Assembly: GCF_029542785.1 (NCBI RefSeq)
Contig: NC_083371.1
Span: 1,350,236-1,414,235, forward strand
Length of the DNA stretch: 64,000 nucleotides
Source: Malassezia japonica
Lineage: Eukaryota; Basidiomycota; Malasseziomycetes; Malasseziales; Malasseziaceae
Direction of reading: 5' to 3'
Shown here in pieces: positions 1 through 64,000 of this stretch; position 1 is the first letter of the stretch, and each line of letters begins with the position of its first letter. The notes beneath the pieces were generated by a model. That model saw nothing but the letters and a program-made list of their open reading frames with translations, was not told the origin of the DNA and ran no database searches. A program made the position numbers and the translations under genes.

Positions 1-218
1 CGCCTCCGCCGCCAGCGGTCGAAAAGGTCGTGCTGCAGCCGCGAGAGGCACAGGCGCCGGCGCGCCCGGCCGCTTGGAACGCGCGGCACGCCAACCTCGA
101 TGCATTCTTTGACGACGACGAGAGCAGCGACGGCGCAAGCCTCGACGACCCCGCGGCGGAGGACGAGGAGTACGAAGTGAGCGACTCGGATGTGGAGTCC
201 GACGACCCCGTAGCGTAG
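1..218 (+). CDS. 3' end of an unidentified gene with acidic C-terminus (partial)
   Basis: The frame is open from base 3 and ends at the TAG at 216-218, so this is the C-terminal part of a gene that begins before the window. About 71 residues are visible. They are Pro/Ala-rich at first, then a WNARHANLDAFF stretch, then a strongly acidic Asp/Glu/Ser tail. Such tails are common in nuclear and nucleolar proteins, but nothing here identifies a family. The next gene (ENP1) starts 44 bp downstream on the same strand. Confidence is for its being coding; the function is unknown. Confidence 0.6.
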   Translation, partial: PPPPAVEKVVLQPREAQAPARPAAWNARHANLDAFFDDDESSDGASLDDPAAEDEEYEVSDSDVESDDPVA

Positions 219-227
219 AAAAGGCGT

Positions 228-241
228 CGAAATTTTTGTCC
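228..241 (+). promoter_or_regulatory. RRPE-like element upstream of ENP1
   Basis: The 14-mer CGAAATTTTTGTCC lies 21 bp before the ENP1 start codon. Exactly the same 14-mer occurs upstream of NOP6 (44242-44255, minus strand). It resembles the rRNA-processing element (GAAAATTTTT type) known from yeast ribosome-biogenesis promoters. It overlaps a CCTCCAC core at 240-246, one base short of the TGTGGAGG element described below. Confidence 0.55.
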
Positions 242-262
242 TCCACTGCAATTTTCGCTGCG

Positions 263-1753
263 ATGCCCAAAGCCCCCTCTTCGCAGCGCCGCGGCGCGCG
301 GCCGGAAGGGCACCGCCCGCTCGCGCAAGATATCCAAGAAGACCAGATGGTGTCGCGCTTCGGCCGTGTGCGCACGCCGAACCAGCGCCACAAGAAGAGC
401 AAGGCGGCCGACGACGACGAGGGCGAAGGCCCAAGCCCCGGCATGAAGGTCACCGGCGGCCGCGCCGGCAAGACGGTCGTCGATCCCAAGCTCAGTCGCA
501 ACATTCTGCGTCTTGCACGTGAGCAGCAGGACGAGATCGAGCGCGAAGAAGGCGAGCTCGAGGCGGAAGAAGAGTACGAGCACCCGACGCCCGCCTTCCG
601 CGGCGACGACGACCTCGAGGACGACGACGAGGGCGACGACGACGAGGCGTCGCTTGACAGTGATGATGGCGGCGACTTTTACGACCCCGACTATGCACAG
701 CTCGATATCCAGCCCGAAGACCACGCGCTGCTCGACCGGCACGACGAGGAGGAGGAGCGTGCTCTGGCCGAGGTCGGCGAGGACGGCCTGCCGCGGCCAC
801 GCACCAAGACGCTTGCGGACCTTATTATGGCCAAAATCAACGCCGCAGAAGAGGGCGAGGCGATGGAGTCGCACGACGACGACGAGCGCATGATGCCACC
901 GGGCATCAACCCCAAAGTGATCGAGGTCTACGCCAAGGTCGGCGAGCTCCTCTCACGATACAAGTCGGGGCCGCTCCCCAAAGCGTTCAAGATTATTCCT
1001 TCGCTGCCCGCGTGGGAAGACGTGCTGTACATTACGAACCCCGAGACCTGGACGCCGCACGCGACGCTCGCCGCGACGCGCATCTTTGTGTCCAACTTTA
1101 AGCCCGCGCAGTGCGAGCGGTACTACCAGCTCGTGTTCCTCGACAAGATCCGCGACGAGATCCGCGAGAACAAAAAGGTGAGCTACCAGATGTACGAGGC
1201 GATCAAAAAGTCGCTGTACAAGCCGGCCGCCTTTTTCAAAGGCATCATCTTTCCCCTCTGCGACGGCGGCGGCGTGACGCTAAAAGAGGCGGCGATCATC
1301 GGCTCGGTCCTGTCCAAGGTCTCGATTCCAGTGCTGCACTCGGCGGCGGCGCTGCTGCGTCTCGCCGAGATGGAGTACACCGGCCCGACGTCGCTCTTTA
1401 TCCGCATTCTCCTCGACAAGAAGTACGCGCTGCCGTACAAGGTGATTGACGCCCTCGTCTACCACTTTTTGCAGTTCGCCGACAAGTCCAAGGGCGTCGA
1501 GCTCACCCGGACGCGCGCCGGTGTCGTGGGCGAGCGCCGCATGCCGGTGCTCTGGCACCAGAGCCTGCTCGTCTTTGTGCAGCGCTACAAGAGCGACCTG
1601 ACGCCGGACCAGAAGCTCGCGCTTCTTGACCTGATCCGCGTTCAGAAGCACGCGGGGATCGAGCCCGACATTCGCCGTGAGCTGTCGACGGGCGAGTCGC
1701 GCGGCGAGATGCTGCCCGAGCCGCTGGACGAGGACGACGACATGTCGCTTTGA
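263..1753 (+). CDS. ENP1: Bystin / Enp1, 40S ribosome biogenesis factor
   Basis: This encodes 496 aa. Bystin (yeast Enp1) is a nucleolar and cytoplasmic factor of the pre-40S particle, needed for processing at the 5' end of 18S rRNA. The first ATG (263, MPKAPSSQ) is used; the frame is open further upstream but has no ATG. The N-terminal ~215 residues are basic then very acidic, as usual for the family. The C-terminal half (about residues 220-460) is the bystin domain, with YKPAAFFKGIIFPLC, LKEAAIIGSVLSKVSIPVLH and ALPYKVIDALVYHFL. The tail is acidic (DEDDDMSL). No intron is needed. It converges with HSP90 across an 86-bp gap. An RRPE-like box lies just upstream. Confidence 0.97.
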   Translation: MPKAPSSQRRGARPEGHRPLAQDIQEDQMVSRFGRVRTPNQRHKKSKAADDDEGEGPSPGMKVTGGRAGKTVVDPKLSRNILRLAREQQDEIEREEGELEAEEEYEHPTPAFRGDDDLEDDDEGDDDEASLDSDDGGDFYDPDYAQLDIQPEDHALLDRHDEEEERALAEVGEDGLPRPRTKTLADLIMAKINAAEEGEAMESHDDDERMMPPGINPKVIEVYAKVGELLSRYKSGPLPKAFKIIPSLPAWEDVLYITNPETWTPHATLAATRIFVSNFKPAQCERYYQLVFLDKIRDEIRENKKVSYQMYEAIKKSLYKPAAFFKGIIFPLCDGGGVTLKEAAIIGSVLSKVSIPVLHSAAALLRLAEMEYTGPTSLFIRILLDKKYALPYKVIDALVYHFLQFADKSKGVELTRTRAGVVGERRMPVLWHQSLLVFVQRYKSDLTPDQKLALLDLIRVQKHAGIEPDIRRELSTGESRGEMLPEPLDEDDDMSL

Positions 1754-1839
1754 TGGGGACGTGACAATCGGGTTATTTCATAGTCTATACGAGCCAACCC
1801 GGTACGGTATCTACTGGAAAACAAGGGGGAAGGGGGCAT

Positions 1840-3933
1840 TTAGTCGATCGACTCCATGGCCGACTCACCCGCAGGCTCCTCCGCCTTGGGGGCCTCCTCC
1901 GTCTGCTCGGGGGTACCCATGTCGTCGATCGAGAGACCGAGCGAGATGAGCTTGAACAGGCGGTTGGCAAACTCTTGAGGCTGCTCCAGCGTAAAGCCCG
2001 AGGTGAGCAGGCTGCTGTCGTAGAGCAGGAAGGTGAGGTCGCGAACGGTGGGGTCGTTCTTGTCCTGGGCAACCTTGGCAGCAAGCTCCTTAATGATGGG
2101 GTTGTGCGGGTTGATCTCCATGGTCTTCTTCGAGGCCATGTACTGCGACATGGACGTGTCACGGAGGGCCTGGGCCTTCATGATACGCTCCATGTTGGCC
2201 GACCAGCCAAACTGGCCCGTGACCAAAACGCAGGGCGATCCAACAATGCGGTTCGACACGGCAACCTTTTCGACCTTCTCGCCGAGAATGTCCTTGATGG
2301 TCTTGGTGAGGTCCTCAAACTTGGTGGCCTCCTCCTCGCGCTGCTTCTTCTCCTCGTCCGACTCCTCGAGCTCGAGACCCTCCTTCGAGACCGAGACGAG
2401 CTTCTTGCCCTCAAACTCCTTGAGCTGCGACACGGCGTACTCGTCAATGGGGTCCACCATCAGGAGCACCTCAAAGCCCTTCTTCTTGAGCACCTCGAGG
2501 AAAGGCGAGTCGCGCACAGCGGCGAGGCTCTCACCCGTGAGGTAGTAAATGTTCTTCTGGATCTCGGGCATGCGAGTGATGTAGTCCTTGAGCGAGGTCT
2601 GCTCATCGCCGCTCTTGGTAGAGTGGAAGCGGAGGAACTCGGCGAGCTTGGCGCGGTGGGTAGCGTCCTCGTGGATACCGAGCTTGAGGTTCTTGCCAAA
2701 GGCCTCGTAGAACTTGGCAAAGTTGTCCTTGTCCTCGGCAATCTCCGAGATCATGTCGAGGGTCTTCTTGACCAAGTTCTTGCGGATGACCTTGAGGATC
2801 TTGTTCTGCTGAAGCGTCTCACGCGAGATGTTCAGGGGCAGGTCCTCCGAGTCGACAATACCCTTGACAAAGTTGAGGTACTCGGGCATGAGCTCGTCGC
2901 AGTCCTCAGTGATAAAGACGCGGCGGACGTAGAGCTTGATGTTGCTCTTCTTCTTCTTGTTCTCAAACATGTCAAACGGAGCACGCTTGGGAATAAAGAG
3001 GATGGCCTTGAACTCGAGCTGGCCCTCCACCGAGAAGTGCTTCACAGCAAGGTGGTCCTCCCAGTCGTTCGAGAGGGTCTTGTAGAACGAGGCGTACTCC
3101 TCGGGGTTGATCGTCTTGGGCTCGCGCGTCCAGAGAGGCTTGGTCTTGTTCAGCTCCTCGTTTTCGGTGACGAGCTCCTTGACCTTCTTCTTCTCCTTCT
3201 TGTCCGCCGACTCGTCGTCAATCTCCTCAATCTTGGACTTCTTCTCGGCGTCCGCCTCCTCGGTCTCGGGCTCCTCGACCTCCTTCTCGACCTCCTTGGT
3301 GACAACGAGCTCAATGGGGTACGAGATAAACTCCGAGTGCTTCTTGACAATCTCCTTGATGCGCTTCTCCTCGAGGTAATCGAGCTGGTCCTCCTTCAGG
3401 TGAAGGCGGAGCTCGGTACCGCGGCCAAGAGGAGCGTTCTTGGTGTCTTGGGTGATGGTGAAGGTGCCACCAGCAGCGCTCTCCCAGACGTACTGCTCGT
3501 CGTCGTTGTGCTTGGTGATCAGCTCCACCTTGTCGGCAACGAGGTAGGCCGAGTAGAAACCGACACCAAACTGACCAATCATGGAGATATCAGCACCCGA
3601 GCTGAGCGCCTCCATAAAGGCCTTAGTGCCCGACTTGGCAATGGTACCAATGTTGTTCACCAGGTCGGCCTTGGTCATACCGACACCCGTGTCGCGGATC
3701 GAGAGGACCTTGTTCTCCTTGTCGGGGGTGATGCGGATGAACAGATCCTTGCCCGAGTCCAGAACACTGGGGTCGGTCAGGGCCTGGTAGCGGACCTTGT
3801 CGAGCGCATCCGACGCGTTCGAGATCAGCTCACGAAGGAAAATCTCCTTGTTGCTGTAGAACGTGTTGATGATCAGATCCAGCAGCTGACTGATGTCGGC
3901 GGCAAAGCCGAACGTCTCTTGGTTCTCTGCCAT
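1840..3933 (-). CDS. HSP90: Cytosolic HSP90 molecular chaperone with atypical C-terminus MESID
   Basis: This encodes 697 aa, the normal length for cytosolic Hsp90, with no intron. The N-terminal ATPase domain (about residues 1-212) shows the conserved start [18 protein letters not shown], the [17 protein letters not shown] segment and the GTIAKSGT and [17 protein letters not shown] loops. A charged linker (about 212-260) is rich in Glu/Lys. The middle domain carries the LPLNISRE segment with the catalytic Arg, and the C-terminal dimerisation domain follows. The last five residues are MESID; I checked them codon by codon at 1843-1857. Eukaryotic cytosolic Hsp90 normally ends in MEEVD, the docking tail for TPR co-chaperones. 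The promoter has a step-type heat-shock element and a TATA box. Confidence 0.99.
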
Positions 3934-3974
3934 GATGTTTCGCGTTACTGGTGAACAGAAAGGGCGGCCTGGGT

Positions 3975-3980
3975 TTTATA
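3975..3980 (-). promoter_or_regulatory. TATA box of HSP90
   Basis: The minus strand reads TATAAA in a TATAAAAC context, 42-47 bp upstream of the HSP90 ATG. The heat-shock element lies just behind it. Confidence 0.6.
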
Positions 3981-4002
3981 TTCGCAGCGCCTCCCTTGCG
4001 CA

Positions 4003-4027
4003 CTTCCACACTTTTCTGTGTGGTTCT
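4003..4027 (-). promoter_or_regulatory. Step-type heat-shock element upstream of HSP90
   Basis: On the plus strand TTC triplets stand at 4004-4006, 4014-4016 and 4024-4026, exactly 10 bp apart; a fourth in-phase TTC is at 4044-4046. On the HSP90 strand this reads GAA-N7-GAA-N7-GAA. That is the step-type arrangement of nGAAn units bound by Hsf1 trimers in yeasts. It lies about 70-95 bp before the HSP90 ATG and about 25 bp behind its TATA box. Confidence 0.65.
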
Positions 4028-4412
4028 CTGGCCCCGCCGCGTCTTCGCTGCACGTCCATGTGGCCCTCCACCGAAGGTGCTGGAACCCAAAAAGACCACA
4101 TGGGGTACCACGTGGGAATTTCTTTTTTTCGGCCGATTTTTTGTAAGGCCAGCGCGGCGCCAGCCAACCAGCCCGCGGCGGGGGGCAGCGCACGGCGCGG
4201 CTCCGTCCGATCTCCCTCCGGCCGCGCTGCACTTGGGCAAGGGTCTGGTTTTATCGGGCTTGGGACCCACGACCACGAGTGACGCTTTTTGGGATCGCGT
4301 GTCAACCTGCTCTTTCCTTCGTAGCGAAGGGAACATGCTATCCTTGCTGTCGAGACTCAGCTGGCCTCCCCCGCTATCTCGCGCAGCGCTCCCGTTGTTC
4401 TAATTCTCTTAC

Positions 4413-6727
4413 ATGTATTCCCCTTCTCCACCGCCGGTCGCGGCGTCCAACGCATATGTGTACCTCAATCACCAGCAGTCCCTGGCGTCGAACCCATATG
4501 CGTCGCACGCGCAGTCGACCCACCACCTCAGCGGCGGCATGAACGCCAGCTCGATGGGCGACATGGGCCTTGTCGGCGGAGCGTCGTCGGCGGCCGCGCT
4601 CAGCTCGGGTCCGCCCGCGAGCTCCGCGTACGGCAATGGTTCGCCGTTCGGCGCGATGAACTCGCCGCGCTACGACACTGCTGGCATGGGCTGGCTGTCG
4701 CGCTTTCCGCCGCAGCAGTCCCATCTGGCCCAGTCCACAAACGGGACGCCGGTCGGCCCTATGCCTGCGGCGCTCAACCACGGTGTGCCCTCGTCGCCGG
4801 GCTATCCTGGCATGGGCTCCTCGCCGCACATGTCAGTCATGGGGTCGTCCGTGTCGCCTGCAACGCCGCAGACACAAACGCAAAGCACGCGTGCGGCGAG
4901 CTCGGCGGGCACCTCGTCCGAGTGGCAGCAACAGATTTACTGTGCAGATATCTCGCGTCAGTCGTACTCGCCGCATCACCATGCGCGCGCGGCTGCGCTG
5001 GCGGCGCGTAGCTCGGTCAACGCCGGCCCGGACTCGAAGAAAGGCATCCAGCTGCCGGCCGGCGCTGCGGCGAACGGCCTGTCGTTCCCGCTGCGCGGCG
5101 ACAGCAAGGGTGGTGACGAGTCCTACGCTGGCCTGAGCACGAGCCCCAGCAAGAGCGCCGGCCTGCGCACGTCCAAAGCGAACGATGAAGAAGCGAACGA
5201 GCAGTCGTGGTCAATGATCGACATGGGGGGTCTGAACCTCAAGACGATCGGCAACGAAGTGTTCCGCTACACCTTCCTCACTTCGCTATTCATTAACCAC
5301 AACAGCATCACGACACTTTCGCCTGCCGTGGTGCAGCTGCGCAACCTCTCTGTACTGGATGCGAGCGGCAACAAGCTCGTCATGATCCCCCCCGAGCTCG
5401 GCATGCTGACCGAGCTGCGCGGACTCTTTTTGTTTGATAACTGCCTCACGGTGCTTCCTCCCGAGCTCGGCACGCTGTACCAGCTGGAGATGCTGGGCAT
5501 CGAAGGCAACCCGCTGCAGGAGAACCTCATGAGCATTATCCAGCACGAAGGCACGCAGGCGCTGATTGCCTTTTTGCGCGACTCGTGCCCCGTGCCGGTC
5601 CCTCCGCCGGAGCGTGAGTGGATTACGCTCGAGACGGACGTGCCGAACGTGTCCGAGGAGGAGTCGGCGAACAACACGTTTGCCGTCCTGTCCTACAATG
5701 TGCTCTGCGAAAAGTACGCGACGCCGCAAATGTACGGCTACACGCCGGGCTGGGCGCTCGTGTGGGACTACCGCAAAGAGTTTATCCTGCAAGAGATCAT
5801 GAGCTACGGTGCCGACATCTGCTGTCTCCAGGAACTGGAGATGGGCCAGTACGAAGAGTACTTTGAGCCAAAGCTGCAACAGAACGACTACGAGGGCCTC
5901 TTTTGGCCCAAGTCGCGTGCGCGCACGATGCGCGAGGACGAGCGCCGCCATGTCGATGGATGTGCGACCTTTTTCAACTCGCGCGTGTACCGTCTGGTGG
6001 ACAAGCAGCTGATCGAGTTTAACCAGCTCGCACTGCAGCGCCCCGACTTTAAAAAGACGGAGGATATCTTCAACCGTGTGATGACCAAAGACAATGTGGC
6101 CGCGATTGCCATGCTCGAGCACCGCAAGACGGGTGCAAAGCTGCTGCTGGCCAATGCACACATGCACTGGGACCCCGCGTTCCGCGACGTAAAGATGGTG
6201 CAGACCGCGATGCTCATGGAGCAGCTCGAGAGCATCAGCAACCGCTTTGCCAAGATGCCGTCGCAGGTGAAGCTGGAAGGCAACGCGACGCCGCCCAAGT
6301 ACACCTCCGGCAAGCAGATTCCCATGGTGATCTGCGGCGACTTTAACTCGACCCCCGACTCGGGCGTATACGAGTTTTTGAGCCAAGGCACCGCCGCCCC
6401 GGATCACGAAGACTTTATGGACCATACCTACGGCACGTACACCTCAGAGGGCCTGCGCCACAGCTGTGCACTGCGCAGCGCCTACAACAGCATCGGCGAG
6501 CTGCCGCTCACGAACCACACGCCCGGCTTCCGCGGCGCGATCGATTATATCTGGTACTCGACCAACACGCTCGCCGCGTCGGGCCTCCTGGGCGAGGTCG
6601 ACGCGACCTACCTCTCGCGTGTAGTGGGCTTCCCCAACGCCCACTTCCCATCTGAGTACGTTGCGAAACTAACCCCAGTCATGTATGTATCCTCGCCGAG
6701 TTTAAAGTCAAGCCGACCAAGGCATAG
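4413..6727 (+). CDS. CCR4: Ccr4, mRNA deadenylase of the CCR4-NOT complex
   Basis: This encodes 763 aa from two exons, 4413-6655 and 6679-6727, with a 23-nt intron at 6656-6678. Ccr4 is the exonuclease that shortens poly(A) tails in the cytoplasm as part of CCR4-NOT. The N-terminus (about 1-260) is low-complexity Ser/Gln/Gly. Leucine-rich repeats follow (about 270-385; LTSLFINHNSITTLSP, LSVLDASGNKLVMIPPELG), which bind the NOT1 scaffold in this family. The EEP nuclease domain (about 420-760) shows VLSYNVLCEKYATPQMYGY, the catalytic Glu in CLQELE, and VICGDFNSTPDSG. Splicing restores the catalytic His near the C-terminus (HFPS-DHV). Without splicing the frame runs on into the next gene's DNA. 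Confidence 0.96.
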
Positions 6728-6803
6728 TCGGCACGCTAGCGCTCACGCTTGGCATACCCATAGCGACCATACCCTGGTAGCCAAGGTACTACGCACCTTC
6801 TTT

Positions 6804-7704
6804 CTATACGTACATGCCCCCGTCGCCGACCTGCCCCGCGTCGCCGGTCGACTTGGACGCGAGGAGGAACTGCGCAGCAATCTGCCCCAGCGTCGTGCCG
6901 GATGCCGGACGCGGGGGGGGGAGCAGCGCACGGAGCACCTCGGCGTACCGCTCGTCGAGCGGCTCGGTGAGCGTCGCGAGGCGCGCATGCGCCTCGTCGT
7001 TCGTGATGCGCTGCAGCTCGTAAGGCACGGCCCAGCGCAGGGGCGGCGCCTGGAAGTTGGCGTGCGGCCGCAGCTTGTACGACGGGATGCTCAGCAGCAG
7101 CGCAGGCAGACGCTCGTACACGCCTTCTGCGTAGAATGCGGCCGCGGCGCCACTCACGGTGTTCGGCACACCCCACGGCGCGTACATCGGCCGCTGGGCC
7201 ATGGTCCATGCCTCGGGTGCTTTCTCCCCGGCCGGGACGTGCGCGAGGAAGCGCAGCGGCGCGTCGACCGGCGGCACGTCCGTGAGGTAGAGACTCGGCG
7301 TGTACGCTTGCACGACCGCGACGCTCGTCGGCTGCAGCGCGCCGAGCACGGCCTGTGCGAGCGGCGCACACGCGTCGCTCCGCAGCCAGTCTGGCCGGGG
7401 TACAAAGAGCAGGGCACTATTTCCAGAGAGAGAAACCCACGCACGCTGCGTCAGCACCACTACATACCTCTACGCCGCTGACCTGCACGGTGTGCGTCGC
7501 AGGCCACGCGGCGGACGGCGCGTGCGCACTGTTCAGCAGCGCGGCGCCCGCGTCGCCCAACAGCACGACGAGCGGCCGCCCTTTTTCGACATGCTCGGGA
7601 ACAATGCACACCTCGACGCTCTGCACAGGCGACGCCTCGTCCTCGTCCGACTCGAGCTCGTGCCGCGGCGGCGGCCCTTCCGCCAAGGCAGGGTCCCAGT
7701 CCAT
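6804..7704 (-). CDS. Candidate proteasome assembly chaperone 1 (Pba1/PSMG1-like)
   Basis: The product is 292 aa from exon 1 (7468-7704) and exon 2 (6804-7445), joined in phase 0 across a 22-nt intron at 7446-7467. The join gives VQVSGVE-RAWVSLSGNSALL without a break. The start is the ATG at 7704; the frame is open upstream but has no ATG. The protein has an acidic N-terminus, then alternating hydrophobic stretches (PLVVLLGDAGAALL, SVAVVQAYTPSLYL) and YERLPALLLSIPSY, loosely like PSMG1. It ends in Met-Tyr-Val, an HbYX motif (hydrophobic-Tyr-any), the C-terminal hook by which Pba1-Pba2 docks on proteasome alpha rings. Overall similarity is weak, so the assignment rests on length, context and the C-terminus. 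Confidence 0.5.
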
Positions 7705-7905
7705 GGTCTCGCTCCACAGCCTATGAAATCGCACGTCTCACGCGCCACGTAATTCCCGGCACGTCACATGCGCCACAATGCAAGGTAGACAAAGGCTGCA
7801 TGGGCTCCGGCCGACCCTGGCGGGGTGTTTCACCGCGGACCGCAGACGCCAGTGCGCTCATCGTCCGACGTCCGATCGGGTCGGGGAAGAGGGTAGGACC
7901 CGCAT

Positions 7906-10900
7906 ATGAGCCAAGCATCAGGGGCCGGAACGAATCCGCCCAAGGTCGAGACACAGGCCGTGGGCTCGGCCCGCCGTGGCGCAGCACCTGCCGTGGTGCC
8001 CGATACTAAGAACACCGCGCCGATCGTCGTGCCTGGAGGGGCCGAACGCCCCGAAGGGCCGATCGCGCGGCCTACTCCCGGCACGACGCCGCTCCCTGCT
8101 GCCCTTCAAGGTCAGCCTCCCGTCATTCCATACATGCAGTCGCGCCCGATGGAACCGGGCGCGCTCGTCCCGTCGAACACGCGTCCGCCGTACGGCGCGC
8201 CCCCGTCGCGTCCGCCAGTGCTCGGCCCGATGGGGGGTGCGCCGGGCGCGCCGCGTCCTGGTGCGCCGCCGAGCGTGCGGCCCCCGCCGTTTCTAGGCGG
8301 AGCCGTGGGTGGCGGTGCGCCCATGCCGGCCCGGCCCCCGTTCCTGGGGGCGCCGGGACGTAACAGCCCCGGCGGCGCGCCGGGTGCGCCGGGTGCGCCT
8401 GGTACGCCGGGCGTTCCCAGCGCGCTGCGTAGCGGCCCGCCAGCCGCGCTGCCGCCAAACAGCGGCGTGCCGAGCGGCGCGAATGCCTCGCCGGGCCGCG
8501 CGCCGCCAAGCGCGGCGCGCCCGCCGCCGAGCCCTGCCAAGGAAGGGCCATCGCGTGCAAACGCGCCTGCACTTGCGCCGCTTAACACGGCCGCACTGAG
8601 CGGCACTTCGACGCCGGCCGAGCAGACGCAGAGCACGGTGACGTCGCCGACGCAGAGCTTTATTCTGGAGCGCCATACCAACATCCAGCCGACGATGCCG
8701 AACCCGCTGGGTGGTGACTCGCTGCCGAATGCGAGCGCCAAGGACAGCGCTGCGTCGCGCGCGGGCTTTTCGACACTCGCGGGCGGCACCGGCAACGGCC
8801 CCGTGCCTTCGGACGCCAAGGGCTCGCCGCTCACGACGACCTCGCCGACGGCCGCCCCGGCCGACGGGCCGCTGCTCGACCACAGCCACCTGCAGCCGGG
8901 TGAGACGGTGTCGCTCTTGAGCCACACTCAGACGCTCGACATGTACCGCAAAAATGCCAAAAAGTCAAATGACCCCCAGCTGAACTACGAGCTGGCGGTC
9001 TTTATGCTGGACGTTGCGCACTCGCTGGAGGCCACTCCTTCTGATCCCGAGCAGGAAGCGGCGACGGAGCGCGAGGCACTCATCAAAGAGGCCACTTCCA
9101 TCCTCAAGAAGCTCGCCGACCGCGGCCACTGCGACTCGCAGTACCTCATCGGCGACTGCTACGCCAATGGATTCGGCACGCCAAAGGGCAAGCAGGACTT
9201 TGGCCAGGCGTACTCCTACTTTACGCTCGCCGCCAAGCACGGCCACCCCGATGCGGCGTACCGCGCCGGAACCTGCTACGAAAAGGGCTGGGGCTGCCGC
9301 CGCGACGCGGCCAAGGCCGTGCAGTTCTACCGCAAGGCCGCGAGCCAGGGCCACCCCGGCGCGCAGTACCGCCTGGGCACCGCCGAACTCAACGGCGAGC
9401 TGGGCCTGAAGCGCTCGGCCCGCGAGGGCGTCAAGTGGCTCAAGCGCAGTGCAGAGAGCGCCACGCCCGAGTTTCCGCACGCGCTGCACGAGCTCGCACT
9501 ACTGCACGAAAAGGGTATCCACAACGTGCTGTTTGCCGACCCAGAGTATAGCTGCGAGCTACTCGCAATGGCAGGCGAGATGGGCTATGCGCCGAGCGCG
9601 TACAAGCTCGGCGTGAACTACGAGTACGGGCGCATGGGATGCCCGCAGGACGGCGGTCTGAGTATCCACATGTACAACATTGCCGCACAGCAGAACCACA
9701 AGGAGGCATGCTTTGCGCTCACCGCGTGGTACCTCGTCGGCGCGCCGGGCATTCTCCCTCAGAGCGACACCGAGGCGTACCTCTGGGCAAAGCGCGCCGC
9801 GGAACAGGGACTCGCCAAGGCCGAGTACGCCTGCGGCTACTTTGCCGAGATGGGCGTCGGCACCAAGAAGGACCTTTCGGAGGCCAAGGGCTGGTACATC
9901 CTCGCTGCCGAGCACGGCGACAACCGCGCACACCAGCGCCTCTCGTCGCTCTCGGGCTACGCCGCAAAGAAGGTGTCGGCGGGCCAGCAAAGCCCGTCGG
10001 ACGAGTCCAGCGCAGTGATCGTCCAGCCGCTCTCGGCGCCGTTTCCGGGATCGCCAGTGAACGGCTCAACGCGCTCGCTCGGCGTACTCAAGTACCCGAC
10101 GCCCAAGGCCATGCGCGAGACACAGGCGTTCCAGCGCGACTTGCACTACCAGGCGCTCGTCGCAGTGACCAACGAGCGCGAGCGCAGCAAGGAGCGCGAG
10201 GCTCTCGGCATTACGTCGCCCAAGGCCACGTCGCCGACGTCGAACCAGTTTGGCGCGCCGCGCGGGGCCAACACGTTCCTTACAGGCTCCATGCCGAGGC
10301 CGGTGCGCCCGAGCAACCCGCCGAAGGAACGCGCCGCATCCGCCACGCGCTCGCCCAAGCCGGGCAACGGCGAGCCGATTCGCATGATCCAGGCCGGGCC
10401 ACGCGCAGGCTTTGCGCCGCTGCCGCCCAAGCCCGAGCCCGAGCCGGAGCCAGAGGCCAAGCCAGAGACCAAGCCGCAGTCGCCCAACGCGGGCGTCGTG
10501 CCGGGCGCTTTCCCAGGCGCCGCGTCCCCGCCATCAGGGGCGCGGCCGTTTGGCCAGCCGCAGAACCAGCCGCTCGGCGCACAGCCGCGGCCGGGTCAGC
10601 CGCAGGGCGCGCCGGGCCAGCAGCCGCCACCAGGCCAGCCGCGCCCGCCCCAGGCCGCCCCGCAGGGATCGCCCGCCCCAGGCCGCCCGCCGCAGGGATC
10701 GCCCGCCCCAGGCCGCCCGCCGCAAGGGCCGCCGGGCCAACAGCGCCCGCCCCAGGGCCCCCAGACCCCTCAAGGCCCCCAGGGTCCCCAGGCGCCCGCC
10801 GGCGCGCTCGGCCGGCCCCAAGGACCGCCAGGCCAGCAGCGCCCGCCGCAAGGTGCTCTGCCGCCGCCGAGCGGCCCGGGTGCTCGTCCGCCGTCGGGAT

Positions 10901-12141
10901 CGCCCCAGATCAGGCCTTCGCAGCCATTCCTGCAGGGCTCGCCCGGCGCACGCCCTGGCCAGCCTTTCCCGCAGCAGGGATCGCCCAACGCACGCCCGCC
11001 CCAGGGACCGCTCTCGCCCCCGGGGCCGCCCGGCACCCGCGGACCGCAGGGATCGCCGCTCGGCCAAGCACCGGGCGCACGTCCCCTGCAGGGGCCGACC
11101 GATGCACCGGGTATGCGCCCCGGCGACGGACCCGCGCCGCTTCCGCCCTTTGGCCAGCCGCAAAACGCACAGGGTCAGCCCGGTGCGCGTCCGCCCTTGG
11201 GCCAGGCCGCACAGCCCGGCATGCCGCCGGGCCATGCGCCAGGCGCACGTCCGCCGGGCCAGCCCAACCAGCCGGGCCTGCCACCGAGTATGCCTGGCCA
11301 GGGCCCCGGCACTCGCTCGCCCTTTGGCCAGGCGGCGCAGCCTGGCATGCCGCCGGGCCAGGGCCCTGGCGCGCGTCCTGCGCCCAACCAGCCGGTGCAG
11401 CCTGGCCTGCCGCCGAGCGCCCCCGGCCAAGCCCCTGGCGCACGTCCGCCGTTTGGCCAGGCGCCCGGTGCGCGTCCTCCGACGCCCCAAGGGCCGTGGC
11501 AGGGCCCCGCGCGTCCGCCGCTCGGTCTTTTGCCGCCGCAAGGATCCGGGCCCCAGGCCCAAGCCGGCGGCCGCCCGGCCCCGCAAGGGCTGCCCGGCAG
11601 CAATCCGTTTGCACCTGGCGCTCGCCCCCCTGGCGCACCGCTTGGCCCGAATGCTACGGGCCAGCGTCCTCCTGGCGCGCCGCTCGGCCTCGCCGCGCCT
11701 AGTGGTGCGCCCGGCGCGCCGCCCGGCCCCGGCAACGACTCGATTCGCCCGGTGCTGGCAGGCTTCCGCCCCAGCGGCGCACCCGGCGCGCCCCCGTCGA
11801 GTGGTGCACCCACTTCTCCGAGCCTTCCCAATCCGTTTGGTGCGGGCCCCGAGTCGAAAGGTGGGCCCGGCGCTCCTACGTCTGGTCCTGGCGCCATGCG
11901 CCCTGGCGCGCCGCCTGGCCCTGGGGCGGTGCGCCCCGGTGCGCCGCCCGGCGCTGGAGCGGTGCGTCCTGGCGCGCCGCCTGGTCCTGCACCGGGTTCA
12001 ACGCCCGGCACGGCGCCGCCCGCAGGCAGCGCCAGCGCCCCCAAGCCCGAGTCGTCAGCCGATCCCAAGACGTCGATCGACGTGCCTTCCGAGGCCGGAT
12101 CGGACGGCAAGAAACTGCGCAAGTGGTTCGGGCTTGGATAA
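7906..12141 (+). CDS. SKT5: Sel1-repeat protein like Skt5/Chs4, chitin synthase regulator, with long Pro-rich tail
   Basis: This is a single exon of 1411 aa. In yeasts Skt5/Chs4 activates chitin synthase III at the bud neck. The N-terminal third is Pro/Gly/Ala-rich. A helical block (about residues 340-685) begins LLSHTQTLDMYRKNAKKSNDPQ and carries tandem Sel1-type repeats, for example DSQYLIGDCYANGFGT, DAAYRAGTCYEKGWG, AKAEYACGYFAEMGVGT and NRAHQRLSSLSGY. About 550 residues follow of degenerate Pro/Gly/Gln/Ala repeats (PGARPP, GQPQ, PPQG types; roughly 10430-12000). The tail ends KLRKWFGLG, with no CaaX box, whereas the S. cerevisiae protein is prenylated. It is much longer than the yeast protein (about 700 aa) because of the two low-complexity arms. 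Confidence 0.85.
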   Translation: MSQASGAGTNPPKVETQAVGSARRGAAPAVVPDTKNTAPIVVPGGAERPEGPIARPTPGTTPLPAALQGQPPVIPYMQSRPMEPGALVPSNTRPPYGAPPSRPPVLGPMGGAPGAPRPGAPPSVRPPPFLGGAVGGGAPMPARPPFLGAPGRNSPGGAPGAPGAPGTPGVPSALRSGPPAALPPNSGVPSGANASPGRAPPSAARPPPSPAKEGPSRANAPALAPLNTAALSGTSTPAEQTQSTVTSPTQSFILERHTNIQPTMPNPLGGDSLPNASAKDSAASRAGFSTLAGGTGNGPVPSDAKGSPLTTTSPTAAPADGPLLDHSHLQPGETVSLLSHTQTLDMYRKNAKKSNDPQLNYELAVFMLDVAHSLEATPSDPEQEAATEREALIKEATSILKKLADRGHCDSQYLIGDCYANGFGTPKGKQDFGQAYSYFTLAAKHGHPDAAYRAGTCYEKGWGCRRDAAKAVQFYRKAASQGHPGAQYRLGTAELNGELGLKRSAREGVKWLKRSAESATPEFPHALHELALLHEKGIHNVLFADPEYSCELLAMAGEMGYAPSAYKLGVNYEYGRMGCPQDGGLSIHMYNIAAQQNHKEACFALTAWYLVGAPGILPQSDTEAYLWAKRAAEQGLAKAEYACGYFAEMGVGTKKDLSEAKGWYILAAEHGDNRAHQRLSSLSGYAAKKVSAGQQSPSDESSAVIVQPLSAPFPGSPVNGSTRSLGVLKYPTPKAMRETQAFQRDLHYQALVAVTNERERSKEREALGITSPKATSPTSNQFGAPRGANTFLTGSMPRPVRPSNPPKERAASATRSPKPGNGEPIRMIQAGPRAGFAPLPPKPEPEPEPEAKPETKPQSPNAGVVPGAFPGAASPPSGARPFGQPQNQPLGAQPRPGQPQGAPGQQPPPGQPRPPQAAPQGSPAPGRPPQGSPAPGRPPQGPPGQQRPPQGPQTPQGPQGPQAPAGALGRPQGPPGQQRPPQGALPPPSGPGARPPSGSPQIRPSQPFLQGSPGARPGQPFPQQGSPNARPPQGPLSPPGPPGTRGPQGSPLGQAPGARPLQGPTDAPGMRPGDGPAPLPPFGQPQNAQGQPGARPPLGQAAQPGMPPGHAPGARPPGQPNQPGLPPSMPGQGPGTRSPFGQAAQPGMPPGQGPGARPAPNQPVQPGLPPSAPGQAPGARPPFGQAPGARPPTPQGPWQGPARPPLGLLPPQGSGPQAQAGGRPAPQGLPGSNPFAPGARPPGAPLGPNATGQRPPGAPLGLAAPSGAPGAPPGPGNDSIRPVLAGFRPSGAPGAPPSSGAPTSPSLPNPFGAGPESKGGPGAPTSGPGAMRPGAPPGPGAVRPGAPPGAGAVRPGAPPGPAPGSTPGTAPPAGSASAPKPESSADPKTSIDVPSEAGSDGKKLRKWFGLG
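10430..12010 (+). repeat. Degenerate Pro/Gly/Gln-rich minisatellite inside the Sel1-repeat gene
   Basis: The DNA coding the C-terminal arm of the Skt5-like gene is made of imperfect repeats of units coding PGARPP, GQPQ, PPQG and PGAPPGPGAVR. Examples are two near-identical 30-bp blocks at about 10661-10720 and three related units at about 11890-11990. Length variation between strains would be expected. Confidence 0.6.
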
Positions 12142-12185
12142 GATATACAACGAATTAATAGCATGAACTGTCTAGATGTAGAATT

Positions 12186-13850
12186 CTAATCATTCAGCTG
12201 CTCCAGCGTCTTTTGGCCCAAGAGGTACTCGAGCAGGCGGAACGACGCGCCAGGCGCGTAGCGCGGAAGCATGTGGCCGGCCTTTTCCAGGACAAAGAAG
12301 GTGAGGCCACGCTCCGTCTGGTAGTAGCCCTCCTCCTGGCCGTTGGTCAGCAGCTTCTGCTTCGGAGGGCTCTGGAAGCCCTGCTTGCCGTGCCACGTCA
12401 TGTTCTGGAGCGCAAGGGCTGTACCATTGTACAGCACAACAAAGTCGTACGTGCCGTGGCCGACCATCGTACGGTTGCTCTTCTCAATCACGCGCGAAAG
12501 CACCTCGGGCACAGGGTAGCCCGTCTTGGCATTCTTCATCGTCTTGAACGGCTTGTCGGACGCGCACTGCATCCAGGACACGTTCGTGGGGGCGTGGATA
12601 AACTCCTTCACGCCAGTCATGTTGTTGAAGTAGTTCGTGGCGCTGCTCTTCTCGACCGTCGCGTTCATGCCCAGCGCATCCACCGAGCACGCCTTGTTCA
12701 GGATATAGTACGGCGACGTGCAGGGGTTGTTCTTGCGCAGAATCTTTTGCAGGTGCTTGTACGGCGAAAAGCTCTCGTTCAGCTGCTTGGGCAGCTGGAT
12801 GGGGCCCTTGGGGGGGTACACCAGATTGTCCCGCATAAAGGTACTGATGCCATTCTGCTTACCAATCTGCTCCAGTTCCTGCACCTGCTCTTGCGTAAAG
12901 TTGAGCAGCTTGGCATGCGAGAGACCAAATTCCACTGCACCCACTTCCTTCGTCACAACATTAGGTGCAAAGAGCGGATCCGTAATCAGGATACCTTGCA
13001 GATCCATGCCGGCTGCCTTGTTCTCCGTCTCGTTCTTGTAGATCTGGTCGGCCATGAAGGGGACAAACTTCCCGGCAAAGCTCTCACCACCAATCCACAT
13101 ACGCTTGCCGTGCAGCTTGGGGAAGTTTTTGTACAGGTTCAACAGGAAACCGTTAAAGTCCTCCGCAACCTCCTCCATGGACTGGTTCTTCGCGGCGCCA
13201 AGCGCAAAGCCAGTACCGGCGGGCTGGTCAATCCAAACAACGTTGGCCAGCTTCGACCAGGTCTGGGGAGCAGGCTTCGCAACATACGTGACGGGGTCAA
13301 ACGACAGCGGGCCGTTTTCGCCCATCAGCGAGCTCAGCGCAGAGCAGCCGGGACCGCCGTTCATCCAGAAAATAACATCATCATGGCCAACGTCGCCCGT
13401 CGCAGGGAACATCCAGAAGTAAATGTTGCGCGTCTCATCCGACTTGTTGCTCACTGGCAAGTTGCCGGCCCACGAGGGGGGGATGTCAAAGGACGTGTTG
13501 GGGAGGCGCATGCCCACTTCAAACTTCTTGGTGTCGTTCGAGCCAAGAATAGCACGGAGCTTCGGCTCATCATATGTGTTGGCCGTCGTGTTCGTGGTAC
13601 CGGTGCCGTTTGTGTGTGTGGTGCCGTTCGCACCGCCAGCCACGCTCGAGCTGGCGGGGGCACTGCTGCTACTAGCGCTGGTCGCACTGCTGCTGGGGCT
13701 GCTCGCAGCTGCTGCACTGGTCGCACTGCTGCTGGAGCTGCTTGCGATGCTAGAGCTGCTTGCGCTTTCAGTGCTGTTGCCTGCGGTGGCAGCCAGGGAC
13801 TGGACAACTGCTAGGACCAAGGCACAGACGAGTGCGATATGGAGCTGCAT
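12186..13850 (-). CDS. Secreted serine carboxypeptidase (S10), tandem copy 1, Ser-rich linker
   Basis: This intronless gene encodes 554 aa. The start is the ATG at 13850, which opens a clear signal peptide (MQLHIALVCALVLAVVQSLA). An unusual Ser/Ala-rich linker (about residues 30-80) follows, then the S10 peptidase domain. Visible are PPSWAGNLPVS, LNGGPGCSALSS, the nucleophile Ser in WIGGESFAGKF (about residue 257), the Asp in GHGTYDFVV and the His in EKAGHMLPRYAP. Many N-x-S/T sites suggest glycosylation. It most resembles copy 2 (KKFEV against KQFEV before the domain), but it lacks the intron that copy 2 has at that point and uses GC-rich codons. A TATA-like TTATAAAA lies about 35 bp upstream. 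Confidence 0.93.
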   Translation of the reverse strand: MQLHIALVCALVLAVVQSLAATAGNSTESASSSSIASSSSSSATSAAAASSPSSSATSASSSSAPASSSVAGGANGTTHTNGTGTTNTTANTYDEPKLRAILGSNDTKKFEVGMRLPNTSFDIPPSWAGNLPVSNKSDETRNIYFWMFPATGDVGHDDVIFWMNGGPGCSALSSLMGENGPLSFDPVTYVAKPAPQTWSKLANVVWIDQPAGTGFALGAAKNQSMEEVAEDFNGFLLNLYKNFPKLHGKRMWIGGESFAGKFVPFMADQIYKNETENKAAGMDLQGILITDPLFAPNVVTKEVGAVEFGLSHAKLLNFTQEQVQELEQIGKQNGISTFMRDNLVYPPKGPIQLPKQLNESFSPYKHLQKILRKNNPCTSPYYILNKACSVDALGMNATVEKSSATNYFNNMTGVKEFIHAPTNVSWMQCASDKPFKTMKNAKTGYPVPEVLSRVIEKSNRTMVGHGTYDFVVLYNGTALALQNMTWHGKQGFQSPPKQKLLTNGQEEGYYQTERGLTFFVLEKAGHMLPRYAPGASFRLLEYLLGQKTLEQLND

Positions 13851-14870
13851 AGTGGGGCTTCCAACAGTCAAGGCTTCTGACACTTTTATAAGGAAATCGG
13901 CTGCATCTCCATGTCAAGGATTTACCGGCGTCCGTTTCTGTTACTATCATGAGTGGCTCGTATCTTACACTGTGCCTAGGCTAACCTTGGTATATGATGT
14001 AACCAGTGGATTTCCCGACGCGAGAAGACACTATACCTGCATGGCGCACGGGCTTTCCATCTCGGAATACCAAGTTGACAAATCACTGGCCAATCAGATT
14101 TTGTATTTTCTGGATGATCGGCGGGGAGGCACAGCCCCACCTTAGGGGCGTTCGCCGATAGCAGATGAGAGGACCGGCCCTGCACTGCACTGCATCGAAA
14201 CACGCAGCGAAGGTTCACGTACCGGTTGTCAATGTGGGTGTAGCACTATTTGCAGGACAACCTGCCCTGGCAATTCCGGCTCAGTAACGAAAATGTGCAC
14301 AGTCTCTCCCACTGCGAACAAAATAAGCTCATAGCACTGTCAGAGAACGTGTATTCGCGATATATATATGGTACACTACCCAGCAAACCGTCGAACCCCA
14401 AAATGAAATTTCCAATAGCTGTTTCGCTCAATTCGGAGATACCATAACGTAGAGGGGGCGATTATCCAGACTTCAAACCACCTATGCATATAAGAGATTT
14501 CTAGGCAGCATGGCTGACACATAACTACACTTTGTCTAGTTGCATTGTGTTGAGAAATCTTATGTTAAAACGGTGGAGGCGCATGGCCCAGCTACCGTTC
14601 TTCCAAATTTGGTAGATGGTTTGAACTTGGCGTTAACCATGACGACAAACGTCCGATATTCATTAGGCAATCGGTCTATCAACAAACGGACTAGTTTGAC
14701 TTAGTTTGTTGCGCTCTCTGGATTGGTATGATTCAATTATCATGCTACTATGAAACACAAGCTTGGCATTGTTGTTGGTTTACTTTAACAGAACACTTTA
14801 AATAGTATGGACCATGAAAACGGATCGGTACGAGCCATCATTATGACGAAGTAATTCTCATTGATCGGGT
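13851..14870. other. AT-rich intergenic gap between carboxypeptidase copies 1 and 2
   Basis: This 1,020-bp gap holds the promoter of copy 1 at its left end, including TTTTATAA at 13884-13891. From about 14240 onward the DNA is clearly more AT-rich than the flanking housekeeping genes. Only short random frames occur. I see no gene, RNA or mobile element in it. A near-match (GGTGGAGG) to the recurrent promoter element lies near 14570. Confidence 0.5.
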
Positions 14871-16384
14871 TCACGTATTAATATCATCCTCCTCAATTTG
14901 GCCGAGTAGGAACCTGAGGAGCTGAGAAGCAGCTTTAGGTGCATAGGCAGGCACCATATGACCTGCGCCCTTGATTACAACAAAGGTAAGGTTCCGCTCG
15001 GTTTGGTAGTAGCCTTTCTTCTCACCATCGACTGACAATGTTTTGCTAGGAGGGTGCTGGAACCCTTGCTTTCCGTGCCAAGTCATGTTTTGAATGGCAA
15101 GAGCACTTCCGTTGAACAACACAACATAATCGTGTGTTCCATGTTGGACGATAGTTTTCTTGCTCTTTTCAATGACTTTCCCAAAAACATCGGGAACAGG
15201 ATAATTGGTGTTTGCAGTCTTCATGATTTTAAAATTAGGGTGTTGAGAGCATTGCACCCAAGATATGTTAGGCTGAGCGTTGATTGCAGCAACCACGGGA
15301 GGATGATGGAAGTAACCCAGTGGGAAAGTAGCTTGAGTAGTCATGTTGGCACCGAGAGCGTCCAACGTGCCACAAGGGCTCTTGTTGACTGTATAATAGG
15401 GTGAAAAGCAAGGGTTGTGCGACATAATCATCTGCTTGAGATGATCGTAGGGCGAGAAAGTAGTGTTCAGGTTCGGAGGAATGGAAATCGGCCCTTTAGG
15501 AGGATACGTCAAGTGATCGCGCACAAAATGGCGAATTCCGTTCTGCTCCCCGATCTGTTCAAGCTCGTGTACTTCATCACTTGTGAGGTTCAACTCCTTC
15601 TGATAAGCAAGTCCATAGTCAACGGAAGGAAGTTCTTTTGTGACGACATTTGGAGCGAAAAGAGGGTCATCCACGTTCACACCCTGAAGAAGAATGCCAG
15701 CCTTTGTATTTTCCTCTTCGTTATTGTAAATCCAGTTAGCCATGTGTGGTATGTACTTTCCAGCAAAGCTTTCTCCTGTAATCCACAGGCGCTTTCCTTG
15801 CAGCTTGGCAAATTTGGCGTAAAGCTGAAGCAAAAAACCATTAAATTCTTGGGCAACTTCTTCCATCGTTTGATTCTTGGGTGTGCCAAGCGAAAACCCG
15901 ACACCGGCAGGCTGATCAATCCAGATAATGTTTGCATACTGTGTCCATGTATCAGGGTTGGCTTTGGCTTCATATGTAATAGGATCCAACATCACCGGAC
16001 CATTCTCTTCCAATGTAGCACTTAACGAAGAACAACCCGGACCACCATTCAGCCAAATGACAACATCATCATGACCAATGTCGCCCGTAGCAGGGAACAT
16101 CCAAAAGTATAGTTGACGATCTTCTCCAGGATTCCCTGACACAGGGATATTCCCCGCCCACGAAGGTGGAATGGGGAAGGACACATTGGGCAGCCAGGTT
16201 GATACTTCAAACTCTGAACGGTTAGCGATGACCTTTAGGGTAGATACACACGCTTAGTTGAATTGTCACCCAGAATATTCCTCAGTCTTGCATACTCCTT
16301 TGGATCATATCCAGTGTCATTGTAGCCCAAAACAGTTGAGATCAAGACACTAAGTATGCTTAAGGATAAAAGAGTGAGTATCAT
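14871..16384 (-). CDS. Secreted serine carboxypeptidase (S10), tandem copy 2
   Basis: Exons 16252-16384 and 14871-16213 give 491 aa; the 38-nt intron at 16214-16251 carries a CGCTAAC branch site. Exon 1 codes the signal peptide (MILTLLSLSILSVLISTVLG) and the start of the mature chain. The join reads NSTK-QFEVSTWLPN, matching copy 1. The S10 domain shows PPSWAGNIPVSG, LNGGPGCSSLSA, the Ser in WITGESFAGKYIPHMA, the Asp in QHGTHDYVV and the His in KGAGHMVPAYAP. Codon use is AT-richer than in copy 1. The role is presumably extracellular or vacuolar removal of C-terminal residues. TGTGGAGG stands 162 bp upstream at 16546-16553. Confidence 0.94.
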
Positions 16385-16908
16385 AATGAAGCCAAAAGTC
16401 TACAAGATTAGAGAATGCTGGCCTGGAGTAGGGATATGCAGTAACAATACAGTGTAGCTAGTGCTTGCTTCCTTGGATGAGGATGATGGGGGCGACATTC
16501 TTTGCTCTACCGCACATTAAGTAGGCTGTTAAACCATGTTCATTGTGTGGAGGCGCACGTCCCCATCGTTTATTTTTCAAACAGGGTCATTTGATCATTT
16601 TTGGCGGCAGGGTGACCAAAACCTGACGCCAATTTGATCACGATAGTCCCCAAGATCCAGTAGATTGACTTGAAATTACGGGCGCCAAAATGGCGCACGT
16701 ATTCAGATCGAGCATGCAAGGTAAGATTTACCCCGAGCGAACGAGCTTATCCCCAGTATTGTAATAGGAGTACCGTGATTTGAGACGTTTGGGGTAAAGA
16801 AAAAGAATGGCGCTTGCTTACATATCCTGTAGTATATCCTAAATACAGCTAATGTACACAATGGAATTCAATACAGCTCTATTTTTTAGCGGCAAGCAAA
16901 TTGGAAGT
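16385..16908. other. Intergenic gap between carboxypeptidase copies 2 and 3
   Basis: This 524-bp gap holds the copy 2 promoter and the downstream flank of copy 3. It carries TGTGGAGG at 16546-16553. I see no gene in it. Confidence 0.5.
16546..16553 (+). promoter_or_regulatory. TGTGGAGG element upstream of carboxypeptidase copy 2
   Basis: This is an exact 8-mer TGTGGAGG, 162 bp before the copy 2 ATG. It is one of ten exact copies found in promoters of this window. Confidence 0.45.
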
Positions 16909-18394
16909 TTACTGGTTGATGTCAGACTTGGACGCCTGACCGAGCAGGTACTGCTGCAGTTTGTAAGCAGTCTTGGGCTTGAATTGGGGAATCATGTGCC
17001 CCGAGCCATCCACAAGGACAAAAGTAAGGCCACGTTCTTCTCCCATAACGCCGTGCGTCTTTCCATCGAACTTGAGAGAGGTACTAGGTTTGTTCTGGAA
17101 GCCCATCTGACCGTTCCAAGTCATGTTTTGGATGGCCAGCGCACTACCATTAGCAATGAGCACGTAGTCGTATGTGCCGTGTTGAATAATAGTGCGCTTG
17201 TTCTTCTCAATAACTCCAGGAAGAACGGAACGGTCAGGTGCAGGAGAATAATCCCACTTGCCTTTGGCAGCCTTGAACACATTAGTATCAGTACACTCCG
17301 TCCAAGTCGTGGAAGTGTCCGCGTGGATAGCCTTCTTTAAACCAGGAGTATCGTTGATAAAGTTGTGCTTATCAGCCTCCTGAGTGTTCAGAGGCATCCC
17401 CAATGCATCGTAATTATAGTCACAGTTAGGTTTGATTTCATAAATGCTGAAGCACTTGTTTGCCTTTGTAGCGATATCATTGATAGGCTCCCAGATTGAG
17501 TCAGAGTCATTCCAAGAGGAAGGGACTTCGATTTGACCCTTCGGCGGGTAGTGGAGGTTATCTGCCACATAACTCTCAACGCCAAGCTTCTTTGCTTTTG
17601 AACGAACACTTTCCACGCTGCTTGCATTGACGCCCATCACGCTGTGATACTTTTCAAAGAATTCGAAGGCAGGAGCTTCTTCACCAAGGAAGTCCGTCGT
17701 GAAGGATGGATCATTGATAGCAATGCCTTGGAGATTGATTCCAGAAGCATTTTGAGAGTGGTCATGGATTTCGTTGGCGATATAAGGAATGTATTTGCCA
17801 GCATAGCTCTCACCTGTGAGCCACAGGCGCTTTCCCTTGAGTTCAGAGAAGGTAGAATAGAATTGCTGCAAGAATCCGTAAAACTCTCGTGCAAGATCCT
17901 TTTCACCCTTGATATCTGGTGTACCCTTCGTGAATCCTTCGCCGACCGGGTTCTCAACCCAAACCACGTAAGAGAGATTGGTCCAGGAGTACGGGTTCAA
18001 CTCTGGTTTGGTGTTTTGGCCCATGGGGATCTTGAACGGACCATTCTCTTGGAACAGTCCCTCCAAGGAAGAGCAGCCAGGTCCACCGTTCAGCCAGATC
18101 ACAACATCATTGTGATCGACCTGACCAGCAGGCTCCCAGAGCCAGAAGTACAACTCTCTGCTTTCGTCCTTGTTGTCAGAAATGGGAAGGTTACCGGCCC
18201 AAGAGTGGGGCAACTGGAAAGGAATGCCAGGGATATTTTTGGAAACAAGGAATTCTGTTGTAAGCTATCCTTGAGAGAAGCGTACCCCTAGCCTTCGACG
18301 AGGCAAAGGTTGTATTGCCGGCCTGTACGAATCCAAAGACCGATGTCAGCCCGCCAAAGGCAAGCGTGCGCAGAAGAGCGGAACCAACACGCAT
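16909..18394 (-). CDS. Secreted serine carboxypeptidase (S10), tandem copy 3
   Basis: Exons 18286-18394 and 16909-18254 give 484 aa; the intron at 18255-18285 is 31 nt. Exon 1 codes a signal peptide (MRVGSALLRTLAFGGLTSVF...). The join reads KAR-EFLVSKNIPGIPF, aligning with EFLVS or KFLVS in copy 4. Visible S10 motifs are LPHSWAGNLPIS, LNGGPGCSSLEG, the Ser in WLTGESYAGKYIPYIA, the Asp in QHGTYDYVLIANG and the His in DGSGHMIPQFKP. Copies 3 and 4 are clearly closest to each other, and they share the intron position and the tail GQ-x-D/S. TGTGGAGG stands 179 bp upstream at 18573-18580. Confidence 0.94.
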
Positions 18395-18697
18395 GTTACA
18401 AGAATAGGTTACAATGCCGTGTGACCGAATCTTCACGCAGGCGTACTAATAAGGAGGCACATCACGATACCAATATGAATCAGCTTGATAAGGTACTCGC
18501 TCGTGATAGGACCATTTGATTGCATCGGTTTGGGCGTTTTATCTAGAATTGCCGAAATGGGACGCATGACATTGTGGAGGTAATCAGCCGAGCAGCGCTG
18601 TCCGCCGATCTTTGTCGAGAGGTTGTTAACATGTGCATTCCTTGTATGGACGCAAGAGGGGTGGTGCTAATAACGAGTCATAGAACATATACGGAAG
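18395..18697. other. Intergenic gap between carboxypeptidase copies 3 and 4
   Basis: This 303-bp gap holds the copy 3 promoter with TGTGGAGG at 18573-18580. I see no gene in it. Confidence 0.5.
18573..18580 (+). promoter_or_regulatory. TGTGGAGG element upstream of carboxypeptidase copy 3
   Basis: This is an exact 8-mer, 179 bp before the copy 3 ATG. Confidence 0.45.
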
Positions 18698-20175
18698 TTA
18701 GGAGCTAAGCTCGTCAGCATCCACTTGTCCCAGAAGGTAGCGCTGAAGCTGGTAAGCAACCTTGGGCTTGAATTGAGGGATCATGTGGCCGGAACCGTCG
18801 ACTTGAACATAAGTGAGACCACGCTCCTCAGTCATTACACCCCTCACTTTACCATCAAGCTTCACTGGAGTGTTAGGCTTCCTCTGGAAGCCCATTTGGT
18901 TGTTCCACGTCATGTTCTGAATAGCAAGAGCCGTTCCATTGGCGATGAGCACCATGTCGTATGTTCCGTGCTGGATCACAGTCCGCTTGCTTTTCTCAAT
19001 GACGCCAGGGAGTACGGAACGGTCAGGAGCGGGCGAAATATCAACGTCACGGCCAACAAATACTTTCTTGTCAACACACTCCTGCCACTGGATGTCTTCA
19101 TCTGCGTGAATGGCCTTCTTGAAACCAGGAGTGTCGTTGATGAAGTTGTGTTTCGAGGACTGCTGCGAAGTAAGAGGTTGACCCAGAGCATCTGTGCGGA
19201 AATCGCAGTCCGGCTTAATGTCGTAGATACTAAAGCACTTGTTGGACTTCTGAACAGTCATATACACAGACTGCCAGATGGACTTGGTGTTGTTCCAACT
19301 CGAAGGGACCTTGAGGTGACCGCGAGGGGGGAAGTGCAGATTGTCGCTCACGTAATTCTCGACACCGAGAGACTTAGCTTCTTGGCGAAGCTGTTCGACA
19401 GAATTCGAGTCAACGCCCATGACCTTGTGGTACTGCTCAAAGAACTCGAAAACAGGAGCCTCTTCACCAAGCCAGTTCGTAGTAAACGAGGGGTCATTGA
19501 TGGCAATCCCTTGCAAGTTTATGCCCGAAGCACCCTTGGAGTGCGAATAAACCTCGTTGGCAATGTAGGGGATGTATTTGCCAGCATAACTCTCACCCGT
19601 GATCCAGAGGCGCTTGCCTTGGAGTTCCTTGAAGGTGGAGAAAAACTGTTCAAGGAAACCATAAAACTCCTTGGCAAGACCCTCCTGGCCCTTAATGTCC
19701 GGAGTTCCCTCGGTGAAGCCAACACCGACAGGGTTGTCAATCCAGACCACGTAAGAAAGGTTAGTCCAAGAGTAGGGGTTGGGCACAAGCGTATTTTGAC
19801 CTTGAGGGAACTTGAACGGTCCATTCTCCTCAAAGATTCCGTCCAAAGAAGAGCAACCAGGGCCACCGTTCAGCCAGATGACAACATCATCGTGGCCAAC
19901 AGAACCTGTGGGCCCCCAAAGCCAAAAGAACAGCTCCTTGTTTTCGCCTTTGTTGCCAGAGACAGGCAGGTTACCGGCCCAAGAGTGGGGTAACTCAAAG
20001 GGCACACCCGGAATCTGTTGAGAGACGAGAAATTCTTCAGGGTAAGCTATACATGTCACTTTCACGTACTCTTTGCGGCAGGTGATGTGAAGGTCGCATT
20101 TCCAGAGCCACTTGCATTGACAGAGACTGCGCTCACAGCCAGAAGGCACCATGCCACAGCTTGTTTCCAAAACAT
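18698..20175 (-). CDS. Secreted serine carboxypeptidase (S10), tandem copy 4
   Basis: Exon 1 is 20070-20175 and exon 2 is 18698-20034, giving 480 aa with a 35-nt intron at 20035-20069. Exon 1 codes a signal peptide (MFWKQAVAWCLLAVSAVSVN). The acceptor is ambiguous. Homology with copy 3 favours the AAG at the end of the 35-nt version. An upstream TATAG would give a 23-nt intron (20047-20069) and four extra residues, also in frame. S10 motifs are LPHSWAGNLPVS, LNGGPGCSSLDG, the Ser in WITGESYAGKYIPYIA, the Asp in QHGTYDMVLIANG and the His in DGSGHMIPQFKP. It is the closest relative of copy 3. Its promoter region holds three exact copies of the TGTGGAGG element. Confidence 0.93.
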
Positions 20176-20694
20176 GATTCAGACAAGTGGTGGACAGTGG
20201 CAAACCCCACGGGCGTTAAGTCCAATGTGTCCGACATCCCTTTCTAGTCACCACATTGCTATAAATTTAGCTTACAGGCTATGCAATGCATGGCTTAAAC
20301 GATCTACAAATGTTTAAACCCCAGCTGACATTGGCTGTTTCTGATACCTCCACACATTTACTCAGCGTGACACATGGGACCCATCCAAAATGTGGAGGAG
20401 CTGCGGCTCCCAGAACCTGAGTCGTGTTTCGCCGTTGCACGCGGACCATCGGAACCTCTGTCTGTTCTCCCTCCACATGTAACTGAGGCGCAGTGTGCTT
20501 TTCCGAGAATGGCTCCGATTGGCTAATCTTTTTTCGAAAAGGCCGTGCAGCATCGGCTACGGGGCGTCGATCCAATGGTGGTGGTTAATGCCTCAAGGAA
20601 GAAACCGTAGTGAATTATGCTGGTTCTCTGTAGTATCGAGATACGTGAGATACATAATAACTAGTTTCGCGTCTTTTTGTCCCCAACCCCTACC
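20176..20694. other. Divergent promoter region carboxypeptidase 4 / class 3 lipase
   Basis: This 519-bp region lies between divergent secreted-hydrolase genes. It contains TGTGGAGG three times: 20347-20354 (minus), 20391-20398 (plus) and 20470-20477 (minus). I see no other gene in it. Confidence 0.55.
20347..20477. promoter_or_regulatory. Cluster of three TGTGGAGG elements
   Basis: Exact copies lie at 20347-20354 (minus), 20391-20398 (plus) and 20470-20477 (minus), between two divergent genes for secreted hydrolases. They are 172-300 bp from the carboxypeptidase ATG and 218-348 bp from the lipase ATG. Confidence 0.5.
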
Positions 20695-21660
20695 ATGAAA
20701 TTCACGTCTGTCCTTGTTTCGGCGGCCCTTCTCTGCGCCCAGGGCGCCATGGCCGGTGTTGATGTCCTCCGTCCCGACCACAAGCCCGTCCGCCCTGAGA
20801 ATGAGTTCTGGGGTTCCACTTCTTCGACTGCCCAGCCCCGTCACGTTCCTGAGTCACTGAAAACCTACCAGCAGCTCGCTGTCATGGCTCAGGGCAGCAA
20901 CTGCATGGACTCCAAGATCAACGAGACCCTCGGCGATGCTACGCTCCTTTACCAGTGGGGAGATGATGACAAGAACCAACGCATGCACATTTACCACTCG
21001 AAGTCGATGGGTATCACTTTCTCGTGGGCTGGTATGAACATTTCGAGCATTTCTTCCCTTCTTAGCTCTGCTGACCTTTTCCTTGTGGACGCTGACCCCG
21101 AGATCTTTGGCTTCCTCGCCCCCGGCACCAAGGTCTACCAGGGTTTCCAGGCGGCTTACAAGCGTGTTGCCCCTATTGTTGAGAAGAAGGTCAAGGAGTA
21201 CTCCCACAAGTACAACGATACTCGTGTCTCGTTCACCGGTCTCTCGTTCGGTGCTGCCCTCTCTGCGTTCGGTGCGATGCACATGAACCACGCCATGAAG
21301 GATGCCCAGATCCACAAGGTCGTTGTCATGGGCCTTCCCCGTATTGGTAACCCCACCTGGGCCAATGAGGTTGACAAGTATCTGAAGGGCACCTTCTACT
21401 ACACTGTCAACGGTGACGACCTTGTGTCGCGCCTTCCCCCCCGTGAACTTGGCTACCAGCAGCCATCGGGCCAGATTTACATTAACCCCGCGAACTCGTC
21501 CAGCTGGAAGTTCTACCCCGGTCAGGAGAACGTGCACGGCTCGGACTCGCAGTGGGGCTTCAGCATTCAGGACCACACCGGTGTGTACTACGACGTGCCT
21601 GTCGGTGGTGTGTTTGGCCCTTGCCCTCCCCAGGTCCCCAAGGCCCTTGAGAACAACTAA
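20695..21660 (+). CDS. Secreted class 3 lipase (Malassezia LIP1/SMG1 type)
   Basis: The product is 321 aa. The ATG at 20695 opens a signal peptide (MKFTSVLVSAALLCAQGAMA). The lipase_3 fold is shown by the nucleophile elbow FTGLSFGAALSA (GxSxG, Ser about residue 184), the catalytic Asp in NGDDLVSRLPP (about 241-242) and the His in QDHTGVYY (about 294). Length and motifs match the mono/diacylglycerol lipase family described from Malassezia globosa. Its role is release of fatty acids from host sebum lipids outside the cell, which is essential for fatty-acid-auxotrophic Malassezia. It is divergent to carboxypeptidase copy 4, with a shared promoter. No intron is needed. Confidence 0.95.
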   Translation: MKFTSVLVSAALLCAQGAMAGVDVLRPDHKPVRPENEFWGSTSSTAQPRHVPESLKTYQQLAVMAQGSNCMDSKINETLGDATLLYQWGDDDKNQRMHIYHSKSMGITFSWAGMNISSISSLLSSADLFLVDADPEIFGFLAPGTKVYQGFQAAYKRVAPIVEKKVKEYSHKYNDTRVSFTGLSFGAALSAFGAMHMNHAMKDAQIHKVVVMGLPRIGNPTWANEVDKYLKGTFYYTVNGDDLVSRLPPRELGYQQPSGQIYINPANSSSWKFYPGQENVHGSDSQWGFSIQDHTGVYYDVPVGGVFGPCPPQVPKALENN

Positions 21661-21811
21661 GTTCCCGCTTCATGAAAGCAAGAGTTGTTTGATTAATGAA
21701 TTGTTGTTTATTCTCTTTGTTCCGGATATGAAATGAAAAGCTGCGAGCACAGCCTACTTGCGTGGTCAGTGCATGACAATATTGCAGAAGTACAATGCGT
21801 ACAATTATAGT

Positions 21812-22504
21812 TCACGTTTTGGAAGACATTGTACGAAGTTGAGCCAGTGATGCCTTTTGCTTCCCTTCCTCGTCAAAGTTGGATGGGGTCAGCCATGCCT
21901 CAAATGCAGCTTTCCGAATTGGCCAGTCCGAATCAATGATACTAAACCAAGCAGTGTCACGATTTCGGCCGCGGATAATGTAGTGTTGACGGAAGACTCC
22001 TTCAAATACAAAACCATACCGTTGAGCGGCACTTTTGGACTTTTCGTTGAGATTGTTGCACTTCCACTCGACGCGGCGATATTGATGCGTATCAAATGCC
22101 GTCCTGAGAAGAAGATAGATGGTATCTGTGCCTGCGCAGGTCCGCTGCATCTTATGACTGAACATCACGTATCCAATCTCCATGGTACGGTGTTCTGGAT
22201 GAATTGAAATAAGACCAATGGAGCCTAGGAGCTCTTTGGTCTTGTTGCAAACAATGACGTAGAATTGAGATGATCGACTTTGACGGAATTCATTCAGCTG
22301 ACCCTTGTATCCTTCAAGCGTAGAAAAGGGGCCTTTGGGGATGTATCGCCATAGATCATGCTTGGATTCGTTCCCAATCAGTTCATAGAGAGACTCGTCG
22401 TGCTCTTCCGCCAAAGGCTCGAGTGTGACATAGGCCCCCGAAATCGCAATGCGCTCAGGGATGTGTGCTGGATGCGGATTTTCAACGACAGGTCCTTCTG
22501 ACAT
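21812..22504 (-). CDS. GNAT-family N-acetyltransferase (RimJ/RimL-like)
   Basis: The product is 230 aa. The ATG at 22504 begins MSEGPVVENPHPAHIPERIAI; the upstream open frame has no support. The order of motifs fits the GNAT fold: VTLEPLAEEHDESLYELI near the N-terminus, FYVIVCNKTKELLGSIGLISI and MEIGYVMFS strands, the acetyl-CoA site around TDTIYLLLRTAFD, and WKCNNLNEKSKSAAQRYGFVFEGVFRQ, typical of RimL-like and similar small-molecule or protein acetyltransferases. The substrate is unknown. It is divergent to the ureidoglycolate lyase gene with a 173-bp shared promoter containing TGTGGAGG at 22609-22616. Confidence 0.9.
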   Translation of the reverse strand: MSEGPVVENPHPAHIPERIAISGAYVTLEPLAEEHDESLYELIGNESKHDLWRYIPKGPFSTLEGYKGQLNEFRQSRSSQFYVIVCNKTKELLGSIGLISIHPEHRTMEIGYVMFSHKMQRTCAGTDTIYLLLRTAFDTHQYRRVEWKCNNLNEKSKSAAQRYGFVFEGVFRQHYIIRGRNRDTAWFSIIDSDWPIRKAAFEAWLTPSNFDEEGKQKASLAQLRTMSSKT

Positions 22505-22608
22505 TGTGAGAACTAGCAAAAGGCAAGTTCTCGCTATCAAAACCACAGCAATGGATGAGCTTATTCTCGAGTCATTTTCCTGCGCGGCGTGCATGCATTG
22601 GACAGCTA

Positions 22609-22616
22609 TGTGGAGG
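22609..22616 (+). promoter_or_regulatory. TGTGGAGG element between GNAT and ureidoglycolate lyase genes
   Basis: This is an exact 8-mer in the shared divergent promoter, 105 bp before the GNAT ATG and 62 bp before the DAL3 ATG. Confidence 0.45.
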
Positions 22617-22677
22617 ATAGCAATATGCAAGGCTAATCTGTGGCCCCGGCTCGCCTTTCTCTTGCGCATAGTCGAGT

Positions 22678-23316
22678 ATGACGGCAGCAGCCTCGCTCCT
22701 ACCGAGCATTCACCATGCAGAGAATTTGAATGGCACTGAATTTGAAAAGTATGGCAAGGTCATTTGCCCCCCATCCCAGGGCGGATCAGACATGCGCGCC
22801 TCAAAACCTGTTAATCAAGGGACTGCAGATAAGCTGATGGACCTTGCAGAAATCAAAAACTTATACCCCCCAGCAGAAACAGCCACAACGAATGTTCATA
22901 TCTATGTGAGCAGTCCCACGACCTTGAAACAAAATGCCCTTCCCTATGACGTCAAGGTCTTGGAGCGTCATCGGTATACAACGCAAATGTTCCTTCCTAT
23001 GGCCCCTGGTGGACCTGGACCTAATCAAGATGGATCCGAAGGCTATTTGGTGATTGTTGCGTTAAATGGCAGTGGTAGGTGGAAATTTTGCTCACCTTCA
23101 GATGATCGCCCTGACCTCTCCACACTCAAAGGATATTGGGCTTCGCCATCCCAAGGCATCAGTTACCACCCTGGCGTTTGGCATCACCCTCTTATCGCCA
23201 TGGGAACTTCTCCTACTATATTTGCCTGCGTGGTAAACGAGTGCAGTTCCAACCCCCCGCTTGACTTGGACGAAGTGTATTATGATACTACATTGGCGGC
23301 CCAATACGCTGCCTAA
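22678..23316 (+). CDS. DAL3: Ureidoglycolate lyase (allantoin degradation)
   Basis: The product is 212 aa. The enzyme splits ureidoglycolate into glyoxylate and urea, the last specific step of allantoin catabolism. Family features (ureidoglycolate lyase, PF04115 type) are FEKYGKVICPP near the N-terminus, the VKVLERHRYTTQMFLPM segment, a YLVIVALN strand, PDLSTLKGYWASPSQGISYHPGVWHHPLI, and an acidic C-terminal strand. The HHPL and ERH segments hold the usual metal and substrate residues. The start ATG is at 22678. No other allantoin genes are seen nearby. Confidence 0.9.
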   Translation: MTAAASLLPSIHHAENLNGTEFEKYGKVICPPSQGGSDMRASKPVNQGTADKLMDLAEIKNLYPPAETATTNVHIYVSSPTTLKQNALPYDVKVLERHRYTTQMFLPMAPGGPGPNQDGSEGYLVIVALNGSGRWKFCSPSDDRPDLSTLKGYWASPSQGISYHPGVWHHPLIAMGTSPTIFACVVNECSSNPPLDLDEVYYDTTLAAQYAA

Positions 23317-23536
23317 GCACGTACGCACGCCAGACAAGCTGGAAACTTTGAAGGCTCGCTTCTCGACTCCAGTGACGTTTCTGTGGGGGTTGGCGTGTGG
23401 CGCTGCTTATTACCATGTCCTCCCATTGCCCCGACGCCTGGCGCAGATCATCTCCGAGGTCCGAGCTCTTAGTCAGTCAAATGCCCCGGAGTTTGTTATT
23501 GCCCGTCGCACAACGCAACGCCATTGGCCTAAATAA
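23282..23536 (+). CDS. Small ORF with one predicted membrane segment (uncertain)
   Basis: An 84-aa frame overlaps the last 35 bp of the ureidoglycolate lyase gene in another frame. It contains a hydrophobic stretch (TPVTFLWGLACGAAYYHVL) followed by a basic, helix-like tail, as in small mitochondrial inner-membrane proteins. There is no recognisable family. The overlap with DAL3 could mean that the true first exon or start is elsewhere. It may be chance. Confidence 0.25.
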   Translation: MILHWRPNTLPKHVRTPDKLETLKARFSTPVTFLWGLACGAAYYHVLPLPRRLAQIISEVRALSQSNAPEFVIARRTTQRHWPK

Positions 23537-23600
23537 TTAATCTCCGTCGTGTTGCTCCACGGAGGACAGCCAAGAAAAAAGGGATCGGGGCATCGGCTGC

Positions 23601-23608
23601 TATATATA
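23601..23608 (+). promoter_or_regulatory. TATA box of the Sng1-like gene
   Basis: TATATATA lies 69-76 bp before the ATG at 23677. Confidence 0.5.
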
Positions 23609-23676
23609 CAAACAAGTCAGTCACCTCGTGACAAACACCCGGTATTTATCCTCGCCATAGGCTTGTGCTTTTCAGA

Positions 23677-25294
23677 ATGAGCGCACAGCCCTCTTCTCAG
23701 GCTCATGTGGCGCCCCCTATCGCCACAGGAAACGAGCCGTTGAACTACAACGCGGCATTGGACCAGACCGCAACCCAGACGCAGTCCAGCTTGAACGACA
23801 CGCAGACGCTGTCGGAACCTGGACAGCCACAAAATGGACAAGTGAGCGAGCCCAAGACCCATCCTGCCCCGAATACGACGCAAGCGCAACCACAAGCGCC
23901 TGTGGATGAAAAGACCGCGAACCAGCTCGAGACGGGTCAAGCGGCCAACACGGGTGGCGGTCCGACGCCGTTTAACCACGGTTTTTGGGACCCAAGCTTG
24001 AAAGGAGTGCGCATGGCTTACTTGAAGCCGCTCGGCTTCGTTACGGTGATTATGATGCTTATTATTTGGGCTTTCATGGCCATGTACTGGGGTTCGCTCT
24101 GGAAAGAAAACGAGCGTAGTCCTAACCTGCGTGTTCTTGTTATGGATTATGACGGTGGCGAAATTGGCTCGTCGATTGTGGATGCGCTCAAGCAGGCCAA
24201 TTCGGCCCCTCTTCCGCATCCCACTTATGTGTTCGCGCAGACGAATGAATACCCCAACGATGACGCGGTCACCAATGCCATTGAGCCCCTTCAGGAATAC
24301 TGGGGAGCGGTGACCATTATGCAGGATGCGACGAGGAAGCTGCAAGCGGCCCGCTCCAGTGGTGACAACAGCTGGAACCCGACGTCGGTGATCACCATCA
24401 TGACGAGCACGGCACGCAACTATGCTGTGGTCCCGAGCATTGTGTTGAGCCCTACGCAGCGCTTCCTGCAATCTGCCACTGCCAAGCTGAACGCTCAGCT
24501 CTTGCACGAGTTCCTTTCTGCATCTGTGAACGATGCCAACGCGATCAACACGGCACTGCGTGCCCCCCAGACGCTTTCTGGCCCTGTTGGGATCCGTATG
24601 AACGAGCTGCGCCCCTGGGACCACTCGGTGGCGATTGCGCCGACCTTTGTTGGTTTGATTTACCTTGTGATTCTTACATTCCAAATCACGATGGCGAGCT
24701 TTGGTGCGCGTCAGCCCATTCAAAAGTTTTTGCGCCTGCGCTCCGTCATTGCGATGCGCCTTGTGACTCCCATTGTGGGCTACATCCCTATTTCGCTCAT
24801 GTTCTCGCTACTGAATGTTCCGTTCAAGCTTCCGTACGGCCGCACGTTCCCCTATGGTGGTGGATTTATGACGTGGTGGTGTGTTTCGTACATCGGCATG
24901 CTTGTCATGGGTCTGGTGCTCGAGTCGGTGATGACGATGGTCGGTCTCAAGTTCATCGGTGTCTTTTTGATCTTCTTCATCATTAGCAACGTGAGCGTGT
25001 CCAACCTGCCTATTGAGCTCTCGCCGAGCTTTTTCAAGTACGGCTATGCTATGCCCTTCTACCAGCTGCGTTCCATCTACATCACTGTCTTGTTTAATAC
25101 GGGAAAGCGTACGTTACCCCAACTGACCTTTAGACATCTTGATTCTCAAGTACATTGGTATCCTGTGGGCCTGGCTTGCATTGGTCTTCCTGACCTTCCC
25201 CTTTGTGATCTGGTTCGACCACAACAAGCGCCGCAAGGAGCACGAGAAGCAGGCCGCTGTGCAGCTCTCCGAGGGTCCGCCCAATTCCCTGTAG
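23677..25294 (+). CDS. SNG1: Sng1-like membrane protein (DUF3533), drug-resistance family
   Basis: Exons 23677-25108 and 25134-25294 (25-nt intron, CTGAC branch site) give 530 aa. Sng1 of S. cerevisiae confers nitrosoguanidine resistance and is an integral plasma-membrane protein. The N-terminal ~105 residues are Gln/Thr/Pro-rich and cytosolic-like. A first TM segment (GFVTVIMMLIIWAFMAMYWG) is followed by a large luminal or extracellular domain (LRVLVMDYDGGEIGSSI...) and then five or six TM helices (about 330-515). Splicing restores the last helix (KHILILKYIGILWAWLALVF) and a basic tail. It lies 94 bp before SMC1 on the same strand. Confidence 0.9.
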
Positions 25295-25388
25295 CAAGTA
25301 GCCAGGCGAGTGGTTCATGTTTAGTCAGCGTCCGCGACGCGACGCGTCTTCTCCACGCGCCGTCAAAGAGGTGCGGCACCCGGGCGCT

Positions 25389-28300
25389 ATGCCGCTCCAA
25401 CGATTGCTCATAGAGAATTTTAAGAGCTATCGCGGGACGCAAGAGATCGGCCCGTTCCATGCGTTTAGCGCAGTCAGTGCGTATCTTCTGCTCACTCAGT
25501 TGGCCCCAATGGCAGTGGCAAGAGCAACTTGATGGATGCCATTTCCTTCGTGTTGGGTGTCAAGTCGGCGCAGTTGCGCTCGACGCAGCTCAAGGATCTT
25601 GTGTTTCGTGGATCAACGCTGCGTGCAGATGACGAGAGCAGCGATGACGACGCGCCCGACCGCGCCAGTGTCACGGCAGTGATCGCCGACGAGAAAGGCG
25701 TCGAGCACAAGTTCCAGCGCGTGTACGTTTTCTTGGTTGACACAGAATCACGCCTTCGGGGAGCTCCGAGTACCGATACAATGGCCGCGTCGTTTCCTAC
25801 ACGCTGTACAACACGCGCCTCGAGCAGCTGAATATCCTCGTCAAGGCCCGCAACTTTCTCGTCTTCCAGGGCGACGTCGAGGCCGTTGCCGAGCAGTGCT
25901 CCAAGGACCTGAGCCAGATTATTGACCAGGTCAGTGGATCGTATGCGCTGCAGGATGAATACGACGCCGCGCGCACGGCCTACGACGAATCGGTCGTCCA
26001 GTCCTCCGCCTTGGTGTCCAAACGCAAGAACCTCTTGGCCGAGGTGCGCCAGTTCCGCCAGCAAAAAGAGGCCGCGGACCGGCTCGACAAGGTGAAGCTC
26101 GACCTGCATGGGCATGTACTGCAGCAGCTCCTGTGGCGTCTCTATCATATCCACGAGATTATCGAGATCCATACGGATTGGATCGAGGCACATGCCGCAC
26201 GCAACGACCAGATGCGCAAGCGGTACGAGGAGAAGGAGAGTCACGTCGCCGCTGCGCGCTCTGACGTCGGCCGTGTCCAGCAACGGATCATGGCGAAAGA
26301 AGGTGAAGAGAAGCAGCTCACACGCACGTTGGACGCCAAGCGGCCGGAAAAAGACAAGCTGATCGAGCGTGCGGAGCATGCGCGGCACAAGCAGCGCCAA
26401 GCGCAGTCGCTTCATACCCAGGCCCAGAAGGACTACACTGCGCAGGAAGAGGCGCTGCGCCGCCTCGACGCTGATATTGCCCTCGTGGAGCGTACCGCCG
26501 CGACGGCGCGCGAGGAGCAGGAAGCGGCGCTGGCTGCTTCTGCGCTGCAACTGAGTGAAGGTGATCTGCAGACCTACCACGACCTCAAGGCCCAGGCGAG
26601 CAGGACAGCCGTCGAGCAGCGCCGCGAGCTCGAGAACCTGGAAAAAGCCCTCAAGGCCAAGGTCGATCGCCTAGAGAGCAGCGCCGACGTCCGCGGGCAG
26701 GCCGAGGCGAAGCGCGAGCGGCTTGCGCAGCAGAGCACGGCACTGGAAGCGACGCTTGCGTCTCTGCACGAGCGCGTGCCACTCGTCGAGAAGGAGATCC
26801 AGCAGACGCGTGAAGCGCTCGCTGCTTTGCAGGCAAAGCGCGGCGAGTTCCGCCAGCGCGAAGAGAAGCTGAACGAGGCGCTCAAGACGTGCTACAACAA
26901 ACTGCTCCAGATGGGCCAGGACCAGCGCGTGCACGAGCGCGAAAGCAAGCTGCGCGAGGCGCTGCGGGCGATGCGCACGCTCTTCCCTGGTGTCCACGGC
27001 AAGCTCCTCGACCTTTGTGAGCCGACGCAGAAGAAGTACGAGCTGGCGATTGCCACGGCGCTTGGGCGCAACGCAGATGCGATCGTGGTGAACCACGAGT
27101 CGACGGCGATGGACTGCATCGAGTATCTCCGCACGCAGCGTGCCGGCCAGGCCACCTTTATTCCGCTTGATACCGTGCAGACGAAGCCGATCAACGACCG
27201 GCTGCGCAGCCTGTCGGTGCACGCGCGCCTCGCGGTGGACGTGGTCCAGTTTCCGCCTGCGGTCGAGCGTGCAGTGCACTTTGCGTGTGGCAGTACGCTG
27301 CTCTGTGACACGCTCGACGTGGCGCGCGAGTTGTGCTACGAGCGCAACCAGCGGGTCAAGGCGGTAACGCTTACCGGCACCGTCATCCACAAGACGGGTA
27401 TGATCACTGGCGGTCCTTCGATGCAGGATGCCCAGCGGCGCTGGGACCAGCGCGAGATGGAGGGCGTCCAGCGCGAGCGCGACCGGTGCATGGACGAGCT
27501 CAAGACGCTGCACCAGCAAAAGTACGAGCTTGGCGACGAGGACGAGCTCACAGCGCAGCTCGCGCGCCACACCTCATCTCTCCAGGCGCTCCAGAGCGAG
27601 CAGGGAGACGTGGTGCGCCGCCAGCAAGAGATGGCACGCGAGCGTGACATTCTCGGAAAGCAAGTCCACGACAAGGCGCGCAGCACCGAGGCGGACGCGG
27701 CCGAGACCGAGGCGCTGCGCGCCGAGATTGCCGCACTCCAGCGCACGATCCACGATGCGGACGACCGGGTGTTTGGCGACTTTTGTAGCAAGATCGGCGT
27801 CGAGGACGTGCGTGCGTACGAGGCGCAGCAGCAGCAGCTCACCAATGCGCTTGGCCTTGCCACCCAGCAACATGCGCGGCAGCTCGCGCGCCTCGGCCAC
27901 CAGCGCACCTTTACCACGGAGCAGCGCAAGAGCACCGGCGAGCGCCTTGCCTTTCTCCAGGCGACGATCGACAAGGAGGCCGAGCGCCTGCCCCGTCTGC
28001 AGGCGAGTATGGACGCGTGCGACGAGGAGATGGACATGATCCGTACGCAGCTCGGCGCCATCCAAGACGAGCTGCGTACGCTGCGTGCCGAGCAAGAGGC
28101 CAAGACCGAGGTGCTGAACGAGAAGCGCAAAGCGCTCCAGGCCACGGGTCGCGACTGGGACGTGTACAAAAAAGAGGTCGCGCACCGCACGGACGAGATG
28201 GAGCAGCTGGACGCGGAGCGCACGGCCCTCTACCGCCGCTGCCGCCTAGAGGCGATCGACCTGCCGCTTGAGCAAGGCGACCTCGGCGCCGTGCCCCTCG

Positions 28301-29115
28301 AGGAGGACCGCAGCGAGACGCAGCGCGACTATGGCATCCAGGTCGACTTTAGCCTCCTGACCGATGCCGAGCGCACGGACCGCGGCTCGGCGAAGCAGCG
28401 CGAGCTGCAAGGGCGTATCGACGCCGCGCGCGAGGAGATGGAGCGCCTGCTCCCGTCCGCCCAAGGCGGCAGCCGCCTCGATGCGATGCAGCGCGAGCTG
28501 CAGACGTGCGAGCGCGACATGGACGCCGCGCGCGAGCGTGTACGCGAGGCGCGCGACGAGTTCTTCGGCGTAAAGAAGCGGCGTGTCGACCTGTTCCTCA
28601 AAGCCTACCACCACATTGCGGAGCGTATCGACGGCGTGTACAAAGAGCTCACCAAGAGCAAGGCGGCGCCGATGGGCGGCGTCGCCTACCTCACTCTCGA
28701 GGACACGGAAGAGCCGTACAAGACGGGCATGCGCTATCACGCCATGCCGCCGATGAAGCGCTTCCGCGACATGGACCAGTTGTCGGGCGGCGAAAAGACG
28801 ATGGCCGCGCTTGCGCTCCTCTTTGCCATCCACACCTTCCAGCCCGCGCCGTTCTTTGTGCTCGACGAGGTGGACGCGGCACTGTACGTACCTCTACTCA
28901 CCCAGTGACTCGCACAACGTCGCGCGCGTCAGCGACTATATCCGGCAGCACGCCAGCGACCAGTTCCAGTTTATCGTGATTTCGCTCAAGGTACGGGTAT
29001 CTTGCTGACCTAGGCATCGCTCTACGAACGGAGCCAAGCACTCCTCGGTGTGTACCGCGACCAGGCCGTCAACTCGAGCGCAAGTATTACGCTGGACCTC
29101 GAGCAGTACGCGTAG
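25389..29115 (+). CDS. SMC1: Smc1, cohesin ATPase subunit
   Basis: Five exons (25389-25476, 25500-25722, 25746-28883, 28906-28990, 29014-29115) give 1211 aa; the four introns are 23, 23, 22 and 23 nt. Cohesin holds sister chromatids together. The N-terminus reads MPLQRLLIENFKSYRG, and the Walker A loop GPNGSGKSN (about residues 31-39) is rebuilt across the first intron. Long coiled coils flank the hinge (about 515-660: FPGVHGKLLDLCEPTQKKYE...). The C-terminal head has the LSGGEKTMAALAL signature and Walker B FFVLDEVDAAL, also joined by splicing, then RVSDYIRQHA and ISLKASLYERSQALLGVYRD. It converges with COG8, and the two coding regions overlap by 29 bp. Confidence 0.97.
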
Positions 29116-30484
29116 CGAGATAGGCTTGCAGCGTGGGGGAATAGGACGCAAGGCGCCCGGGCTCGGCGCCAAAGAGCGCCGCAAGCTGCTCGCCGGACCA
29201 GCTGAGCAGCGCAGGATACGCCTCGTGCTTCCCGAGCCACGCGGCCGCGTCGTCGAGACGCAGCGCAAGCGATTGCCACACAGCGTCCTCGAGCGAAAGG
29301 GGGGCAAAGTGGCGCAGCCCATTGAGCGCAGCGGCGATCCCGGCGCTCGTCGCAGGCACGTCGTGCGACGGTGCAATGGCAGTGCTCAGCGCCGAGGTCC
29401 ACTGACGCAAGGCGGCCTGCTCCAGCGGCACATACACGCCCGGCGTCGCGTCCAGGTCCAGCCCGATCTGCGCACAGCTCGCCGAGACGGACGCAAGGCG
29501 GGAATGCAGCGTCGCCAGCGTCACGCCCCCCTCTTCATGCGCCCCGTCAAAGGACGCGAGCCGCGCTTCTAGATACGCTTGCAAGTCATGCACACACTGC
29601 GCGCCGAACGACGCAGTAAGCATCGCCGAGGGCGTGTCCGAGCCAAAGACAGAGAGGGCCGCTGTGCATGCATTCAGCACCGCCTCTTTCCATCCATCGA
29701 GCGCATCCTCGGTAGTGTCTGTGCGCAGTGCGCTCTGTACGACGCGGTACCGTGCCGCGAGGAACTTCCCACAGACGTCTGCCGGCGCCATGGCAAGCGC
29801 CGACGCGGAAAAGTGCGGCGCCGCTTTGGCAGCCTGGGCAAGCGCCGAAGCGATCCGCCGCACCTGGGGCAGCTTTTGCTGCGGCTCCTCGAGCTGTGCA
29901 AGGAGGCGCACACGCATCGTCAGCAGCGCCGTGTGCACCTCGTCCCGCAGCGCCTCGGCGACGCGGTCCTCGGACGGAATCGCGCCGAAAAAGTGGTCCA
30001 CGAGCGCGAGCGCGTCGTCGTCGTCGCCCCGCGCAATACACGCGCGGATCATCAAGGGGATCTGTAGCAGATGGTGCAGCGACGTATCGTACGTCTCTTC
30101 GAGCTGCAAGAGCGCCGTGCGGCGCGCCAGCGCGCGCTGAGCATCCTGCTCAAATGCGGCCGCTGCCGCCTGAATATGGGTTGCGTGCTCGCCGGATATC
30201 CGCGCAAGCGCACCCGAGCATGTCTCTGCACAGCGCGGCACCGCGTAGAAAGCGCTCTGTGCCTCGACAAACATGGGCGTGTTGCGCATGCACACGTCTG
30301 CCAGCTGGTGCTGGAGCATGCTGACATTTGCCGCCTGCTGTGCGGGCTGCTGCTCGATCACGTCCAGCGGCATCTGTGCAAGCTCGCCAAGGTACCGCTG
30401 TGCCTCTTTTTGTGCCGCATGACCCTCGGGCAGCAGCGCGAGGCGCGCGAGCGCCTCCAGCTCGGGCACGGCCACCGAAGCCAT
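29087..30484 (-). CDS. COG8: COG8/Dor1-like subunit of the conserved oligomeric Golgi complex
   Basis: This encodes 465 aa without introns. The start is the ATG at 30484 (MASVAVPELEALARL). COG tethers retrograde vesicles at the Golgi. The N-terminal half (about 30-190) fits Dor1/Cog8: YLGELAQMPLDVI, a helical VSMLQHQLADVCMRNTPMFVEAQ segment, and RRTALLQLEETYDTSLHHLLQIPLMIRACIARGDDDDALALVDHF. A later QLEEPQQKLPQVRRIASALAQ motif also fits. The C-terminal part is helical and less conserved. Its stop lies inside the SMC1 3' coding end. Only 38 bp separate its ATG from that of the divergent WBP11-like gene. Confidence 0.82.
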   Translation of the reverse strand: MASVAVPELEALARLALLPEGHAAQKEAQRYLGELAQMPLDVIEQQPAQQAANVSMLQHQLADVCMRNTPMFVEAQSAFYAVPRCAETCSGALARISGEHATHIQAAAAAFEQDAQRALARRTALLQLEETYDTSLHHLLQIPLMIRACIARGDDDDALALVDHFFGAIPSEDRVAEALRDEVHTALLTMRVRLLAQLEEPQQKLPQVRRIASALAQAAKAAPHFSASALAMAPADVCGKFLAARYRVVQSALRTDTTEDALDGWKEAVLNACTAALSVFGSDTPSAMLTASFGAQCVHDLQAYLEARLASFDGAHEEGGVTLATLHSRLASVSASCAQIGLDLDATPGVYVPLEQAALRQWTSALSTAIAPSHDVPATSAGIAAALNGLRHFAPLSLEDAVWQSLALRLDDAAAWLGKHEAYPALLSWSGEQLAALFGAEPGRLASYSPTLQAYLATRTARGPA

Positions 30485-30522
30485 CGTCGAGAGACGCACG
30501 TGGCAACCTCCACCCTTCCGCC

Positions 30523-31133
30523 ATGGCGCCGACGCAGCGGCGCGCGAAGCGCGCGGCGCCCCAAGATCCTCGCGTATGTCGCGCAGCTCACGCAGATTCC
30601 TCCGGGCGCTGACGTCACGCGCAGTATATACTATGATGCCAAGTTTAATCCGTACGGCGCGCCGCCGCCAGGGATGCCGTACAAGGAGCGATGTACGTGC
30701 AAGTGCTAATGCAGCGCCGACGCCGGATCCCTACGCACTGCCGAGCGACGACGAAGTCGCGCTCCCATCTGCGCCGCCGCCCGACAAGAGCGAGGCACAG
30801 AGCGGCGGCGAGGACAGCGATGACGATATCGTCATGCCCGTTGGGCCGCCGCCAGGCAAGCCCAGTGCCCCGATGCCCGTCGTCCAGCCTCGCGCCGTGG
30901 CACAGCGGCTGCAGCCCGAAGAAGTCGCGCCTGTCACGTACACACGCCCTGCAAAAGATACCCAAGCGCCGGAGCACGCCTCGCCCAGCGCCGAAAAGGG
31001 GCCCGCCGCACCGCACAGCACGGCGTCCTCTGCACCGACCGATACGCTGTCTGCCGCGCCGCAGATGCGCGACTTTAAGCGCGATGCCACCGCCTTTGTC
31101 CCGGCGTCGGTGCGCAAGAAGCAGCGTCGCTAA
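30523..31133 (+). CDS. Short WBP11-like (WW-domain-binding) splicing-associated protein
   Basis: Three exons (30523-30573, 30596-30692, 30715-31133) give 188 aa; both introns are 22 nt. The joins restore IPPGADVTRSIYYDAKFNPYGAPPPGMPYKER-SPTPDPYALPSDDE. The SIYYD-x-FNPxGxPPPGMPY block and the C-terminal FKRDATAFVPASVRKK block are characteristic of fungal WBP11-type proteins, which bind WW domains through PPGP-like motifs (VGPPPGKP is present) and act in pre-mRNA splicing. The usual Lys-rich N-terminal domain is missing. Exon 1 codes only 17 residues, and COG8 begins 38 bp upstream. The core is secure; the N-terminus is less so. Confidence 0.7.
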
Positions 31134-31178
31134 TCACGTGCCTCGACGCGCCGTGTTGATACCAAGTGGAGGCTCCTT

Positions 31179-32912
31179 ATGGCGGCGATGCCCCAGACGC
31201 CCCCGCGGCGCGCATGGACGCCGTCTTCTGCACGTAGTTCCAAAATGGTGCTTCCCGAGCCGAGCACACGTGTCGTACAGAGTGCGTGGTGCGAGCGCAC
31301 GCGCCGCGGCGCGCACACGCCTCCCCGTGCGAGCCCAGTGCCGACCATCTTTTTTGGCACACCGAGCGCGGCCGAAGGCGCGGCGGTCGCGCAGCGCAGC
31401 ACAAGCGGCGTGCCGATATACGAGTGCGTAACACCAGTGCAGGTCCCGACGCCCGACTCGGACGGCTCGCCGGGCATGGGGCGCGCCGCCTCGCCGACGC
31501 CCGCCGCCGCACAGCACCGTGCACTGGTCCGCGAGGCGCTGGGCGACGTGTCGAACCTGAGCCCGGTGGCCCGCGAGCCGCCCGGCATTTTGCCCAAGGT
31601 CGAAATCACGCCAAAGCGCTCGCTGCGCTCGCCGCAAGAGCGCACGCCGGTCCAGGCAGTGCTCCACGACTGGGCCGCCGCCAAGTTCTCCCAGGATCCT
31701 CTACGGCACACGCCGTCGCAGCGGCACGACGGGCGCTCGCCGAACCGCGTGTCGCCGCACCTCTCGCCAGTGCGCATGCACACGCCGTGTGCTGCGCCGC
31801 CCGTGCCGATTTCGCCGGCGCACCGCGACGTGTTTTCGTCGCCGATCGCGCCGCCGCCGGTGCCGACCGTGCGCACGAGCCCGGCGAAGGCGATGCGCGT
31901 CCCGGTCGACGCGTCGCGCGCGCCTCGGCGCACGCCGTTCAGCGAGCACCGCACACCGGCGCAGCGCGTGCCGGGTTTTGTGCCGCACGCGTCTGCATCG
32001 CCCGGAAAAGGCGCGACTTCGCTGAGTATGCCGGCGATGCGGGCTGCACGCCCTGAAAAACACGCGGAGCGTGTGCCTGTGCACCAGCGTCCCGGTGCAA
32101 ACGAAAACGAGGAGCGGCCGCGCAACGCGCGGCCAGCGCGCTACACAAGCCTTGTCCCGGCGTCGCGCGTCGGCGACAGCCCTGAAAAGACGCAGGCGAA
32201 GCGCGTACGGCTCAACGAGAGTGCGAATGGACGTGCGCCCGCGCTGCATACCTCTACCTCGCGTGTGCGTGCGCCGGAAGCAAAGGAAATTGCGCCAGGC
32301 CCGTCGCGGGCGACTGCAGTGACTGCGCCGACACCGGTGAGCAAGCCTGCCCCGCCGCAGGCGCCGCAAGCGCCTCCCCCCGCCAGTGAGCCGTCGTCGA
32401 TCGCAGCAAGCCGCGTGCCGCGCACGCCTCGCGCACGTTTGGCGCCTCCGCCGCCGCCCATTTCGGCCGCGGAGCTGACGCGTCTTACGGCCAAGCATAC
32501 CAAGCAAAACGAGGCGTATACCGTGGATCTCCAGACGCAGGTCCTACGTATGCCTGGAGCGCGCCCCCCCAGCCCGTCCCAGGCGTTTAGCGTGGATGCG
32601 CCCCCCCGCGTCCCCCACTGGAGCCGTGCGGTGCTGCCCGAGACGAACGAGCGCGGCGAGCCGATCCGGCATGCGCTTGGTGCCGGCGAGGCCGAAGAGT
32701 ATACCACCCCACCCCACCGCACCCGCGGTGTGCGCTGGGACAAGCGGCTGGTCGTGAGTCCCACGCGCGCGGCGCCGCCGCAAGCGAGCTGCCTCGCGCC
32801 TCGGCGGCTGCCGCTCGATGCCTTTGGCAACGTGGCGCATGCCGGGGCGGCAGCAGGAGCGCGGCGGCGTACCGTGACGGTGAAGCGGCTTGTGTATGAC
32901 CAAGAGACGTGA
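31179..32912 (+). CDS. Unidentified S/TP-rich protein (possible CDK-regulated, disordered)
   Basis: This is a single exon of 577 aa starting MAAMPQTPPRRAWTP, 45 bp after the WBP11-like gene. It is Pro/Ala/Arg-rich and probably mostly disordered, with many S/T-P-x-K/R sites (TPPRR, SPNR, TPKR, SPEK, TPRAR), the pattern of cyclin-dependent kinase substrates. A more conserved-looking C-terminal part (about 420-577) has ELTRLTAKHTKQNEAYTVDL, HWSRAVLPETNERGEPI and GVRWDKRLVVSP. I do not recognise the family. It converges with TPS2 across 21 bp. Confidence 0.7.
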   Translation: MAAMPQTPPRRAWTPSSARSSKMVLPEPSTRVVQSAWCERTRRGAHTPPRASPVPTIFFGTPSAAEGAAVAQRSTSGVPIYECVTPVQVPTPDSDGSPGMGRAASPTPAAAQHRALVREALGDVSNLSPVAREPPGILPKVEITPKRSLRSPQERTPVQAVLHDWAAAKFSQDPLRHTPSQRHDGRSPNRVSPHLSPVRMHTPCAAPPVPISPAHRDVFSSPIAPPPVPTVRTSPAKAMRVPVDASRAPRRTPFSEHRTPAQRVPGFVPHASASPGKGATSLSMPAMRAARPEKHAERVPVHQRPGANENEERPRNARPARYTSLVPASRVGDSPEKTQAKRVRLNESANGRAPALHTSTSRVRAPEAKEIAPGPSRATAVTAPTPVSKPAPPQAPQAPPPASEPSSIAASRVPRTPRARLAPPPPPISAAELTRLTAKHTKQNEAYTVDLQTQVLRMPGARPPSPSQAFSVDAPPRVPHWSRAVLPETNERGEPIRHALGAGEAEEYTTPPHRTRGVRWDKRLVVSPTRAAPPQASCLAPRRLPLDAFGNVAHAGAAAGARRRTVTVKRLVYDQET

Positions 32913-32933
32913 TTTCCATAGAATGTACAAGAG

Positions 32934-35900
32934 CTATGTCTCTTCGGTCCCTGCCATGGCCGCGAGTGCGCCGATAATGTCCTGAACGTCGCCCACGTGC
33001 CAATCTGCGAGGGTCCGCTTCGAGCCTGGCCCGACGGTCGTGGTAAAGATCTGTTCGCGGCGCAGCTTCAGTTTTCGCGGGCTCGTGTTGCGTGCCTGGG
33101 AGCGGTTGAGAGGCGCCGGGGGCTGGACCACGATATTGTCCACGGAATTGGTGCGTGTCGACCGGTCAGGCAGTTCCTGCGCCTCGTCTGTGACTTCGGA
33201 CGTGAGGCTCGAGAGGAAGCGGAACATGTCCTCGTCGGTCTTGTCGTCACCTGCGCAGAACACAAAGTCCGTGTCCGGGTTCGCGTAGAGAATCCGGTGC
33301 ACGATTTCGCCCTTGTTGATCGCGAGCGGGCGCACTTCGACGTTCTTCTTGCCGACCACGACCTCGACTTGCAGGTCGTTTTGCGACATGATATTGTCGA
33401 GGAGTGCCTGGCACTCTTTCGCCTGGAACGAGCCATAGTCCGGGTCCGCGTTGCGGTAGTGCCACACGATGGAGCTTTTCTTCTCCTCGATCATGCTGCC
33501 GATTGTGCGGTCGGTATAGTACCGGAACACGTTGAGGACGTCCGACTTCCACGACATGTCGAGCTCTGCCGAGAGGTTCTGCCAGTGCTTGCCAGTTCCG
33601 TGCTCCTTAAAGTAGCTGCCGTGCTCGGCAGAGAGGCCGATCGCGCCAAACTGGTCAAAGTGCTTACGCAGGAAGCGCTCGTCGCGCCCCGAGATGATGT
33701 AGATCACATTTCGCTCGTCTTCGCACAAGATGCGCATCGCATCCAGGAGGCGCTGCGACGGGACGGCCGCCTCGGGGTCCTTGACGATCGGCGTCATCGT
33801 CCCGTCATAGTCCAGGCAAAAGAGGCGCTTCTTGGCCGCGGCAAAGTGCCTCAACATCTGGTCCCGCGCAAAGACCGGCGTGGAGTGTGCCGAGTAGCGG
33901 TGGCGCAGGCGCAGGAGCATCTGCTGCACCAGCGAGAGCGCCCACGTATGCGAGGTCTGCGACACGACCTGGTTGTGGCACTCGCGCTGGCGCTCGTTGC
34001 GCTCCTTGTCAGAGAGGCACAGGCCGCGGCGGATGGTAGCCGCGACGCCGTCAATGTCCCATGGATTTACTTGGATCGCGGCCGGGAGGCGGCCGGCGGT
34101 GCCGGTAAATTCGCTGAGCACCAGCGCGCCCTTTCCGTGGACGTCCTGGCACAGGATATACTCCATGGACATGGTGTTCATTCCGTCACGCACCGATGTC
34201 ACCAGCGCGAGGTCCGCGACGGAGAGCAACGCGTAGTACTCGTCGCGGTCGATCATTTGGTGGTAGTGCTGCACTGGCGTAAAGCTCAGCGAGCCAAAGT
34301 CGCCGTTGATCTGGCTCACGAGCTCCGACACCTGGCGCTCGAGCTTCGCGGAGGAGTTCATCGCGGGAATGGTGATTTGGATCAAGACGACCTTTTCGCG
34401 CCACTCGGGGTAGTGCAGCAAGAGCTCGTAAAACGCCTGGAGTTTTTGGATCACGCCCCGCACCACGTCGAGCTTGTCGCAGCCGACGAGGATGCGCTTG
34501 TCCGCGTACAGCTCGCGCAGGAGCTCCATCTTGGGCGCGACGCCCGGCGCGCGGCACTCGTGCTGCACGCGTGCGACGTCGATGCCGATCGGATTGTACG
34601 ACACGTGCGTCACGCGCCCATTGTACGACTCGACGCTCGCGCCCTGCACCTCAAAGCCGCTGATCCGCACGCAGGACGAGATAAAGTGGCGTGCGTACGA
34701 GCGGTTTTGGAAGCAGGTGAGGTCTGCACCGAGCATGCCGTCGATGAGCTCCTTGCGCTGCGGCAGGCACCGAAAGAACTCGCTCGAAGGAAACGAGGCG
34801 TGGACAAAGAGACCGATGTGCGCCTCCGGCACGCGCTTGCGCACGAGGTGCGGCACGAGGAGCAGGTGGTAGTCGTGCACCCACACAATGTCGCCGGGCT
34901 TGTACTCGGCGGCGACACGCTCGGCAAACGCCTCGTTCACCTTGACGTACGCCTCCCAGCTGTACTGGTCCCACTTGCTGCGGTCCGCGTCGTCGCGCCA
35001 CAAGAGATAGTGAAAGAGGGGCCAGAGCGTCGACTTGCAGTAGCCCTCGTAGTGGGCGTGGGCCGTGTGGTAGTCGAGCCACACGGGCACGTACTTGATC
35101 CCGGACTTGGGCGGCGTGTCCACGTCCAGCGTCGAGGGGCCCATCTGGAGGCCGCCCGCGTGAAAGGTCCACTTGGTGTGGTTTTCGAGCTCGGCGAGCA
35201 CCCCTTCGATCTCGCGGCGCTCGTCTGGCGTCGTCTGGCTCACGTCCGTCCGCTCGTCCTCGGCGCCAAACTGGATGTGGCCGGGCCAGCCGATAAACGT
35301 CTGCTCGTGCGTCTTGCACAGCGAGTAGATCCCGCTGTTCAGCGCGGCGTGCGAGCTGGTCAGCGAGAGGTACCACTTCGGCCGCTGCGGCGCCGGCGGG
35401 TCGGGCGGCGTGACGGGCGACGCCTGGTCCGAGATGCCGCTCTCGCGCGGGACCCACGACGGCATCTCGATGTCCACGCTCGACGACGAGGTGCGTGCGT
35501 AGCGCGAGTTGCGCCGGGAGCTCACCGGGGAGAACCGGTCGTCCTCGGAAGCTTCGCTGGTATCATCCACGACCTCGGTCATCATCCACGCGCGGCGGCC
35601 CGCGCGTCGCCGCGAGCGCTCTTGGTTCTCCATGAGCTGCTTGTCGAGGTCGATTGCGTCGAGGAGCTGGCTGCGCATCTGCGCAAAGCCGCTCGTGCCG
35701 GACGCGTGGCGCGAGCGCTGGTTCCAGAAACTGTTTTTGCGCGAGGACTGCTGCATGGACTGCTGCAGCTGCTGCCGCTGGAGCAGGCGCTGTTCTTCCA
35801 TCTGCGCCATTTCCGCTTGCTTCGCCTCGCGCTCGGCCCGCCGCGCACGCGCGCGCTCGGCCATGAGAGCGACCGTATCGCGCGCAGCAAGCTGTGCCTC

Positions 35901-36158
35901 CTTCTTCTCTTGCTCAATGATCTCTGACATGGGCTGTAGCATAAACGGCATGCCGTGCGCGACGTGGATGATGCGCCCCGAGAGCGGCTCGTTGGCGCGG
36001 TCGATCACGAGCTCGCGCTCGAGCTTGCGCACGCTGTCGCGCAGCTCGGCGAGCGTCGGGAAACTCGTCCGCCCATCGTCCCCCGGGTTCACGATCGCAG
36101 CATCGTCGACGATCGGCGTGCCCGGCATCGGCGACCGCCGCGCGCCTTCGTCCGCCAT
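32934..36158 (-). CDS. TPS2: Trehalose-6-phosphate phosphatase with GT20 domain (Tps2)
   Basis: This is a single exon of 1074 aa. Tps2 dephosphorylates trehalose-6-phosphate to trehalose in the cytosolic TPS complex, important for heat and stress tolerance. The N-terminal ~250 residues are regulatory and Ser/Arg-rich, with a Gln-rich coiled segment. A GT20 synthase-like domain (about 255-760) has YHTAHAHYEGYCKSTLWPLFHY, VWVHDYHLLLVPHLVRKR, SVRDGMNTMSMEYILCQ and VLSEFTGTAGRL. The phosphatase domain (about 775-1015) has the nucleophile motif LDYDGTMTP, IISGRDERFL, SAEHGSYFKEHG and CAGDDKTDEDMF, all required for HAD-type catalysis. It lies 24 bp downstream of the mannosidase gene on the same strand. 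Confidence 0.96.
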   Translation of the reverse strand: MADEGARRSPMPGTPIVDDAAIVNPGDDGRTSFPTLAELRDSVRKLERELVIDRANEPLSGRIIHVAHGMPFMLQPMSEIIEQEKKEAQLAARDTVALMAERARARRAEREAKQAEMAQMEEQRLLQRQQLQQSMQQSSRKNSFWNQRSRHASGTSGFAQMRSQLLDAIDLDKQLMENQERSRRRAGRRAWMMTEVVDDTSEASEDDRFSPVSSRRNSRYARTSSSSVDIEMPSWVPRESGISDQASPVTPPDPPAPQRPKWYLSLTSSHAALNSGIYSLCKTHEQTFIGWPGHIQFGAEDERTDVSQTTPDERREIEGVLAELENHTKWTFHAGGLQMGPSTLDVDTPPKSGIKYVPVWLDYHTAHAHYEGYCKSTLWPLFHYLLWRDDADRSKWDQYSWEAYVKVNEAFAERVAAEYKPGDIVWVHDYHLLLVPHLVRKRVPEAHIGLFVHASFPSSEFFRCLPQRKELIDGMLGADLTCFQNRSYARHFISSCVRISGFEVQGASVESYNGRVTHVSYNPIGIDVARVQHECRAPGVAPKMELLRELYADKRILVGCDKLDVVRGVIQKLQAFYELLLHYPEWREKVVLIQITIPAMNSSAKLERQVSELVSQINGDFGSLSFTPVQHYHQMIDRDEYYALLSVADLALVTSVRDGMNTMSMEYILCQDVHGKGALVLSEFTGTAGRLPAAIQVNPWDIDGVAATIRRGLCLSDKERNERQRECHNQVVSQTSHTWALSLVQQMLLRLRHRYSAHSTPVFARDQMLRHFAAAKKRLFCLDYDGTMTPIVKDPEAAVPSQRLLDAMRILCEDERNVIYIISGRDERFLRKHFDQFGAIGLSAEHGSYFKEHGTGKHWQNLSAELDMSWKSDVLNVFRYYTDRTIGSMIEEKKSSIVWHYRNADPDYGSFQAKECQALLDNIMSQNDLQVEVVVGKKNVEVRPLAINKGEIVHRILYANPDTDFVFCAGDDKTDEDMFRFLSSLTSEVTDEAQELPDRSTRTNSVDNIVVQPPAPLNRSQARNTSPRKLKLRREQIFTTTVGPGSKRTLADWHVGDVQDIIGALAAMAGTEET

Positions 36159-36182
36159 GGTGCGCCGGGATTGGCTGACTAA

Positions 36183-38046
36183 TTACGCTAGCGACGTGGA
36201 GAAGGCCGGCGCGAAGACGGGCAGGGGGTGGGCCTCGGTGTTGAACACCCACGCGTCGAGCGAGAGGGTGTCGCGCGGCGAGAAGAGCAGATAGAGGTAC
36301 TTGAGCGTCTCCGAGAGCCAGAACGTCTCCATCCGGTCGATTTTTTCGGGGGCATCCGCGTCGATGTCGTCGATGCCGCAGTAGCCGCCACGGCCGCCGT
36401 CGACCTGCGCGTGCTTGCGGAAGGCCTCAAAGATCTTCCAGCCCCAGATACGGTAGGTCTCGTCGCCGGTGAGCTGGTAGGCAATGTAGAGCGACTCGAC
36501 CGTCTCGGGGCGCAGGATGTTGCGCGCATCAATCGGCGCGGGGCCATCGCCTCGGGCGCTGCGTTAGACAAGATACGTACCGCTTCACGGTCCACTCGCG
36601 CGCGTGTGTATCCGACGAGTTCGGCGGCCAGAAAAAGGCAATCTCGGGGCCGAGGCCGGTGCGCGCGCTCGTGTAGGTGTTGACGCAGGTGCGCGTCAGC
36701 TCGTGGCCGACGCGCCAATCTTCGATCGCCGCACGCGACGCGCCGCGCGCCGTGCGGGGGGGCGCGAGCGGGGGGGAGCGACGCGGCCGCACCGAGCATC
36801 ATCGTGCCGCCCAGGAAGCACACGAGGTGGTCCTGCTTGGGTAGCTTTTGCCAGCCGGGGCCCTGCGGACCGGGACGGGGAACGAGCTCGACGGTGTACA
36901 CCAGCGGGGGGTTCGTGCGCGTGCCGATGTCGAGCAGGGTGCTCTTGATCGAGTCGAACGCGTGCTCGTACATCTCCTTGTACACCTCCTCGGTGCGGTT
37001 CGTCTGCAGGTACTGCTTCACGAGGTACTCGTAGTACGAGTCGCCGCGCGAGCCGAGGCGGATATCCGTCATGTAAAACTGCCCTTTTTCCGTGCTGCGT
37101 CAGAAGAAAAAACGTACCTCAAAAAGATGGGCAGGATGCCGAGGCTCGGCGGGAGCGACGTCTGGCGTGCATAGTGCATCGGACGCTCGGCCGTGGCCCA
37201 GTACGTGGCGTTGTTCGTGAGGTGCGCGAGGTACTTGAACTCGAGCTGGATCGTCGTCGCCTCGGCGAGGCTGCTCGCATTGTGGTTGTCCTGGTCGGGG
37301 AACGCCTCGCCGGTCGCGAGGTTCACCTCGCGCAGGGGGATGCCGGTCGGCGTCGCAAACGCGGGCAAGAGGCGGTCAGCGAGCGCCTGTGCCTTGGCGA
37401 GGAACATCGCCGCATCGGCCGCCGACGCGGGCAGCGCGCCGGCGGGGGGGTCGGCGATGAGCGCACTGGCCGACAGCAGGCCGCCGAGCATGCGGATCGT
37501 CGTCTCAAACACATTCAGGCGGCCGTCGATCGCCCAGTCGAGCTCGTCACGCACCCAGTCGCGCGCGCGCGCGTACCCCTCGTCCTCGTGCAGGAGGATG
37601 AGCGTGTCGAGCGTGTCGACAATCGTGTAGCCCAGCGGGCGGCCCTCGCCCAAGAGGTTCGAGCCGGACTGGGACAGAGGGTGGAACTCGTCGAGGCCCC
37701 ACGCATGGCGCGCGTACGCGTCCCACGACTGCGTGAACGCCTCACGCACTGCCGCACGCTTCTCGGCATCCTCGCCGTTCTGTGGGTCTTCGGGGATCTT
37801 GTGCACCGGCGGCAGGCGGAACGGCACCTGCATCGCGCGGCCCTCGGGCGGAGCGCCGGCGGGCTCGGCGGGCTCGGCGGGCTCGGCGGGCGTCGGCGGG
37901 GCGCGGTCGTCGCGTGCGTGCCAGCCGAACCATACACCGGCAGCAAGCAGCAATCCTACCAGCGCCCACAGCACGGGCCGCGAGGTCGCAGGCTTCGCGG
38001 GCGGCGCAGGGGGGGGCGCCTTCTTCTCAGCGCGTGGCTTCGCCAT
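36183..38046 (-). CDS. MNS1: ER alpha-1,2-mannosidase (GH47, Mns1-like) with an apparent frameshift
   Basis: Exons 37118-38046, 36581-37094 and 36183-36558 (introns of 23 and 22 nt) code about 605 aa, if one base is skipped. GH47 trims Man9 to Man8 N-glycans in the ER. There is a short cytosolic tail, a TM anchor (PVLWALVGLLLAAGVWFGW), then the domain: DEFHPLSQSG, GYTIVDTLDTLILL, NVFETTIRMLGGLLSA, GDSYYEYLVKQYL, DHLVCFLGGTMMLG, AFFWPPNSSD, RPETVESLYIAYQLTGDETYR and the C-terminal FNTEAHPLP. The frame changes between MMLGAAASLPPARAP and the AIEDWRVGHELTRTC block, exactly where two G7 runs (36756-36762, 36770-36776) occur. One base too many in a run explains it. Confidence 0.88.
36756..36776 (-). 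other. Homopolymer-associated +1 frameshift in the GH47 gene
   Basis: Two runs of seven G (C on the coding strand) are separated by seven bases. The upstream reading frame and the downstream conserved frame differ by one base across this point, and no GT-AG intron with a branch site fits. Either the assembly carries one base too many here or this allele is frameshifted. Confidence 0.7.
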
Positions 38047-38058
38047 GGCTCGGAGAAG

Positions 38059-38066
38059 CCTCCACA
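38059..38066 (-). promoter_or_regulatory. TGTGGAGG element in the 38-bp MNS1/APM4 divergent gap
   Basis: This is an exact 8-mer on the MNS1 strand, 13 bp before its ATG and 19 bp before the APM4 ATG. It is the main recognisable element in this extremely short bidirectional promoter. Confidence 0.5.
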
Positions 38067-38084
38067 CCACCCCGGGCGGCTGGG

Positions 38085-39407
38085 ATGATCTCGGTGCGTT
38101 GCGCGACGGACTGACGTAGGGATTCTTTGTGTTTAACCTGCAAGGTGCGCTGCTGGTTTCGCGGCTGCTGCGCAATGATCTGGGGTACGTCGCTGGGCTA
38201 ACGCAGGCGCGGCATTGCCGATGCGTTTCGCGTGCACGTCCTCGCGAACCCCGATAGCAGCGTGCCGATCGTGACGCTCGGGAGCACGAGCTTCTTTTGG
38301 GTGCGCGAGGAGGACGTGTACCTAGTCGCGGCGACCAAGTGCAATGCGAATGCGGCGCTCGTGTTCGAGTTCCTGTACCGCTTCCAGTCGATCTGGCGCT
38401 CGTACTTTCGCGCGCCGCTGTGCGAGGACGCGGTCAAGAAAAACTTTGTGCTGGTGTACGAGCTGCTGGACGAGGCGCTCGACTTTGGATACCCCCAGAA
38501 CAGCGATGTGCATGCGCTCAAGATGTACATTGCCAACGACGATATCCGCCTCGAGGACGTGGTGCGCGACGATCCGCGCATGAGCGTCGCGCCGGCCGCG
38601 CAGCAGGTGAGCTGGCGGCGGCCGGATATCCGGTACCGCAAGAACGAGTGTTTCCTGGACGTGATCGAGACGGTGAACCTGCTCATCAGCAGCCAAGGTG
38701 CGGTGCTCCGCGCGGACGTCGACGGCAAGGTGATGATGCGCGCGCACCTCAGCGGCATACCCGAGTGCAGCGTCGGGCTCAATACGGATCTCGGGCTCGA
38801 AGGGCACACTGCGCGGCGCAGCGCGACGGCGGTCAACCTGAACGACTGCACCTTTCACCCCTGCGTCCAGCTCGACCAGTTTGACCAGGACCGCAGCATC
38901 CACTTTGTGCCGCTCGACGGCGACTTTGAGCTGATGCGGTACCGCGCGACGGCCAACGTCAAGCTCCCGATCAAGATCCAGGCAGTGGTCGAGGAGGTGC
39001 AGAACAAGCGCGTCCTCTACACCATCGTCCTCCGCGCGACGCTTGACGAAAAGCTGCAGGCGACCAATGTCGCGCTGCGCATTCCCGCACCCCGCAGCAC
39101 GACCCACGCGCGGTGCTCTGCGACACTGGGTAAGGCGCGGTACGAGGCGGAAGACCACTTCATTCTGTGGCGCATACCCAAGGTGCAGGGCGGCAGCGAG
39201 CACACGCTGCACGCCGAGGCAGAGCTCGCGCCCAGCACCCAGCCGTGGGCTCGCCCGCCAATCGAGGTGCACTTTTCCGTGATGATGTTTGTCGCTTCCG
39301 GCCTCGCGGTCCGCTACCTCAAGGTCGTCGAAAAAAGCCACTACCGCAGCGTCAAGTGGGTACGGTACGTGACGCGCGCGGCCAACTCCTATCTCGTACG
39401 TATCTAG
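38085..39407 (+). CDS. APM4: AP-2 adaptor complex subunit mu (clathrin endocytosis)
   Basis: Exons 38085-38093, 38120-38184 and 38207-39407 give 424 aa; introns are 26 and 22 nt. Exon 1 codes only Met-Ile-Ser. Joining gives MIS-GFFVFNLQGALLVSRLLRNDLG-RGIADAFRV, the standard mu-chain start. The longin-like N-domain has PIVTLGSTSFFWV, ATKCNANAALVFEFLYRF and NFVLVYELLDEALDFGYPQNS. The C-terminal mu homology domain has SWRRPDIRYRKNECFLDVIETVNLLIS, GLNTDLGLEG, MRYRATANVKLPIKI and WARPPIEVHFSVMMFVASGLAVRYLKV. TLGSTSFF with the overall motif set points to AP-2 mu rather than AP-1 mu. The TAG stop overlaps the SEN54 stop in a shared CTAG. Confidence 0.95.
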
Positions 39408-40795
39408 TTCGGGGCGCCGGCAAGGCGCCACTCTGTAAATTCCGCTTCGCCAAACCGCAGCAGGGACATGGTGCCTTGGTCGACAATCGCCACCACGACG
39501 TTCCGCCGCCCGCTCTTGAGCGGGAGGTAGACGTTGCCGGGGGGGCGGTACGGCGCGCGGCGCGCCACGCCGCATCGCCGCGCAACACGCAGCAACACCG
39601 CGCCAAGCATACGGATCAGCGCCAACACACGGCCAAGGAGCGAGGCGACGTGCGCGGGCCGCGACGACGGCGCGCGGCGCAAAGGCCGCCGCTGCTTGCC
39701 GTACGCACGCCGGTTCTGCTCGCGGATCTCTTGGAGGCGCTTGTCGTCCGCACTCGCAAGCGACGCGTCGGCGGCCGGCAGGGGGATGTGCGAAAAGAGC
39801 GTCTCAAAGTCGCCGAGACGCAGCATCGGATGCGCATCTGTCTCCAGCACCACGATGCGGAACTCGGGGGGGGGCGGGTCGGTGCGCTTGTAGTGCGTCG
39901 CCGGGCGCCACGCGTAGAAAAAGGGGCGCAGCGCCGCGTTGCCCGACGCGTGCGCGGCGCCGGTCGGGACGATCTGGAGCGTGTCAAACACGCGGTCGAA
40001 CGAGTCGTGCGCCGAGATGCCGAGCAGGCCACGCGGCGAGGCACGCATGCGCAGGCGCTTCTGCACGAGGCGCAAAAGGTACCGCAGCGGTGCGTAGAGC
40101 TTGCACAGCACCGCCAGCAGGCAGCCATAGAGCGTCTGCAGCAGCCGCCGCTGGCGCGCGTACCGCGGCGGTGGCGCGTCGGGCCCCTTGCGCAAGCGAT
40201 CGATCTGGTCTGCACGCTGCACAATGTAGCCGAGGCGCTTGAGGTACGCATAGATCTGGTAGCGCGCAAGCGTGCTGCCGTCGCGGCCCAGGAGCTGCGC
40301 ATAGGCCTGGGCGGCGCTCAGGGGTATACATTCTGCGTGCGCATCCTCGCTCGGCACGCAGCCGGGGGTGCGCGTCATGCGGCAGTCGAGCGCGCCGCGC
40401 TCCACGAGGTACACGGCCTCCTCCGGAAAGAGCTCGAGGTGCGTCGCCGTTTTTTCGCCCACGCGACGCCGCTCGGTCACGCCTACGTGCGTGCACGACT
40501 GGCCGCGCTGCGTGTGCACAAACGCGCGTTCAAACACCGGGTCCCACGTCGCAGTGCTCAGCGTCTTGCTCGAGTGCGCGCGCTCCGTGCTGATCGCCGA
40601 AAAAAGCGCCGCACGGCTCTGGCCCAGCGCCTTGTTCTGCCCGCCAAAGCCGGTCGGCTCAAAGTCTTTTTCGCCGCGCTTGGGGATCGAGGGCGCGTCG
40701 CCGGCGCCTGCCTTGTGCCGCTGCGCAAGCGCCGCAAGCACGCGGTAGTCGGGCATGTCCTCCTCGCCGTCCGACTCTTCGCGGGGGGCGTCCAT
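39404..40795 (-). CDS. SEN54: tRNA-splicing endonuclease subunit Sen54
   Basis: This encodes 463 aa without introns. Sen54 is a structural subunit of the SEN complex that cuts introns from pre-tRNAs; a probable intron-containing tRNA-Leu lies 4.2 kb away. The diagnostic N-terminal part (about 60-205) reads WDPVFERAFVHTQRGQSCTHVGVTERRRVG, LELFPEEAVYLVERGALDCR, PLSAAQAYAQLLGRDGSTLARYQIYAYLKRLGYIVQR. The C-terminal nuclease-like fold has FRIVVLETDAHPMLRLGDFETLF and VVVAIVDQGTMSLLRFGEAEF. The first ATG (40795) overlaps the divergent CSC1-like ATG in the sequence CATG. An internal Met at residue 14 (40756) could be the true start. The stop overlaps that of APM4. Confidence 0.94.
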   Translation of the reverse strand: MDAPREESDGEEDMPDYRVLAALAQRHKAGAGDAPSIPKRGEKDFEPTGFGGQNKALGQSRAALFSAISTERAHSSKTLSTATWDPVFERAFVHTQRGQSCTHVGVTERRRVGEKTATHLELFPEEAVYLVERGALDCRMTRTPGCVPSEDAHAECIPLSAAQAYAQLLGRDGSTLARYQIYAYLKRLGYIVQRADQIDRLRKGPDAPPPRYARQRRLLQTLYGCLLAVLCKLYAPLRYLLRLVQKRLRMRASPRGLLGISAHDSFDRVFDTLQIVPTGAAHASGNAALRPFFYAWRPATHYKRTDPPPPEFRIVVLETDAHPMLRLGDFETLFSHIPLPAADASLASADDKRLQEIREQNRRAYGKQRRPLRRAPSSRPAHVASLLGRVLALIRMLGAVLLRVARRCGVARRAPYRPPGNVYLPLKSGRRNVVVAIVDQGTMSLLRFGEAEFTEWRLAGAPN

Positions 40796-43250
40796 GATGG
40801 TGCTGACTCAGCTTCGTACCGTCACGATGGGCGACGTTGGCTGGCCGGTGAGCGGCAACCAAACCGAGCCCGAGCTGCCCGGGCTGATTGGCATGAAGCT
40901 CGAGGGCCCGTGGATGCAGCAGCAGATCCTCTTTTCTCTTTTTATCGGCGCAGTGTCGCTGCTGGTGTTTGGCGTGTGGAAACGCCACTACCCGTCCATG
41001 TACCTGGGCCAGTACACCCAGCAGGGGTCCGCGCTGCCGTACGACAAGATGCGCAACAGCATCCTGGGCTGGATCTTGCCCATCGTCCTGTACTCGGACC
41101 ACAGCGTGCTGCACATGGTCGGCCTCGACGGCGCAGTCGCGCTCCTCTTTCTCAAGATGGGCTTTGCCTACCTGGTGCTGGCGAGCCTCTGGGCGGCGTT
41201 TGTGCTGATCCCGGTAAACTACTACTCCAACGGCACCGTCGACGGCCTACGGGACGGAGAGCTCGACGGACGCAACGCGACGCTCACTGCGACGTTTAAG
41301 CACATGCCCCGCGAGCCACTCCCGTACCTGCCGTTCCCGAAGCTCTTTACGCGCGACGCACTGTACGAGAACACGCAGCTGCTGAGCACGTACGTCTACT
41401 CGCTGCTCGCGCTGTACATCCTGTGGCGCACCTATACCGTTTTTATCCGCTGCCGCCAGGGACACGCACTGACGCAGCTCAAGACCCAAACGGCCCGCAC
41501 CGTCGAAGTGCGCGAGATCCCGGCGCACCTCGCCAACGAGGAGGCGCTCATCTCGTACTTTCGCGAGCTGCGCCTCGAGGTCGAGTGCCTGAGTGTCTTG
41601 CAGGATACCAAGGCCCTGGACGTGCTCCTCCTCCGCCGCATCCAGGCCCTCCGCCGCCTCGAGCGGACGTGGTCTGCGTACGTCGGCGACCCTGCGCGTG
41701 CGCGCAACTACGACCCGGAAGCCATCCGCCAAGAGACGCTCGGGATGCGCGCGCCGCCAACGCCGCGCGATGCGCCCAAGGTCGGCGCCAAGGTCACGGT
41801 CGCAGGCAAGAAACGCCCGACGGTGCACGCCTCGTGGAACCTCTGTGCGCCGCGCGTCGACGCGATCGATGCACTCTCGTTCCAGTTTGCCGAGCTCGAT
41901 CGCGCGGTCCAGGAGAAGCGCGAGCAGGTGTTTGTACACGGACACACTGCATTTGTCACTTTTACGCACGCCTCCAGCGCCCAGATCGCGAGCCAGGTCG
42001 TGCACTATCCCCGCCCGGGCTACTGTGAGACGCAGCCGGCGGTCGAGCCGCGCGATATCATCTGGGTGAACGAGGAGCCGGGCGTGTGGGACCGCCGCTT
42101 CCGCCAGGGCATCATGGCCGTGCTCATGGCGATGCTCCTCGTCTTTACCCTGTCGCTGAGCGGTATCCTGGGCTACCTGTTCCTTCCGCGTACGATCAAG
42201 GACAACTTCCCGTGGCTGTACGAGCAGATGCAGCGGAACTTGCGCCTGAATGCGTTCGTGCGCAGCTCGCTCCCGACTCTGCTCCTGATCTCGATTAACG
42301 CGCTCGTACCGATCGCGATGCAGTACTCGACCTACTTCCAGCGCATCCGCTCGCGCTCGCGCATCGACCACAGCGTGCTGAACAAGTACTACCTCTACCT
42401 GCTCTTTTCGGTGGTGTTTGTCTTTGCTTTCTCCAACGTCCTCAGCTCGCTGCGGGAACTCGCCAAGAACCCGGCCTCGCTCCTGGACAAGCTCGCGAAC
42501 TCGCTCCCGGGCGCACGGAACGTGTCGTTGTCTTATGTCATCTTCCAGGGACTCGCCCTGCAGCCGTTCCAGCTGATCCAGCTCCCGACCGTGCTCCTCC
42601 GCCAAATCTGGCGCTTGTTTGTGGTGAACACGCCGCGCGACCGTGCGCACGCAATCCAGCCGCCGACCATGTCGGTGAGCACGCTGTACCCGCAGGCGCT
42701 GCTCATCTTTACCCTCTCGTTGATCTACAGCATCGTCGCGCCGCTCATTGTCGTGTTCGGCGCAATGTACTTTGCGGTCGCGTACGTCGTGCTCAAGTAC
42801 CAGCTGCTCAACGTATTTGACAAGCCCTACGACTCTCACGGCCACGCTTGGCCGCTGGCTGTGACGCGGTGCATCTGGGCCCTGCTCCTCTTCCAGGTGT
42901 ACCAGCTCTCACTGTTTTCCGTCAGGAAGCAGGTGCTCAACAGTCTGCTCATTGTGCCGCTCCTCGCATTCACGGGATGGTTCCTGACGCACGTCAACCA
43001 CGTGTTTGGGCCACTGACGTCGCACCTGAGCTTGTACGATATCTACTCGATCAGCGATGCGGAAGAGCACGCACACGCACAGCACGACGAGGACCAGGGC
43101 GACCGGCCGGCGACACGGCCATTCGAGCCAGCCCTCGCTTGGAACCACCCGGGACTGCTCAACGACGGCCTCAGCCAGTACGGACAGCCGGCGCTGACTA
43201 GCACACTACCTAGCCTGTGGCTCCCAGAGAACACGGATGTATTGTCATAG
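40794..43250 (+). CDS. CSC1/OSCA-type calcium-permeable channel (DUF221/RSN1 family)
   Basis: This is a single exon of up to 818 aa. The family forms osmosensitive, Ca2+-permeable cation channels in plasma or internal membranes. TM0-TM2 occupy about residues 45-230 (QQILFSLFIGAVSLLVFGVWKRHYPSMYLG, LGWILPIVLYSDHSVLHMVGLDGAVALLFLKMGF). A cytosolic loop (about 235-430) follows, with TVEVREIPAHLANEEALISYF and HTAFVTFTHASSAQIA. The conserved pore-region block (about 430-735) has EPRDIIWVNEEPG, FYTLSLSGILG-like helices, LPTLLLISINALVPIAMQY, LNKYYLYLLFSVVFVFAFSNVL and LPGARNVSLSYVIFQGLALQP. The start at 40794 or 40797 overlaps the divergent SEN54 start; a later Met (about 40827) is possible. The stop is 1 bp from that of convergent NOP6. 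Confidence 0.9.
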   Translation: MMVLTQLRTVTMGDVGWPVSGNQTEPELPGLIGMKLEGPWMQQQILFSLFIGAVSLLVFGVWKRHYPSMYLGQYTQQGSALPYDKMRNSILGWILPIVLYSDHSVLHMVGLDGAVALLFLKMGFAYLVLASLWAAFVLIPVNYYSNGTVDGLRDGELDGRNATLTATFKHMPREPLPYLPFPKLFTRDALYENTQLLSTYVYSLLALYILWRTYTVFIRCRQGHALTQLKTQTARTVEVREIPAHLANEEALISYFRELRLEVECLSVLQDTKALDVLLLRRIQALRRLERTWSAYVGDPARARNYDPEAIRQETLGMRAPPTPRDAPKVGAKVTVAGKKRPTVHASWNLCAPRVDAIDALSFQFAELDRAVQEKREQVFVHGHTAFVTFTHASSAQIASQVVHYPRPGYCETQPAVEPRDIIWVNEEPGVWDRRFRQGIMAVLMAMLLVFTLSLSGILGYLFLPRTIKDNFPWLYEQMQRNLRLNAFVRSSLPTLLLISINALVPIAMQYSTYFQRIRSRSRIDHSVLNKYYLYLLFSVVFVFAFSNVLSSLRELAKNPASLLDKLANSLPGARNVSLSYVIFQGLALQPFQLIQLPTVLLRQIWRLFVVNTPRDRAHAIQPPTMSVSTLYPQALLIFTLSLIYSIVAPLIVVFGAMYFAVAYVVLKYQLLNVFDKPYDSHGHAWPLAVTRCIWALLLFQVYQLSLFSVRKQVLNSLLIVPLLAFTGWFLTHVNHVFGPLTSHLSLYDIYSISDAEEHAHAQHDEDQGDRPATRPFEPALAWNHPGLLNDGLSQYGQPALTSTLPSLWLPENTDVLS

Positions 43251-43251
43251 A

Positions 43252-44231
43252 TTACCCAAGACGCACAGCATTGGCGCCACTCGCAAATTTGGGGCGCTTC
43301 GCCGGCGGCGCGTCGCGCGCGGCAGGCACCGAGGGGGGGGCAGACACAGGCGCAGCCTCGGCCTGCTTCTGCTTCTGCGCCTCGGCCTGCGGCTTGACGT
43401 GCTTTTCGAAATGTTTGCGCTGGGTAAGGGAGGTGGGGGGGAGGACGTACGCGTTCTTTCTCGAGCTCGGCATTCTTCGCCTTGATCTTCTCCTGGCGTT
43501 GCTCGCTCTTGCCGCCACCGCCCGCGGTGAGCTCGACATTAATCTGGCGGTTATGGAACTGCGAATGGTGAAAACGCAGTGCTTTTTGCAACGCAGTCGG
43601 CGAGCTGAACTCGGCAAACGCACAGCCTCTCGAGACGGGGGCAGAGGGGTCCCGTGCTTTGCCTTTGGCAATCGACTTGCGCTTCGAGTTCGAGAGACCT
43701 TCGAGCGCTTTGGGGTCCGCACGCTTCGTGAGCAGACGCACTTGGGGTGTCTCGCCACACGTCTCGGCAAAGTGCTTCGCAAGCATTTCGGCCGTCACGT
43801 CAAAGGACATGTTGCCTGCGTTAGAGTGGGGGCGTACCAACAAACACGATATATTTCTGGCCGGGCTTTGTCTCGGCAGGGGCAGGAGCAGGGGCAGCAA
43901 CTTCTTTCGCGACGCCGTCATCGTCAAAGACGGTGCGCGTCGCACCCTCGCTCGAGGGGGGAGTCTTGCGCTTCTTGCTCTTTTTGGGCTTTGGCGCGTC
44001 GGTCGAGGCAGCGGCTTCGTCGGCATGCGCCGCAGGCTCGGTAGACTGCGTAGGCTCTGTAGCCGGCTCTGCAGCAGGCTCCGCAGCAGGCTCGGCTGCC
44101 GCCTCGGCCGCAGGCGTAGGAACTGTCCCGGTAGACTCGTTCGTATCCTCGCTCTTGTCCTCCTTCACATCGGCATGCTTCTTTGCACGAAACTTGGCCG
44201 CTTTCTGCTCACGCTTTGTCGTACCCGCCAT
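43252..44231 (-). CDS. NOP6: Nop6-like RRM protein, small-subunit ribosome biogenesis
   Basis: Exons 43838-44231, 43451-43815 and 43252-43419 give 308 aa; introns are 22 nt and 31 nt. The N-terminus (1-125) is Lys-rich (MAGTTKREQKAAKFRAKKH) and then a degenerate AAEPAAEP repeat. The join restores the RRM core KYIVFVG-NMSFDVTAEMLAKHF. The domain continues VRLLTKRADP, KGKARDPSAPVSRGCAFAEF and LQKALRFHHSQFHNRQINVELTAGGGGKSE, the last block being the Nop6 hallmark. The C-terminus is basic and Ala/Pro-rich. Nop6 acts early in 90S pre-ribosomes. The promoter carries the same 14-bp RRPE-like box as ENP1 and a TGTGGAGG element. Confidence 0.88.
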
Positions 44232-44241
44232 GGCGTCGCGT

Positions 44242-44263
44242 GGACAAAAATTTCGTGTGGAGG
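44242..44263 (-). promoter_or_regulatory. NOP6 promoter: RRPE-like 14-mer plus TGTGGAGG element
   Basis: The minus strand carries CGAAATTTTTGTCC (44242-44255), identical to the ENP1 box, 10 bp before the ATG. TGTGGAGG lies directly behind it on the plus strand (44256-44263). Confidence 0.55.
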
Positions 44264-44400
44264 AAAATGGGCCGAATTGGCCAAGAGCGGTTCATTTCAT
44301 AAGCAACGCGGTGCGCGTCCCCCCGATCGACAGGCGAACCAACACGAAGCGGTCGGGTCCCCCATTGCCCATAGCATCCTAGCCTACTTGGTATATTTTA

Positions 44401-44917
44401 TCACCATACGCGCGACTTTTCGACGAGCGCAAGGACCGTATCTAGGCGATTCTTTTCCTTAGCCAGGTCCTCGTTATCTGTCGCTGGGCTCAGCGCGAGG
44501 CCGACGACCACCGGCTTCATCGGCCCCATCATCGTGTCGGCCGTGTACAAGTCCGCGCAGATCTTGGCCGCGATCTGAGTGGCATAGAGTGCGTACAGGT
44601 CGCCCATCTCGTTCGGCGGCGTGCCAAACAGCGGCACGAGCGAGACGGTCGGCACGCGAATCGTGTCCTGCCGCCCCTTGTTATTGAGAAACTCGGCAGT
44701 CTGCTCGCCCGGGTTCACCTGCGCTTGGACCTGCGTGAGTGCGTGCACGTACGAGGTACCCCACCTTGCCGACCTGTGTGACAAGCACGAGCGTGCGGTC
44801 GTCGTACTCCTGGCACAGCACCGTTACCTCCTGATCGTCTACCTTGTCCGTATTCTGTGCCGTACGCACGATATTTTGAGGAAGCTGCTCGGCGAGCACG
44901 CCCTGAGGAGAAAGCAT
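44401..44917 (-). CDS. PSMG3: Proteasome assembly chaperone 3 (PSMG3/PAC3-like)
   Basis: Exons 44753-44917 and 44401-44730 (22-nt intron at 44731-44752) give 164 aa. PAC3 with PAC4 helps build the proteasome alpha ring. The start is the ATG at 44917 (MLSPQGVLAEQLPQN). Family features are EVTVLCQEYDDRTLVLVTQVGKVGYL, aligning with the LVLVTQFGKMGT stretch of PAC3; a middle strand RVPTVSLVPLFGTPP; a helix LYALYATQIAAKICA; a strand KPVVVGLALSP; and the C-terminal helix ending in Val-Trp as in animal PSMG3. Confidence 0.82.
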
Positions 44918-44999
44918 CGTGGCGAGAAGCGAGTGACGACGCTGCACAAAGTCAATCTAATTATATACGTCCAAACCGCACCAAGATAGGTGAAAGTAT

Positions 45000-45106
45000 G
45001 GTAGGATGGCCGAGTGGTCTAAGGCGCTTGATTCAAGTATTGTTGAATATTTCGACGGACTCCCGTTGCACCCAAGTTATCCTGGGTTCGAATCCCAGTT
45101 CTACCA
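45000..45106 (+). tRNA. tRNA-Leu (anticodon CAA), probably intron-containing
   Basis: The acceptor GGTAGGA (45000-45006) pairs with TTCTACC (45099-45105); discriminator A is 45106. The D-arm is GCC-loop-GGC and the T-arm CTGGG-TTCGAAT-CCCAG. The anticodon stem begins CTTGA, with loop TTCAAG giving anticodon CAA at 45034-45036. The 107-nt span exceeds a mature tRNA-Leu (about 84 nt), so an intron after position 37 (45038 onward) is likely. An ATTCAA...TTGAAT hairpin pairs the anticodon with the intron, as in other eukaryotic pre-tRNA-Leu(CAA). The 3' intron border and the variable arm cannot be placed confidently by eye. Confidence 0.85.
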
Positions 45107-45108
45107 CA

Positions 45109-45116
45109 TTTTTTTT
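45109..45116 (+). terminator. RNA polymerase III terminator of the tRNA gene
   Basis: A run of eight T lies 2 bp after the discriminator base; a second T-run follows at about 45122-45128. Confidence 0.75.
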
Positions 45117-45279
45117 GTTTCTTTTTTTGTGATTTTCTCCGGTATTCCCTCGACTGACCCTAATTTGGGTCACACAATGTGGCCGCACCCAATGGACCCA
45201 CCATGGGCCGAAATTGCACGTGTCGGGTCCGTGCCACTTGCCAGGTACCACGCACTTAACTTGACTCTATACGACGAAC

Positions 45280-46514
45280 ATGTCCGACAGTCGCCATATT
45301 GTGATTGTGGGTGGTGGTATTATCGGCACGAGCATTGCGTACTACTTGAGCCGTACCAAGGATGCCCCTGCCATTACGTTGCTCGAGTCGAGCAAGGGTG
45401 TGGCACCTGGCGCTTCGGGCAAGGCCGGCGGCTTTCTTGCGCTGGACTGGCATGGCATGGCGACATCGAGTCTCGCTGCATTGAGCTACAAACTTCATCG
45501 CGACCTTGCGAAGGAAAATAACGGTGCGGAGCGCTGGGGCTACCGCGAAGTCGAGGTACGTTTTATTTTTTTTTGGACATCCTCTTACACAGACGCACCA
45601 ACTCTCGCTCGACACCTCGCGCAAGCCGCGCTCGCGCCCCAAGATCAACTGGCTGAACCCCAATGTGTACATCTCGACGAGCCCGATTGGTGGCGGTGGA
45701 TCGACCGCCCAGGTTACCCCGGGCGATCTGACGCGTTTCCTTGCGGACCAGGCCCAGGAGGCCGGTGTGCAGCTGCGTCTTGCGACCAAGGCCGTGGGCC
45801 TTCAAATGGACGCCGGCAAGGTGACTGGCGTCAAGGTCGAAGCTGACGGAAAAGAGGAGACGATCCCTGCGACGGATGTCGTGATTGCGACTGGGTACGT
45901 TACATTGTGTCTCTTTACTCACACAGCCCCTGGACCGGCAAGCTGCTGCACAAGTGGTTCACGCCCGACACCCTCCCCTCGTTCCTGCGCGCCGCGGCGC
46001 AGATCGATGGCAGCCGTGCGCACAGCATCGTTATTCAGGCTGCCAAGAACCACCAGCTGTCTGCTGACTGCTTCTTTTCCGAGATGCGCTACGGCAACTC
46101 GGCCGGCGCGCCGGAGCTGTACATCCGCCCCAAGGGTGTGGCGTACATCTCGGGCGGCACCGACGACGTTCCGATCCCGGAACTTGCCGACGACGTCCAG
46201 TTTGACAAGAAGTACACCGACGAGTTGCAGCGCCAGGCGGCCGTGGTCTCGCCAGAGTACCTGGACGTGAAGAGCGATGCGACGCTCAAGCGCGAGCAGG
46301 CGGTACGTTTTCATGACTAATGTAGTGCTATCTCCCGCTCTCTCCGCGCACCGCAGCTCCGATCATCGGTGGCAACGCCGAGTCTGGCATCTACCTTGCC
46401 GCCGGCCACGCCGTGTGGGGCATCAACAACAGTCTCGGCACCGGCAAGGTCATGGCCGAGTTGCTGCTCGACGGCAAGGCGACCAGTGCCGACATCCGCC
46501 ATCTCCAGCCGTAG
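45280..46514 (+). CDS. TDA3: FAD-dependent oxidoreductase of the DAO fold (Tda3-like)
   Basis: Four exons (45280-45555, 45593-45894, 45927-46302, 46326-46514) give 380 aa; introns are 37, 32 and 23 nt. The N-terminal dinucleotide fold HIVIVGGGIIGTSIAYYLS binds FAD, followed by LLESSKGVAPGASGKAGGFLA. The joins give REVE-THQLSLDTSRK, IATG-PWTGKLLHKWF and KREQA-CYLPLSPRTAAPIIGG. The C-terminus reads GIYLAAGHAVWGINNSLGTGKVMAELLLDGKATSADI, typical of DAO-family oxidoreductases. The set matches yeast Tda3, which is linked to endosome and late-Golgi recycling; its substrate is unknown. It converges with leucyl aminopeptidase across 25 bp. Confidence 0.9.
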
Positions 46515-46539
46515 CGTAGGACGAGAAATACGTATACCT

Positions 46540-48162
46540 TTACGCGTACGACAGACGACGAGCAAACTCGACCAGCGCGCGCACCGGGCGGCCGGTGAGG
46601 CCCTTGCCTTGGTAGTCGTTGATCGTGTTGCTCGCGGCTTCCATCGATCCGGCAATGTCAATGTGCGCGTAGCGCACCTTGGCCGCCTCGCCCTTGGCGC
46701 GGTCCTCGAGGCCGGTGACGAACTGCTTCAAAAAGATTGCCGCGGTGCACGAGCCAGCGGGACGGCCGCCGGTGTTGACCAGGTCCGCGTTCGTCTTGGA
46801 AATCTGGGGCAGAAAGCTGTCCGCGAGCGGCATGCGCCAGCACAGGTCGTGCTCGGCCTCGCTCGCGGTCTTGAGCTCCTGCCAGAGCTCCTCCGACTCG
46901 GTAAAGACACCCGAGTAGACGTCGCCGAGCGCAATCACGCACGCGCCGGTCAGCGTCGCAATGTCGACAAGCGTGTGCGGCTTGTACACATCGCTCGCGT
47001 AGGAGATCGCATCCGCCAGCACAAGACGGCCCTCGGCGTCGGTGTTGTCCACTTGCACCGTGAGGCCGTTGCGCGCCTCAAAGATGTCACCGGGCTTGGT
47101 CGCCTTGCCGCTCGGCATGTTCTCCGTGAGCGGCGTAAAGGTCGACACGTTGATCGGCAGGCCGAGCTGCGCGATGGCGAGCGTCGACGCGACGGCCGCC
47201 GCCGCACCGCCCATGTCCGCACGCATCAGGTCCATACCCGCACCCGGCTTGATGCTGATACCGCCCGTGTCAAAGGTAATGCCCTTGCCAACAAACGCCA
47301 GCGGCGCAGCGTCCTTGTCAGGCGCACCGTGGTAGTGCACCTCGACAAACTTGAGCGGCTGCTCGGAGCCCTGGGCGACCGACAAGAAGAGGTTCATCTT
47401 TTGGTCCCGCACCCAGTCCGCGTCGCGCACGATCACCTCGGTGTTGGGCACGTTCTTGAACGCGGCCACAATGCGCTCGGCAAAGATGGTCGGCGTCAAG
47501 AGGCTGGGTCAGTCAAAGCAAAGCACGTACTTGGCTGCCGTCTCTTGCAGCTCGCGCGACCAGTTCTGCGCGCGGCCGTACACCTCACCGGTCCACCAGG
47601 AGAGGGGCGTCGCGGTGTCCTTCAGCACGTCGCTGTCGTCGCGCAGCTGCTTCTTCTCCGCATCGGTCGTGGCGCCTTGCAGGGGAATGGGCGTGATGTG
47701 CCGACCGCCTTGCAGGTGGCCGGGCTTACCCCACGCGGGCGCCGTGCCGCGCGTCTTGAAGTGGTTCACGCTCCAGAGGCCGAGCAGCGAGCCGACCGCC
47801 GCCGCGTGGGGGCTCGCGAACGAGTCGACCGCCACGCTCGGCTCGCCGTCCACACCGAGGTCGCGCAGCGCGCGCGCACCCTTGGCCGCATCCAGGCGCG
47901 TGCGCTCCAGGCGCTCGTTCCGCAGAAAAGCGTCGGCGGATGGCATCGCGTCCGGCGCGGTGGTCGGCGCCTGCTTCTGCTCGCCGAGGGCCACGGCCGC
48001 AATCGGCACCGAGTCGTTGGGGTAGAGCACACGCATCTCGCCGGGCTTGGAGGCTGACGCACGGCTCGCCTTCCACTGCGCAGCAATCTGCGTACCAAGC
48101 TCACCAGAGAGCGCAGTCGCGCCGGCAGCATCTACAGCAACCACCTTTCCAATCAGCGACAT
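46540..48162 (-). CDS. Leucyl (cytosol) aminopeptidase, M17 family
   Basis: Exons 47531-48162 and 46540-47503 (27-nt intron at 47504-47530, CTGAC branch site) give 531 aa. M17 enzymes are hexameric two-metal aminopeptidases. The N-terminal domain starts MSLIGKVVAVDAAGATALS. The join reads AAKYVLCFD-free: ETAA-N-LLTPTIFAERIVAAF. The catalytic domain has VGKGITFDTGGISIKPGAGM with metal-binding Lys and Asp, MRADMGGAAA, the family signature NTDAEGRLVLADA and a C-terminal HIDIAGSM block. The ATG lies 20 bp from the XPF stop, with TGTGGAGG at 48174-48181 squeezed between them. Confidence 0.95.
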
Positions 48163-48173
48163 GGCAGATAAAG

Positions 48174-48181
48174 TGTGGAGG
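48174..48181 (+). promoter_or_regulatory. TGTGGAGG element upstream of leucyl aminopeptidase
   Basis: This is an exact 8-mer, 12 bp before the aminopeptidase ATG and 2 bp from the end of the XPF coding region. Confidence 0.45.
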
Positions 48182-48182
48182 T

Positions 48183-50858
48183 CTACGTGGCAGCGGCGTG
48201 GAGAAAGGCGTGGAGCTTCTTTCCCGGCTCGCTTCCGATAAGCTCCTGGATGGCAGCGAGGGGCATCGCGCACAGCGCCTGGATGCTCTCGACATGATTC
48301 GTGAGGTAAACATAGTTCTTGGCCGTGACGCCGGGCATGGCACGTAGCATATCGACCGGTGTCAAATGGAACGTGTGCTCGCCAACCACATCGTCGTCCA
48401 TGCCGATGGCCGCGGCCGCCCCCGCGTCGGGCTCGTCGTGGTTCTGCTTGAGGTCCGAAAAGATTTCCGCGGTTGCGTACGGCGACGAGGACCAAATGAG
48501 GCGCAGGCGGGGGAAGGACAGCGTAAGGAGCACGAGCTTAGACTGCACGTCGAGCTCCGTGGCCGAGGTGCGTGCGGTGATCGTCTTGGCATGCTTCGCC
48601 TCGCCGAGCGCCTCGAGCGTAAAGGCACGGTCCTGGTCAAACTCGATGAGCAGGATGGGGTGCTGGTAGTGGATCGACATCGCCTCGCATTGGGTATACA
48701 GGCGGCCCGAGTTGAGACTCTGGACCAAGTCGGTGAGGCTCTTGCGCTCGACGCACATGTCCGAGGCAATCACATAGTCGCCGACTTGCAGCGTGCAGGG
48801 AATCACGCGCATCCCGGCCGCGTGCAGCAGCGAGGGCAGACTCGAGCGAAACTCGCGCATGTCCACCACCACCGACGGGGGCTGCAGCGTCTGCGAGCCG
48901 CCCGCGACACGTGAACTCAGGTTGCGCAGCATGCGCTGGTCTGCGTCTTCCTCCGGCTTGCCATCGACCGTGAGGGGTATGGCCATCGTCGCTTTCTGCC
49001 GGATAAGACGCTCAAAGGCGTCTTTTTCGCGCCGGAGCTGCGCGAGGTACATTTGCTCCTCGACCGAGTCAGTATAGAGCATAAAGTAGACTTGCACCTC
49101 CGCACGATGGATCGTGCGGTACACCTCGACCTGGCGCACAAACGAGGGGCTAGGATCGTACATGATCACGTATCGCGGACGCAGCTCCTGCAGTAGACTG
49201 TCGTCTTCCTCGCCTCGATAGGTGTGGATCACCACAATGTTGCCGAGATCCACCAGGCCGAAGTAGTCCTCGAGCGTCTCTTCTGGCTCATCACTCTTGA
49301 GCTCCCACGGCTGCGCACGGGGGGCATCAGGAGGGAGCTCGGGCAGGTTTTGCGGCGCTGCATCGCCGTGGGTGTGCACCGGCATCGCCATCCCGCCGCG
49401 GATTCGCCGCCGCTTTAGCGCAGAGGAGCGCGCAGATTTGCGCTGCAGCGCCTCGCTCAGCGCCTCGTCCGCACCGGGCGTCTCTTTTGTCCGCTGAAAG
49501 GCTTGCACACTCTGCTTCCACTGCAAGTACTCAGCAAAGGTCGCGGCCATCACCGGACGCCCAGGGTGCTCTTCGTCCTCGTCGGCACTCGAAAGGAAGG
49601 AACGCAGCTGCGCAGACGTACGCTCCGCATCTGTCATAATCAAGATGGGCGAGGGGCGCAAGTGCACCTCTTGCTCAACCTCGTCCAATACATCGAGGAG
49701 CAGCTTCCACTTGGGCGGCTCTTCAAGCGTGAGCTCCGTCGTTCCTTCGCTCGTCTCGTGCCACACACGGCGCTGCGCTTCGCGGAACACAATATTCGAG
49801 GCATCGCTCAGAAGCCACGCCGACTGCCGCTGCCGCCCGGGCTCGCCGGCATTCGTGGCAAGGATCGTCTCGAGATAGGTGTGGAACGACACGGCATCGT
49901 ACGAAATCAGGTAGTGCAATACCGTACGAAGCGTTCCAAGGTCTGCAACCAGCTGCTTGGTCGAGGGCGCAAGGCGGTGCCACACGGGGTCGAGCTGGCG
50001 GCGGACCGTGACATCAAACGCCCGGTGCATCACACTCTCCACGCTAAACTCGTCCACTTCTTCGGCCAGCTTGCTGCGCCGCACTTCGGCGAGCGTCGCC
50101 TCAAGGCACTCGACAATCGCCGACTGAATTGCACGCATCGAGGGCGTCGGCGGCTGGTGCAGCTCAATCACATCTGCGCGGTGCTGGCCAAGGTCGCGGT
50201 CGATCGACTGGTGGAACCGCGGCCAGATGTCGACAGTGCGCAGGCGAAGCTGCCCCATAACCGTCTGCAGTGTCGTATTTCCAGATGCGAGATGCTCGGC
50301 ATGGCTAGAGAATGCTTTGAGGAAGCCATCCTGACGTGAGACGCGCCACCTACCTGGTTTTCCTGCCGGTAAATGCGGAGAATAAAGGCCTCAATCGAGG
50401 TGGGCGAGACGCTGCATTAGAAAACAAAGTACACACCGCTCAGCGTGTAGCACCACCATCCCGGTAATGAGCGACGTGGGGATGCGCTTGGCAAGCATGT
50501 CGACAATGAGAATGCGCGACGTGACACTCAAAATCCCACCAGCCATGTAGGCATCGGCACGCTGCTTTGCAGCCGTTTCGTGGTGTAAATTTTGTACAAT
50601 ATCATGCGGAAGGCCAAGAGTGCCAAGATCATGGTTCAGGCCGGCCAAGTCGCGCGGCGAGGCATTGATGAGCAGGACCAAGTTCTGTGGGCTATAGTAC
50701 ACGCGCAGCAACGTAGCGACAATGCGCCGCAGGCCTAGTCCGGGGGCCAGCACAACAAGTCTATCGCGCACCTCTGGGTCATCACTATCCGGTACGAGAC
50801 TCGAGACAATCGCTCGGTGATACGGGAGCAGCCATTGGCGCGACGCTGGCAGCGTCAT
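48183..50858 (-). CDS. RAD1: XPF/Rad1 structure-specific endonuclease (nucleotide excision repair)
   Basis: Exons 50437-50858, 50354-50411 and 48183-50330 (introns 25 and 23 nt) give 875 aa. XPF pairs with ERCC1/Rad10 to cut 5' of DNA lesions and in crosslink repair. The helicase-like N-terminal half has RIVATLLRVYY, ADAYMAGGILSVTSRILIVDMLAKRIP and SLITGMVVLHAERVSPTSIEAFILRIYRQENQ-DGFLKAFS, rebuilt over both introns. The nuclease domain (about 630-760) has SVVVDMREFRSSLP, VGDYVIASDMCVERKSLTDLVQSLNSGRLYTQ with the ERKxxxD core, and HPILLIEFDQDRAF. The tail is a tandem HhH (MLRAMPGVTAKNYVYL, IQELIGSEPGKKLHAFL). Confidence 0.96.
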
Positions 50859-51060
50859 GCTCTCCACACGCTCCACACGGTGCACGGACAAGATTTATCC
50901 ACGTGGTTGGGCGCGAAAAGGCGCAGGACTTCCGCGTCCGGACAACGCCCCACGTGATCCAGGGGCTGCTGCGCAGCATACGAATGGAGGTACCCAAAAA
51001 ATCAGGGGCGTAGGGTGCAGCTGCGCCACGGGTGCTTGCACTCCTCTCATTCACACCACA

Positions 51061-51663
51061 ATGAAGTTTGTTTTCGTCGCTCTCCTGGCCTTCTGTGGCA
51101 TTTCTATGGCCCACCAGCTTGGTTGCTCTCCCGAAGGCAAGCCCGGCCACTTGTTTGGCGCGGATGTCGACGGCAAGGACATGGAGGTGTACCAGTTCAG
51201 TGACGAGAGGAAGGTGAACGGCCACCAGGGGCTGGTTCGTGCAAAGAACACCTCGCAGACCTTCCAGTTCTACCGCTGCGCTGCTCCTTTCGGCAAGTAC
51301 AAGAGCGGTGGCCAGATCCGCAGCGTCCAGAACAAGACGCTGTGCGTTACGCCTGGCGCCGTGAACATTTACCACACGAACTTTACATCGACTCAATACC
51401 CCGAGGATGCCGACCCGCGCATCTCGCTCCAGCCGTGCGCCACCTCTCACAGCCTGGAACTGCGCAAGCAGTGGTTCTCCAACTCCGCCACGCCGAAGAA
51501 GTGCATCGAGCAAATGACCCTGCAGGGCTGGAAGACGGACGCACCGAGCGACACGATTGTGATGTCGGAGAATGGCGTTGTTCTCGGCACGCATGTGATG
51601 AACAGCACCATTCAGGAGCTGTTCCTCGGCCCTTCGGACGGTTTCAACAACACGTGCGCGTAA
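51061..51663 (+). CDS. Small secreted cysteine-containing protein, possibly beta-trefoil-like
   Basis: The product is 200 aa. The ATG at 51061 opens a signal peptide (MKFVFVALLAFCGISMA). The mature chain has Cys residues in LGCSPEG, FYRCAAPFG, TLCVTPG, LQPCATS, KKCIEQM and NNTCA, several N-glycosylation sites, and a QWF motif recalling ricin-type beta-trefoil repeats. The block F-x-x-C...GGQIRSVQNKTLCV resembles F-x-x-C...FGRLELVQETGMCI of the secreted protein at 62927-63532. No known family is certain. The gene lies at the border between the dense core and the subtelomere and is divergent to RAD1 across 202 bp. Confidence 0.85.
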   Translation: MKFVFVALLAFCGISMAHQLGCSPEGKPGHLFGADVDGKDMEVYQFSDERKVNGHQGLVRAKNTSQTFQFYRCAAPFGKYKSGGQIRSVQNKTLCVTPGAVNIYHTNFTSTQYPEDADPRISLQPCATSHSLELRKQWFSNSATPKKCIEQMTLQGWKTDAPSDTIVMSENGVVLGTHVMNSTIQELFLGPSDGFNNTCA

Positions 51664-51977
51664 CTATTGCGGGCAATCTAATCCGCACTGTTGTACGTTG
51701 TCTCTGGAAAGACAACTTCCCATAATTGTACTTTTTGCACATAGGTAGCTATGGCACTAGCTCGGAATGACTCTGACGAAATAAAACACCACGATTGTCG
51801 GCAGGAAGGAGCGTGAGGAAGCTGCACGGCAAATTGCCACACTTCCTTGACGACCGCATTGTGATCTAGTACGAGGGATATACGCGATTAGCCCTTCCTT
51901 GCACAACCGATTCCTCGAACACGAACACACGCGTCGAGTGTTGGGAACGTGCACGAGACGCGCCCGCGTAAACTTCC

Positions 51978-52175
51978 ATGCCAGACGACGTTGGCATGGA
52001 CGCCGGTGAAACTGCGCAGTCTATGTTTACTAATAATACGCACGCCCTTGTCCAAGTGCAGGGAGGTCTACGCCCCCTGGGCGCCATGGTGGCGGGTTCG
52101 ATGGCTGGTCTTGTCATTTTTTTTTACACGGGGCCTAAGCGTCACTCGTCGATCGGGCGCGGCGGCCTTCATTAG
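51978..52175 (+). CDS. Possible small single-pass membrane protein (65 aa)
   Basis: The ATG at 51978 starts a 65-residue frame with a polar N-terminus (MPDDVGMDAGETAQSM), one hydrophobic segment (LGAMVAGSMAGLVIFFYTG) and a basic tail (PKRHSSIGRG). This layout fits tail-anchored or small mitochondrial membrane proteins. It stands alone in a gap and has no recognised family, so it could be chance. Confidence 0.35.
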   Translation: MPDDVGMDAGETAQSMFTNNTHALVQVQGGLRPLGAMVAGSMAGLVIFFYTGPKRHSSIGRGGLH

Positions 52176-52747
52176 TAGGCTATTAATTATTGCTTGGATC
52201 TAATACTTAAAATAGACAAAGTTTATTTTACCTTTTAGGAAATTGCGACCTCAGGGCACCTTAGCCTGGCAATCCGTGCGTGGATTAAATCCCTCTGTTA
52301 CGCGCAATCTTGCGGTGGGCGCGCTGTGAGCTATCTGATTTGCTCGTATTAGTAGCAATTATTATCGGTAGTTGCGCAACGCATTGTCCTGCATCTCTGC
52401 AGCCACTGATAGGCCTTCCCTAGGATCTAGCAAATGCAGGGCCGTGGTCGACGACCGCCCTGCCGCTGATAGAGCCCTGTAGCACCATGCTGAATGAGAC
52501 ACGTTCCACTTTATTAGCCCGGACTGCAAGGAGGGTGAGGGTGAGAGCTTAATGTAATGATGTATTCCGCATGTCGACACGGTGCCGGTGCGGTGCCGGT
52601 GTGGTGCCGCCCCCACCCCCCTCCCTTTCGGGGCGATCAACCACTGGCTGTCTTGCACCGTCATGCAGCCGACAGGCTAGACCAAATTCAAAAACGGATC
52701 CCATAGGCAGATCGGCCCAGAATGATGAAGCAATAGTCCGGGCTGAC

Positions 52748-52753
52748 TATAAA
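52748..52753 (+). promoter_or_regulatory. TATA box of the Ser-rich secretory lipase
   Basis: TATAAA lies 56-61 bp before the ATG at 52809. Confidence 0.55.
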
Positions 52754-52808
52754 GCCAGGGCGCTGCTCCCAGCCATAGTATTACGGGCACCAACCCTCAC
52801 CTGCTACC

Positions 52809-55199
52809 ATGCTCGGGAGCGCGATATTTACGCGCTTCTGTGCATTTTGGCTCGTGCTCTTTGCGCTGAGCTCCACCTTTATAGCTCCCACCCATGCAGA
52901 AACGCCGGATCACGACTCTTTCTATTCGCCTGACTCGCAATGGAAAGACAAGCAGCCAGGTGAAGTTCTCCGCTGGCGTTCAGTTGACGCCCAATTTTCT
53001 GGCTCTGGTTTCAAAGTCAAGGAAGCCTACCAAATCCTCTACCGCACCAGCCAGAACGCGCCGGGAGAGCCGCAGCACACCGTTACGACTGTTCTCGTCC
53101 CGCACAATGCTACCAAGGACTCCCTTGTCGTCGCCTCCGAAGCGCAGGAGTCAAATGCTGCCAAGTGTGCCCCTAGCTATGGATACACTTCTTCATCGAC
53201 AGACAGTCTCGGATTCGTTGTCGACGAGTCGCTCTTCCTCCCTTATCTTCAGGCAGGCTATATCGTCACTGTGCGTGACAACGAGGGCCCGCTGAACGCT
53301 TTCGGTGCCGGCCGGATGGCAGGCTACATGACCCTGGATTCCATTCGTGCTACCCTGAACTTTGGCAAACTCGACCTTAATAAAAATGCTTCTGTCGCTG
53401 GTTACGGTTATTCCGGCGGTGCACAGGGCCTTGGATGGGCTGCATCACTTAGGCATTCTTACGCCCCTGAACTCAACGTGGTGGGTTGGGCATTGGGTGG
53501 CACACCAACCAACATTTCTTCTCTGTTGGATTACGTCACCCACACCCAATTTGCGGGCTACGGTATTGCGGGCTTGACGGGTCTCGTGGATGCCTACCCT
53601 GACCTAAAGAAAGAAGCTAACAGTGCCCTAACTAGTGAAGGCCATGGAGCACTTGATTTTGCACGCAGCAACTGCTTGGCTCCTGTTGTGAAGAAGTATG
53701 CCAACACGGATATTCTGTCTTCTTCGTTTGCCAAGCGCGATGGTTCTTACTGGGACAAGTTGCTGAAGCGGAACCAGGGCCTGTTTAGCTCGACGGCCTA
53801 TCTTGATGCTGTTCGTGAACAGACTATGGGCGGAAAGGACACCCCAGATGCCCCGGTGTTTATGTACCACGGCGTGCACGACGAGCTGATCCCTTATCAA
53901 GATGCTAAGTACACGTATAAGGCATGGTGCCACAACGGTGCCAAGATTCAATTCACTTCCTACGCTAGCAAGGAATTGGATCACTATGCAACTGAAATCG
54001 CGGGTAGCCAACCTGCCTTTCATTTCCTTCAAGCCCGTCTTCGGGGAGAGAAGTGTCTGAGCGGCTGTCAGTTTAGCACGGACGACAAGCCTTTTAACCC
54101 GGCTATTTTGGGCAATAACCGTGCCATGGTTCAAAATGCAATCCAGAACGCATTTGGAGGCAAGCTTGGCCACGGTACTGGTACACCTTCGAACAGTCAG
54201 TCTTCTTCGTCTTCGAAGGCCTCGAGTGGCAGCCCGAAGTCGGCCTCGTCGCATGAGTCTTCTTCGAAGGCCTCGAGTGGCAATCCGAAGTCTTCGACAC
54301 ATTATTCCAAATCACCGTCCAAGACGTCGTCTGCCTCGTCGATCTCTTCGAACGGGGTCCCCATTCCCATTCCTATCTCCGAGTCCTCGACTAACTCTGT
54401 AACCCCTTCGTCGGAGAGCTTGTCTAAGTCGGCTTCTAAGTCTTTGTCTAGCTCGTCGTCATCGTCTTTAGCCCCGGCATGCGACCCATCCGACCGTCGC
54501 CACGGAGTCCCGGGATGTGAACCCACTTCGTCATCAAGTTCGTCGACGTCCAGCTCATCGAGCCCCTCGAGCTCCGAGCACTCGAGCCCGTCTAGTTTGA
54601 AGCACTCGAGCTCTGAACACTCGAGCCCGTCTAGCTCGAAGCACTCGAGCTTTGAGCATTCGAGCTCTGAGCACTCGTCATCGAAGAGCCCCGGCGGCGA
54701 CTCGAGCTCCATGAAGCATTCGAGCTCTTCGAGCACTTCTAGCTCGCCGTCGGGCTCGGCTTCCCCGTCGTCGTCTACCGTGTCGTCCTCGGCTTCGGCC
54801 TCGGCGTGCGACCCCACCGATAGTCGGCGTGGTGCGCCAGCATGTGAGCCCTCGTCCTCGTCATCGTTACCGGTAAGCTCGTCGTCGAGTTCGTCGCCTA
54901 GCTCGTCGTCCCCTGCGAGCTCGTCATCGTCAAGCTCGTCGCCAGTGAGCTCATCGCCGGCAAGCTCGTCGTTGAGTTCGTCGAAGTCCAGCTCCTCGAG
55001 CTCTATGAAGCACTCGAGCTCTTCGATGCCCTCGAGCTCCAAGCATTGGGGCCATTCGAGCTCCAAGGACTCTAGCCCCTCGAGCTCGATGATGCAGTCG
55101 AGCTCTTTAAACTCTAATGACTCGAACCCCAAGCACTCGAGCGCTCCAAGCTCCAAGCACTCTATGGGTTGGGCCTGGGCTGGTTATCGCCGTTGGTAA
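52809..55199 (+). CDS. Secretory lipase (LIP family) with long Ser-rich C-terminal tail
   Basis: This is a single exon of 796 aa. A signal peptide (residues about 1-30, ending THAET) precedes the secretory-lipase domain (about 35-455), the family expanded in Malassezia and Candida. Motifs are YQILYRTSQN, the nucleophile elbow GYGYSGGAQG, APELNVVGWALGGTPTN, the catalytic Asp in GVHDELIPY and the His in ELDHYATE. About 340 residues of Ser-rich sequence (SSSSK, KHSS, EHSS) follow. They are interrupted by two copies of a Cys motif, ACDPxDxRxGxPxCEP (near residues 556 and 665). The tail lacks a GPI signal and ends WAWAGYRRW. It is probably a heavily O-glycosylated stalk. The catalytic role is extracellular hydrolysis of host lipids. 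Confidence 0.95.
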   Translation: MLGSAIFTRFCAFWLVLFALSSTFIAPTHAETPDHDSFYSPDSQWKDKQPGEVLRWRSVDAQFSGSGFKVKEAYQILYRTSQNAPGEPQHTVTTVLVPHNATKDSLVVASEAQESNAAKCAPSYGYTSSSTDSLGFVVDESLFLPYLQAGYIVTVRDNEGPLNAFGAGRMAGYMTLDSIRATLNFGKLDLNKNASVAGYGYSGGAQGLGWAASLRHSYAPELNVVGWALGGTPTNISSLLDYVTHTQFAGYGIAGLTGLVDAYPDLKKEANSALTSEGHGALDFARSNCLAPVVKKYANTDILSSSFAKRDGSYWDKLLKRNQGLFSSTAYLDAVREQTMGGKDTPDAPVFMYHGVHDELIPYQDAKYTYKAWCHNGAKIQFTSYASKELDHYATEIAGSQPAFHFLQARLRGEKCLSGCQFSTDDKPFNPAILGNNRAMVQNAIQNAFGGKLGHGTGTPSNSQSSSSSKASSGSPKSASSHESSSKASSGNPKSSTHYSKSPSKTSSASSISSNGVPIPIPISESSTNSVTPSSESLSKSASKSLSSSSSSSLAPACDPSDRRHGVPGCEPTSSSSSSTSSSSSPSSSEHSSPSSLKHSSSEHSSPSSSKHSSFEHSSSEHSSSKSPGGDSSSMKHSSSSSTSSSPSGSASPSSSTVSSSASASACDPTDSRRGAPACEPSSSSSLPVSSSSSSSPSSSSPASSSSSSSSPVSSSPASSSLSSSKSSSSSSMKHSSSSMPSSSKHWGHSSSKDSSPSSSMMQSSSLNSNDSNPKHSSAPSSKHSMGWAWAGYRRW
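54180..55150 (+). repeat. Ser-codon low-complexity repeat with two Cys-motif duplications
   Basis: The DNA consists of irregular TCG/AGC Ser codons with CACTCGAGC-type units repeated between about 54570 and 55140. The Cys motif occurs twice (about 54475-54530 and 54800-54855). It codes the lipase tail and is likely to vary in length between strains. Confidence 0.65.
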
Positions 55200-55675
55200 G
55201 ATGAAAAGCCAACCACAACTCCTACTTTGGCTTGAACGCAGTAATGAACATTCTGTGATGAATGCTAAAGTAATATGAAGTTTGTCCATTCCCTCTTAAG
55301 GAGTCCGTCACGATGATGAAGGACTCACCGATGGTTTTACTATCCGCTTTGCTTTTGGATTTCTAGTGCTTATTCTATGGGCGGTTTCGTTACATATTTT
55401 AATGAATTTGGCGGCGTTCTTGTACTACCCACCGTAATTATAGTTGAAAGAATCGTGTTTTCGCTCTAAACAATGGTTCAGATGTACACTTGATTTAGTC
55501 ACAGAATATGCTCCACGTTGAGGACCAAGAATTTGCCAAATTGTACCCAATTTTGGATCGCTTAGCACACATTCTGGGAATTGCACTCCATTTGCTTTTG
55601 CCTAACAGTCATTCAATGCACACTTGTTAAACACTATTTACCTGTTTTGAGTCCTCAAAAAACCGTACTGTGGCC
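55200..55675. other. AT-rich intergenic gap, convergent
   Basis: This is a 476-bp gap between the 3' ends of the Ser-rich lipase and the DUF1399 gene. I see no gene, RNA or repeat in it. Confidence 0.5.
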
Positions 55676-57936
55676 TCATGCGCCAAAACCACTACTGCCA
55701 CAGTGTACAATAGGTCCAAATATGACCCCACCTGGGGCAAGCAATTGCGAGGAAGACACAGGGCCATAGGTCACATTTCTCCGCATATTATAGCCATAGG
55801 AGAATTCGGGGCTGAGATGTGCCATACACTCTGCCTGTCCACGAACAGGCGAGACGACCGGAATCTCGTTCCGGGACCTTTGCGTTGCTTGCAATGACGC
55901 AACCATTGGACCATAGGAGTGAACACCTGCAACACACATGCCATCACCGTTACCAAGTTGATTTTTAACGCTGGCAGGATGTCCTCCTTTACCAGGAATG
56001 TTGGCGTCATAAACAGGGGCGAAATAAAACGGTTCGAGGTCGGAGTATGCAATAGGCTCACTGATTATAGTTAGTACCACAATAACAAAATGATCGAATA
56101 ACTTACTCAAACTCATCTTCATGCTGCTCCTCGGAGTCAGGTCGAATTACAGCGCTATGTGTACTTGGGTTGGTTTGGTGAGATTGAGTATCGGTTTTCT
56201 CATGGAGGGGCTGCGCCGATTTTGACTTTGCTTTGGTTTTGAGTTTGGTAAAAAGTCCCTTCGGAGATTTGAAAGTGGACTGTTTTCCGTTGCGCAAAAC
56301 AATTGAATAAGGCTGTTTGTATTCCGCTGTCCAAAGCGACATCGTATCGTCAAAAGCATCACGCAAATATGATTTGTCCACCTTGTCATTATGATCGACG
56401 AAACGCAGCACAGTGGCAAAACAGTCACAATAATATGATTGTTTGAGTTGATGCGTGTGCCAAGCCAAGTCAATGTCCAAAGTAGGGCAAAGCATCTTCA
56501 AATGTTTCGCAGTAATGTTAAGCCACGCATGATAACGCGAAATTGATGCTGTATGGTCAAGCTCAACCCTGGAATCGAGCCAACCGAGCTTGTCAATGCT
56601 TTCAATGAATCGAAATTGACGCTGGACAGCTGCCACGAGGTCACGACTGGCAGGACTGAGTGCATTTGCTTCCAGGTAAAAACTCATCATAAGGCTCACT
56701 CGCCGCCGAAGATTCAAGCTTGCCGGACTTTCCATGGTTGTATTGACAGAGTTGATTTTCTTTTGGGTTGTTGCAAGTACCAACCTTGATATTTCATGGA
56801 TGTCGTGACCAGCTGCTTCATAAATATCATTCGGACTGGCATGAGCAGACTCAATTTCACCGTAGTTGTCCGCAAACCTGGTCATCTTTAGTTCACCATC
56901 TGGACCTAGCATAATCCCTGATCCTGTCCGACTGGTATCAAACAATCTAACAAGGATAGGAGAGTAGGGGTCGCTTGTGAAAAAACAGCCAGTTACACCA
57001 GAGATCCCTGCGCCTGGGAGCCGGAAAGAGTGAGTTTGCGAGTCGCCACGAGCCCACATATGCACCGCATCAAGCCAACGGCGCCCCATGGTCTTGGGTT
57101 GGTTCGTGACAACAGTACAATTGTCACATTTAAAACTCCAGGTGGGTTGGACAATGTCTTCCCAACGCATTGGTTTTGGTTGGTTACAATTGTGGCACGG
57201 CATAGGGCAAGTCGCATATCCTGGTGCGAACAAATCGAAGGGCTCCCCAGTAAGCGTCTCCCATTCTTGCGCTGCCTCGGGTGCATTATAGTGAAGTTCC
57301 AAAGGGACAAGGGGAGAAGCGACTTCGCAAAGTGGAAACTGGATCCCAGCAAGATTCAAACGAGATGGCATATAAAAAAGGTCTTCGTTGTAGCGAAATG
57401 GATTAAGTAAATACGTATGCCAAATCATAAGCACATCAAGGAGAGGGAGAAGCGAAGAATCGAGTAACACAGGATCCGTCCGGTATCTCCTCTCGTCTTG
57501 GGAAGACAAAAGAGGAGGAATGTTGAGACGCATGGTTTGTTGTGCAGGCGTGGCGCCAGTCCTCGCGGGGTTGAGCACATTGTTAACGTAAATTTCAAAA
57601 CGTCGGAGTGCCTTGGTCAAAAAAAATAGACCATCGTAAAGATGAACCTTTGCACGAGTCCGCTTCAAAACCGAGAGTTCCAGAGCTATGTCCGATCGTA
57701 TCTCTGTAAGGAGGTGGTCCATGTGCGCCATAGGATGGTGGTACCATATCCATATAACCTGGAAGAGTTAATGCCGATGATTTAAGCTGCTTGAATGCGG
57801 CCAGAAGTTTCAGATGAGCGTTGAGTTCATTTGCAGTTATGAGCGGTGAGAATGATCGGCCACCAATTTGATAATGCAGGTCATTCTTGACCTTGTTTGT
57901 AGGAACAAAGCATTGGTCGACAGTTGCCCTAGCCAT
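55676..57936 (-). CDS. DUF1399 / glycine-rich domain-containing protein family member
   Basis: Exons 57759-57936, 56107-57703 and 55676-56060 give 719 aa. The last intron (56061-56106, 46 nt) is canonical (GTAAGT, TACTAAC, CAG) and adds a C-terminal exon that would otherwise be missed. The first (57704-57758, 55 nt) has an ambiguous donor and acceptor; an alternative also stays in frame. Family features are an N-terminal HLKLLAAFKQLK helix, LMIWHTYLLNPFRYNEDL, paired CxxC motifs (CPMPCHNCNQP, FKCDNCTVV), and the repeat of the W-H motif in DIDLAWHTHQL-KQSYYCDCF. The new C-terminus ends HCGSSGFGA, a short form of the Gly/Cys-rich end of fungal homologues. The function is unknown. Confidence 0.85.
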
Positions 57937-58619
57937 ACCTATTGGGACCTGGAGAGGAAGCCGAGGACAAAACACATTGATTCACGTTTGCCGCGTATCT
58001 TGGACACTTGGTGTTGGTTAATAATTGACGCTAATTGAATCAACGTGGAGAGTTTGCATCAGCATGCAGCGGAAGTTTCAAGTTGCTAGAGCCTCGGATC
58101 GTCGTGTAATGATTATCTAATATACCCAGGAACCTGTTTCCAGTGCTTTGACATAACGGCTGGACGACGTCCAGAGAACGTCTTGAAACTTGGATACATG
58201 GTGGTACCCTCGCTCGGACCACCCTGTAAATAAATAAAGAATATGGCCATCCAGCAAAGAATTCTAGGGGCTTGATCGTGGGTGAGGAGATTGAGTCCAT
58301 TTTGAAGGGCTATTGCCTCAATTTATAGAGCAAATATATTTTAATACAAAGTTCAATTGCCCAAGGAAGTGTGGGCTAATGCTATAGTCACAATCAGATT
58401 ACATAGCCTTCTTCCCACGTACCATAGCACCGCCATACCTCATCCCATCACGCGTCTGTGCCTGCAGTACGAAACTGACGTAGGCCCTCCACATGGCGTT
58501 ATGCCCGCATCGGTGACACTTGAACCCTATGGATTGGCACGTGTAAGCTGTGGCGTACATGCGCAAATTCTAAAGTTACGAAACCGCCTTTATGCGGGGC
58601 GCACCTCTTCGCTCTCACC
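57937..58619. other. Divergent intergenic region DUF1399 gene / FMN oxidase
   Basis: This 683-bp gap contains TGTGGAGG (minus strand, 58486-58493) 127 bp before the FMN oxidase ATG. An 86-codon minus-strand frame at 58040-58300 has no protein-like features. I see nothing else in it. Confidence 0.5.
58486..58493 (-). promoter_or_regulatory. TGTGGAGG element upstream of the FMN oxidase gene
   Basis: This is an exact 8-mer (CCTCCACA on the plus strand), 127 bp before the ATG at 58620. Confidence 0.45.
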
Positions 58620-59822
58620 ATGGATCCAAAGTCGCTTGCTATCGAAGTGTTTGACAAGGGAAGTCACAACGAAATTATCCCGTACGGTTTCGAATTCTCT
58701 GACTGGGAAGAAAAAGCGCGACATGCACTCTCTGCCAACTCTTTTGGTTACGTCAATGGCTCTGCCGGGGACAAGTTCACGGACCACCGTGATGTGAATT
58801 ATTTCAAGAAGTGGCTCATCGTTCCCCGCCGCCTGGTTGCTTTTGACCACACTGACATTGTTCCACGCTACAAGGTATTGGGCCAATCTGTGCCTAGCCC
58901 TATTGCAATTGCGCCTGTAGGAGTCAACACTATTTTCCACCGTGAAGGCGAAATTGCTCCGGCAACGGCGGCCAAGGAGGTCGGTGTTACTTACATCATG
59001 AGCTCAGCTACATCCACGTCTATTGAAAAGGTGGCAGAAGCGAACTGCGATGGCCACCGCTTTTTCCAACTTTACTGGCCTCCCAACGAAAGTAAGGCAT
59101 TCACGGCAAGCATCCTGCGTCGTGCCAAAGCTGCAGGCTTCACGGCTTTGGTAGTTACATTGGACACCTACACGTTGGGTTACAGGCCTTCTGATATGAA
59201 GAATGGCTACAATCCGTTCGTGATACCGGACCACACTGGTGTCGAATTGGGTCTGAGCGACCCTGTCTTCCGGGAACATTTCCAAAAGAAGCATGGAAAG
59301 AGCGTGGATGAGGATATTGGCGCGGCTGCGATCGAATGGACCCACAATCTGTTCAGTGGAACGTCACATTCTTGGGAAGATTTGTGTGACCTTCGGGAGC
59401 TTTGGGATGGGCCAATTGTCCTTAAAGGTATCATGAGTGTCGAAGATGCGAACCTTGCTGTAAAGCATGGTATGGATGGCATTGTGGTCTCAACCCATGG
59501 CGGGCGCCAGATCAATGACTCGGTTTCGTCTATTGAGGTTTTTCCGGAGATCGTTGATGCTGTTGGTGACAAGCTGGATGTGCTGTTTGACTCTGGCATT
59601 CGTTCTGGTACTGATATTGCCAAAGCACTTGCGCTGGGCGCGAAAATGGTTCTTATCGGCCGTCCCTGGGTGTATGGCTTGTCTATTGATGGTACTGAAG
59701 GAGTAAAGCACGTCCTGCGCTGTCTGATTGCAGACCTGGAAGTATCTCTGCGCCTCAGTGGTATTCCATCCGTCGAGAAAAAAAATCTGAACCGCTCGCT
59801 GTTGCGCAAGGTTACTGATTGA
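58620..59822 (+). CDS. FMN-dependent alpha-hydroxyacid oxidase (lactate 2-monooxygenase-like)
   Basis: This is a single exon of 400 aa. The family oxidises L-2-hydroxyacids such as lactate with FMN. The TIM-barrel motifs are in order: KKWLIVPRRLVAFDHTD, SPIAIAPVGVNTIFHREGE, YIMSSATSTSIEKVAE, FFQLYWPPNE, GFTALVVTLDTYTLGYRPSD, PIVLKGIMSVEDANLAVKHGMDGIVVSTHGGRQ and LDVLFDSGIRSGTDIAKALALGAKMVLIGRPWVYGL. The catalytic His-Gly-Gly-Arg is intact; STHGGRQ replaces the more usual SNHGGRQ. The length and W-P-P-N-E segment lean towards lactate monooxygenase-type enzymes over cytochrome b2. It lies about 3.8 kb from the telomeric array. Confidence 0.92.
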   Translation: MDPKSLAIEVFDKGSHNEIIPYGFEFSDWEEKARHALSANSFGYVNGSAGDKFTDHRDVNYFKKWLIVPRRLVAFDHTDIVPRYKVLGQSVPSPIAIAPVGVNTIFHREGEIAPATAAKEVGVTYIMSSATSTSIEKVAEANCDGHRFFQLYWPPNESKAFTASILRRAKAAGFTALVVTLDTYTLGYRPSDMKNGYNPFVIPDHTGVELGLSDPVFREHFQKKHGKSVDEDIGAAAIEWTHNLFSGTSHSWEDLCDLRELWDGPIVLKGIMSVEDANLAVKHGMDGIVVSTHGGRQINDSVSSIEVFPEIVDAVGDKLDVLFDSGIRSGTDIAKALALGAKMVLIGRPWVYGLSIDGTEGVKHVLRCLIADLEVSLRLSGIPSVEKKNLNRSLLRKVTD

Positions 59823-60266
59823 AGGTCGGGAGGCTTTCCAAATCGATTACGGTGTTACAAACCCCTTTGGATTCATAGCGGATCACAGACAATTCAATTC
59901 GTGGAACAGTGTCGGACGTTGGAATGTAGGATTAGGATTAGGATTAGGGGAATTATATTTAACCCCACTAATTGTTGATCCGTATTAAACGCATTTAGGG
60001 AACAAGCTGAAGTGGGTAGGCATGCGATACCCATCACCAAATAATGATCGACACATTACAACTATAATTCTAAATTTGTCAAATGGTAAGATAGTAGAGT
60101 CACAACAATGCGTGATAACATTATATTACGTTGAAGGCCTTGGTTTAATTATTGAGATTCTCTCAGTGATGCCATATCACAACTATAGCGAATTGCATAC
60201 TGTCCAAAGATGCGTGCAACATAATTAAAGATCAACATTATGTGTAGCTTTAGACCGAGTGTAAAC
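59823..60266. other. AT-rich intergenic gap with interstitial telomere-like tract
   Basis: This 444-bp gap lies between the convergent FMN oxidase and lipase genes. Apart from the short telomere-like repeat at 59927-59948, I see no gene or RNA in it. Confidence 0.5.
59927..59948 (+). repeat. Interstitial telomere-like repeat (about 3.7 units of TTAGGA)
   Basis: The tract reads TAGG followed by three ATTAGG units, in the same register and orientation as the terminal array at 63647-64000. It lies 3.7 kb inside the chromosome end. Confidence 0.8.
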
Positions 60267-61679
60267 TCAGCTACTGGTGCGCCTTGACAAAGAGGCCGTG
60301 ATCAACGAGTCCTTAGGACCGATCCTCTTGCCAAAGATATCCTGGATAGTCTTGATCAGCGAGTCAAGACCCTTGAGGGCGGCACGGGGGTCGAGAAGAG
60401 GGTCAATAACCTTCTTATGAGTGAATCCCTTGGGGAACGACTTGCCCTCCATGCGGTCACGGACGAAAAGCAAGGAGTCGGGAATACCAACGACAGCACC
60501 ACCCACATGGCCAAGAATGAGAGAAGTGTATTCCTCGAATACGATGTCAGCGCCATGCTTAGCCCAGCCCTTGGCAGACTTCAAGGCCGAATCAAAAGGA
60601 ATGATTTCATCATGGTTAGCATGGTACATGTAAACAGGGGCGCGAGGGGTCTCATCCGACTTGACTCCCATAACAAGAGTATCGGTAATTTTCTTCACCA
60701 CGGGTTCGTACAGAAGGCGAGCACCGCCCTTGACGAACTTGTCGCTAAGCAAAGGCTGGAAAGGGTACCTGACCAAGGTTTGGAGTAGGCAACTTTTCCG
60801 AGCGTATTCGATGGCCGCATATCCTTCATCGGTAATCTTGCCCTGAGCCCAATTGTACAGGTTAGGGTACGTGTAGAGAAGACCGGTCACACCAGCGACA
60901 CCGAAAGCGGAGAAGGGCCCGCCGTTGATGTTTGTGATAGTGCTGGAAACATTCGAAGGAGTACCACCGAGGGCATATCCGACGACGTTTAGTTCAGGAG
61001 CATAGTTCTGGTGCAAAGCAGCGACCCAGCCACAAGCAATAGCACCGCCCGAGTATCCATAGTAAGCAACCTTGGATTTTTGGTCTAGGCCAAGATGCTT
61101 AAAGTTGAGCGTAGCGCGAGTACCATCAATCGACATACGACCCTCAAGGCGACCAGCGGCAAAAGCGCGATTGGGACCCTGGTGGTCAGGGAGGGTCATT
61201 GTGTAACCATCATTCAAGAAAGTCGTCATAACAAGCTGCTGGAAAGTCATACCAAGGTCATTGGCTAGGTGGCCACCCTTGCGCATTGTGTACGAGGGCG
61301 AGCATTGGGAGCCGTCGGCATCAACAAAGGTCAGATAGTTGACGAGCTTGTTAGGCTTGGCATTGAAAGGAACAACGACGGTCGTCACGGTAGTAGATGG
61401 CACGGATTCATTGACGCCCGTGGTGCGATAAAGAATCTGATGGGCCTCTTTGATGTTCATTTTGTCAACCTCAAGAATGGCAAGATCAACTTTACGCGTG
61501 CGAAGAACATCGCCGTTGCTAGCCTTCTCCCAGCCATGGGGGGGGGTGAAGAAAGGGTCATCACTCGGTACAGGAATGCTGATGCGGCGTTGGTGAGCAA
61601 CAGTGGGATATGACACAGCAATCGTAGCTGACACAAGCTGCGCAAACAAGATAACAAGAGGTAGAAGAGGGATAATCAT
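60267..61679 (-). CDS. Secretory lipase (LIP family), no Ser-rich tail
   Basis: This is a single exon of 470 aa. The ATG at 61679 opens a signal peptide (MIIPLLPLVILFAQLVSATIAV). The secretory-lipase domain shows DDPFFTPPHGWE, AHQILYRTTG, the nucleophile elbow YYGYSGGAIACGW, APELNVVGYALGGTPSN, the Asp in YHANHDEIIPFDSA and a C-terminal His in LILGHVGGAVVG. It is homologous to the lipase at 52809-55199 across the whole domain but ends soon after it (SLSRRTSS). The two lipase genes face each other, with the DUF1399 and FMN oxidase genes between them. A TATA-like CATAAAAA lies about 35 bp upstream. Confidence 0.94.
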   Translation of the reverse strand: MIIPLLPLVILFAQLVSATIAVSYPTVAHQRRISIPVPSDDPFFTPPHGWEKASNGDVLRTRKVDLAILEVDKMNIKEAHQILYRTTGVNESVPSTTVTTVVVPFNAKPNKLVNYLTFVDADGSQCSPSYTMRKGGHLANDLGMTFQQLVMTTFLNDGYTMTLPDHQGPNRAFAAGRLEGRMSIDGTRATLNFKHLGLDQKSKVAYYGYSGGAIACGWVAALHQNYAPELNVVGYALGGTPSNVSSTITNINGGPFSAFGVAGVTGLLYTYPNLYNWAQGKITDEGYAAIEYARKSCLLQTLVRYPFQPLLSDKFVKGGARLLYEPVVKKITDTLVMGVKSDETPRAPVYMYHANHDEIIPFDSALKSAKGWAKHGADIVFEEYTSLILGHVGGAVVGIPDSLLFVRDRMEGKSFPKGFTHKKVIDPLLDPRAALKGLDSLIKTIQDIFGKRIGPKDSLITASLSRRTSS

Positions 61680-62926
61680 TTTGGGAGTACCATGGCTTGC
61701 TTCAAAATGCTGATTTTTATGGGCTCTGAAGAGCACTCGTTCGAGAGTTCATGTTTTGATTTGCATGGTAACAAACGTTCATCTATCTATGTGAACAAAT
61801 GTAAACAACTTGTGCCAGTGAAATGTACCATTGATATGCAGGAGAAAGCGCTGCGCTTATGCACGCATCATAGTTCGTTGCCGAGTAACTCAGCTTGACT
61901 TACCACCCTAGACGCAACCAAAGCGACTCAATTTAACTGGACGATTCATCGGTAAATCTACGTACTCCTCCACTTTGGAAGTTGCGCTGGGACCTAAACA
62001 TGAAACGTTCAAAATATGATATGTCACGTATGGAGAAGCTGGTCGATCCTGGGACGACTCGGAAAACTAGCGCGGCCCTGTAAACCAGTTGCAGATCACT
62101 TGCCGATCGCTTGCCGGTACCACCGAGAGAACCGGCGCTGTGAACGCTAGAAGAGGGATGGGATAAAAGAATGTTGTATGTATGGAAAATGATATTGAAG
62201 GACTAAATGACTTGGATTCTCTTGTGATGCCTAGTGGATCGATTGTGCAAGGTCGTCCCCTCTGGGACCATTTTGTTGGTCGAGCGGGTTAAAGAAAGGT
62301 AGAGATACCTTGCAAGAGCTAGGCGTTTCGGCTCGAAGATCTTGACGTCTGCTTATACAACATGATGGTTTTTCGTAGTGATGGAAATTGGCCCAATTTT
62401 GACATTGACGTGTTTATTAGGGTGATCACCGGTGTTACCGACTTCTACTCGATTACAAAAAACGACTCAAAAATTGTCTGACTAATATGCCCAAAATGGT
62501 CGAATTAGTGTGTGCAGAGGTTTAGCTAAGGCTATTCACGACTAGAAATTTTGCAAGGCACTGCTTATACTAACCCCACGCATCGGTCACTGGCATACGG
62601 TGCACCGCAACAACTACGGAACCGCAAGGCAACAGGTCAGCTAGGGCAAAGCGACGGAGTTTGTGAATGGGTCAAAACTCTCCGATCCCTCGCGTCAAGC
62701 GCGCGGTAACTCGGTAACTGCGCGTAGTAATTAATTCTACTTATACCCCTTCCCCTGCCAAGACCCTAGGGACGGCTCGGAATTCCGTGTCCACCTGATG
62801 GAAGACATGAATATATAAATGACTGCGAAGGCTCAGTGAAACTAACAACAAGCGCAACCTGCTATCTCAAAGTTCCAATAATAAACAGCTCGTCCACTCC
62901 AACAAGACCAAGAAAGATCATCTACA
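61680..62926. other. Long subtelomeric intergenic region
   Basis: This 1,247-bp gap lies between divergent genes. It holds the lipase promoter on the left (with CCTCCACT, a near-match to the recurrent element, at 61967-61974) and the promoter of the last gene on the right (TATATAAA at 62812-62819). I see no gene, RNA or mobile element in it. Confidence 0.5.
62812..62819 (+). promoter_or_regulatory. TATA box of the last gene
   Basis: TATATAAA lies about 108-115 bp before the ATG at 62927. Confidence 0.55.
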
Positions 62927-63532
62927 ATGCAAAAGAACATTGCTCTGCTTTTCGCTACGCTTGCGGCGGTCGCTATGGCGGCGACTATTGAGGAGCGTTC
63001 TAATGATGTGAAGTGCAAGGTGGCGTACGAGGGTCAGCTGGAGCTTTGGATGAACAAGCCTAGCAAGTCGATTGGCCCGGTGATGAGCGAGAAGCCGGTG
63101 AAGCCGTACGGAGAAATGATGATGCTGTTTGAGGAAGAGTCGAAGTACTTCCCAGTTGTGAAGTTTGTGGAATGCAACCTGAAGGGAAAAGATGAGAACC
63201 CTGATGCGAAATTTGGTCGGCTGGAACTTGTGCAGGAGACGGGTATGTGCATTGAACACGTGCCGACGGACGACGCTAAGTTGGTGGCGCTTGGAATGCA
63301 GGAGTGCGAATACGAGAATGTGAAGCACAGGAGCGACAAGCAGGCGTTTAAGTCTACGTGGGACGGAAAGAGTGATGTGTCGGGCATTAGTGTCGTGGAA
63401 ACGGACGGGAAGGTGCACTCGCAGTGGCGCTACAAGGAGGAAGGCAAGAGGAAGGTGGTTGCGTTGACGAGTGAGAAGGCGCACTTTGGCCACTACAACA
63501 ACCTGCGTGTAAACAAGATCAAGAAGAACTGA
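62927..63532 (+). CDS. Most distal gene: small secreted protein of unknown function
   Basis: The product is 201 aa. The ATG at 62927 opens a signal peptide (MQKNIALLFATLAAVAMA). The mature protein is charged (many Lys and Glu) with Cys in VKCKV, VECNL, GMCIE and QECEY. Its centre (FVECNLKG...FGRLELVQETGMCIEHV) resembles the secreted protein at 51061-51663, including spacing and the single-Cys motif; that one may be a beta-trefoil. Codon use is uniform and the promoter has a good TATA box, so it looks expressed. It ends only 115 bp before the telomeric array. It may be a fast-evolving secreted effector or surface protein; no known family is recognised. Confidence 0.85.
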   Translation: MQKNIALLFATLAAVAMAATIEERSNDVKCKVAYEGQLELWMNKPSKSIGPVMSEKPVKPYGEMMMLFEEESKYFPVVKFVECNLKGKDENPDAKFGRLELVQETGMCIEHVPTDDAKLVALGMQECEYENVKHRSDKQAFKSTWDGKSDVSGISVVETDGKVHSQWRYKEEGKRKVVALTSEKAHFGHYNNLRVNKIKKN

Positions 63533-63646
63533 TAGTTACATTATTGACTTGGTATGCCATAATAGACGCTGTTCATGTTTATCCACTGGCGCATGCGAGT
63601 AGTTAGACACGAGATCGCTGAAGCTGGGCCATTTTCTTTTGAATGA

Positions 63647-64000
63647 TAGGATTAGGATTAGGATTAGGATTAGGATTAGGATTAGGATTAGGATTAGGAT
63701 TAGGATTAGGATTAGGATTAGGATTAGGATTAGGATTAGGATTAGGATTAGGATTAGGATTAGGATTAGGATTAGGATTAGGATTAGGATTAGGATTAGG
63801 ATTAGGATTAGGATTAGGATTAGGATTAGGATTAGGATTAGGATTAGGATTAGGATTAGGATTAGGATTAGGATTAGGATTAGGATTAGGATTAGGATTA
63901 GGATTAGGATTAGGATTATTAGGATTAGGATTAGGATTAGGATTAGGATTAGGATTAGGATTAGGATTAGGATTAGGATTAGGATTAGGATTAGGATTAG
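63647..64000 (+). repeat. Telomere: terminal array of TTAGGA hexamers
   Basis: About 59 tandem copies of a 6-bp unit (TTAGGA in one register, GGATTA in another) run to the end of the window. The only break in the pattern that I find is a 3-nt partial unit (ATT) at 63918-63920. The G-rich strand runs 5' to 3' towards the right end, as expected for a right telomere. The unit differs by one base from the common fungal TTAGGG. Confidence 0.95.

What the first reader, a model, noticed from the sequence alone, without database searches (positions are those of the whole stretch)
6656..57758. Ultra-short introns of stereotyped architecture, mode 22-23 nt
Joining frames to restore conserved protein sequence gives 27 introns. 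Eight are exactly 22 nt (7446, 28884, 30574, 30693, 36559, 38185, 43816, 44731) and seven are 23 nt (6656, 25477, 25723, 28991, 37095, 46303, 50331). All eight 22-nt introns fit GTAYGY-N7-CTNAY-SCAG. The branch-point A is therefore 5 nt before the final G, and only about 16 nt after the 5' splice site. Most spliceosomes need far more room. The usual donor is GTACGY, mismatching U1 at +4. This is at or near the lower limit for spliceosomal introns in fungi and suggests an adapted spliceosome.
Basis: partly seen in the sequence, partly recalled or inferred. Interest (0 to 1): 0.85.

Follow-up and report, generated by a model that had tools for sequence, protein, structure and literature searches.

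The report
Yeast introns pinned at 22 nucleotides
A skin yeast of the genus Malassezia appears to carry thousands of introns of exactly 22 nucleotides and hardly any shorter, a very sharp lower limit on the RNA segment its splicing machinery seems able to remove, and some public gene models of its relatives go wrong at such introns.

Summary
All 8 named 22-nt introns fit GTAYGY-N7-CTNAY-SCAG. In the 8.43-Mb genome that motif occurs 1,972 times at exactly 22 nt, against 1 for the reversed control. Lengths 15-21 together give 23 against 15 control; lengths 23-53 give 566 against 58. In 264 kb, 37 of 37 scorable 22-nt candidates (80 in all) shift the reading frame as excision predicts. A gene model with no length preference puts 78 of 190 introns at 22 nt and 17 at 23. 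Spliced proteins align ungapped across junctions in AP-2 mu, XPF and calcineurin. The organism is a Malassezia. Both arms show a floor: 16 nt from G1 to the branch A, then 5 nt to the final G. U2 and U6 keep canonical boxes; U2AF35, SF1 and a U2AF65 candidate are encoded; U1 was not found, so an 'adapted spliceosome' is not shown. Very short Malassezia introns are in print (M. restricta median 30 nt); my searches found no report of a 22-nt mode or cliff. Five public Malassezia proteins fail at these introns. No RNA evidence was available.

The parts
6656..6678 (+). 23-nt intron near the 3' end of a CCR4/CNOT6-like deadenylase gene (name from reading the protein)
   Evidence: excision gives ..AHFPSDH-VCILAEFKV..
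7446..7467 (-). 22-nt intron, unidentified 292-aa protein (no Pfam hit)
25109..25133 (+). 25-nt intron in a membrane protein gene (by reading)
25477..25499 (+). 23-nt intron in SMC1; excision restores Walker A GPNGSGKS
25723..25745 (+). 23-nt intron in SMC1 (FQR-VITPSGSSEYRYNG)
28884..28905 (+). 22-nt intron in SMC1 after DEVDAAL; read through or truncated at the same place in relatives' proteins
28991..29013 (+). 23-nt intron in SMC1 (FIVISLK-ASLYERS), donor GTACGG
   Evidence: missed by the gene model
30574..30595 (+). 22-nt intron, WBP11/NpwBP-like gene
30693..30714 (+). 22-nt intron inside the stretch matched by the NpwBP domain
   Evidence: PF12622, 8.3e-10, residues 26-91, junction at 49
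36559..36580 (-). 22-nt intron, GH47 alpha-mannosidase-like gene (name from reading the protein)
37095..37117 (-). 23-nt intron, same gene
38094..38119 (+). 26-nt intron, AP-2 mu gene, after codon 3
38185..38206 (+). 22-nt intron, AP-2 mu gene
   Evidence: alignment to 6oxl_M ungapped across the junction
43420..43450 (-). 31-nt intron, RRM protein gene
43816..43837 (-). 22-nt intron at the start of an RRM
   Evidence: PF00076 residues 129-162, junction at 131, close to the edge of the match
44731..44752 (-). 22-nt intron, PAC3-like gene (Pfam match below its cut-off); a 34-nt in-frame alternative (44719-44752) cannot be excluded by frame
45556..45592 (+). 37-nt intron, FAD oxidoreductase gene
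   Evidence: PF01266 residues 7-364 span it
45895..45926 (+). 32-nt intron, same gene
46303..46325 (+). 23-nt intron, same gene
47504..47530 (-). 27-nt intron, M17 aminopeptidase-like gene (name from reading the protein)
50331..50353 (-). 23-nt intron, XPF/Rad1 gene
   Evidence: alignment to 6sxa_F ungapped across the junction
50412..50436 (-). 25-nt intron, XPF/Rad1 gene
   Evidence: alignment to 6sxa_F ungapped across the junction

Best explanation
These are ordinary GT-AG (U2-type) spliceosomal introns of a Malassezia yeast that have shrunk onto a physical floor of this organism's spliceosome. The floor is the sum of two minima: 16 nt from the first intron G to the branch A, and 5 nt from the branch A to the last G, so 22 nt in all. 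Shown by computation: existence, reading-frame effect, motif, genome-wide number and the cliff below 22 nt. Inferred: that genome-compacting deletions push introns down, and that introns of 21 nt or less are removed by selection because they no longer splice. Also inferred: the 5'-arm floor is set during assembly, where the 5'-site and branch-site recognition factors touch, rather than by catalysis, because Stentor introns are reported with the branch A at +10 and the same 5-nt tail. Real introns: about 0.97. Hard floor near 22 nt: about 0.9. Assembly as the limiting step: about 0.45.
For: Frame test: 37 of 37 scorable 22-nt loose-motif candidates (of 80) and 6 of 6 at 23 nt (of 11) shift as excision predicts; below 22 nt, 0 of 4 scorable candidates of length not divisible by 3 do. 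Genome-wide strict motif: 1,972 at 22 nt vs 1 control; 23 vs 15 at 15-21 nt; 566 vs 58 at 23-53 nt. Length-free gene model: 78 of 190 introns at 22 nt; 7 singletons below, 4 of them multiples of 3. GT-AG-only model with no branch motif: 25 introns at 22 nt, against at most 9 at any length for five other border pairs. Two arms: 75 of 144 well-scored introns sit at (16 nt, gap 1); only the 15-, 18- and 21-nt calls lack a good branch box at 16 nt or more. Homology: AP-2 mu, XPF, 17 of 27 22-nt junctions inside Pfam matches in 8 genes, calcineurin ungapped at its three 22-nt junctions in 117, 118 and 120 of the 120 listed homologues. U2 and U6 canonical. Orthologous SMC1 intron read by hand from relatives' proteins as 22, 23, 25 and 26 nt.
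Against: No RNA reads or lariats were available; branch points are inferred from sequence. U1 was not found. The loose motif at 15-21 nt is about twice the shuffled expectation (16 vs 8.3), so a few shorter introns cannot be excluded. The deletion-pressure part is untested: lineage-specific gain at 22 nt is also possible, since the SMC1 28884 intron leaves no trace in the M. restricta protein nor the calcineurin introns in the M. arunalokei protein, though correct splicing would look the same. The frame test disagrees for 13 of 76 scorable loose-motif candidates, none of them at 22 or 23 nt; 0 of 6 agree at 45 and 60 nt; I take these as motif accidents.
Confidence: 0.85

Rival explanations
1. 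The 22-nt class is a family of recently copied introns (introner-like elements) whose size is that of the inserted unit, not a splicing limit.
For: One length dominates sharply; +8 G and +9 C are enriched in the 22-nt class (44 and 49 of 78, against 5 and 7 of 29 at 23-25 nt); the SMC1 28884 and calcineurin introns leave no trace in some relatives' proteins.
Against: The N7 linker shows no copy similarity: mean 2.155 matches of 7 between pairs against 2.197 expected from column frequencies (117 introns). The cliff is one-sided, with a decaying tail above 22 nt and near-chance counts below. The orthologous SMC1 intron differs in length between relatives (by hand).
Confidence: 0.1
2. Selection holds 22 nt as an optimum (best splicing efficiency, or guaranteed frameshift on retention) rather than as a hard steric limit.
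For: 22 and 23 are not multiples of 3, so retention always shifts the frame. In Paramecium bursaria introns of 23-26 nt are spliced best and both shorter and longer ones worse (PMC12862383, passages).
Against: P. bursaria still has introns down to 15 nt; here 20 nt, which also shifts the frame, is at chance (1 hit vs 1.0 shuffled). Multiples of 3 are not clearly depleted among slightly longer introns (24-27 nt: 5, 7, 4, 2). An optimum should have two shoulders; here there is one.
Confidence: 0.2
3. Assembly or sequencing indels, or programmed frameshifts, mimic introns.
For: Two frame breaks beside poly-C runs were seen by eye (SF1 gene; the gene at 36.7 kb), so indels may occur here.
Against: Those breaks lie at homopolymers without splice motifs. 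Indels would not generate 1,972 motif-bearing 22-mers, and relatives' proteins read into the same insertion at the same place.
Confidence: 0.01

Closest known systems
Malassezia restricta introns (PMC6473144 passage; PMC9241646 passages with Table 1) and 'very short introns' of Malassezia (PMC7426719 passage)
   Same: Same genus, very short introns in a compact genome; the M. restricta annotation allowed introns of 15 nt and used RNA-seq.
   Different: M. restricta is reported with 2,150 introns, mean 37.2 and median 30 nt; here the mode is 22 nt, with an estimated 2,500-3,400 introns of that length. No 22-nt mode, cliff or branch geometry in the passages I saw.
Stentor coeruleus 15-16-nt introns (PMC9505925, passages)
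   Same: One dominant length, fixed branch position, 5 nt from branch A to the intron end, canonical U2 and U6 boxes, U2AF present.
   Different: Branch A at +10 there and +17 here; no strong branch consensus there, strong CTNAY here; ciliate, not fungus.
Trichomonas type B introns, 23-25 nt (PMC12316389, passages)
   Same: Ultra-short, branch site fused with the 3' splice site.
   Different: 24 such introns in T. vaginalis, T-rich filler; here thousands, with mixed filler (58% GC).
Paramecium introns, median 24-25 nt (PMC12862383, passages) and nucleomorph introns of 18-20 nt (PMC5014332, passages)
   Same: Tight length distribution; efficiency depends on length.
   Different: P. bursaria reaches down to 15 nt; neither is a fungus.
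Cryptococcus neoformans 'ultra-short' introns (PMC11913375, passages)
   Same: Basidiomycete yeast with a short-intron genome.
   Different: Ultra-short there means under 60 nt, with an average intron of 56 nt, more than twice the length here.

Membership tests
U2-type spliceosomal introns | GT..AG borders with a conserved donor hexamer | tested here: met
   78 of 78 modelled 22-nt introns begin GT and end AG, which the model requires; donor +3 A 76, +5 G 77, +6 T 74 of 78
U2-type spliceosomal introns | branch-site motif upstream of the 3' splice site | tested here: met
   CTNAY at positions 14-18; A17 in 77 of 78; by sequence only
U2-type spliceosomal introns | U2 and U6 snRNAs with canonical branch and ACAGAGA boxes | tested here: met
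   (123.1 and 80.8 bits)
U2-type spliceosomal introns | U1 snRNA pairing with the donor | tested here: inconclusive
   not found by RF00003 (41 of 132 candidates scored) or by three patterns
U2-type spliceosomal introns | 3'-site factors SF1, U2AF65, U2AF35 | tested here: met
   the U2AF65 candidate has 224.4 bits, below the TIGR01642 cut-off of 310.3
U2-type spliceosomal introns | removed from RNA through a lariat | not testable with these tools
   no RNA data held
Stentor-type tiny introns | 15-16 nt with branch A at +10 or +11 | tested here: not met
   22 nt, branch A at +17; 15-21 nt near control level
Stentor-type tiny introns | altered Cwc25 and Isy1 segments at the active site | not tested
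Introner-like elements | introns are similar copies of one another | tested here: not met
   N7 pairwise similarity no higher than column expectation (117 introns)

The most novel reading that the evidence does not exclude
22 nt is a molecular ruler: the span at which the 5'-site complex (U1, then U6) and the branch complex (SF1/U2) just touch in this lineage. Introns of the furfur-yamatoensis side of Malassezia have been driven onto that limit genome-wide, and the +8 G/+9 C signature of the 22-nt introns marks an extra contact needed only at zero slack, perhaps pairing of +9 Y with a U6 base 5' of ACAGAGA. The machinery, including an unrecognised U1, has changed to permit it.
Probability: 0.3. 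Interest if true: 0.82.

Novelty: new variant of a known kind. Interest (0 to 1): 0.64.

Why it matters
A yeast genus with thousands of introns stacked exactly on a minimum gives a natural saturation experiment on how little RNA a spliceosome can accept, and separates the two arms (16 nt and 5 nt). Stentor and Malassezia share the 5-nt tail but differ in the 5' arm, which makes the source of the 5'-arm limit testable. There is a practical side: some public Malassezia proteins fail at these introns. SMC1 of M. furfur reads through and that of M. yamatoensis stops; calcineurin of M. vespertilionis, M. yamatoensis and M. brasiliensis departs at the junctions. Proteome-based work on the genus may inherit such errors.

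Tried and rejected
Loss of U2AF35 as the cause of the short branch-to-AG spacing (an idea recalled from Yarrowia): rejected, U2AF35 is present at 63% identity to the S. pombe protein.

U1 with a compensating change opposite +4: not found. Patterns ATACNTACC..GATCANGAAG (0 hits), ATACNTACCT..ATCA (6 hits at 5 places, none with the canonical T), TACC..GATCANGAAG (8 hits vs 2 control). Two of those 8 were fetched and gave no U1 match at E up to 10; the other 6 were judged only from the matched letters. The patterns rest on a recalled U1 consensus. Unresolved, not evidence of absence.

Introners: rejected. U6 pairing for +8/+9: +9 Y could pair with a G 5' of the box, +8 G is not explained; left as a lead, not computed.

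GT-AG-only gene model: right peak, but many wrong boundaries (101 introns against 90-100 for control borders), so its list was not used alone.

Paper searches on Malassezia introns: (one search listed 30 of 131); on short introns in general. The library holds open-licence papers only; the M. sympodialis proteogenomics paper (DOI recalled) is not held.

Full report
What was checked. The window is C2:1350236-1414235 of an 8,433,779-base genome in 9 contigs. The organism is a Malassezia: the SMC1 protein of the window matches M. furfur (67%) and M. yamatoensis (66%), with a 97% metagenomic protein as nearest, and calcineurin from C1 matches five named Malassezia at 77-86%. The species was not determined.

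The named introns. Four of the 15 lie in SMC1. Excision restores the Walker A motif GPNGSGKS, the stretch QRVITPSGSSEY, DEVDAALD and FIVISLKASLYERS.

Genome-wide number and cliff. GTAYGY-N7-CTNAY-SCAG occurs 1,972 times; the pattern read backwards occurs once. The same motif with a shorter middle, for all lengths 15 to 21 together, occurs 23 times against 15 in the control. Only 1 of those 23 is 21 nt long, and at least one lies inside a longer match (C1:512568-512590). With a longer middle, 23 to 53 nt, it occurs 566 times against 58; some of these span two neighbouring introns or hold a shorter one. With a looser motif in 264 kb (the window plus C1:200001-400000), real against Markov-shuffled counts are 1 and 1.1 at 21 nt, 80 and 0.8 at 22 nt, 11 and 1.2 at 23 nt, and 16 and 8.3 for 15-21 nt together.

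Reading frame. For each loose-motif candidate the best coding frame was scored 90 nt upstream and downstream with a model trained on long open frames. Of 80 candidates at 22 nt, 37 were scorable on both sides and all 37 shift by one base as excision requires; at 23 nt 6 of 6 scorable (11 candidates). Over lengths 15-60 nt, 63 of 76 scorable candidates agree; the 13 that do not are at 17, 19, 20, 29, 45, 50, 53 and 60 nt. Controls: the reversed motif gave one hit and nothing scorable; an AC-ended motif gave 0 of 6 agreement at lengths not divisible by 3.

Length distribution without a length prior. A two-strand gene model with donor, branch and acceptor matrices but flat length preference introns in 264 kb: 78 at 22, 17 at 23, 5 at 24, 7 at 25, then a long thin tail. 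The 7 calls below 22 nt are singletons, 4 of them multiples of three. The initial matrices came from 22-nt motif hits, so this model is not independent of the motif; the GT-AG-only model is, and also peaks at 22 (25 introns; at most 9 at any one length for five other border pairs). That model's boundaries are poor and its total (101) is hardly higher than the controls (90-100). Some long introns are fusions of neighbouring genes. Of 80 loose 22-nt hits the model; among the 7 others is 44731, where it prefers a 34-nt in-frame variant.

Geometry. Of 164 introns up to 70 nt, 144 have good donor and branch scores. 75 of them have 16 nt from G1 to the branch A and one base between CTNAY and NAG. 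The 23-nt introns lengthen either arm (10 with 17/1, 6 with 16/2). Five of the 144 have a best-scoring box closer than 16; the 22-nt and 24-nt ones among them have a nearly equal box at 16/1 and 18/1, and only the 15-, 18- and 21-nt calls, all multiples of three and so without effect on the frame, have none. Two of the 78 modelled 22-nt introns were dropped for weak branch boxes. In the 22-mers +4 is C in 57 of 78, and +8 G and +9 C are enriched (44 and 49 of 78); not so at 23-25 nt (5 and 7 of 29) and little at 26-60 nt (12 and 14 of 42). Phases are even (27, 28, 23). Very small internal exons seem to occur: at the end of L033 two motif 22-mers flank 15 bases.

Homology. Spliced AP-2 mu aligns to 6oxl_M without a gap at the 22-nt junction; the N-terminal part of spliced XPF aligns to 6sxa_F without gaps at its 23- and 25-nt junctions. 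Pfam matches run across introns in the FAD oxidoreductase and NpwBP genes; in the RRM gene the junction lies near the start of the match; the PAC3 match is below its cut-off; one of the five proteins had no match. In 8 C1 genes with two to five 22-nt introns, taken from the 12 that one search printed, 17 of 27 junctions fall inside Pfam matches and 10 do not (positions). Calcineurin with three 22-nt introns aligns without gap or insert within 10 residues of the junctions, at 10 or more identities of 20, in 117, 118 and 120 of the 120 best of 5,264 homologues.

Relatives. The five departures in that comparison are all in three NCBI-named Malassezia proteins: M. vespertilionis lacks the stretch between the first two junctions, M. 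yamatoensis has a foreign stretch there, and M. brasiliensis lacks 9 residues after FSIE; Malassezia sp. CBS 17886 and M. arunalokei are continuous. In SMC1, proteins P0002, P0003, P0004, P0006 (M. furfur) and P0007 read straight into the intron after DEVDAAL, and P0005 (M. yamatoensis) stops there. Read back by hand, their introns would be 22 (P0002, P0004), 23 (P0006), 25 (P0007) and 26 (P0003) nt; back-translation allows GTACGT at one end and CTNAC-N-CAG at the other in each. The M. restricta protein (P0121) and metagenomic proteins P0011 and P0012 are continuous there, as are P0009 and P0010. A protein alone cannot tell absence from correct splicing, so gain against loss is open. M. sympodialis is treated as intron-poor in a fungal survey (PMC8476143, passages); how far missed ultra-short introns bear on that was not tested.

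Machinery. U2 (123.1 bits) keeps GUGUAGUAUCUGUU and U6 (80.8 bits) keeps AUACAGAGA. U2AF35, a U2AF65 candidate (224.4 bits, under the family cut-off) and SF1 are encoded. U1 was not found.

How it likely works. The same genome carries 22-nt introns and longer ones with the same donor and branch motifs, so the short ones need no separate system (inference). At 22 nt, 7 bases remain between the donor hexamer and the branch pentamer, and there is no room for a pyrimidine tract after the branch. Stentor is reported with 15-nt introns, branch A at +10 and 5 nt to the end (PMC9505925, passages). The shared 5-nt tail suggests a common limit for docking the 3' site; the longer 5' arm here suggests that assembly on the pre-mRNA, not catalysis, sets the Malassezia floor (inference, about 0.45).

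Literature position. Very short Malassezia introns are in print as a phrase (PMC7426719, passage), and M. restricta has mean 37.2 and median 30 nt (PMC9241646, passages with Table 1) from an annotation with a 15-nt minimum (PMC6473144, passage). Searches found no listed paper reporting a 22-nt mode, cliff or branch geometry in Malassezia, in an open-licence library that lacks many papers; of the listed papers I saw passages of a few only. A 2025 paper calls a 23-nt Trichomonas intron comparable only with Stentor (15) and Bigelowiella (18) (PMC12316389, passages).

Verdict. Real, not artefact; a new variant of a known kind. The surprise is the sharpness and number, not the mere shortness.

Noticed in passing
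L033 1600-1660 (C1, SF1 gene) and window about 36700-36780: Reading frame of SF1 and of the GH47-like gene breaks beside runs of C without a splice motif (seen by eye); possibly assembly indels in homopolymers.
   Followed up: partly
L033 3060-3160 (C1:63943-64001); also C1:518743-518807: Two motif 22-nt introns flank stretches of only 15 and 21 nt (apparent microexons).
   Followed up: no
C1:311584-313733 and other C1 genes with 3-5 introns of 22 nt: 22-nt introns cluster in some gene models (up to five in one, which may be a fusion of two genes) while 89 of 139 modelled genes have none.
   Followed up: no
window 45000-45106: tRNA gene hit of 107 bases against a 71-position model, so with an apparent insert, perhaps a tRNA intron.
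   Followed up: no
P0006, P0005, P0158, P0162, P0123: Public Malassezia proteins (M. furfur and M. yamatoensis SMC1; M. yamatoensis, M. vespertilionis and M. brasiliensis calcineurin) read through, stop or mis-join at ultra-short introns.
   Followed up: partly
22-nt introns, positions +8 and +9: G at +8 and C at +9 are enriched in the 22-nt class and not at 23-25 nt; not explained.
   Followed up: partly
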